This document shows, piece after piece, positions 1-33,169 of a stretch of 33,169 nucleotides of DNA. The stretch is from Planctomycetia bacterium. GTDB lineage: Bacteria; Planctomycetota; UBA1135; UBA2386. Both the position numbers and the translations under genes were made by a program. Positions within the stretch are counted from its first letter, which is position 1, and the number at the start of each line of letters is the position of its first letter. The stretch lies in NCBI GenBank assembly GCA_005776365.1, contig SXPK01000230.1, forward strand, positions 1 through 33,169. Direction: 5' to 3'. A model generated the notes under the pieces. The model did not search any database and was not told the origin of the DNA. It saw only the letters and a list, made by a program, of their open reading frames with translations.

Positions 1-2
1 CC

Positions 3-3077
<3,075 letters not shown>

Positions 3078-3364
3078 GGGGCGCGCGGGCGGGCGATGGT
3101 GGCGACGCGCTTGTGCGATTTCGCTTCGGTTCTCGATGGCGGAGCGGCGGGGCGAGGTTGGCTGCAGCGGTGAGCTCGCCGATCAGCAGGCACGCAAGAC
3201 CAGGTGCCATGGTGGTCTCGCTGCAGGTTGCGGGCATAGGTTCGCGACGCCTCTGGCCCCCTTCGCCCGCAAGGAAGCCATTCGCACCTGACGCAACGCT
3301 CGCCGGTCCTCGCCAGTGCCCTGCTGTCTTACCGAAGGACCACACGGCGGGCATGGACGAGTTC
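3078..3364. other. Intergenic region without a recognised gene
   Basis: This stretch separates the propeller gene from the beta-helix gene. Overlapping frames are open on both strands, but none has a convincing start, signal peptide or family resemblance; GC-rich codon bias explains them. No clear promoter hexamers or U-tailed hairpin were found. The plus-strand frame continuing from 3074 is open through here, but its translation before the signal peptide looks like random GC-rich sequence. Confidence 0.5.
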
Positions 3365-4603
3365 ATGCGCCTGCCTAGGCTTGCTCGGATGGATTTCCTT
3401 CGTGCGATGTGCTGCTTGGTCGCCGCGGCCTTTGTCGCGTCCGCCGCCGCCCAAACCACGCGCGTCGTCGGCCCCGCGGGCCTGCCGCAGATCCGCGATG
3501 CGCTCGCGCTGTCGCAACCGGGCGACACCGTGCTCGTGCAATCAGGAACCTACGCGCACTTCGAGTTGACGGTCCCGGTGACAGTGCGCGCCATCCAGCC
3601 CGGCACGGTCGACGTCGCCTACGATCCAGCGATCGCGGGGCCTGGTTGCCTCAACACTTCCTTGTGCGCGGCCTTCCAAGGCCCGACGCGGTTGCTGCCT
3701 CCCGCGGGAACGACGGCGCATCTCGTTGGCTTGCGGTTTGTGCCCAATACGGTGCCCGCGGTTGCCGGCATCATCGTGCGGCATCGCGTGCTGGTGACGA
3801 GCGGACGCGTGGTGTTCGACCAGTGTGAACTGCGCGCCACGGGTATCTCGTCGCTGATCGTGCAGAACGCGACCACGCACCTGCTCGGCTGCGTCGTTGA
3901 GGGCATCGGGCCCTTTGATCTGACGCATGGGTGCGTGTTGCAGTCGTCGTCGATGACGGCGGTGTCGACTTCCTTTGTCGGTGGCGCGGCATTGTCCGCG
4001 GGGTTTCAGCCGGGCGTCGGCATCGTGCTCACGCAATCGCGGTTGCATGCGAGCGCGATCTCGTCGCGCGGCGGCGATCATGCCTTTGGCGGCGTCGGCG
4101 GCGCGGCTTTGTCGTGCGACGGAGCGAGCCAGTTTGACGTCTCGGATAGCGCATTCATCGCGGGGCTTGGCGGCAGCGCGTGTCCGCTGACGGGCCTGGG
4201 TGTCGCCAGCAGCCGGGCCGCGCGATCGCAGGTGGGGCAGGGTCCGATCTGCGCTGTGCCGCTCGCGGCCAACGTCACCGGGGTGAGTCGGCCGGCGCCC
4301 ATCGTGGTGGGCCTCCCGTTTTCGGTGGCGGCGACGACGGGACCCTTGGATCCGGTGGCCTACTTTGCCGCGCTGCAACTTGGCACTGCGGTGGTCGCAA
4401 ACGTGCGCGAGCGCGTGTCGCTCGAACTCGGCAGCGTGTTCTTGGTGGGAGTCCTCACTGCGGACAGCACTGGCTCTTCGGTCGCGACGTGGAACGTGCC
4501 GAGTGACCCGCAGCTCGTGGGTCTGCAACTCTGGGTGCAGGCGCTCTCCGGGACTGCGCCGCCATTCTCGCTATCGCCGCCGGTCGGCTCGATTCTGCGG
4601 TAG
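3365..4603 (+). CDS. Secreted beta-helix-like protein
   Basis: The frame is open from 3074, but the first plausible start gives a Sec signal peptide: MRLPRLARMDFLRAMCCLVA, then AAFVASAAAQ, with cleavage likely after AAAQ. ATG at 3365 is preferred because it gives a basic n-region; ATG 3353 and 3389 are in frame and also possible. No strong Shine-Dalgarno sequence decides between them. The mature start holds the phrase 'IRDALALSQPGDTVLVQSGTY', typical of secreted pectin-lyase-like right-handed beta-helix proteins, followed by about 250 residues of short beta-repeats with many Gly, Val and Ser. The last ~110 residues look like the beta-sandwich tail common in large secreted planctomycete proteins. 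No catalytic residues are identifiable. The role is unknown, probably surface or extracellular. Confidence 0.75.
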   Translation: MRLPRLARMDFLRAMCCLVAAAFVASAAAQTTRVVGPAGLPQIRDALALSQPGDTVLVQSGTYAHFELTVPVTVRAIQPGTVDVAYDPAIAGPGCLNTSLCAAFQGPTRLLPPAGTTAHLVGLRFVPNTVPAVAGIIVRHRVLVTSGRVVFDQCELRATGISSLIVQNATTHLLGCVVEGIGPFDLTHGCVLQSSSMTAVSTSFVGGAALSAGFQPGVGIVLTQSRLHASAISSRGGDHAFGGVGGAALSCDGASQFDVSDSAFIAGLGGSACPLTGLGVASSRAARSQVGQGPICAVPLAANVTGVSRPAPIVVGLPFSVAATTGPLDPVAYFAALQLGTAVVANVRERVSLELGSVFLVGVLTADSTGSSVATWNVPSDPQLVGLQLWVQALSGTAPPFSLSPPVGSILR

Positions 4604-4645
4604 CGAAGGGTGCCGTTGGCGCGTGAGTCGCGCACGAGTCGCCCA

Positions 4646-4849
4646 CTATTCCCGCGCGAGGACCATCATGACCCCGGTCGCGATCGCAGCCACGAGCGCG
4701 GCGACGCATCGAAGCGCCAGCGTTGCGATCGCCATGCGCGAGGCGTCCGGGTCGCCGCCCGAATACCACCCGACCAGCAGTTCCATCGCGTCATGCCACG
4801 CAATCCAGAGGCAGGCGATCAAGAACGCGATTTCCAGAGCAGTGCGCAT
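4646..4849 (-). CDS. Small two-helix membrane protein behind cstA
   Basis: This is a 67-residue protein with ATG at 4849 and TAG at 4646, starting 5 bp after the cstA stop codon, so it is almost certainly co-transcribed. It has two hydrophobic helices, about residues 4-26 (LEIAFLIACLWIAW) and 42-63 (ATLALRCVAALVAAIATGVM), joined by a short acidic linker (GGDPDAS). In E. coli a small soluble protein (YbdD/YjiX) follows cstA-family genes. This one is of similar length and position but is a membrane protein without that family's sequence. A role as a transporter partner is inference from position only. It ends 43 bp from the convergent beta-helix gene. Confidence 0.7.
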   Translation of the reverse strand: MRTALEIAFLIACLWIAWHDAMELLVGWYSGGDPDASRMAIATLALRCVAALVAAIATGVMMVLARE

Positions 4850-4854
4850 CGGGA

Positions 4855-6546
4855 TCAGGCCACCTTCGATCGTCCGCGCCAGAGCACGGACGCCAACGCT
4901 TCAAACGTGATCCACGCTGCCAGCGCGAGCAGCACGATGCCGACGGACAGCATCACCTGGTTGGGCGCGTTGCCGATCTGCAGCACGAGCGCGGATGCGG
5001 TCATGCCCATCATGAACACCATCGGGATCGCGACCAGCCACTGCAGCAGCTTGGGTTTGCCGGTCTTGGTGAGCCACAGCACGAGGCCGGTCAGCGTGAG
5101 GCCGGCGAGCAGTTGATTGGTCGAGCCGAATAGCGGCCAGATCACCTGGTAGGCGGGGATGACCTTGCCCGATGGGTCTCTGGCCGTCTGGGCGACAAAC
5201 CAAAACGGCAGGCCGAGCGAGAGCAGGGTGCCGATGATGCCACCGGTGCGCGTGCGCCAGCCGGTGAACTCGGTGAACAGGTAGCGCGCAAGTCGCGTCG
5301 CGACGTCGAGGGTGTCGTAGACGAAGGTCGCAAACGCGAGCATGCCAAAGGTGACTGCGAACTGCAGCGGCACCGAGAGTTCGTGCAGGAAGCGGCCGAT
5401 GCCGACGCCGAAGATCTTGTCGGGCGGCTGCTTTGCCAGCGCGCTGTCCGCAGGCAGCATCATGACTGTCGACAGCGCGAGAACCGCGACGACGCCTTCG
5501 AGCAGCATGCCGCCGTAGCCGACGAGTCGCGCGTCGGTCTCCTTGTCGACTTGCTTGCTCGTCGTGCCCGAACACACGAGGCCGTGAAAGCCGCTGCACG
5601 CGCCGCACGCGATCGTGATGAACAAGAACGGCACGAGCGGCATGCCGGGCTTGGGTTCGAAGGCCTTGAACGACGGCCAGCCGATGTCGGGCGACATCAC
5701 GAACAGGCCGATCAGTCCGCCGATCAGTGTGATGTAGAGAAAGAAGCCGCCGAGGTATCCGCGCGGCTGGAGTAGGAGCCACACCGGCAACACCGACGCG
5801 ATCGCGCAGTAGCCGAGAATGAGCCAGGCCCAGTGCAGCGATGGGATGTCGCCCGCCGCGGCAAAATCGATCGGCAGGCGCGGGCCGAGCCAGATCGCGA
5901 GCCCGACGAGCGGCACGAACACGAGGGTCGACAGCCACAGGGGCCAGCGAAACCTCCGCACGACGAGGCCCATCGCGAGGCTCACCAGGAGATACATCAT
6001 CGAGCTCGAGGCGACGCCGGCGCCCGAGATCGTGAGCTTGCCGCCCTCGGCTTCGGGGAGCGCGATGTCGAGCAGCTCGGTGAAGGCGCGCGCCGTGACG
6101 TCGGTGAAGGCGATGATCACGTAGACCAGCGCGAGCCAGATGTAGATGGTGAAGACGCGGAAGCTGCGGCCGTTGAGGTTCTCTTTGACGATGCCGGCGA
6201 TCGAGCGGGCGCCGTGGCGCATCGAGCCTACGAGCGCCGAGAAGTCGTGCATCGAGCCGATGAAGATGCAGCCGAGCACGATCCACCAGAGCGCTGGCTC
6301 CCAACCGAACATCGACGCGGCAAAGATCGGCCCGGCGATCGGTCCGGCGGCCGAGATCGCCGAGAAGTGCTGCGACAGCAGGTAGAACTTCTTCGTCGGC
6401 ACGAAGTCGTTGCCGTCCTCGCAGGCATGCGCTGGCGTGGTGGCCTTGGCATCCAGCAAGAACAGCCGCGACAGCATGCGCCCGTAGAACGCGTAGGCCG
6501 CGGCAAAGGCGAGGAGCACGCAAAGGACGATCGCGGCGAGCGACAT
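4855..6546 (-). CDS. cstA: Carbon starvation CstA-family transporter
   Basis: This 563-residue inner-membrane protein has about 14-16 hydrophobic segments. The start is placed at ATG 6546 (MSLAAIVLCVLLAFAAAYAF), giving the usual short N-terminus before TM1; a TTG at 6573 would add nine unlikely residues. Family hallmarks are visible: F-x-P-T-K-K-F-Y-L-L near residue 50, the signature QHFSAISAAGPIAGPIFAAS, FGWEPALWWIVLGCIFIGSMHDF, and late GSTNQLLAGLTL. It is shorter than E. coli CstA (~700 aa) but within the range of the bacterial family. CstA and its paralogue BtsT take up pyruvate and possibly peptides when carbon is scarce; the exact substrate here cannot be read. It is followed 5 bp later by a small membrane protein and is divergent from coaBC. 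Confidence 0.95.
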   Translation of the reverse strand: MSLAAIVLCVLLAFAAAYAFYGRMLSRLFLLDAKATTPAHACEDGNDFVPTKKFYLLSQHFSAISAAGPIAGPIFAASMFGWEPALWWIVLGCIFIGSMHDFSALVGSMRHGARSIAGIVKENLNGRSFRVFTIYIWLALVYVIIAFTDVTARAFTELLDIALPEAEGGKLTISGAGVASSSMMYLLVSLAMGLVVRRFRWPLWLSTLVFVPLVGLAIWLGPRLPIDFAAAGDIPSLHWAWLILGYCAIASVLPVWLLLQPRGYLGGFFLYITLIGGLIGLFVMSPDIGWPSFKAFEPKPGMPLVPFLFITIACGACSGFHGLVCSGTTSKQVDKETDARLVGYGGMLLEGVVAVLALSTVMMLPADSALAKQPPDKIFGVGIGRFLHELSVPLQFAVTFGMLAFATFVYDTLDVATRLARYLFTEFTGWRTRTGGIIGTLLSLGLPFWFVAQTARDPSGKVIPAYQVIWPLFGSTNQLLAGLTLTGLVLWLTKTGKPKLLQWLVAIPMVFMMGMTASALVLQIGNAPNQVMLSVGIVLLALAAWITFEALASVLWRGRSKVA

Positions 6547-6918
6547 GGAGGCGCAGCATGGAGCAATGCGCAATCTCGCTCAACGACGCAGCGCGCAAGA
6601 GCGGGTCCTGCAGCCGACGCCATGCCCTGCAGCGAGTTCGCTCGCGATTCGGATCGCCGCAGACGACCGATGGCCGCGACGGTCACCAGTGGGTTCTTCG
6701 CCAAGGCTGGCCCTTTGGTCGAGACCGCGGAAGCGTGGCGGGCTCGCTCGCGCGCCTCTTGCGATTGCTCGCTCTGGACTCGCAACTGGGGCGGATGCGG
6801 TTTGGCCTGGTGAGCCGAGCGCCGCGGTGCCCGGCGAATGCTGTGCGTGTTGTTCCTCAGCGATGCTGCATGCCGCAGGCAATGCTATAACTTTGCCCTT
6901 CCGTCAACGGCTCTTCGC
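6547..6918. other. Divergent intergenic region between cstA and coaBC
   Basis: These 372 bp separate two divergently transcribed genes and should hold both promoters. Overlapping ORFs exist on both strands (for example 6558-6890 plus and 6580-6882 minus), but they have no recognisable motif, signal peptide or family and look like bias-driven shadows. The only promoter-like element I can point to is the AT-rich TGCTATAAC at 6883-6891, facing coaBC. No convincing cstA promoter, CRP-like site or riboswitch was found. Confidence 0.5.
6883..6891 (+). promoter_or_regulatory. Candidate extended -10 element upstream of coaBC
   Basis: TGCTATAAC matches an extended -10 (TGn then TATAAt with one mismatch). 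It lies 27 nt before the ATG at 6919 and stands out in GC-rich DNA. No good -35 lies 16-18 nt upstream, which extended -10 promoters can tolerate. It implies a leader of about 20 nt, consistent with the absence of a Shine-Dalgarno sequence. Confidence 0.35.
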
Positions 6919-8172
6919 ATGCACGACTGGGACTTCACCCCGCCTCCGCCATCTCCGCTCGGTGACCACGACGTGGCTCTGGTCGGCAATCGCCTCGTCG
7001 GCAAGCGAGTGGCGCTGCTGCTGTCGGGCGGCATCGCCTGCATCAAGACGCCGATGCTCGCGCGCGCGCTGCGGCGACAAGGGGCCGAAGTGGTCGCGTT
7101 TGCGAGCGACGAAGCGCTGCGCTATGTCACCGAGGACGCTCTCGCGTGGTGCACCGACCGGCCGATTGTGAAGCACCTGACGGCGCAGGCCGAACACCTG
7201 TCGGATCGGTCGCCCTTCGACGCCTATCTCGTCGCGCCCGCGACCTACAACACGATCAACAAGCTCCGCTACGGCATCGCCGACAGCGTGGTGACCTCGG
7301 TGCTGGCGTCGGCGCTCGGCCGCATGGAACGCGGGCAGGCGGCGGTGCTGGTCGCGCCGACCATGCACGGCACGATGCACACGGCGATCCTCACGGAGTC
7401 CTTGCGTTGGCTCGATGCTCACGGCGTGCGCGTGATTCCGCCGCGGATGCAGAACGGCAAGCACAACCTGCCCGACGAAGAACTGCTCGTCGCCGAAGTG
7501 TGCCGCGCCACTTCGACGTCCAAGCTGAAGGGGCAACCGATTCTCGTCACCGGCGGCCCGACGCCGGTGCCGATCGACAACGTGCGCCGCATCGTCAATC
7601 GCTTCACTGGCAGGCTCGGCTACGAGATCGCAATGGAGTTGCACCTGCGCGGCGCTGACGTGCAGTTCGTGATCGGCGGGGCGTCGCTGCGGCCGCCGGA
7701 GTGGCTCCCGCATACGCGCGCCTCGACCTACGACGAATACCTCGCCGCGGTGATGACCCGACTGGCAGAACGGCCGACGCGTTGCGGCATCTTCTCGGCA
7801 GCCGTCGCGGACTACCGGCCCGACAAGGTCGCCCCCGGCAAGATCCCGTCCGGCGGCGCGCTCAAAGAACTGCGTTTCGTCGAGACCAAAAAGGTCATCG
7901 AAGAAGTGCGGCGCGCGCACCCGGGCCTATTCATGGTCACCTTCAAGTATCAGGAAGGCATTTCGCACGAGGCGCTCATCGAGCTGGCGCGCGAGCGCGT
8001 GCGGCGCGGCGACAGGCTGGTCGTCGCCAATCGCGGTGAAGAGACGGGGCCGCACGGCGAACAAGTCGCTCACTTCGTCACTGCCGCGAAGGATACGCAA
8101 CGGGTGGTCGGCAAACGCGAGATCGCCTGCGCGCTCGCGGACCAGCTGGAGTCGTCGTTGGGCAAGGCCTGA
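6919..8172 (+). CDS. coaBC: Bifunctional phosphopantothenoylcysteine decarboxylase / phosphopantothenate-cysteine ligase
   Basis: This 417-residue cytosolic flavoprotein catalyses two steps of coenzyme A synthesis. ATG 6919 (MHDWDFTPP) is chosen; upstream in-frame residues look non-coding. The N-terminal CoaC domain (~28-195) has the FMN-fold opening KRVALLLSGGIACIKT, His93 at the position of the catalytic His, and PATYNT (107-112) matching PASANT. However, the PxMNxxMW motif reads PTMHGTMH (147-154), and the Cys-bearing substrate flap (LACGxxGxGRM) is replaced by a short NGKHNLPDEE segment. The C-terminal CoaB domain (~203-417) has TGGPTPVPID, NRFTGRLGY (Asn227), AAVADYRP (294-301), a Lys at 308 and VVANRG. 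The His variant and the GKxxLPD flap recall archaeal CoaBC from memory. No other CoaBC is present in the window to compare. Confidence 0.88.
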   Translation: MHDWDFTPPPPSPLGDHDVALVGNRLVGKRVALLLSGGIACIKTPMLARALRRQGAEVVAFASDEALRYVTEDALAWCTDRPIVKHLTAQAEHLSDRSPFDAYLVAPATYNTINKLRYGIADSVVTSVLASALGRMERGQAAVLVAPTMHGTMHTAILTESLRWLDAHGVRVIPPRMQNGKHNLPDEELLVAEVCRATSTSKLKGQPILVTGGPTPVPIDNVRRIVNRFTGRLGYEIAMELHLRGADVQFVIGGASLRPPEWLPHTRASTYDEYLAAVMTRLAERPTRCGIFSAAVADYRPDKVAPGKIPSGGALKELRFVETKKVIEEVRRAHPGLFMVTFKYQEGISHEALIELARERVRRGDRLVVANRGEETGPHGEQVAHFVTAAKDTQRVVGKREIACALADQLESSLGKA

Positions 8173-8383
8173 GCCACGCTCCCTTTGGCAGAACTGCAGT
8201 TGCGTCGTCGCTTCTGCATCAGCGCAAGGGGCGCACGACCGCATGGTGGTGAGACGAATCGCGTTTCAACAAGGCGCCGAGGATCGACTGGCTGCAGTGA
8301 CGCAGCCGTGCTTTCACGGGCTGTCAGCCCGCAATGGGCCAAGGTGCGAGGGTGGCGGCGCGCGGCGGCGACGGCACAATGCG
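8173..8383. other. Intergenic region coaBC - mutarotase
   Basis: This 211-bp gap separates two plus-strand genes. It contains one clear palindrome at 8317-8331, annotated separately. Frames are open across it on both strands, but none carries recognisable protein features. No U-tract follows the palindrome. Confidence 0.4.
8317..8331. repeat. Perfect palindrome CGGGCT-GTC-AGCCCG
   Basis: A 6-bp inverted repeat with a 3-nt spacer lies about 145 bp after coaBC and 53 bp before the mutarotase ATG. Short palindromes of the CGGGCTGnCAGCCCG type recur between genes in some planctomycete genomes (from memory). It could be a dispersed intergenic repeat or a weak RNA hairpin. With no T-run it is not a classical intrinsic terminator. 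Confidence 0.45.
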
Positions 8384-9211
8384 ATGGTGCACGATCTCGA
8401 ATGGATCCACCTGCGCCTTTCTGACGTCGCGATCCAGGGCGCGCAGGTGACACGTTGGGCCCCGCGCGGCGACGACGCGCTATTTCTGAGTCGCCTCACG
8501 AAGTTCGAGCCAGGGGTGCCGATTCGCGGCGGCATCCCGATCGTCTTCCCTTGGTTTGGCGAGGACGTGCAGCGGCGGGGTCCATCGCACGGCTTTGCGC
8601 GGCGCCTGCCATGGAACGTGGTCTCCAGCGGTGCAGCGCGGACCGGCGGCGACGAAGGCGTGCTGCTCGAACTCGTCGACAATGACGCGACGCGCGCGCA
8701 GTGGCCGCATCGCTTTCGTGCGACTCTCGATGTCGTGTTTGGCGAAGAGTTGTCGGTCGCGTTCACGGTGGAGAATCGCGATCGCGAGCCGTTTTCGTTC
8801 GAAGCCTTGCTGCACACCTACCTGCGCGTCGGCGACGTGCGGCAGTGCTCGCTCGATGGGCTCGAGGACGCCTGGTGCTTCGACAAGACGAAGGGCAACG
8901 CGCTGGCGCAGATGGGCACCGGGCCGATCCGCTTCGATGGCGAGTGCGATCGAACCTTCTGCGGCAACGAGTCGACCTGCGTGGTCACGGACCCCGTGCT
9001 GCGCCGCACGCTGACGGTCCTCAAGGAAGGCGCGCGCTCGACGGTGGTCTGGACCCCTGGAGCCACCCGCGCCGCCCAGTTGCCCGACCTCGGCGACAAC
9101 TGGCCACAGTTTCTGTGCGTCGAGAGTGGCAACGTGATGGACGACGCGGTCCTGCTCGCGCCATCCGAACGGCATGTCATGCGCGTGCGGATCGAGTGCG
9201 CAACGGCGTGA
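8384..9211 (+). CDS. D-hexose-6-phosphate mutarotase (aldose 1-epimerase-like)
   Basis: This is a 275-residue galactose-mutarotase-fold protein. ATG 8384 (MVHDLEWIHL) is the first sensible start; the open frame extends upstream to 8036 inside coaBC but is non-coding. Family marks: RGGIPIVFPWFG (48-59), HGFAR (69-73), a histidine in LLHTYLRVGD (His144) and the late glutamate in FLCVESGNV (Glu247). Together these give the His/Glu acid-base arrangement of the YeaD/hexose-6-phosphate mutarotase family, which interconverts alpha and beta anomers of glucose-6-phosphate and related sugars in the cytosol. No signal peptide is present. It is probably expressed separately from coaBC, 211 bp upstream, and it converges on a small minus-strand gene ending 15 bp away. 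Confidence 0.9.
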   Translation: MVHDLEWIHLRLSDVAIQGAQVTRWAPRGDDALFLSRLTKFEPGVPIRGGIPIVFPWFGEDVQRRGPSHGFARRLPWNVVSSGAARTGGDEGVLLELVDNDATRAQWPHRFRATLDVVFGEELSVAFTVENRDREPFSFEALLHTYLRVGDVRQCSLDGLEDAWCFDKTKGNALAQMGTGPIRFDGECDRTFCGNESTCVVTDPVLRRTLTVLKEGARSTVVWTPGATRAAQLPDLGDNWPQFLCVESGNVMDDAVLLAPSERHVMRVRIECATA

Positions 9212-9226
9212 AGGGCGCCGCAGGGC

Positions 9227-9460
9227 TCAGCCCGGCGGTTGCCTGCCACTGAGCTTGCGTGCGTGGTCGACGAGTCGACCGAGCGTCTCGACGCACGGAT
9301 CGCAGTTGCTGCCGCAGCACCAGCGCCAGTCGTCGTCAGGCTTGTCGACGTGCTGTAGCGCGAACTGCACGCAGCCCTCTTCGACGCCATCCCGGACGCA
9401 GTGCTCCTTGAGCGCCGCCTCCAGCGCAGCCCCGGCAAGCGGCAACTCTGGCTCGCTCAC
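9227..9460 (-). CDS. Small Cys-rich protein (CC-x3-C-x2-C), coupled to the PPIase gene
   Basis: This is a 77-residue protein with a GTG start at 9460 and TGA at 9227. The start overlaps the PPIase stop as GTGA, the pattern of translational coupling. It has six cysteines: C21, C30 and the cluster CCGSNCDPCV (48-57). That cluster closely resembles the 'oxidoreductase-like protein N-terminal' motif CCxSGCxxCV found in small bacterial and mitochondrial proteins, and suggests metal (Zn or Fe-S) or redox chemistry. No signal peptide is seen, so it is probably cytosolic. The ORF is easily missed because a much longer bias-driven frame runs through it from 12625. The coupling to a parvulin lipoprotein is unexplained. 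Confidence 0.72.
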   Translation of the reverse strand: MSEPELPLAGAALEAALKEHCVRDGVEEGCVQFALQHVDKPDDDWRWCCGSNCDPCVETLGRLVDHARKLSGRQPPG

Positions 9461-9909
9461 TTCACGCGCTTGATGATGTGCCAGCCAAAGGGGCTCGCAT
9501 TCTGGTCCCATGGCGCGACGCCGATCTCGCCGACGGCGAGGCGGAAGCCGACGTCGCCAAAGCCCTTGACCATCTGCATGCGGCCCGCCTTGGTCATCGG
9601 GTATTCGCCCGGCCCGCCATCGTTGCTGTGCTGCTTCATCAACGCCTTGAAGTCGGCACCGCCCAAGGCCTCTTTCCAGACCTGCTCGGCCAGGACCTTC
9701 GCCTCGTCCTTGCTGCGCGTGACGCCCTGGATGTTCGGCGCACCCTGGAATGCGATCAGCACGTGCTGCACGGTGATCGATTCGTCCTTGTGCTCGGTCT
9801 TGGCCATCAGCGCCTTGATGGAATCGTCCATCGAGGCGTTGGCCGCAGAACCGCCGCAGGCGGCGAGGAGGATGGTGAACACGAACGCGACTGCGGTGGA
9901 AGCACGCAT
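9457..9909 (-). CDS. Parvulin-type peptidyl-prolyl isomerase lipoprotein
   Basis: This 150-residue protein starts at ATG 9909; longer in-frame starts only add non-coding residues. The N-terminus MRASTAVAFVFTILLAACGG is a lipoprotein signal peptide with lipobox LAAC (Cys18), so the protein is predicted to be lipid-anchored outside the cytoplasm. A short linker leads to a single parvulin (rotamase) domain from about residue 45 to the end: VQHVLIAF, then a helix with DEAKVLAEQV, FKALMKQHSNDG, GVAPWDQNASPFGWHIIKRV. The terminal 'FGWHIIK' is a strong parvulin mark. It probably folds exported proteins. It is divergent from the fucosidase (79 bp shared upstream region) and overlaps the next gene by 4 bp. 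The length suits a minimal single-domain parvulin. Confidence 0.9.
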   Translation of the reverse strand: MRASTAVAFVFTILLAACGGSAANASMDDSIKALMAKTEHKDESITVQHVLIAFQGAPNIQGVTRSKDEAKVLAEQVWKEALGGADFKALMKQHSNDGGPGEYPMTKAGRMQMVKGFGDVGFRLAVGEIGVAPWDQNASPFGWHIIKRVK

Positions 9910-9988
9910 GGGCGCGAACGCTACGGGGCGCGCGCCGCGGAGCAACAGCGCGCATGGAACCGCGCCGCGCCTTCGCTCCAATGCGACG

Positions 9989-12286
9989 ATGGTCTCGCTC
10001 TGCCGTCCCGCCTTGGCTGCCTTCTGTTCGCTCGCCGCCGTTGTCGCGCAGGAGCCGCCTTCTTGGGAGCAACTCGACGCGCGGCCGCTGCCGCGGTGGT
10101 TCGACGAAGCCAAGTTTGGGATCTTCATCCACTGGGGCGTCTACAGCGTGCCGGCTTACTGCGACACGAGCACCTACAGCGAGTGGTATCAGCACTGGCT
10201 CGACACCAACTCGCACCAAGGACTCGTGCGCGACTTCCATGCTCGCGTCTACGGTCAAGAGACGCCCTATCGCAAGTTTGCCGAACAGTTCCGCTGCGAG
10301 CTGTGGCAGCCAGACGACTGGGCAAGCACCTTTCGGCGCGCGGGCGCCGACTACGTCGTGATCACTTCCAAGCACCACGACGGCTTTGCGCTGTGGCCAG
10401 ACGCGCACACGCAGAAGGTCCGCGGTTACCCGTGGAATGCGCTCGATACGGGACCCAAGCGCGACCTGTTGGGCGAGCTTTGCGCAGCGGTCCGGCGGCA
10501 GGGGCTGCGCTTTGGCCTCTACTACTCGTTCTTGGAGTGGCACAACCCGCTGTTCGGTGCGTCGATCCCCGGCTACGTCGAGCAGCAGATGCTGCCGCAG
10601 GTGAAGGACCTGGTCATGCGCTACCAGCCGGACGTGTTCTGGCCCGATGGCGAATGGGAGCATCCTGCAACCACATGGCGCGGCCGCGAGTTGTTGCATT
10701 GGCTGCGGACCGCTGCGCCAAACCGCGACGAACTCGTCGTCAACGATCGGTGGGGCAAGGAGTGTCGCGGCGAGCACGGCGACTACTACACGACGGAGTA
10801 TGGCGGCCACGGCGGCAGCAAGACCCATGCGGGGCAGAAGCCTTTCGAGGAATGCCGCGGCATCGGCCGCTCCTTTGCTTTCAACCGAGCCGAGGGCTAC
10901 GACGCCTACCTGTCGCGCACGGACTGCGTGCGCACGTTGATCGATCTCGTCAGTCGCGGCGGCAAGCTGCTGCTGGACATCGGACCCGCTGCGGACGGCA
11001 CGATCCCGCTGATCATGACGGATCGCCTCTACGCGATCGGCGATTGGCTCCGCGACCACGGCGACGCGATCCGCGGCTGCAAGAAGAGCCCCTTCCGCAA
11101 CACGCCATGGGGCCGCGCCACGACCAAGGGCGGCACGGTCTACCTCCATGTCTATGAGTGGCCCAAGGACGGCGACTTGGTTGTGCGCGGGATGGAGAGT
11201 CCGGTCCTTCGGGCGTCGCTGCTGCGCGATCCTGCGACGCGCTTGCTCGCAGGCGCCGATGCAGCGACTCTGGGTCGCGCCCTCGCAGGCAACCTTGCGT
11301 GGTGGCGCGATGTCGACGGCGACCTCCACATCGACGTTCGCGGGCACGCGCCTTCTGAGCATGCGACGGTGGTGGCGCTGCAAGTCGACGGCGCGCCACG
11401 TTGCGAGGATGCTTGGCATCGCGATGCAGCGGGTGTCGTGACGCTGCCGGCGCGCGATGCGTCTATCAAGAGCGCCGCGCTGCGGATGGACAGCAAGGGC
11501 GATCTGGTGTCGTGGACATCCACCCAAGACCGCGTCGACTGGGGCCGCGTGCGCTTTGCGCAAGGCGTCGAATACGAAGTGCAGGCGGAACTCGCATTCG
11601 CGGACGGCGAGATTGGCGGTGACCTCGATGTGTTCGTCGGTGACAAGCAGGCCACGTTCTCGATCGCGCCGCAGCCTGAGGTCGGGCCGGGCTTCCATGC
11701 TGTGGTGCTCGGCCGCACTGCCTCGCCAGCGGATGGCGCGCCGGTCGCCGTCTCGATTGCCGCGGTTCGCATCGCAGGCAAGCGATTTGGCTCCTTGCGC
11801 GCCTTGCGCTTTGCTCCGGTCGGCGCGCAGTTCGCAGGCGGCGCCGGCAAGTCGGCTCTCGCGCAGGGGCTGTTTGGCGGCATGCTCGACACCTTGAGTC
11901 GGCAGATCCTCGCGCGCGCGAGCCTGCAGGAGAGTCCGAGCCACGGCCTTGGCAATGGCACGCCCGAAGACTTTGCCAGCGCGTTCTACGGCGAGGATGC
12001 CGTGATCACGGCCATGGACGGCGAAGTGGTGAGGGGCCGCAAGGCGATCGGTCCGTGGCTCGTCGCGCAGGCGCCGCGACTGTCGCGCGTGCGCGTGCTG
12101 ACGACGCGATTGCAGATGCAAGGGGACGGGTCCTTCGTTCAGTTTGGCCGCTACGCGCTCGACGAGATCTTGCGCAGCAAGCAAGGAGCCGACTCGAAAC
12201 CGCCGATGGTGGGCGAGTTCGTGCGCGTGTGGCGGCGCGTCAACGCGGGCGTGTTGCAGATCGTCAGCGAGACATGGTGGAACTGA
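9989..12286 (+). CDS. Secreted GH29 alpha-L-fucosidase with C-terminal NTF2/SnoaL-like domain
   Basis: This 765-residue exported enzyme starts at ATG 9989, giving the signal peptide MVSLCRPALAAFCSLAAVVA with cleavage near AQ-EP; the frame upstream to 9401 is non-coding. The GH29 domain (~30-400) shows KFGIFIHWGVYSVPAY, SKHHDGFALW, KRDLLGEL, LYYSFLEWHNP and DVFWPDGEWEH, where Asp220 is the expected catalytic nucleophile. GH29 enzymes remove alpha-linked L-fucose from glycans, in keeping with planctomycete use of algal and sulfated polysaccharides. A beta-rich region follows (~400-620). From about residue 640 the sequence ASAFYGEDAVITAMDGEVV, GRKAIGPWL and later VRVWRRVNAGVLQIVSETWW fits the SnoaL/DUF4440 fold. 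The fusion is unusual. Its 3' end overlaps the convergent P-type ATPase gene by 23 bp. Confidence 0.92.
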   Translation: MVSLCRPALAAFCSLAAVVAQEPPSWEQLDARPLPRWFDEAKFGIFIHWGVYSVPAYCDTSTYSEWYQHWLDTNSHQGLVRDFHARVYGQETPYRKFAEQFRCELWQPDDWASTFRRAGADYVVITSKHHDGFALWPDAHTQKVRGYPWNALDTGPKRDLLGELCAAVRRQGLRFGLYYSFLEWHNPLFGASIPGYVEQQMLPQVKDLVMRYQPDVFWPDGEWEHPATTWRGRELLHWLRTAAPNRDELVVNDRWGKECRGEHGDYYTTEYGGHGGSKTHAGQKPFEECRGIGRSFAFNRAEGYDAYLSRTDCVRTLIDLVSRGGKLLLDIGPAADGTIPLIMTDRLYAIGDWLRDHGDAIRGCKKSPFRNTPWGRATTKGGTVYLHVYEWPKDGDLVVRGMESPVLRASLLRDPATRLLAGADAATLGRALAGNLAWWRDVDGDLHIDVRGHAPSEHATVVALQVDGAPRCEDAWHRDAAGVVTLPARDASIKSAALRMDSKGDLVSWTSTQDRVDWGRVRFAQGVEYEVQAELAFADGEIGGDLDVFVGDKQATFSIAPQPEVGPGFHAVVLGRTASPADGAPVAVSIAAVRIAGKRFGSLRALRFAPVGAQFAGGAGKSALAQGLFGGMLDTLSRQILARASLQESPSHGLGNGTPEDFASAFYGEDAVITAMDGEVVRGRKAIGPWLVAQAPRLSRVRVLTTRLQMQGDGSFVQFGRYALDEILRSKQGADSKPPMVGEFVRVWRRVNAGVLQIVSETWWN

Positions 12287-14924
12287 TCGCGGAACGGTTC
12301 GGCGTGCGACAGTGCGCCTCACGTCGCCGCAGCAGTGCCTTGTCGCATTCGACTGCTGCGACGACCGCAGCGGCCGCTGCGCAGGCGAAGGCGAAGGCCA
12401 GCGGCTCGAGCGGCTCGGTGCGCAAGAGCCGGTTGCCCCACGGTGTGTAGACCAGCGCGAACTGCACTGCGATCGAGCCCGCCACCGCCAGCAGCAGCGG
12501 CATGTTGCCGAAGAAGCCGCGGCCGAGCAGCGGCAGACGTTCGGAACGCACCGCGAGCGCATGCCCGAGCTGGCAGCAGACCAGGGTCGTGAACACCAAG
12601 GTGCGCTGCTGAGCCTCGCCATCATGGAGCCCGAGCGTCTGCGGGATTAGCGACAGAGCGGCCATCAGGGCGCCGAACAGCAGCACGTGACGCAGCGAGC
12701 CGTCGGCAAACAGGCCTTCGTCGCGCGGCCGCGGTGGCCGCTGCATGGAGCCGGGATCGGCGGGCTCGTTCGCCAGCAGCAGTCCTGGCAGCCCATCGGT
12801 CGCGAGGTTGATCCAGAGAATGTGCACGGGCAGAAGCGGGGTCGCGAGACCGAGCGCTGGCGCGGCAGCAAAGACGAGCAACTCGGCTCCATTGCCGGCC
12901 ATGAACAGGCGGATGAATCGACGCACCGCGTCGTGCATGCGACGCCCTTCTTCGATCGCGGCTGGGATCGTCGCGAAGTCGTCGTCCAGCAGCGCGAGGT
13001 CCGCGGCCTCTAGCGCGACGTCGGCTCCGCGCATGCCCATCGCGACACCGATGTCGGCTTGTTGCAGCGCAGGTGCGTCGTTGACGCCATCGCCAGTCAT
13101 CGCGACGACTTCGCCGCGCCGCTGCAGCGCCTCGACGATGCGCAGCTTGTGCTCGGGGGTCGTGCGTGCGAACGCGAGGCCCTTCTCGCGAGCGTCGGCG
13201 AGAGCGAGTTCGAGTCGCGCGTCGTCCCACGTTTCCAGTTCGCGCCCGGTCACGACGGTGCCGCCTGCTGCGATCATCCCGAGTTCTTCTGCGATGCAGC
13301 GCGCGGTCGACGGATGGTCGCCAGTGATCATCACCGGGACGATGCCAGCGTCGCGGCAGGCAGAGACCGCGGCCTTGGCTCCGGGTCGCGGTGGATCCTC
13401 GAGCGCGGTGAGGCCGAGCAGACGCAGGTCCGAGATGCACGCATCAGTCGGCGGCGGCAAACCGCGTCCTTGCTGCTGCGCGAAGGCGAGCACGCGCTTG
13501 CCGGAGGCGGCGGCGATGCGCGCAGCCTCCATCGCGCAATCGCGCGTCCTTGCATCCAGCGCACAACGCGGCAGCACGGCTTCGGGCGAACCCTTGGTCA
13601 CCGCCAGCCAGTGGCCGTCGCGCCGCGCCACGTGCACGGTGGTCATCCGTTGCAGCGATGGGTCGAAGGGCAGTTCTGCGACGCGTGGCCAGTGTGCGAG
13701 TGTTGCGGTTGCGTGTCGGCCGTTCGCATGCGCCGCATCCACCAGCGCCGTCTCGGTCGGGTCGCCGTGGTAGGCGCCATCGCGCCGTTGCGTGTCGTGG
13801 CACAGCGCAAGCGCACGCAGCAGCGCGCGATCGCCTTCGCCGGGCGCGGAGAATCCGAGCGGCGCAACCAGCGAATCGACATCGCGCCAGATGGCGCGAA
13901 CGCGCATCCGATTCTCGGTCAGGGTGCCGGTCTTGTCAGCGCAGACGAACGTGACCGAACCGAGCGTCTCGACGGTCGGCAGCGTGCGAACCAGCGCGCG
14001 TAGCGTGGCCATGCGATGCGCGGCGAGCGCGAGCGCGATGGTGACGACGGCAGGCAACGCTTCTGGAATGGCCGCGACGGCGATGCTGACGGCGAGCAGC
14101 AGCAGCGGCTGCAGCGGTTCGCCGCGCAGCCATCCGGCCACGAACACGAACGCGGCGACCGTCAGCACTGCAATCGACGCGCGCCGACCAAAGATCGCAA
14201 GGCGTCGTTGCAGCGGCGTGGGCGGAGGCTCGGCTTCGCCGAGCAATCGCGCGATGCGCCCAAGCTCGGTGTTCATGCCGGTGGCGACTGCGACTCCTTC
14301 GCCGCGACCGCGCACGATCAGCGTTCCTCTCCACGCCATGCACGGTTGCTCCGCGATCAGCGCGCCTTCGTCGTTCGTCGGAACCATCGTCTTGTCGACT
14401 GGCTGCGACTCGCCGGTCAGCGCAGCCTCCACGGTTGCGAGCGCGTGGGCCGCCACGAGGCGGATGTCGGCGGGCACCGTCGCGCCGGCTTCGAGCAGCA
14501 CGATGTCGCCGGGAACGACCTTCGCTTGCGGCACCTGCGTCGCGTTGCCGTCGCGACGCACGAGAGCATTGGCGGGCAGCATCGAGCGCAACGAGCGCAC
14601 CGCACGGTCGGCCCGAAGCTCCTGCGCGCAGCCGATCGTCGCGTCGAGCGCCACGATCGCGAGCACCATCGCCGCGTCCGTGGAGTCGCCGGTGAGGAAG
14701 GCCACGGCCGCCGCGCCGAGCAGCACGAGCGCCAGAGGATCGCGCAACTGTGAATACAACGCGGCTGAGAACTTGCGCGGCGGCGGCTCGGACAGCTCGT
14801 TGTTGCCGGCCGTCGCGAGGCGTCGCGAGGCTTCGGCGGAGTCGAGGCCGCGCGCCACCACGACATCGAATGCGTCGGCGACGGCCGAGGCCGCGAGTGC
14901 ATGCCAACGAATCGCGGTCGCCAC
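12264..14924 (-). CDS. P2A-type Ca2+-transporting ATPase
   Basis: This 886-residue inner-membrane pump starts at GTG 14924 (MATAIRWHAL, the usual family opening before the GLDSAEASRRLATAGNNEL helix). Domain marks: actuator LTGES (169-173), phosphorylation site DKTGTLT with Asp330, nucleotide-domain KGSPE, hinge MTGDGVNDAPAL (609-620) and about ten TM helices. Ion ligands match SERCA: PEALP in M4 (Glu288), Asn678 and Glu681 in M5, and Asn706, Thr709 and Asp710 in M6 (LWINLATDGLPG). That pattern points to Ca2+ rather than Na+/K+ or Mg2+, though Mn2+ is possible. It lies 72 bp behind the Gln-rich gene on the same strand and could be read through from that cluster. No Shine-Dalgarno sequence is visible. 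The C-terminal 7 codons overlap the fucosidase end. Confidence 0.93.
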   Translation of the reverse strand: MATAIRWHALAASAVADAFDVVVARGLDSAEASRRLATAGNNELSEPPPRKFSAALYSQLRDPLALVLLGAAAVAFLTGDSTDAAMVLAIVALDATIGCAQELRADRAVRSLRSMLPANALVRRDGNATQVPQAKVVPGDIVLLEAGATVPADIRLVAAHALATVEAALTGESQPVDKTMVPTNDEGALIAEQPCMAWRGTLIVRGRGEGVAVATGMNTELGRIARLLGEAEPPPTPLQRRLAIFGRRASIAVLTVAAFVFVAGWLRGEPLQPLLLLAVSIAVAAIPEALPAVVTIALALAAHRMATLRALVRTLPTVETLGSVTFVCADKTGTLTENRMRVRAIWRDVDSLVAPLGFSAPGEGDRALLRALALCHDTQRRDGAYHGDPTETALVDAAHANGRHATATLAHWPRVAELPFDPSLQRMTTVHVARRDGHWLAVTKGSPEAVLPRCALDARTRDCAMEAARIAAASGKRVLAFAQQQGRGLPPPTDACISDLRLLGLTALEDPPRPGAKAAVSACRDAGIVPVMITGDHPSTARCIAEELGMIAAGGTVVTGRELETWDDARLELALADAREKGLAFARTTPEHKLRIVEALQRRGEVVAMTGDGVNDAPALQQADIGVAMGMRGADVALEAADLALLDDDFATIPAAIEEGRRMHDAVRRFIRLFMAGNGAELLVFAAAPALGLATPLLPVHILWINLATDGLPGLLLANEPADPGSMQRPPRPRDEGLFADGSLRHVLLFGALMAALSLIPQTLGLHDGEAQQRTLVFTTLVCCQLGHALAVRSERLPLLGRGFFGNMPLLLAVAGSIAVQFALVYTPWGNRLLRTEPLEPLAFAFACAAAAAVVAAVECDKALLRRREAHCRTPNRSAISSTMSR

Positions 14925-14996
14925 TGCGGCGATTAGGCCACGCCACAGCCGGACATCATCTCGGCCGAGGTGCGCAGCCGCCGGTGGACTCGCGAC

Positions 14997-15764
14997 TCAG
15001 CGCTTGCCGTCGCCCTGGTTGCGCGCCTTCAGATAGGCCTCCCAGAACTTGCGATACTTCTCCTGCACCTTCGGTGGTGAGCCGCGGTTCTTGAGGAAGT
15101 TGGTGTAGCTCTGGAGCTTGCCCCATTCGTCCTCACCGCTGCCGGGCTGGCCGGGGGCGGTGCCGCCGTCGTTTGGCGCCTGGCCCTTTCGCACTTGGCC
15201 GTCCTGCTGCGTCTCCTGCCCGCCTTCGGGGCGGCCCTGCTGTGGCGGTTGCTGTTGCTGCTCTTGGCCCTGCGGCTGCTCGCCCTGCTGTTGTTGCGGA
15301 CGGTTTTGGCCTTGCTGCGGGTCCTGCTGCTGCTGGAAGTCCGGCGTCTGGCTCTCTTGGCGCTGCTGCTGGCCCTGCTGCTGTTGCTGCTGTTGCCGTT
15401 GCTGCTGCTGGTCTTGTTGTTGGCCTTGTTGCTGGTCCTGGCTCTCACTGGAACTGGACGAACTCTGCTGCTGCATCTGCTGCAGCTTCAGGATGAGCTC
15501 GTCGATGTTGCGCTCGACCCCCTGGCTCTGCTCGCGAGTTCGCGACAGGGATTCTTTGGGACTGGCTTTGGCGTCGGCTCCCTTCTGCTTGCTCGTCTCG
15601 AGCAGCATCCGGTCGATCTCCTTCATCTGCTCGTCGATCTTCTTGGCGAGTTCCTGGATCTCGCGCAGCGCCTCGGGATCCTGCGCGCGCAGGCTCGGGG
15701 CGAGCAGAAGCGCGAGCAAGAACGCGGCGGCGAGGAACGGGCGGGTGACACGGGGCGCGTTCAT
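14997..15764 (-). CDS. Exported Gln-rich low-complexity protein
   Basis: This is a 255-residue protein with ATG 15764 overlapping the upstream stop as ATGA and preceded by a strong AGGAGG. It has a Sec signal peptide (FLAAAFLLALLLAPSLRAQ), a helical segment (~29-95: EIQELAKKIDEQMKEIDRML) and then about 110 residues dominated by Gln with Gly and Pro. A compact C-terminus with aromatics closes it (DEWGKLQSYTNFLKN ... KYRKFWEAYLKARNQG). The ordered ends around a flexible Gln-rich middle suggest a tether or scaffold. No enzyme motif is visible. It is the last gene of the minus-strand VWA/MoxR cluster and closely follows another exported Gln-rich protein. The function is unknown. Confidence 0.8.
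   Translation of the reverse strand: MNAPRVTRPFLAAAFLLALLLAPSLRAQDPEALREIQELAKKIDEQMKEIDRMLLETSKQKGADAKASPKESLSRTREQSQGVERNIDELILKLQQMQQQSSSSSSESQDQQQGQQQDQQQQRQQQQQQQGQQQRQESQTPDFQQQQDPQQGQNRPQQQQGEQPQGQEQQQQPPQQGRPEGGQETQQDGQVRKGQAPNDGGTAPGQPGSGEDEWGKLQSYTNFLKNRGSPPKVQEKYRKFWEAYLKARNQGDGKR
15231..15480 (-). repeat. CAG/CAA-rich low-complexity tract (poly-Gln coding)
   Basis: The tract encodes the Gln-rich middle of the 255-residue protein. CAG and CAA codons are mixed and interrupted by Gly, Pro, Glu, Ser and Arg codons, so it is not a pure trinucleotide repeat. It could still vary in length by slippage. Antisense frames through it read as Leu-rich pseudo-membrane proteins, which are artefacts. 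Confidence 0.7.
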
Positions 15765-18700
15765 TTCTTGGTGCCCTCCTCTTGCTGCGAGCCGTCGTCG
15801 GTTTGTTGCATGCCCTGCATCATCGCTTCGACGCCCTGCTTGATCTGCAGGAACAGTTTGGTGACCTCGCCGTGGCGGTGCATCAGACGCTCGATCAGCG
15901 CGAGTTCGGCAGTGCTGACGTCATCGCCCTGGCGCAGTTCGACGAGCGTCTGCAGTTCTTCGTTGGAGCGTCGCGTGTCGGCTTCGAGCTGCTTCAGCAT
16001 CTCGAGCTCTGCGATCAGCGAGACGAGCTTCTGCCGCTGCTGGTTGAAGCGGTTCTGGCCCGGTTGCTGCTGTTGTTGCTGTTGTTGCTCTTCCTGGCGC
16101 TGCTGCTCGCGTCGCTTTTGCTCGCGTTCGAGCGCCGCCAGCAGGTCGCGGGCGCGGCGCTCGACGTCTTGCTGCATCGTCGTCGTGAAGCGCGATGGGT
16201 CGGGGTTGCGGCCGGCGAGCCTTCGCGCGATCTCCGCCAGATCTTCCTGATTGGCAGAAAGCACAGCGCGGTAGACGAGGTTGCCCTCTTCGTGGAGCGC
16301 CTTGACCATCGTCTCGGCCCGGGTTGAGAGCGACTGCTCCTCCTCGGCGAACTGGTTGAGCTTGCGACGCGAGGGGCGCGACAGCGTGCCAGAGTCGGCT
16401 TCTTTCTGCAGCGCCTCGGTCTCCTTGGTGATCGGCTGCTGCTTCTCGAGGAACGAGGTCAACTCCTCCTTCATGCGGAAGAGCAACTCCTCCTGCCGCT
16501 GATCGAGGTAGCTGTCGCGCTCTTCTTCGAGCTGCTCGCGGGCTTCCTCGAGCTTCTTCTGCGTCTGTTCCTGCTGTTGCTCCGACTCCTGTTCTTCGCC
16601 CTGTTGCATCGCCTGTTGCGCCTTGCGTGCGCTCTCGGCGGCATCCTCCAAGGCGCGGCGGGCTTCAGGGTTCTTGCGCTGCTTGGCTTCTTCCGCAAGG
16701 CGAAGAATCTCTTCCTCGAGTTTCTTCTGCTCCTCGGCGAGCTTCTTCATCGCCTCCTGCTGTTCAGGGCCTGGCTCGCGCTCCTTTTGCAGCGCTTGCT
16801 GCGCCTGCTGCAGCGCCTGCGTGGCCTCGCGCTGCTGCTGACTCGCTGACGATTGCTGGCCCTGCTGCAGCGCTTCTTGCGCGCGTTGCATCGCTTGCTG
16901 CGCCTGCTCCATTTTCTGCTGCGCAGCCTCTTGCTGTGCCTTGGACAGCGCGCCGGCTTGCTGCGCCTGCTGCATCGCTTGTTCTGCCTGCTGCGCGCGC
17001 TGCCGCAGGTCTTGCTGCCGCTCGGCCGCGGCCTGCATCTCCGCTTCGCGGTCCCCGCCGGACTCTGCCAATGCCTGTTCGAGGGTCTGCTTCGCCGCTT
17101 CGAGTTGCTCACGCGAGGACTGCAGCTGTTGGTCGAGGTCCTGCTGTGATTGTGGCTGCTGCGGCTGTTCGCCTGGGGACGGCTGCCGCTGGTTCTGCTG
17201 GCGGCCGCCTTGCGGCTCTTTGCCCTGCTGCGGATTGCCCTGCTGCTGGCTGCCCTGCTGCGGGTTGCCCTGTTGTGGCTCTATGCCCTGTTGCTGGGGT
17301 TGCTCGCCTTGTTGCGGCTCGTCGCCCTGCTGTGGCTTCGAAGCCTGACGGCCTTGCTGATTGTCACTGCCGCCTTCGCGCTGTTGCTGGCGTCGCTCGA
17401 GGCCCTGGCCGGCTTCTCGCAGCGCCTGCTCGGCCTTGCTGAGCGCGTCGGCCGCCTGCTGCTCTGCCTGCTCGCCCGACGGCGCGTTGCGCAGTTCCCG
17501 CTCGGTGGCGTCGGCTTCGGCTGCCATCGACTCGGCGACGGCTCGCGCATCGGGGCTCTGCTCGGCAGCGCGCTTGCGCGCATCCTCGAGCGCGCGCATC
17601 GCTTGCTGCACGCGGGCCTGCGCTTCCTTGGCGTCGCCTGCGCCAGCCTGTTGGCCAGCTTGGCGAAGTTGTTCCTCCGCCTGCCGCAATGCGTTCTGCG
17701 GCGTCGCGTCCTCGGGCTTGCGCTCGCTCGCGGGCCGTGGGTCCGCCGCGTCGAACTGCTGCTGCAGCGGTTTGCTCGCGTCAGCGAGTTGCTCGGCAGT
17801 GGTCTTGTTGCGCTGCGCTTCGGTCTCTTGCCGTGACTCCGCCGCAGCCTTGGCCTGTGCTGCAAACTGTTGCAGTTGCTCGCGCTGCTCTTGCTCCGAT
17901 CCCTGCCTGGCCTGCTGCAAGCCGTCGGTGAGCTGCTGCCATTGCTGGCGCGCGGCCGGCGCATCCTGGCGCTCGGGACGAACGGGCGTGCGCTGTAACT
18001 CGGTCTGCAGGCGGTCGGCAGCGTCTTGCATCGCTGACTGGTCGCCGGTCTGCGCAGCTTGTTCCAACCGCTCGGCGGCCTGTTTCACATCGGACTTCCG
18101 GCCCTGATCGCGCACGTCAGAAGACAACTCGCGAGCGCGCTCCATGAGTTCGCCGAGATCGAATTGCTGCTGGCGCGCGGAGTCCGCTTCGCCGCTGCGC
18201 TCCTTCGCCTCGCGTTGCTCGAGCGTCGTCTGCTGGCGGAGCAGTTGCTGCACCCGCTTGTAGGCGTCCTCGAGGAACGGCCGGCGCGTGCCGGCTTCGC
18301 GCGCGTTGCGTTGGGCCTCGGTTGCTTGCTCGCGCGCAAGCTGCTGCAGTTGCTCTTCGATCGCACGCTCCGCTTGCGTCGCGTCGCGCTCGGCTGCGCG
18401 TTGCGTTTCTTGCCGCAGTTGCTCCTGCTTTTCTTCCGCCTGCTTGATGCGGTCCGCGAGCTCACCGAGCTTCTGGATCTCCTGCTCCATGTTCTCGACG
18501 GAGCGGCGCTGGAGCAGGATGTTGAGCAGGCGCTCGATGTCGGCGATGACTTCTTGTTGCTTGCGCAGCGCATCGGAGAGGGCATTGGCCGCGAGGTTGT
18601 CGCGTACGGACGCCACGTCCTCGAGCAGGCCGGAGCGCTGCAAGTGGTCAAGGCCTTGCTGCAATAGCGCGACCTGCTCGGGCTTGCTTTCGCGCACGTA

Positions 18701-18883
18701 TCGCTCGCGCAAGCGATCCATCAAGTCGCGCAGACGCCCGGCCTTGCGCAGGATCTCGTCCTGGTCGCGGCGAAGGCGTTCGAGCTGTTGCTCTGGATCC
18801 TGGCTTGGATCTTGTGCGACGGCAGGCGCGGCGAACGCGAGCGACAGCAGCAGCACCGCGGCGCGGCGGATGGGGGCCTTCAT
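15761..18883 (-). CDS. Large exported Gln/Glu-rich coiled-coil protein
   Basis: This is a 1040-residue protein. ATG 18883 is chosen because it opens a signal peptide (MKAPIRRAAVLLLSLAFAAP, cut near AVAQ), is preceded by AAGGA at 5-nt spacing and forms an ATGA overlap with the upstream stop; the frame above it is non-coding. After 'QDPSQDPEQQLERLRRDQDE' nearly the whole chain is predicted helical, with long Glu/Gln/Arg/Ala heptad-like stretches. It is interrupted around residues 510-575 by a flexible Pro-Gln-Gln-Gly repeat region. The C-terminal ~200 residues are more mixed (for example RKLNQFAEEEQSLSTRAETM), with a second Gln run before a final helical part. It probably forms a long periplasmic or surface rod or spacer. 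With the membrane gene upstream it resembles a split DUF4175/TIGR02302-like layout. The function is unknown. Confidence 0.82.
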   Translation of the reverse strand: MKAPIRRAAVLLLSLAFAAPAVAQDPSQDPEQQLERLRRDQDEILRKAGRLRDLMDRLRERYVRESKPEQVALLQQGLDHLQRSGLLEDVASVRDNLAANALSDALRKQQEVIADIERLLNILLQRRSVENMEQEIQKLGELADRIKQAEEKQEQLRQETQRAAERDATQAERAIEEQLQQLAREQATEAQRNAREAGTRRPFLEDAYKRVQQLLRQQTTLEQREAKERSGEADSARQQQFDLGELMERARELSSDVRDQGRKSDVKQAAERLEQAAQTGDQSAMQDAADRLQTELQRTPVRPERQDAPAARQQWQQLTDGLQQARQGSEQEQREQLQQFAAQAKAAAESRQETEAQRNKTTAEQLADASKPLQQQFDAADPRPASERKPEDATPQNALRQAEEQLRQAGQQAGAGDAKEAQARVQQAMRALEDARKRAAEQSPDARAVAESMAAEADATERELRNAPSGEQAEQQAADALSKAEQALREAGQGLERRQQQREGGSDNQQGRQASKPQQGDEPQQGEQPQQQGIEPQQGNPQQGSQQQGNPQQGKEPQGGRQQNQRQPSPGEQPQQPQSQQDLDQQLQSSREQLEAAKQTLEQALAESGGDREAEMQAAAERQQDLRQRAQQAEQAMQQAQQAGALSKAQQEAAQQKMEQAQQAMQRAQEALQQGQQSSASQQQREATQALQQAQQALQKEREPGPEQQEAMKKLAEEQKKLEEEILRLAEEAKQRKNPEARRALEDAAESARKAQQAMQQGEEQESEQQQEQTQKKLEEAREQLEEERDSYLDQRQEELLFRMKEELTSFLEKQQPITKETEALQKEADSGTLSRPSRRKLNQFAEEEQSLSTRAETMVKALHEEGNLVYRAVLSANQEDLAEIARRLAGRNPDPSRFTTTMQQDVERRARDLLAALEREQKRREQQRQEEQQQQQQQQPGQNRFNQQRQKLVSLIAELEMLKQLEADTRRSNEELQTLVELRQGDDVSTAELALIERLMHRHGEVTKLFLQIKQGVEAMMQGMQQTDDGSQQEEGTKK
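15775..15780 (-). promoter_or_regulatory. Ribosome binding site AGGAGG for the Gln-rich gene
   Basis: A full AGGAGG lies 10 nt before ATG 15764, inside the end of the upstream gene. It allows independent initiation in addition to coupling through the ATGA overlap. Confidence 0.6.
17209..17340 (-). repeat. PQQG-type tandem repeat region in the coiled-coil gene
   Basis: About 130 bp encode imperfect repeats of the form x-PQQG (KPQQG, EPQQG, EPQQG, NPQQG, NPQQG with QQQG variants). On the plus strand they appear as repeated GCCCTGCTGCGG-like units. They break the helical chain and probably act as a flexible linker. The repeats are protein-level and imperfect; they are not CRISPR or an IS end. 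Confidence 0.7.
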
Positions 18884-21228
18884 TTGCGTCCTTGCGTTTG
18901 TTGGGTGCGGTTTTGCACGTCGCGTTGCTTCTCCATCAGCGAACGCGCTTCCTGCACGAGGTCTTGGTAGTCGTTCCACTCGTCGAGCTTCGACAAGAGC
19001 TCCTGCAAGCTCCTGGTGATCGCGTCCTGCATCGCCAGCGCCTGCTGCAGCGAAGCGAGCAGCGACTCTGCCGTGCCGGCGACCTGAGCTTCGGCGAGCC
19101 TGCGCAAGAGCGGCGGGGACAGCTCACCCGCGAGTCCGTCCGCGAGACTGACCATGCGCAGGATTGGGTCGAGGCTTTGCTCCATCGCGCCGATGACGCC
19201 CTGCTGGCGTTGTTGCTGCAGCGCGCGGTAGAAGGCGGGCGAGAAGGGCTGCGGGTCGTCATGCTGGCGATGCCAGCTTTCGTAGAACGCGATCGCTTGT
19301 GCCGCGTTGGGGCTCGGGTCGAGTCGGTTCCAGAGGTGCAGGTCAAACGCGCGCATGGCGCCGCGCAACAGTCGCTCCGATGCGGACTGGATCCTGCCCT
19401 GGCCGACCTCGACGACGGTGAGTTCCTGCGCGACCGCGGCCGATGGCCGCGGCGACGATGCGATCAAGTCGGTGAGACGTGCGCGCCGGTCGTTCTGCAG
19501 GTCGAGCGCCTGCTCGGCTTCTTCGCGCAACGAGCGGAAGTGGCGGCCGATCGCCGCCGACAACTGCGCCTGATCGACGACCTGGATCTGGCGCCGAGGC
19601 AACTGCGTCGCGTTGGGCGCAGGGTCCTTGTTGTCGGTGAAGTCGACTTGCAGGCCGAGCGCATCGGTCGTGCCGCCAACGGGCAGCAGGTCCTTCAACT
19701 CGGCCAGTTGCAGGAACAGCAGTTCGTTGCGCGGGGCTTCTTCGGCTGTCGGCGCAGCAAGCAGTTGCTTGTCGGTGACACGGCCTTGGCCGGCGTCGAC
19801 CTGGAGCTTGCCGGTCTGCAGCCCAAAGTCGTCGCGCGCGTGAACGCGCACGCACAAGATCGCCTCAGGCAACAGCGGCGTGTTGGCTTCGTCGTCGGGG
19901 CTGAGCCAGCGACCGACGGGCGCATAGTCCTGCAGCGCGCTGATGGGATAGGCGCCGGGGTTTGGGTTCTTCAGGCCGCCTTCGCCCAGTAGTTCGACCT
20001 GGTAACGGTCGCTTTGTTCGACCACGAAGTTGCCGACGAGCGCGGTCGCGGCGCCGGAGTCGTCGGTGATCTGCTGTGCCGCGAGCGGCACGCGCTTGTT
20101 GCTCTCGAGGAAGACCAGCGTTGCGGAGTCGACGGGCTGCGTGCAGCGCACCGTGATGCGGACCTCGGTGCCGAGCAAGGCCTCGATGGCTCCGCCGGTC
20201 TGCGTTTCGATTGCCTTGCGCGTGTAGGCCGGCGAGGTCAGTTCTGCCTGCACGTCGGCGACGAGCGGTGGGTGCACCGTGAGAACCGTGACCGTGCGGT
20301 CGCCGCTTTCGTCATCGCCGCCGCGGGCGTGAAACGTAAAGCCCGTCATGACGCGTCGGAACACGTGGCGGAAGCGGCCGCCTGGTCGTGGCGCAGTGGC
20401 GATGTTGCGCAAGGCGCCGCTCTGACTGGTCACCAGCAGGAAGACTTCTTTTGGCACCACTCCATCTGCCAGCACGGAGACGGGCAGGTCCGCGCCGGCC
20501 GGCAGCGTGATGCGGGTCTCGCTGCCCGAGTCCTTTCGGTGCAGGTCCTGGCCGGCTTGCGGCAACTCGAGGACGAGGCGCGTCTGCCGCGGATAGGCGA
20601 CGTCGAAGCCGAGGTGGCGCCACACGAAGGCGGCTGCCGTGTCCGGCATTGCGATCGCGCCGCCGCAAAGCAGCAGCGCGAGCGTCGCAGCGCCAGTCCA
20701 AAGCTTGCGCGTGCGCGTTGGGATGAACAACTGGTGCAAGGGCAACGATTGCGCCGCCGTCGCCGCGTCCGCGACCAGTCGCTCGATCATCGCCGCGGAC
20801 TGGTTGCGCAAGCCTTCGTCGTCGGACGCTGCGAGGCTGGCCTTCAACTGCACTGCGGAGACGAGCCGTTCGTGCAACTCCGGAAATGCGCGCTCCAGGA
20901 GCACTGCGGCGTCGGTCTCGGAAAACCGCTTCGACAGCGGATACCAAACGAATCGCCACGCGGCGATCGCAAAGGTTGCCGCGATGATCAGCGTGTGGAA
21001 CAGGCGGATCGGCGTGGGCAGCCGCAGCACGTGATCGAGCACGAATGCCCCAAGCACCACGGCGCCGGGCAGCAGCACGGCGGTGGCGAGGCCGTGCACG
21101 AGGTAGCGATGCCGGACGCGCGCGAGCTGCCCATCGAGGAGGCGGTCGAGTTCCAACGATGCAGCCACTCTGCTCGCGCCGTCGACGAGCTGCGGGGACT
21201 GCGGTGGTTGCGGGGCGGTGATGGCCAC
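18880..21228 (-). CDS. DUF4175-like membrane protein with three N-terminal TM helices
   Basis: This 782-residue protein has a GTG start at 21228, one base after the toroid stop, and its TGA overlaps the next ATG. The N-terminus is cytosolic (~1-44). Then come TM1 (~46-68, LATAVLLPGAVVLGAFVLDHVL), TM2 (~76-97) and, after a helical region with AFPELHERLVSAVQLKASL, TM3 (~176-194). The remaining ~590 residues are predicted periplasmic. First are beta-sandwich-like repeats (LVADVQAELTSPAYTRKAIE ... VRITVRCTQPVDSATLVFLE; ARDDFGLQTGKLQVD). Then comes a helical C-terminus (EEAEQALDLQNDRRARLTDL ... RNRTQQTQGRK). The layout matches the DUF4175/TIGR02302 family of 2-3 TM proteins with Gln-rich tails; here the Gln-rich part sits in the two following genes. 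The function is unknown. Confidence 0.78.
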   Translation of the reverse strand: MAITAPQPPQSPQLVDGASRVAASLELDRLLDGQLARVRHRYLVHGLATAVLLPGAVVLGAFVLDHVLRLPTPIRLFHTLIIAATFAIAAWRFVWYPLSKRFSETDAAVLLERAFPELHERLVSAVQLKASLAASDDEGLRNQSAAMIERLVADAATAAQSLPLHQLFIPTRTRKLWTGAATLALLLCGGAIAMPDTAAAFVWRHLGFDVAYPRQTRLVLELPQAGQDLHRKDSGSETRITLPAGADLPVSVLADGVVPKEVFLLVTSQSGALRNIATAPRPGGRFRHVFRRVMTGFTFHARGGDDESGDRTVTVLTVHPPLVADVQAELTSPAYTRKAIETQTGGAIEALLGTEVRITVRCTQPVDSATLVFLESNKRVPLAAQQITDDSGAATALVGNFVVEQSDRYQVELLGEGGLKNPNPGAYPISALQDYAPVGRWLSPDDEANTPLLPEAILCVRVHARDDFGLQTGKLQVDAGQGRVTDKQLLAAPTAEEAPRNELLFLQLAELKDLLPVGGTTDALGLQVDFTDNKDPAPNATQLPRRQIQVVDQAQLSAAIGRHFRSLREEAEQALDLQNDRRARLTDLIASSPRPSAAVAQELTVVEVGQGRIQSASERLLRGAMRAFDLHLWNRLDPSPNAAQAIAFYESWHRQHDDPQPFSPAFYRALQQQRQQGVIGAMEQSLDPILRMVSLADGLAGELSPPLLRRLAEAQVAGTAESLLASLQQALAMQDAITRSLQELLSKLDEWNDYQDLVQEARSLMEKQRDVQNRTQQTQGRK
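18889..18893 (-). promoter_or_regulatory. Ribosome binding site AAGGA for the coiled-coil gene
   Basis: AAGGA lies 5 nt before ATG 18883 and, with the signal peptide that begins there, fixes this start against the longer open frame to 18979. Confidence 0.6.
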
Positions 21229-21229
21229 G

Positions 21230-22366
21230 TCAGCGTTGGAAGATTGGCAGGTACTGCAAGGGGATCTGCAGGATCAGGCACGCGATGGCGGTGCCGAACA
21301 CGGGCCCGGGGCCGACTTCGTTGGGCCAGCTTCCATCGGAGCGCTGCATGCGCAGCAAGCGACTCTTGACCTCCGCGAAGTAGCGTCGCCACTGCGGACC
21401 GCCCGTGATGTAGTAGGCCTGCACGGCGTAGTAATGGCCGTAGTAGAAGAAGTAGTGGCCGTGATCGTTCTGGTCGTTGAACGAGAACAGCTCGCGGTCC
21501 ATGTAGTCGAGCGCGTCCTTGATCACCGGGCTGTCGTATTCGCCGGCTGCGTAGAGCGTGGTCACACCAGCGCCAGTCAGCGGAAAGGTCGCGCGCGTCT
21601 GCGGCTTGAGCTGGTAGCGGAACGAGCCGCCATCGTCGCCATAGCCACCTTGGCCACGCCACGGGCGGCGCGTGCGTTCGTTGCTGCGCACGGCGCTGCG
21701 GTAGACGTAGTTCTGCGCATTGCGAATCGTCGTCGTCGGCACATGGATGCCGACGTTGCGCGCGGAGCGCAGTGCGAGCACCTGGCAGACGGTGATCGAC
21801 ATGTCCGACTCGCGCGCGAACGGACGGTAGCGCCAGCCGCCTTCGGCATTCTGCGAGTCGACGATCAGGTTGACCGAGCGCTGCAGCACGCTCTTCACGC
21901 GGGGGTTGCTCGACATGCCGTAGATCTCGGCGAGGAACAAGGTCGCGAACGCATGGCTGTACATGCGCGTGCCGTTCTCGGTGATCTGGCCGTCGTCCTG
22001 CGCGCACGAGAGCACGTGTTCGAGCGCGCGAGTGATCGAGTCGCCGTATTTGCCGCGGTCCGGCAAGTGGCCGCCGGCGAGGAAGGCGATGCCCGCGAGC
22101 GCCGTGACGCCGACATGGGGCAGCGGGTTGCTGTCGACGGTCTCGTAATCGCTATTGAGCTTGTAGCCGACCAACTGGTCCCAGCAGCCCTTTGGCGTCT
22201 GCGTCTTCTGCAGGTAGTCGAGGCCGCGTTCGGCTGCGGCCTTGGTCTCGGCGTCGACGAGGTGGTCGTCGACGGAGCTGCGAATGCGCTGTTCTTGCGT
22301 GGCGCCGCTCGCGGCCAGCGCGAGCGCGGCAACGACTGCGGGGATCGAGGTGCGTAGCGCAGTCAT
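21230..22366 (-). CDS. Secreted alpha/alpha-toroid (prenyltransferase / squalene-cyclase-like repeat) protein
   Basis: This 378-residue protein starts at ATG 22366 (ATGA overlap with the upstream stop, AGGGG 5 nt before). It has a signal peptide (TSIPAVVAALALAASGATQ). The body is made of toroid repeats with QW-like ends: ERGLDYLQKTQTPKGCW, NLIVDSQNAEGGWRYRP, GGYGDDGGSFRYQ and LLRMQRSDGSWPNE, finishing with the planctomycete-typical 'ILQIPLQYLPIFQR'. The length equals a single toroid rather than the double barrel of true hopene cyclases (~630 aa), and no DxDD acid motif is seen. The fold is therefore that of terpene cyclases or prenyltransferases, but cyclase activity is unlikely, and a secreted location also argues against it. 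It may be a binding or scaffold module in the VWA cluster. Confidence 0.85.
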   Translation of the reverse strand: MTALRTSIPAVVAALALAASGATQEQRIRSSVDDHLVDAETKAAAERGLDYLQKTQTPKGCWDQLVGYKLNSDYETVDSNPLPHVGVTALAGIAFLAGGHLPDRGKYGDSITRALEHVLSCAQDDGQITENGTRMYSHAFATLFLAEIYGMSSNPRVKSVLQRSVNLIVDSQNAEGGWRYRPFARESDMSITVCQVLALRSARNVGIHVPTTTIRNAQNYVYRSAVRSNERTRRPWRGQGGYGDDGGSFRYQLKPQTRATFPLTGAGVTTLYAAGEYDSPVIKDALDYMDRELFSFNDQNDHGHYFFYYGHYYAVQAYYITGGPQWRRYFAEVKSRLLRMQRSDGSWPNEVGPGPVFGTAIACLILQIPLQYLPIFQR

Positions 22367-25300
22367 TTCGGCCCCTGGACGGTGCCCAGCAGGTAGATGC
22401 GTGAATCGGTCACGAGCACAGTGTAGGCCGAGATGTCGGCCAACTCATGGGTCGAACGCGGCTGGGTCGGGACCATCAGATTGGTGCGGCGGCCGGGCAT
22501 TGCGGAGGACCGGTCGATGGCATTCAGGGCGTAGACCCGGACCGGGCCGGTCGAACGTCGAGAATGTGTCGCGAAGCACAAGATGCCGTCGCGCAACCAC
22601 GGCGTGCGGATGACTTCTTCGGTCGAACTGCCGGCCAGTGTCTGGAAGGGTTCCTCGCCATCTTGCAGCGGCACCGCGACGAAGCGGCGGTCGCCGGTGT
22701 CGGGGTCGAGGTCTGACAGCAGCAGGCGCTCGGGGGCCGGCACGTCGGTGCGCTGGCGGCGCCAGTTGAGCACTTGCAGATCGAGGCCGAGCGCGACGCG
22801 GCGGATCTCGGTGCCACTCTTGGCATCGAGCACGACGGCGCGGGCCTGCACCGCGGTCCGGCCAGAGCGCGCGGGCGAGCCGGCGGCGACGACCACGATG
22901 CGGCCGGCGCAGAGTCCTTCCATGGCCAGCGATTGGCCGGCTTCGCCATTCCATTGCCACGCCACTTTGCCGGCGTTGTCGACCGCGATCAGCGCGGGCG
23001 CGCCGTCGCCACGCAGCGCGCCGTCGAGCGGCAGATACACGCGCTCGCGGTCGGCGAAGAACCGTTGCAGCAACAGCGGCGATTGGATGACTTCGGGCGG
23101 GGCCATCGAGGCCTCTCGCAACTCGTCGCCGAGCAGGATCTCGGCTGTCGTCGCACCGGTCAGCGGATCGATGCGCAGCAAGGTCGTCGGCCCTTCGTCG
23201 CTCGAATGCGTCAGCAGCAAGTCCGTCGAGGTCGCGCGCGGTTGCGGCGCGAATCCGGTCCCCGAACAGTCGCGCTCGAACAGCTCGCGTCCGGTCAGCG
23301 GTTCGACGCCGACGAGCGTGACGCGGTCGTCGCCGCGCCGCTGCGTGACGAGCAGCACGCCGTCGATCACGCCGTGGCAGACGAGCAACGTGTCGTCGAA
23401 GGCCATTTGCCAGAGTTGCTTGCCGGTGCGTGAGTCGACTGCGTCGATCCGTTCGAGGGTGGGGACGATCAGGGCATCGCCGCACGACCACAGTCGTTCG
23501 ACGCCGCCGGTGCGCAGCGAGTATCGGGTCGGCAGCGCTGGGTCGGAGAGGTCGATGGCGCGGACCTGTTCTTCGATGCTGACGAAGAGCAGTGACGGGG
23601 AAGCCGGCCGGAAGCCCTCTGCCTCACGCACTGGCAAGGCGCGCATCGGCGACGGCGGCGCGGGGTTCGTGAGTTCGGCGATCACTGCGGTGGGAATCGC
23701 AGCAACTGGACGCGGCTCGACGGCGGCCAGTTCGGCAATCTGCGCGCGCGCCACGTCGGCGAAGGTCTTGCCATTGTCGGCGGGCCAGTCTGACGCCGTG
23801 TTCTCGTGGAGAATGGTCGCCAGCAAGCGACGCGCGAGTGTGCGGTTGCCGCGCGACGTCGCAGCTTTCGCTGCGCGCCGCGCGACGCCAGGCGCCTGCT
23901 TGCCAGCGCGCATCGTCGTTGCCCAGACGTCCAGCGCCGTGCCGAGGTCGCCTTCTGCGACCGCGGCGTCCAGCAGGCGAGTCTCGGCTCTGCGCGCCGC
24001 GGCGCTATGCGGGTAATCAGAGCAGACGGTCCGCAATCCGCGCGCGTCCTCGCCCGCGGCATCAAGGCTCGCGGCGGCGCGGGCCTCGACCTCGGCGTAG
24101 ATGGCGGCGCCATGATCGCGGAGCAATGCGGCGATTGCGTCGTGCGCGAGGTCCCTGGCAGGGCGGCGAAGCAGCGTTGCTTCGCCGTGCGACTGCAGCA
24201 GGTCCTGCCAAGCGAGCAATCGCGCTTTCGGCTCGCGCTCAAGTCGCGCCAGTCGCCAGCGCACATACGGCTCGACTTCGACCGGACCCAGCGCTTCGGG
24301 CAGCGCAAACGTCTCGCCGCGCGCGCGCGCGCGCAGCGTCTCGAGTTCGCGCCGCAGCGCCGAGTCGTCGGCGCGCACGCGCTCGCGCTCGTTCGACTGT
24401 GCGCGCAAGAACGCTTCTTGATCGGGAGCCGAGTCACGGGCCTCGACGAGCAAGTCGATGCTCTTGTTGCCCTCTTCTCGGATCGCTCGCGCAAGTGCCG
24501 ACTCGAAGAGCCGGCGCAGGAACGTCGCATGCAGCGGGTGTTCGCGCGGCAGGCCCTGGGCCTTGGCTGCGCTCGCGCCGCGGCGGCACAGCGCCTCGAT
24601 GGACTTCTCGCTGCCGCCGGCCGCCCCTTCCAGCGTGCAGACGCGAAGGATGGCGCCAGGATCGTCCGGCGTCGCTTCCATGCGCGCACGCGCTCGCTCG
24701 CGCAGCGCCGATGCGTCGACCAGCGTCTCGAAAGCGCCGTTGCGCAACGAGATCGCGATGCCGTCGACCAGCAGCAGGTTGCCCGGCGCGACGAACTCGA
24801 GCCGAGGCGCGTCGGCGACCTCTGTGCCCTTGATGTCGAGGACCTTCACGGAGTCCTGGCGCGGCAGATAGATCCGGCTGCGCGTCACCGCGGGCCGCGG
24901 GAACTCATTCTGCTCGTCGTCGAAGAGTGCGTCGCGCGAGCACAACTGGCGCACGACTGCACGCATCTGCGGCGCCTTCTGTCGCGCAGCGACGGCGACG
25001 ACGCCGGCGCCGGAGAAGATGAACTCACTGTCGATCGCGCCACAGAGCCAGCGCACGTCATTGTTGCCGCCCGCTCTCGCTTCGTGCGGCAAGGCCCACA
25101 GTGGTTCGCCGGTCGCAGCGTCGATGCCCAGCGCCGCCTCGGAATCGAGTGGCGTGAAGGCGACGACGCCGTCGCAGCATGCGGGCGGGCTGTTGTGGAA
25201 GAAGACCGGCCGCGCATCCTGGCCCTGCATCTGAGTCGGCGGCATCCGGATGACTTCATACGAAGTGAGCCACTGCAGTCGGCCCGAGTCGCGGTCGATG

Positions 25301-26808
25301 GCATAGCAGACGCCCAGGTTCGAAGCGCCGAACACAAGGCCATCGGCCTCGCAGAGCGGCGATGCGGCGAACTCCTGCCGCGCATTGCCGAACATGTTCA
25401 CTTCTTGCTGGCTGCTGCAGACGAGGCGGCGCCAGCGCGGTTGGCCGGTGCGCAGATCGTAGGCTCCGACGTAGAACGCGATCGCGCCCGAACGGTCGTG
25501 CACCGGCGCGTAGACGGTGTCGCCGACGATCAATGGCGGTCCGCTCGCCGCATGGCCGCGGAAGCGGTGCGCAACCGGGCCGTCGAGCGAGTCGAAGTGC
25601 GACCACAGCAGCTTGCCGGTCGCGCGGTGGAAGGCGAACAGGCGGCGCTCTGGGATGCGCTGCATGATCGTGAACGCGTTCTGGTAGCGCACCGACGTGC
25701 TCTGGTCCGGCACCTGCAGGGCGGCCACGATCACGTCCTCCGAAGCGGCTGCCGCGAGCACCATGCTCGGGTTGACCGAGTCGCCGTAGTCGCGAATGGT
25801 TCGCGCGTCACTCGCGTCGCGCACCGGCGACGGCGAGGCCCACAGCAACTGTCCGCGCAACGGATCGAAGGCGAGCAACTCCATGCCCGTGTTCACGTAG
25901 ACGGCGTCCATGCCGCCGATCGCATGCATGGCGAAGGACGCACCGTTGCCACTGTCGTAGTTCGTCGCCTGCAACGCGTCGGCGAGGCTCGGCGTCGGCT
26001 TGCCGGCGGGATCGGTCATCGGCCGAGCGCCATCCAATCCGCCGCCAGCGGCGGTCCAGTCGACGAGATCTTGCGCGGCCGGCAACGCCTCGAGAGTCGC
26101 GATGGCTTCTGCGCTCAGATCCCCACGTCCGCGCAGCGACGACGAGCGTTCCAATGCGTCGGCGCGCCGTTGCCGCGCCTCCACGGCGCGCTCGAGTTCG
26201 CTGCCGATCGGCGACGCGGCGAGCGCGTGCAGAAAGTGTGTCGCGGCCGCAGCGCCGTCGCCTCGCTCCAACGCGAGGTCACCCAGACGCAGGCGCGCGC
26301 GGCGGCCGTGCGCGGCGGCCGGAAACCGTTCGGCCAGCATCCGCGCCTGTTCGGGCAGCAGTTCCGCGGGGTCCTTGGCGAGCAGCGCGCCCGCTTCGCG
26401 GCGCACCAGGTCTTCGTAGGCCGCTGTCCCAGCCGGCGGCAAGTTGGCGAGTTCCATCACCAGCGCAAGGCGCAGAGACACGAAGCGATTGGGCCCGATC
26501 GACACCGCGCCGCCTGACTCGGATTGCAGCACGCGATGCAATCGCTCGACGCCAGTGGCGAAGTTGCCCGCAGCGATCTCCTCGCGCGCCTGCTCCCATG
26601 CGTGCACGTCCTCTTGCGATCGCGTCAGGCTGAACAGGCTGTCATCCTGCGTCGTGACGAACTCCTGCGGCGACGGCAGGACGCGCTGGTGCTGCGCGCA
26701 AAGCACAGGCAGCGCGGTCGTCAGCAACAGAGGCAGCAGCGTGCAGGTGCGGTTCACGGGTTGGATCGTCGCGGCGGGCCAAAAGGCCAGCCGGACCTGA
26801 GACTTCAT
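22363..26808 (-). CDS. Very large exported PQQ-like double-propeller protein with helical middle
   Basis: This is a 1481-residue protein. ATG 26808 is supported by GAGG at 8-nt spacing; GTG 26757 would shorten the n-region of the same signal peptide (TCTLLPLLLTTALPVLCAQ). Residues ~60-250 are helical, TPR-like (GNFATGVERLHRVLQSE, GDLALERGDGAAAATHFLHAL). Residues ~270-690 form a PQQ-like propeller (GMELLAFDPLRGQLLW, RRLFAFHRATGKLLW, GVCYAIDRDSGRLQW, LGIDAATGEPLW). Residues ~690-1050 are helical again. Residues ~1070-1481 form a second propeller (RIDAVDSRTGKQLW, VEPLTGRELF). These blades need not bind PQQ; in BamB-like proteins they are protein-interaction surfaces. It sits between the VWA genes and the toroid gene, with the toroid overlapping by 4 bp. 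It is probably a periplasmic scaffold; no catalytic site was seen. Confidence 0.85.
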   Translation of the reverse strand: MKSQVRLAFWPAATIQPVNRTCTLLPLLLTTALPVLCAQHQRVLPSPQEFVTTQDDSLFSLTRSQEDVHAWEQAREEIAAGNFATGVERLHRVLQSESGGAVSIGPNRFVSLRLALVMELANLPPAGTAAYEDLVRREAGALLAKDPAELLPEQARMLAERFPAAAHGRRARLRLGDLALERGDGAAAATHFLHALAASPIGSELERAVEARQRRADALERSSSLRGRGDLSAEAIATLEALPAAQDLVDWTAAGGGLDGARPMTDPAGKPTPSLADALQATNYDSGNGASFAMHAIGGMDAVYVNTGMELLAFDPLRGQLLWASPSPVRDASDARTIRDYGDSVNPSMVLAAAASEDVIVAALQVPDQSTSVRYQNAFTIMQRIPERRLFAFHRATGKLLWSHFDSLDGPVAHRFRGHAASGPPLIVGDTVYAPVHDRSGAIAFYVGAYDLRTGQPRWRRLVCSSQQEVNMFGNARQEFAASPLCEADGLVFGASNLGVCYAIDRDSGRLQWLTSYEVIRMPPTQMQGQDARPVFFHNSPPACCDGVVAFTPLDSEAALGIDAATGEPLWALPHEARAGGNNDVRWLCGAIDSEFIFSGAGVVAVAARQKAPQMRAVVRQLCSRDALFDDEQNEFPRPAVTRSRIYLPRQDSVKVLDIKGTEVADAPRLEFVAPGNLLLVDGIAISLRNGAFETLVDASALRERARARMEATPDDPGAILRVCTLEGAAGGSEKSIEALCRRGASAAKAQGLPREHPLHATFLRRLFESALARAIREEGNKSIDLLVEARDSAPDQEAFLRAQSNERERVRADDSALRRELETLRARARGETFALPEALGPVEVEPYVRWRLARLEREPKARLLAWQDLLQSHGEATLLRRPARDLAHDAIAALLRDHGAAIYAEVEARAAASLDAAGEDARGLRTVCSDYPHSAAARRAETRLLDAAVAEGDLGTALDVWATTMRAGKQAPGVARRAAKAATSRGNRTLARRLLATILHENTASDWPADNGKTFADVARAQIAELAAVEPRPVAAIPTAVIAELTNPAPPSPMRALPVREAEGFRPASPSLLFVSIEEQVRAIDLSDPALPTRYSLRTGGVERLWSCGDALIVPTLERIDAVDSRTGKQLWQMAFDDTLLVCHGVIDGVLLVTQRRGDDRVTLVGVEPLTGRELFERDCSGTGFAPQPRATSTDLLLTHSSDEGPTTLLRIDPLTGATTAEILLGDELREASMAPPEVIQSPLLLQRFFADRERVYLPLDGALRGDGAPALIAVDNAGKVAWQWNGEAGQSLAMEGLCAGRIVVVAAGSPARSGRTAVQARAVVLDAKSGTEIRRVALGLDLQVLNWRRQRTDVPAPERLLLSDLDPDTGDRRFVAVPLQDGEEPFQTLAGSSTEEVIRTPWLRDGILCFATHSRRSTGPVRVYALNAIDRSSAMPGRRTNLMVPTQPRSTHELADISAYTVLVTDSRIYLLGTVQGPK

Positions 26809-26927
26809 CGGCCAGACCTCGAGTTCGCCTGCTCGACATACCCCGCCTCGACGGCTGGGTTACACGGGCAGGGGTCTCGGCTCGGTTGGCGCATGTTGGG
26901 TTGTTCGACACTCTTTCGGACCAGGAC
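26809..26927. other. 119-bp gap inside the minus-strand cluster
   Basis: This is the widest gap in the cluster, between the VWA/GATase stop and the PQQ gene. It could hold an internal promoter or terminator. I found no convincing -10/-35 pair and no U-tailed hairpin on the minus strand, only the Shine-Dalgarno GAGG (26817-26820) next to the ATG. Confidence 0.4.
26817..26820 (-). promoter_or_regulatory. Ribosome binding site GAGG for the PQQ-propeller gene
   Basis: GAGG on the minus strand lies 8 nt before ATG 26808 and favours this start over the in-frame GTG at 26757, which has no Shine-Dalgarno sequence. Confidence 0.5.
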
Positions 26928-29354
26928 TCAGACGAGGCGGGCGCGCTTGCGCAGGATCCACTCGGCGCCGAGCACGACGAGCAGGGCAATCAGGGACTCC
27001 AGCCGGTCCCAGAACGGCGTGGTCCGGGTCTCCTCGCGGGTCTCGTAGGCCTTGCGATTCTCGAAGTCTTTCGCGAGCGAGTCGGCCTCGGCCAAGAACA
27101 CGGCGCGCGCGCGGGTGTCCTTGTCGGACGACTTCTCCGCGATCTTGGCGAGCGCGACGGCATCCAGGCTCGGGTCCGCGAACTCGCGGTCGGGCAGGCG
27201 AACGAGCACGTCTTCGCGCGCCTTTGCCTGATCGGCCGGGTTGTGATTCTGGAACACGAGAAAGCTGAAGGCGCCAGGGTCGTTCATCGTGAACGTGGCT
27301 TGGAACGTGCCCGGTTCGCCAGCCACCGCGCGCAACGCGCGGCGTTCGACCGTGCCCTTCTGGTCGCGCAAGAAGATCGGCTGCTCCTGCGCCGCGTTTG
27401 GCTGCAGTTCGCTGTCGCTCGCACGAAGTTGCACGCGCACGGAGTCGCCAGTCTCGAGCACGATCTTGTCGACGGTCAGTTCGAGCAGGTCATCGCGGCG
27501 CTGCAAGCGGCCCTGCGCGAGATGGCGCACGACATTGCGCCAGAATGCGTCCTGGTAGAGCTCGCCATACGGGTAGCGCCAGATCCACGTCTCGTCGGTG
27601 GCGATGAAGAAGGTGGTGCCGCGCGGGTGCGGCGACACGACGGCGATCGGGCGCTTGCCGTAGCGGCTCTCGTCGGTGGGGTGCCGCAGCAGCACCGTTG
27701 CGCCGGGTTTGCTGCGCAGTGTCGGGTAGTAGACACGGAAGCCCGGCAGACCCTCTTCCCACAGCCGACGGTTCAGCGCCGGGTCGCGCTGCAACATCAG
27801 GATCTCGTGCGGTTGCAGCGGGTTCTCGAGTCGACTGCGGAAGGCGACGCTGGTGTCGGGCTTGTTGCGCGGATTGCCGAGCCAGACCGGGTCCTCGAGC
27901 ACGACGGGCAACAGGTCCTGCAGCGGAGTGTTGCGATAGCGCTCTGGCATCGCCTGCGGGCCGTAGAGGAATCCGACGCCGCCGCCGAACTCGACGAAGC
28001 GCACGAGCATCTCCAGCCAGCTACGCACGCCTTCTTCGGTGGGCGCGATGCGTTCGGGCGCGAGGTCACCGATCAGCACGACGTGGTATTGCAGCAGTTC
28101 CTTCTCGGTGCGCGGGATGTCCTTCAGCGGCGGCAGTTCGTCGGAGTGCTCCTGCACGAACTTGGGGCTCGCATCGAATAGCACGGCCTGCATCTGGATC
28201 GACGGATCGACGCGCTGCAGCGCGTTGTGCACGTAGCGATACTCCCAGCGCGGCAAGTTCTCGAGGTAGAGCACACGGATGCGCTCGTCATTGACGCGCA
28301 GAAAGCGCGTGTCCTCGTTGTCGTCGGGTTGGCTCTCCTCTGGCAGCGGCACCAGCGAGAAACGCAGCGTCCAGTCGCCGGCCTCGAGGAAAGCGTGGCT
28401 CAGTCGCGCTGGCAGCGCGGCGCCGTCTTCTGGCAGGTCGACGGTCGTGCTGGTCAGCACGCGCTCGGTCCCGCCTTCGCGCGTGCCGTGCAGCTCGACG
28501 CGCGTCGTCTTGCCGCGAAGGCCAGCGGCGCGCACCGAAACGTCGAAGGCCACGGTTTCTTGGCGCAACGCCTCTTTGGGGCCGGGCGGGCCGACGATCC
28601 ACGCGTTCCTCGGCGGCTGCGGGTCGCCGACGCCGATGGTGTGGATCGGCACGCCGCGCAGAGCGAAGCGTTCCGCGACTTCGGCGGGGTCGAGGCCTGA
28701 GTTGTTGCGCCCGTCCGAGACGAGCACGACTGCGTCGAGGTTGCTGGTGGCCGCGGTCGCCAGGTGCACGTCGAGCGCGTCGCCGAGCTGCGTGCGCGAG
28801 CCGCGCGCGGTGACCTCGGAGAGTTCGCGGATCGGCAGCGGCTTGCGTTGCACGCGGAACAGGCGCACGTCGTGTTCCTTGCCGAGTTGTTCGAGCAGGC
28901 CGCCTTTGCGCGACAGCACCTTGGCCGCTAGTTCCGCGCGCGACGTCGCGTCGATCTCGACCCCCGGCAGCAGTGCTGCGAGCGCGTCATGCTGTTCTGC
29001 CTCCGGGTAGGAGTCCTTGCGCGACATGCTCGCGCTGTCGTCGACGAGCACGTGGATCTGGTTCTGCGTCTTGCGATAGATGGTCGTTTCCCACGCCGGC
29101 TGAAAGAGCAGCGCGCAGCACAGGACGATTGCGAGCGCGCGCAGCGACGACAGCACGATGCGGGTGTTGCGTTCGAGCCGGTCGAGTCCGGCATAGGACC
29201 ACCACGCGGCGAAGCCGATCGCAGGAACCATGACCAGCGCCACGACCCAATAGGGCGGCAGCCACAGGAAGCGAAAGGTCTCTTCGACGTGCGTCGAGTC
29301 GCCCTGACTCGGGTCCGGCCAATGCAAGAGGATGGAGTGGAGGGTCGCGATCAT
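26928..29354 (-). CDS. Membrane VWA protein with GATase-like domain
   Basis: This 808-residue protein has ATG 29354 two bases after the BatA-like stop. Two TM helices lie near the N-terminus (~34-52 PYWVVALVMVPAIGFAAWW; ~66-84), and one lies at the C-terminus (~782-800, LIALLVVLGAEWIL). The VWA domain (~98-245) has an intact MIDAS: DDSAS (Asp105, Ser107, Ser109), Thr188 and Asp214 in VVLVSDGRNNSG. A beta-sandwich region follows (~255-350). A class I glutamine-amidotransferase-like domain follows that (~355-620: RIRVLYLENLPRWEYRYVHN ... FVEFGGGVGFLYGP), apparently without the nucleophilic Cys, then another beta domain. This architecture is typical of planctomycete operons with MoxR and BatA. 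It probably works as a metal-dependent protein-interaction partner in the membrane, acted on by the MoxR ATPase; this role is inferred. Confidence 0.88.
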   Translation of the reverse strand: MIATLHSILLHWPDPSQGDSTHVEETFRFLWLPPYWVVALVMVPAIGFAAWWSYAGLDRLERNTRIVLSSLRALAIVLCCALLFQPAWETTIYRKTQNQIHVLVDDSASMSRKDSYPEAEQHDALAALLPGVEIDATSRAELAAKVLSRKGGLLEQLGKEHDVRLFRVQRKPLPIRELSEVTARGSRTQLGDALDVHLATAATSNLDAVVLVSDGRNNSGLDPAEVAERFALRGVPIHTIGVGDPQPPRNAWIVGPPGPKEALRQETVAFDVSVRAAGLRGKTTRVELHGTREGGTERVLTSTTVDLPEDGAALPARLSHAFLEAGDWTLRFSLVPLPEESQPDDNEDTRFLRVNDERIRVLYLENLPRWEYRYVHNALQRVDPSIQMQAVLFDASPKFVQEHSDELPPLKDIPRTEKELLQYHVVLIGDLAPERIAPTEEGVRSWLEMLVRFVEFGGGVGFLYGPQAMPERYRNTPLQDLLPVVLEDPVWLGNPRNKPDTSVAFRSRLENPLQPHEILMLQRDPALNRRLWEEGLPGFRVYYPTLRSKPGATVLLRHPTDESRYGKRPIAVVSPHPRGTTFFIATDETWIWRYPYGELYQDAFWRNVVRHLAQGRLQRRDDLLELTVDKIVLETGDSVRVQLRASDSELQPNAAQEQPIFLRDQKGTVERRALRAVAGEPGTFQATFTMNDPGAFSFLVFQNHNPADQAKAREDVLVRLPDREFADPSLDAVALAKIAEKSSDKDTRARAVFLAEADSLAKDFENRKAYETREETRTTPFWDRLESLIALLVVLGAEWILRKRARLV

Positions 29355-29356
29355 CC

Positions 29357-31681
29357 TCAGCTCCTCCGCACCGAGACGTAGCGGGCCATCGCGGCTTCGC
29401 CGAGCACGAGCAAGAGCGTCAGCAGGAGCAACGACGGCGCGAGCTCGCTCTCGTTGGCGGCTTTGGTGTCGGTGGTCTCCGACGGGATCTGCTGGTGGAT
29501 CCGCTCGACGCCGAGCGCGGACTGCGCGTCAGCATGCGCCGCATACTGCAGCGCGCCTTCTTCGGGGTCGACGCGCACCGCAAAGGTCTGCGTCATCGGC
29601 TCCTTGCCGGTGTCGCGCTGCAAGGTCATCTCGATCGTGTAGAAGCCGGCCATCGTCGCGCCCGACCATGGCGGCAACGAGTAGCGTCCGCCGGGCAGCG
29701 CCCGCGGCTCGTCGGTGAGCGGCAGCTTCTTGCCGCCGGCGCGTTCGGGCAGCAGCACTTCGATGTCGGCGGGGCGCGCTGGCACCGTCGCTGCGAGCGC
29801 GGATCCGATCTCGACCTGGAACATGTCGCGCGCGGGTGACGACAGCCATTGCAGCATGCCGTGCAGCAGCGGGAACACGACGAAGGGGTCGTCGAACCGA
29901 TTCCATCGCTTGCCGTCGTATTCGGAGGCCGGCGCGCTGGTGAGGAAGGCAGCGCGGCCTTCGCCGAATGCACGAGTGACCAGCAATGGTGATTGGTCCG
30001 GGTCCGTCAGGCGCAGGACGACTTCGGCATTCTCGGCCAGCGAATCGGTGGCAGTCCCGTGCCACTGCCACACCGGGACGGCTTGCAGGATCTCGCGGTA
30101 GACGTCTTCGTCGAACTCGCGCAAGACGCCGTGCTGCGGCAGCGCGATCGTCGCTGCCCGCGGTTGCGTCGAGCCCGCGGCGCCGCCGCTTATGAGACCG
30201 AGGCGGAAGGGCATCGGGCCTTCGCCGGCTGCGTGCAGTTGCAAATCATAGCTCGCGGCGTCGGCGCGGCGGCCGAGCGCGACCAGCAGGCCCTTGCCCG
30301 CTTGCAGCGCTCGCGTGATCGAATCGGCGGCGCGCTCATTGAGGCGATCGACGTCGGCAAGCAGCGTGACGTCGAAGGCACCGGGGTCCTGTTGGCCCGA
30401 CAGCAACGCGAGCGTGTCTGCGACCGTGACGTCGAACATGCCGAGTTCGCCCGCGACCTCGCGTTCGGCGGTGCGCGCGCCAAAGTCGGCGGGATCGAGC
30501 ATGCCCTTGTAGAACCAACCGTAGGTTTTCAGCGGGTCATCGTCAGCGGCGCCGTCGACAACCAACACGGCAATGCGTTCGCGCACGTCGAGGATCGCGT
30601 GGCGCTCGTCGTCCGCTTCGAGCGCGTCCTGGTCGATCGTCGCGCGGATCCTGCGCTTGCCGGGTTCGCGGATGACGATCGAGAACTCGGCCTCGCCTTC
30701 GGCCATTGGCTCGAGCTGGATCTGCTTGCGGATCGGTTCGGCGCCGTCGACGTCGAGCGCGACCTGCAAGGAGGCACGAGCGGCCGATCGGTTCTGCAAC
30801 TCGACGACGATCGTCAGCGGCACTCGTGCGAGCGGGACCGGCTGATCGCACGAGAGCCCGGTGATCTGCGCGTTGTCGACCGTTCCACCCTGGCGTTCGT
30901 CGGCGAGCGGGCCGACGTCGATCCAGTGCACCTGCGTGCCTTCGCGCGCGCGCAAGCGATCCAGGGTGTCGCGGATCGTGTCCTTGAACTCCGGGCCGTC
31001 GGATCGCGCATTGCCAGCGGTCTCGCCGCCAGTCTTCGGCGCGAGCAGCGTTCCGAGCGAACGCGCCTGCAGGTCGGTGAGGACATGCACTTGCACAGCA
31101 GCATCGGCGCCCTCCTCGATCGCCTGCGCCACTTGCAGCAGCGCGGGTCCGAGGTCGGTCGCGGCGTCCTCGGGTCGCTGCAGTTCCAGCAGCAGCGCTT
31201 TGCCGGCGGCGAGGTTCAACTCACGCTGCACGAGGAAGCGAGGGCGGACGCCAGCGGCGACGATGGTGAGCTTGTCGGCTCGTTCCGGCGAAGCCTGCAA
31301 GCCCTCGATCAGCCGCGCCGCCATGCCGCGCGCCTTCTCGAAGGGGCTCTGTGCGCCATCGCGAACGACGCCCATGCTGAAGCTCTGGTCGATCAGCACG
31401 ACGTGATGCGTCGAACCGCCAAGGCCGACCAGCGCCGCGGCGCTCTCCAGCACGGGACGCGCGATTGCGAGCGCGAGCACGATCGGGATCAGGCAACGCA
31501 GCAACAGCAGCAGCAGGTTCTCGTTGCGAAGCCGGTTGCGCGTCTTCTGGTAGGCGCGGAGCAAGAACTCCATCGCTGCCCAGTCGCGGCGCTTGTGCCG
31601 CTGGCGGTTCAGCAGGTGGATGACGAGCGGCACCGCGAACAACAGCGCGCCCGCGATCAGGCCTGGGTTCAGGAACTGCAC
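29357..31681 (-). CDS. BatA-domain membrane protein with VWA domain
   Basis: This is a 774-residue protein. GTG 31681 is chosen because it gives the exact BatA family opening (MQFLNPGLIAGALLFAVPLV then IHLLNRQRHKRRDW); GGAAG lies 6 nt upstream. TM1 is ~9-24 and TM2 ~55-75 (LLLLLLRCLIPIVLALAIA). The VWA domain starts at ~93 with IDQSFSM (Asp98, Ser100, Ser102), so the MIDAS start is intact. Long beta-rich regions follow, including a CARDB-like part (ARVPLTIVVELQNRSAARAS) and a segment like the GATase fold (~395-640: AVLVVDGAADDDPLKTYGWF). A C-terminal TM (~750-768, PSLLLLTLLLVLGEAAMA) closes it. BatA proteins belong to MoxR-linked Bat operons; their exact action is not settled. Gaps are 3 bp to DUF58 and 2 bp to the next VWA gene. 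Confidence 0.9.
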   Translation of the reverse strand: MQFLNPGLIAGALLFAVPLVIHLLNRQRHKRRDWAAMEFLLRAYQKTRNRLRNENLLLLLLRCLIPIVLALAIARPVLESAAALVGLGGSTHHVVLIDQSFSMGVVRDGAQSPFEKARGMAARLIEGLQASPERADKLTIVAAGVRPRFLVQRELNLAAGKALLLELQRPEDAATDLGPALLQVAQAIEEGADAAVQVHVLTDLQARSLGTLLAPKTGGETAGNARSDGPEFKDTIRDTLDRLRAREGTQVHWIDVGPLADERQGGTVDNAQITGLSCDQPVPLARVPLTIVVELQNRSAARASLQVALDVDGAEPIRKQIQLEPMAEGEAEFSIVIREPGKRRIRATIDQDALEADDERHAILDVRERIAVLVVDGAADDDPLKTYGWFYKGMLDPADFGARTAEREVAGELGMFDVTVADTLALLSGQQDPGAFDVTLLADVDRLNERAADSITRALQAGKGLLVALGRRADAASYDLQLHAAGEGPMPFRLGLISGGAAGSTQPRAATIALPQHGVLREFDEDVYREILQAVPVWQWHGTATDSLAENAEVVLRLTDPDQSPLLVTRAFGEGRAAFLTSAPASEYDGKRWNRFDDPFVVFPLLHGMLQWLSSPARDMFQVEIGSALAATVPARPADIEVLLPERAGGKKLPLTDEPRALPGGRYSLPPWSGATMAGFYTIEMTLQRDTGKEPMTQTFAVRVDPEEGALQYAAHADAQSALGVERIHQQIPSETTDTKAANESELAPSLLLLTLLLVLGEAAMARYVSVRRS
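29361..29367 (-). promoter_or_regulatory. Ribosome binding site GGAGGAG for the VWA/GATase gene
   Basis: GGAGGAG lies 6 nt before ATG 29354, within the last codons of the BatA-like gene. It supports the start and suggests efficient translation of this gene. Confidence 0.6.
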
Positions 31682-31684
31682 GCG

Positions 31685-32599
31685 TTACTTCCGGCGCTTG
31701 CGACGCGCGGCGCGCGCCGAGAGATACGAGGTGAGCACGACGTCCAGTGGCTGGCTGTTCACGACGCGCACGTAGTCGATGCGGTTTTGCAGGCAGCCCT
31801 TCTTGATCTGGTCGCAGAACGATTCGATCTCGACGAGGTAGGCGTCGCGCAGCGACTTCGGGTCGACCAGCAGCTCGGGCATTTGCTCGAGTCCCTGGAA
31901 CAGCGTCATGCGCTCGAAGGGGAACTCGAGCTCGTCCTTGTCGAGCACGTGGAACACGACCACGTCGTGGCCGCGTTGCGCGATGGCCCGGAGTCCCTTG
32001 AGCACCTCAGCCGGCGCGTCGAAGAGGTCGCTGAAGATCATCACCAGGCCACGCTGGCGCAGCTCGCTGGCGAGTTCCTGCAGCACTTCGCCAGCCTTGG
32101 TCTTCTTGTTGCGGGCCTTGGCCTGCTCGAGCGACGAGAACAGATTGCCGAGGCTCGCGCGCGTGTTGGAGGGCGGCGTCTGTCGCGCGACGCTTTCGTC
32201 GAACAGCGTCAGGCCGACGGCGTCGGCCTGCTGCTGGATCATGTAGGCGAGGCTCGCGACCGCCGTGGCGGAGTAGTCGAACTTCGACATGCCGCCGTCG
32301 TGCGCGTAGTTCATCGACTCGCTCTGGTCGAGGAACAGGTGCGCGCGGAGGTTGGTCTCCTCCTCGAACTGCTTGACCACGTAGCGGTCCGACTTGCCGT
32401 AGATCTTCCAGTCGAGGTAACGCAGGTCGTCGCCGGGCACGTATTCGCGGTGCTGCGCGAACTCGACGGAGAAACCGCGGAAGGGCGACTTGTGCATGCC
32501 CGTGACGAAGCCCTCGACGACGAGTCGCGCGCGCAGGTCGAGGCGCGCGACCTTGCCGAGCACCTTGGGGTCGAGGTAGTCAGGGTTCGCGTCGGTCAT
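31685..32599 (-). CDS. DUF58 domain protein (VWA-like)
   Basis: This is a 304-residue cytosolic protein; ATG 32599 (MTDANPDYLD) is preferred over a TTG six codons upstream. The DUF58 signature is complete: FRGFSVEFAQHREYVPGDDL, then RYLDWKIYGKSDRYVVKQFE (residues ~40-80). The adjoining VWA-like fold has DQSESM (Asp91, Ser93, Ser95) and VMIFSDLFD. There is no TM helix, unlike the longer membrane-bound DUF58 proteins. DUF58 proteins are the usual neighbours of MoxR ATPases and are thought to link the ATPase to membrane VWA partners. It lies 42 bp after moxR, across a stem-loop, and 3 bp before the BatA gene. The basic tail (ARAARRKRRK) could contact nucleic acid, lipid or the ATPase. Confidence 0.93.
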   Translation of the reverse strand: MTDANPDYLDPKVLGKVARLDLRARLVVEGFVTGMHKSPFRGFSVEFAQHREYVPGDDLRYLDWKIYGKSDRYVVKQFEEETNLRAHLFLDQSESMNYAHDGGMSKFDYSATAVASLAYMIQQQADAVGLTLFDESVARQTPPSNTRASLGNLFSSLEQAKARNKKTKAGEVLQELASELRQRGLVMIFSDLFDAPAEVLKGLRAIAQRGHDVVVFHVLDKDELEFPFERMTLFQGLEQMPELLVDPKSLRDAYLVEIESFCDQIKKGCLQNRIDYVRVVNSQPLDVVLTSYLSARAARRKRRK

Positions 32600-32611
32600 G
32601 GCTGGAACGCG

Positions 32612-32633
32612 GCGCAATGGGTCAGCATTGCGC
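32612..32633 (-). other. Perfect stem-loop between moxR and the DUF58 gene
   Basis: GCGCAATG and CATTGCGC form an exact 8-bp inverted repeat around a 6-nt loop. It begins 8 nt after the moxR stop codon and ends 12 nt before the DUF58 ATG. On the transcribed (minus) strand it is followed by CGCGTTCCAGCC, with no U-run, so it is not a standard intrinsic terminator. An RNA processing or stabilising hairpin that lets moxR be expressed at a different level from the downstream genes would fit. Confidence 0.6.
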
Positions 32634-32641
32634 GTCTGCTG

Positions 32642-33169
32642 CTATTGCTTCAGGACCTTGGGCAGCCGGTCGTCGGCGAGCGCCAGGCTTTCGTTGGGTT
32701 GCACTTCTTGCAGCAGGCGTTCGATCACCGCGTCCGTGGTGACGCCTTCGGCTTCGGCCGAGAAGCTCGTGATGATGCGGTGGCGCATCACCGGCTTGGC
32801 GACGGCGCGGATGTCCTCGGCGCTGACGTAGAAGCGGCCTTGCAAGAGCGCGTGCGCCTTGGCGCCGAGCACGAGGTTCTGGCTCGCGCGCGGGCCAGCG
32901 CCCCATTGCAGCCAGTCCTTCATCCACTGCGGCGCATCTGCCGTTGTGATGCGCGTGCTGCGGGTGAGACGCAGTGCGTAGTCCAGCACTGAGTCGCTGA
33001 TCGGCACGCGGCGCACGATCGATTGCAGTTCGAAGATCTGCTGCTCGCTGAGGACCGGCTTGACCTCGTGCGTGCGGTCTTCGGTGGTGCGACGCAGGAT
33101 CTCGCGCTCCTCCTCGCCAGTGGGGTAGTCGACCTTCACCATGAACATGAAGCGGTCGAGCTGCGCCTC
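32642..33169 (-). CDS. MoxR-family AAA+ ATPase, N-terminal part off the window
   Basis: The frame is open to the right edge; about 175 C-terminal residues are present, so Walker A and B are not visible. The first residues, EAQLDRFMFMVKVDYPTGEE, are the highly conserved MoxR segment after Walker B that carries the arginine-finger region. Then come the helical lid, GPRASQNLVLGAKAHALLQG (sensor 2) and RFYVSAEDIRAVAKPVMRHR, all typical of MoxR. MoxR ATPases act as chaperone-like remodelling machines with VWA-domain partners, as in Bat operons, methanol dehydrogenase maturation and RavA-ViaA. Three VWA-type genes follow directly. It is the first gene of the cluster within the window; its promoter must lie to the right. 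Confidence 0.95.
   Translation of the reverse strand, partial: EAQLDRFMFMVKVDYPTGEEEREILRRTTEDRTHEVKPVLSEQQIFELQSIVRRVPISDSVLDYALRLTRSTRITTADAPQWMKDWLQWGAGPRASQNLVLGAKAHALLQGRFYVSAEDIRAVAKPVMRHRIITSFSAEAEGVTTDAVIERLLQEVQPNESLALADDRLPKVLKQ

Follow-up and report, generated by a model that had tools for sequence, protein, structure and literature searches.

A nine-gene MoxR–VWA locus with conserved gene order in Planctomycetota as a candidate envelope chaperone machine

Nine genes lying on a single strand keep their order across much of the phylum Planctomycetota, and from this order we conclude that they very probably encode one so far undescribed cell-envelope machine. We regard it as moderately probable that this machine is an inner-membrane-centered, ATP-driven chaperone by which Planctomycetota build or maintain an envelope complex. 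What was observed is a conserved gene order, a modular block structure, the domains and export signals, ATPase motifs that are intact, and VWA metal sites that mostly are.

Gene content of the locus

The window, i.e., the whole stretch of DNA analyzed (33,169 nucleotides), contained all nine open frames on the minus strand, where a first-pass annotation had described a run of nine genes without a strand change:

g1, 32642..33169, minus strand: MoxR-family AAA+ ATPase, C-terminal 175 aa (AAA_lid_2, E=4.5e-20)
g2, 31685..32599, minus strand: DUF58 protein with a cytosolic VWA domain (DUF58, E=2.7e-42)
g3, 29357..31681, minus strand: BatA-type membrane protein, VWA predicted to be periplasmic (BatA, E=2.8e-17; VWA_2, E=6.2e-7)
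g4, 26928..29354, minus strand: membrane protein with VWA, GATase-like, and beta domains, predicted to be periplasmic (VWA, E=3.8e-5)
g5, 22363..26808, minus strand: exported TPR and BamB-like beta-propeller protein, both units occurring twice (PQQ_2, E=1.5e-23)
g6, 21230..22366, minus strand: exported alpha/alpha toroid (SQHop_cyclase_C, E=2.3e-9)
g7, 18880..21228, minus strand: three membrane segments, Ig-like beta domains, and helices at the C terminus, corresponding to the N-terminal half of a DUF4175-like protein (model pLDDT 88.8)
g8, 15761..18883, minus strand: exported protein, Gln-rich in this window and probably a coiled coil, corresponding to the C-terminal half of a DUF4175-like protein (signal-peptide-like N terminus)
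g9, 14997..15764, minus strand: small exported Gln-rich protein, encoded after g8 in order-level relatives as well and overlapping g8 by 4 bp

Pfam identified AAA_lid_2, DUF58, BatA with VWA_2, VWA, PQQ_2 (in three stretches), and SQHop_cyclase_C in the window genes, and g7–g9 of the window gave no meaningful Pfam match. Membrane or exported sequences were encoded by g3–g9. The longest frame of g8 began at GTG 18979, and the start associated with a signal peptide was ATG 18883. The description of most junctions as ATGA overlaps or 1–3 bp gaps was accurate for six of the eight, comprising three 4-bp overlaps (5/6, 7/8, and 8/9) and three 1–3 bp gaps (2/3, 3/4, and 6/7); it did not apply to junctions 1/2 (42 bp, taking ATG 32599 as the start) and 4/5 (119 bp). 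Scanning for promoters and terminators yielded nothing exceeding shuffles.

Conservation of gene order across Planctomycetota

Wider synteny was read from six-frame profile searches. Of the planctomycete loci with enough sequence to display it, nearly all preserved, on a single strand, the order MoxR, DUF58, BatA, VWA-GATase, TPR/BamB-like double propeller, toroid, DUF4175-like protein, coiled coil, and small secreted protein; these included all inspected loci of order-level relatives and those of many other families. In the cultured strain Planctomycetes bacterium Pla163 (CP036290.1), genes 1–8 were present in this order. This conservation is far beyond chance. The plasmid records searched for outgroup operons provided useful data from Gemmatirosa and Planctomyces SH-PL62 only. 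Co-inheritance within a single phylum is in part common descent.

The g4 gene was found in 276 of the 294 genomes of the phylum. Each of the 177 genomes in which g5 was detected (E<=1e-50) also carried g4, and neither g5 nor g7 was detected at the thresholds used in the 18 genomes without g4. On shared contigs, g4 and g5 were neighbors in 76 of 83 pairs, placing g5 directly after the core (g1–g4). The distance between g5 and g7 was at most 3.5 kb in 58 of 69 cases, and in the rest the two genes lay within approximately 10 kb on the same strand. Relatives across the phylum mostly carried the extension (g5–g9) beside the core, as the one-system proposal implied. Exceptions in some families were L076, L077, and L095, in which the core lacked the following extension (blocks 5–6 were located elsewhere in two of these genomes), and L078 and L081, in which g4 was followed directly by a fused g7–g8 gene without g5–g6. 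The full set is therefore not obligatory.

Broken loci, restricted to a few families, were split into the same blocks (1–4, 5–6, and 7–9), with breaks at 4/5 and 6/7. The genome containing the window also has a paralogous copy of most parts at a second locus (locus B), rearranged into a different order; many genomes carry such a copy, which includes MoxR and DUF58 in some families. These features bear on an explanation in which the region is common by descent and houses two or three independent functions, with genes 1–4 acting as a generic stress or envelope chaperone, 5–6 and 7–9 being unrelated to it, and the order reflecting co-regulation only. Such independence would suit the break points, the 119-bp gap at the 4/5 boundary, and the families without the extension beside the core, but it sits poorly with the rejoining of similar blocks in another order in locus B, with the dependence of g5 and g7 on g4, and with the 3/4, 5/6, and 7/8 junctions, most of which overlap or nearly touch across loci; we consider it unlikely. 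The first-pass proposal that the nine genes belong to one system is instead strongly supported by the phylum-wide synteny, by the recurrence of identical blocks wherever loci are broken, and by the like parts of the rearranged paralogous locus. Two transcripts would be compatible with the 119-bp gap at 4/5 and with the blocks.

The MoxR–VWA core

The window is an entire contig (G000:C220) that ends within g1; therefore, only the C-terminal 175 residues of MoxR are encoded, and Pfam detected no AAA_3 domain within the window. A search for the remaining part on three other contigs of this genome (C45, C73, and C114) showed none that joins the window end. A genome of the same genus (G001) contained a complete MoxR–DUF58–BatA run, whose MoxR (L181:3337–4857) matched AAA_3 at 213.6 bits and AAA_lid_2 at 70.8 bits. 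The Walker A motif GVPGLAKT and the Walker B motif DEINR were conserved in 14/14 complete MoxR orthologues. The DUF58 gene lay beside MoxR in almost every locus long enough to include both, and its product, which has no membrane segment, retained DxSxS in 15/15 orthologues.

The BatA-type protein g3 (PF07584, E=2.8e-17; TIGR02226, E=3.5e-23) showed two N-terminal and one C-terminal membrane segments with a positive-inside topology, and the charge distribution around the membrane segments placed the VWA domains of both BatA and g4 in the periplasm. A periplasmic VWA domain with three membrane helices has been described for the Borrelia homologue BB0173 (PMC5700661). DxSxS was present in 17/18 g4 rows and in 13/17 rows of BatA; of the four BatA rows without it, two were truncated, so that the standard motif was absent from 2 of the 15 intact rows checked. 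Since the BatA and g4 VWA domains are placed in the periplasm, MoxR most likely contacts DUF58, which is probably its cytosolic partner as judged from sequence. It is plausible, as the earlier picture had it, that a cytosolic AAA+ motor would work on a large structure in the periplasm or at the surface, but the route through the membrane VWA proteins needs amending, with DUF58 as the probable contact of MoxR.

Profile matches of g4 to PDB entries included BatB (3ibs), GATase1-like structures (2gk3 and 3soz), and alpha-2-macroglobulin. No conserved Cys corresponding to the catalytic residue of class I glutamine amidotransferases was found in the GATase-like part of 16 g4 sequences. When the models of g4 (pLDDT 85.7) and g7 were compared with PDB folds, only multi-domain beta-sandwich matches were obtained, with query TM-scores of ~0.1–0.2, a comparison that reads no further than "Ig-like/macroglobulin-like". 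The g4 model also had a partial PDB match to an oligosaccharyltransferase subunit.

The combination of MoxR, VWA, beta-propeller, and TPR proteins near the membrane, which occurs together in planctomycetes, recalls the MoxR-vWA-beta-propeller ternary type of conflict (defense) system (Kaur et al., 2020; PMC7159879), and bpMoxR (PF20030) matched MoxR above its cut-off at 48.3 bits. The same stretch, however, fitted AAA_3 far better (213.6 bits), and the P-loop GVPGLAKT differs from the GXXXTAKS often seen in ternary systems. Here, the propeller is not fused to any of the g2, g3, or g4 VWA proteins, no variable N terminus or effector accompanies them, and the make-up of the locus is near-universal and invariant. 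PADLOC gave no meaningful match. A defense system was rejected on the PADLOC result and the ternary-system description, and we rate it as extremely improbable.

The propeller and toroid proteins

The annotation of g5 as a double PQQ propeller captured the doubled propeller and the PQQ_2 match; profile matches to TPR, BamD, and BamB structures showed that g5 is a TPR plus BamB-like propeller unit occurring twice rather than a recognizable PQQ enzyme. The g6 protein was, as proposed, an exported alpha/alpha toroid, with 45–70% identity across the phylum, and the DxDD motif of squalene-hopene cyclases occurred in 0/25 toroid sequences.

The identity of g5 is central to the possibility that g1–g4 serve as a dedicated chaperone for a single exported client, which they would fold or load with a cofactor, as MoxR does for PQQ methanol dehydrogenase; this client would most likely be g5, with g6–g9 as further client subunits. 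The maturation of individual complexes (MDH, NOR, and CODH) by MoxR–VWA pairs is known (PMC3893208; PMC9976466). The position of g5 directly after the core and a weak likeness of its first propeller to quinoprotein dehydrogenases are consistent with this explanation. By contrast, the best-scoring propeller structure was BamB, which binds no PQQ; the vicinal disulfide cysteines of PQQ-dependent dehydrogenases were not conserved (CC in 4/21 g5 sequences, mostly at differing positions); and several families have a core without an adjacent g5. Maturation of a single client appears improbable.

The DUF4175-like pair and the Gln-rich proteins

In some families, e.g., the f32 genomes, g7 and g8 are one fused DUF4175-like gene. 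The fused orthologues matched PF13779 over ~190 residues (E=1.7e-6), the best of them at 26.8 bits against the Pfam cut-off of 27.3, and g7 of the window did not match DUF4175 directly at E<=5; the DUF4175 likeness is therefore supported by the fused orthologues alone. NCBIfam searches of g7 and the fused proteins gave no match. The first-pass label of g7 as a three-TM, DUF4175-like protein was correct in its three membrane segments and extends to the family through the fused proteins, just under the cut-off, and it was undetectable in the window's own g7. Both g8 and g9 carried export signals and were Gln-rich here (19% and 25%), as had been stated; Gln richness was not conserved, ranging among orthologues from 3.6 to 19% and from 2 to 25%, respectively.

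Among DUF4175/PF13779 proteins, AdvA is essential for division in Acinetobacter baumannii (PMC7481262), and altered morphology is described for Rhizobium cmd mutants (PMC5700661). These links could point to a module organizing the FtsZ-less division or the wall of planctomycetes. Given that the DUF4175 link is remote and below the family cut-off, and that the extension is missing or non-adjacent in several families, such a role seems very unlikely.

Proposed machine

From the above observations, we infer a single complex, its topology, its direction of action, and a role in envelope assembly. The favored chaperone machine would be an enlarged MoxR–DUF58–BatA–VWA (Bat/cmdABCD) envelope-integrity module. 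MoxR would pair with the cytosolic VWA protein DUF58 and pass force or a change of state to BatA and g4; the VWA, GATase-like, and macroglobulin-like domains of these two proteins are predicted to be periplasmic. BatA, g4, and g7 would carry the signal across the membrane. The g7 membrane protein and the exported g8 coiled coil, as a split DUF4175-like protein, may form a long periplasmic strut, and the g5 double propeller and g6 toroid may be a periplasmic scaffold or clients. A bolder version, in which the inner-membrane MoxR/VWA motor complex of an ATP-powered, Planctomycetota-specific envelope-spanning machine drives the g7–g8 strut and g5–g6 scaffold and builds or moves an outer envelope structure without counterpart in other phyla, is rather doubtful.

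A large share of the essential, conserved genes of planctomycetes has no known function (PMC10632474). Considering the unusual envelope and cell biology of this phylum, the near-constant nine-gene locus stands out as a strong candidate for a central part of its envelope biology. The little-understood MoxR–DUF58–BatA–VWA module also gains a defined partner set, so that its client becomes directly searchable.

Comparison with known systems

As the first-pass annotation had recognized, the core matches known modules of the Bat and Rhizobium cmdABCD type, whereas its extension by propeller, toroid, and coiled-coil proteins appears to be undescribed. The mxa and NorQ/NorD systems likewise place MoxR and VWA partners beside their target, which for mxa is a PQQ propeller enzyme. 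They differ from the present locus in that g5 is BamB-like and in the extra membrane and scaffold genes found here. In NorQ/NorD, the VWA partner of MoxR activates the client in a MIDAS-dependent manner (PMC9976466).

In Rhizobium leguminosarum, an MRP-subfamily MoxR ATPase belongs to a conserved operon that has been compared to Bat/DUF58/VWA loci. As cited in the literature, mutation of this four-gene core (RL3499–RL3502, cmdA–cmdD) causes defects in envelope integrity and morphology, and a TPR protein also has an envelope role (PMC5700661; PMC3893208). By description rather than by sequence, the cmd operon differs in comprising four genes, and the extension genes are not reported there.

The Bat operon (Bacteroides aerotolerance; Leptospira; Borrelia bb0170–0176) contains MoxR, DUF58, BatA/BatB VWA membrane proteins, and TPR proteins, and our locus shares with it a double-anchor BatA-type VWA protein adjoined by a second membrane VWA protein (g4). 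Pfam and NCBIfam detected no BatD, SH3, or separate BatC/BatE among g1–g9; the planctomycete locus instead carries a TPR–propeller fusion (with the TPR within g5), a toroid, and a DUF4175-like pair.

Gene content of the window

The window is one entire contig (G000:C220) of a source genome that is 65% complete. The nine one-strand genes proposed in the first-pass annotation were all recovered, g1 to g9 running on the minus strand from 33169 down to 14997. The junctions were mostly tight, as had been claimed, with three overlaps of 4 bp and three gaps of 1–3 bp, the exceptions being two larger gaps of 42 and 119 bp. Pfam and NCBIfam searches assigned g1–g6 and returned no meaningful family for g7–g9.

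Features of the window (g1–g6 as assigned by Pfam/NCBIfam)
3-3077, plus strand, Sortilin/BNR-repeat protein (first part of the window)
4855-6546, minus strand, CstA carbon-starvation protein (first part)
6838-8172, plus strand, CoaBC-like flavoprotein (first part)
8036-9211, plus strand, aldose-1-epimerase-like protein (first part)
9401-12286, plus strand, alpha-L-fucosidase domain protein (E=1.5e-104)
12264-14924, minus strand, P-type cation ATPase gene, 72 bp beyond g9
14997-33169, minus strand, g1–g9:
g1, minus strand, MoxR lid
g2, minus strand, DUF58
g3, minus strand, BatA/two_anch and VWA_2
g4, minus strand, VWA
g5, minus strand, PQQ_2/BamB-like
g6, minus strand, squalene-cyclase-like toroid
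g7, minus strand, DUF4175-like
g8, minus strand, probable coiled coil
g9, minus strand, small secreted protein

MoxR is cut off at the contig end; a genome of the same genus (G001) encodes full-length MoxR, followed by DUF58 and BatA. No gene matching the P-type ATPase in size and position was found beside the locus in the relatives inspected. The frame of the alpha-L-fucosidase protein extends far upstream of the domain, and its real start is probably more internal.

Conservation of gene order

Homologues of BatA and g7 were found in all 61 genomes of the window's order, and on most large contigs they were separated by approximately 10.5 kb, the spacing to be expected with g4, g5, and g6 in between. 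The same-order loci inspected had identical gene order, with flanking genes differing from family to family. Profiles of the nine genes were run on 40 loci, mostly of other families, and on 80 loci of a GTDB-based collection, nearly all titled Planctomycetota or planctomycete. The order 1-2-3-4-5-6-7-8(-9) was kept in nearly all loci with room for it, and the extension (g5–g9) adjoined the core (g1–g4), in agreement with the single cluster first proposed.

Among 294 genomes of the phylum, g4 was present in 276 (E≤1e-10), g7 in 238 (E≤1e-40), and g5 in 177 (E≤1e-50). All 177 genomes with g5 also had g4, and at these thresholds g5 and g7 were both absent from all 18 genomes without g4, which belong to only five families and are thus not 18 independent observations. 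Among the best matches listed, g4 and g5 were adjacent in 76 of 83 same-contig pairs, and g5 and g7 were within 3.5 kb in 58 of 69. From BatA and g7 matches, one genome (G020; contigs C26 and C51) apparently carries two copies of the locus.

Blocks within the locus

Where the locus is broken, the breaks fall at 4/5 or 6/7, delimiting blocks 1–4, 5–6, and 7–9. Block 1–4 and genes 5–9 are on different contigs in G152; block 5–6 is remote from 1–4 in G129 and G163, by 7.6 Mb in the latter, a single-contig genome; g4 and g5 are 18.7 kb apart in G303; and 7–8 with a further toroid gene occupy a separate contig in G185, G138, G279, and G307. Separation across contigs could reflect assembly breaks, but these cannot explain the single-contig cases or the unrelated genes after g4 in loci L067 and L076. 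In family f32 (L078 and L081), the gene next after g4 is a g7-g8 fusion of ~1250 aa, and a g9-like gene comes after it. Because the 119-bp gap of the window coincides with the 4/5 boundary, 1–4 and 5–9 may be transcribed separately.

Two further genes were observed at the margins. In many families that do not belong to the window's order (L133, L138, L158, L171, and others), a weakly PQQ/BamB-like protein is encoded immediately upstream of MoxR, a side that is missing from the window at the contig end. Several families (L036:7927-9111; also L038, L052, L054, L056, L058, L194-L196, L200, and L203) have a tenth member, another toroid gene located after g9 (or g8).

Related loci

On a Gemmatirosa plasmid, outside the phylum, g4 is followed ~4.5 kb on by MoxR-DUF58-BatA-DUF4175-like genes. 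Plasmid pPL62-3 of Planctomyces SH-PL62 (L179; NZ_CP011276.1, 1-10735) combines the core with genes for DUF4175-like, coiled-coil, and small proteins, these three annotated only as hypothetical; its MoxR/DUF58 portion is apparently broken or fused across frames, and neither propeller nor toroid adjoins g4. These plasmid arrangements suggest, without proving, that the core with the DUF4175-like gene is the older unit, to which propeller and toroid were added later.

Most genomes of the window's order contain a second, rearranged paralogous cluster (source genome, L039 = G000:C258; also L040-L046), which encodes PQQ/TPR, toroid, BatA, VWA-GATase, DUF4175-like, coiled-coil, TPR, NPCBM, and trypsin/PDZ proteins, with MoxR and DUF58 included in families f21 and f61. 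The recurrence of like parts in two arrangements argues for functional linkage beyond mere proximity; that several unrelated functions are simply kept together is an unlikely explanation.

Domains, motifs, and predicted topology

Walker motifs were intact in 14/14 complete MoxR sequences, and DxSxS was present in 15/15 DUF58 sequences and 13/17 BatA rows; of the four rows without it, two are truncated. In g4 the MIDAS is intact, no Cys is conserved in the GATase-like domain, and a macroglobulin-like stretch is present. Hydropathy and charge calculation gave BatA two N-terminal membrane segments, a positively charged first loop, and one C-terminal segment; g4 has a similar N-terminal pair, its C-terminal segment exceeding the threshold in some orthologues. 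The positive-inside rule predicts a periplasmic location for the VWA domains of both proteins, a topology also found for Borrelia BB0173 (PMC5700661).

The g5 protein had been described as a double PQQ-propeller. The doubling held, with each unit comprising TPR and a BamB-like propeller. Vicinal cysteines were not conserved among orthologues. Since the orthologue motif check likewise found no DxDD in g6, neither protein looks, from its motifs, like the enzyme implied by its fold. In the g7 model (pLDDT 88.8), Ig-like beta domains lie between membrane helices at the N terminus and further helices at the C terminus. The Gln-richness noted for g8 and g9 proved to be a local compositional trait that orthologue comparison did not bear out as conserved.

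Proposed function and comparison with known systems

MoxR proteins work together with VWA partners in the maturation or assembly of complexes (PMC3893208). For NorQ/NorD, MIDAS residues are required for client activation, not for ATPase binding, and the VWA is proposed as a plug of the ring (PMC9976466). The Rhizobium cmdA-D core operon influences envelope integrity and morphology (PMC5700661). The simplest reading of the observed gene order, blocks, domains, and motifs is an enlarged cmd/Bat-type module. We infer a complex in which MoxR and DUF58 would form the cytosolic part, BatA, g4, and g7 the membrane transducers, g7–g8 a periplasmic strut, and g5–g6 a periplasmic scaffold or client; its topology, direction of force, and role in the envelope are proposed along with it. 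That the core instead matures g5 as its single client seems rather improbable. A conflict system, two described features of which were not found here, is highly improbable.

A division role for the present locus has very little probability. DUF4175 is named in a single paper of the literature searched, which covered few subscription papers, and no description of the nine-gene arrangement was found there, an absence that is weak evidence. The module type is already known, the cmd/Bat type, and the nine-gene arrangement appears to be an undescribed form of it.
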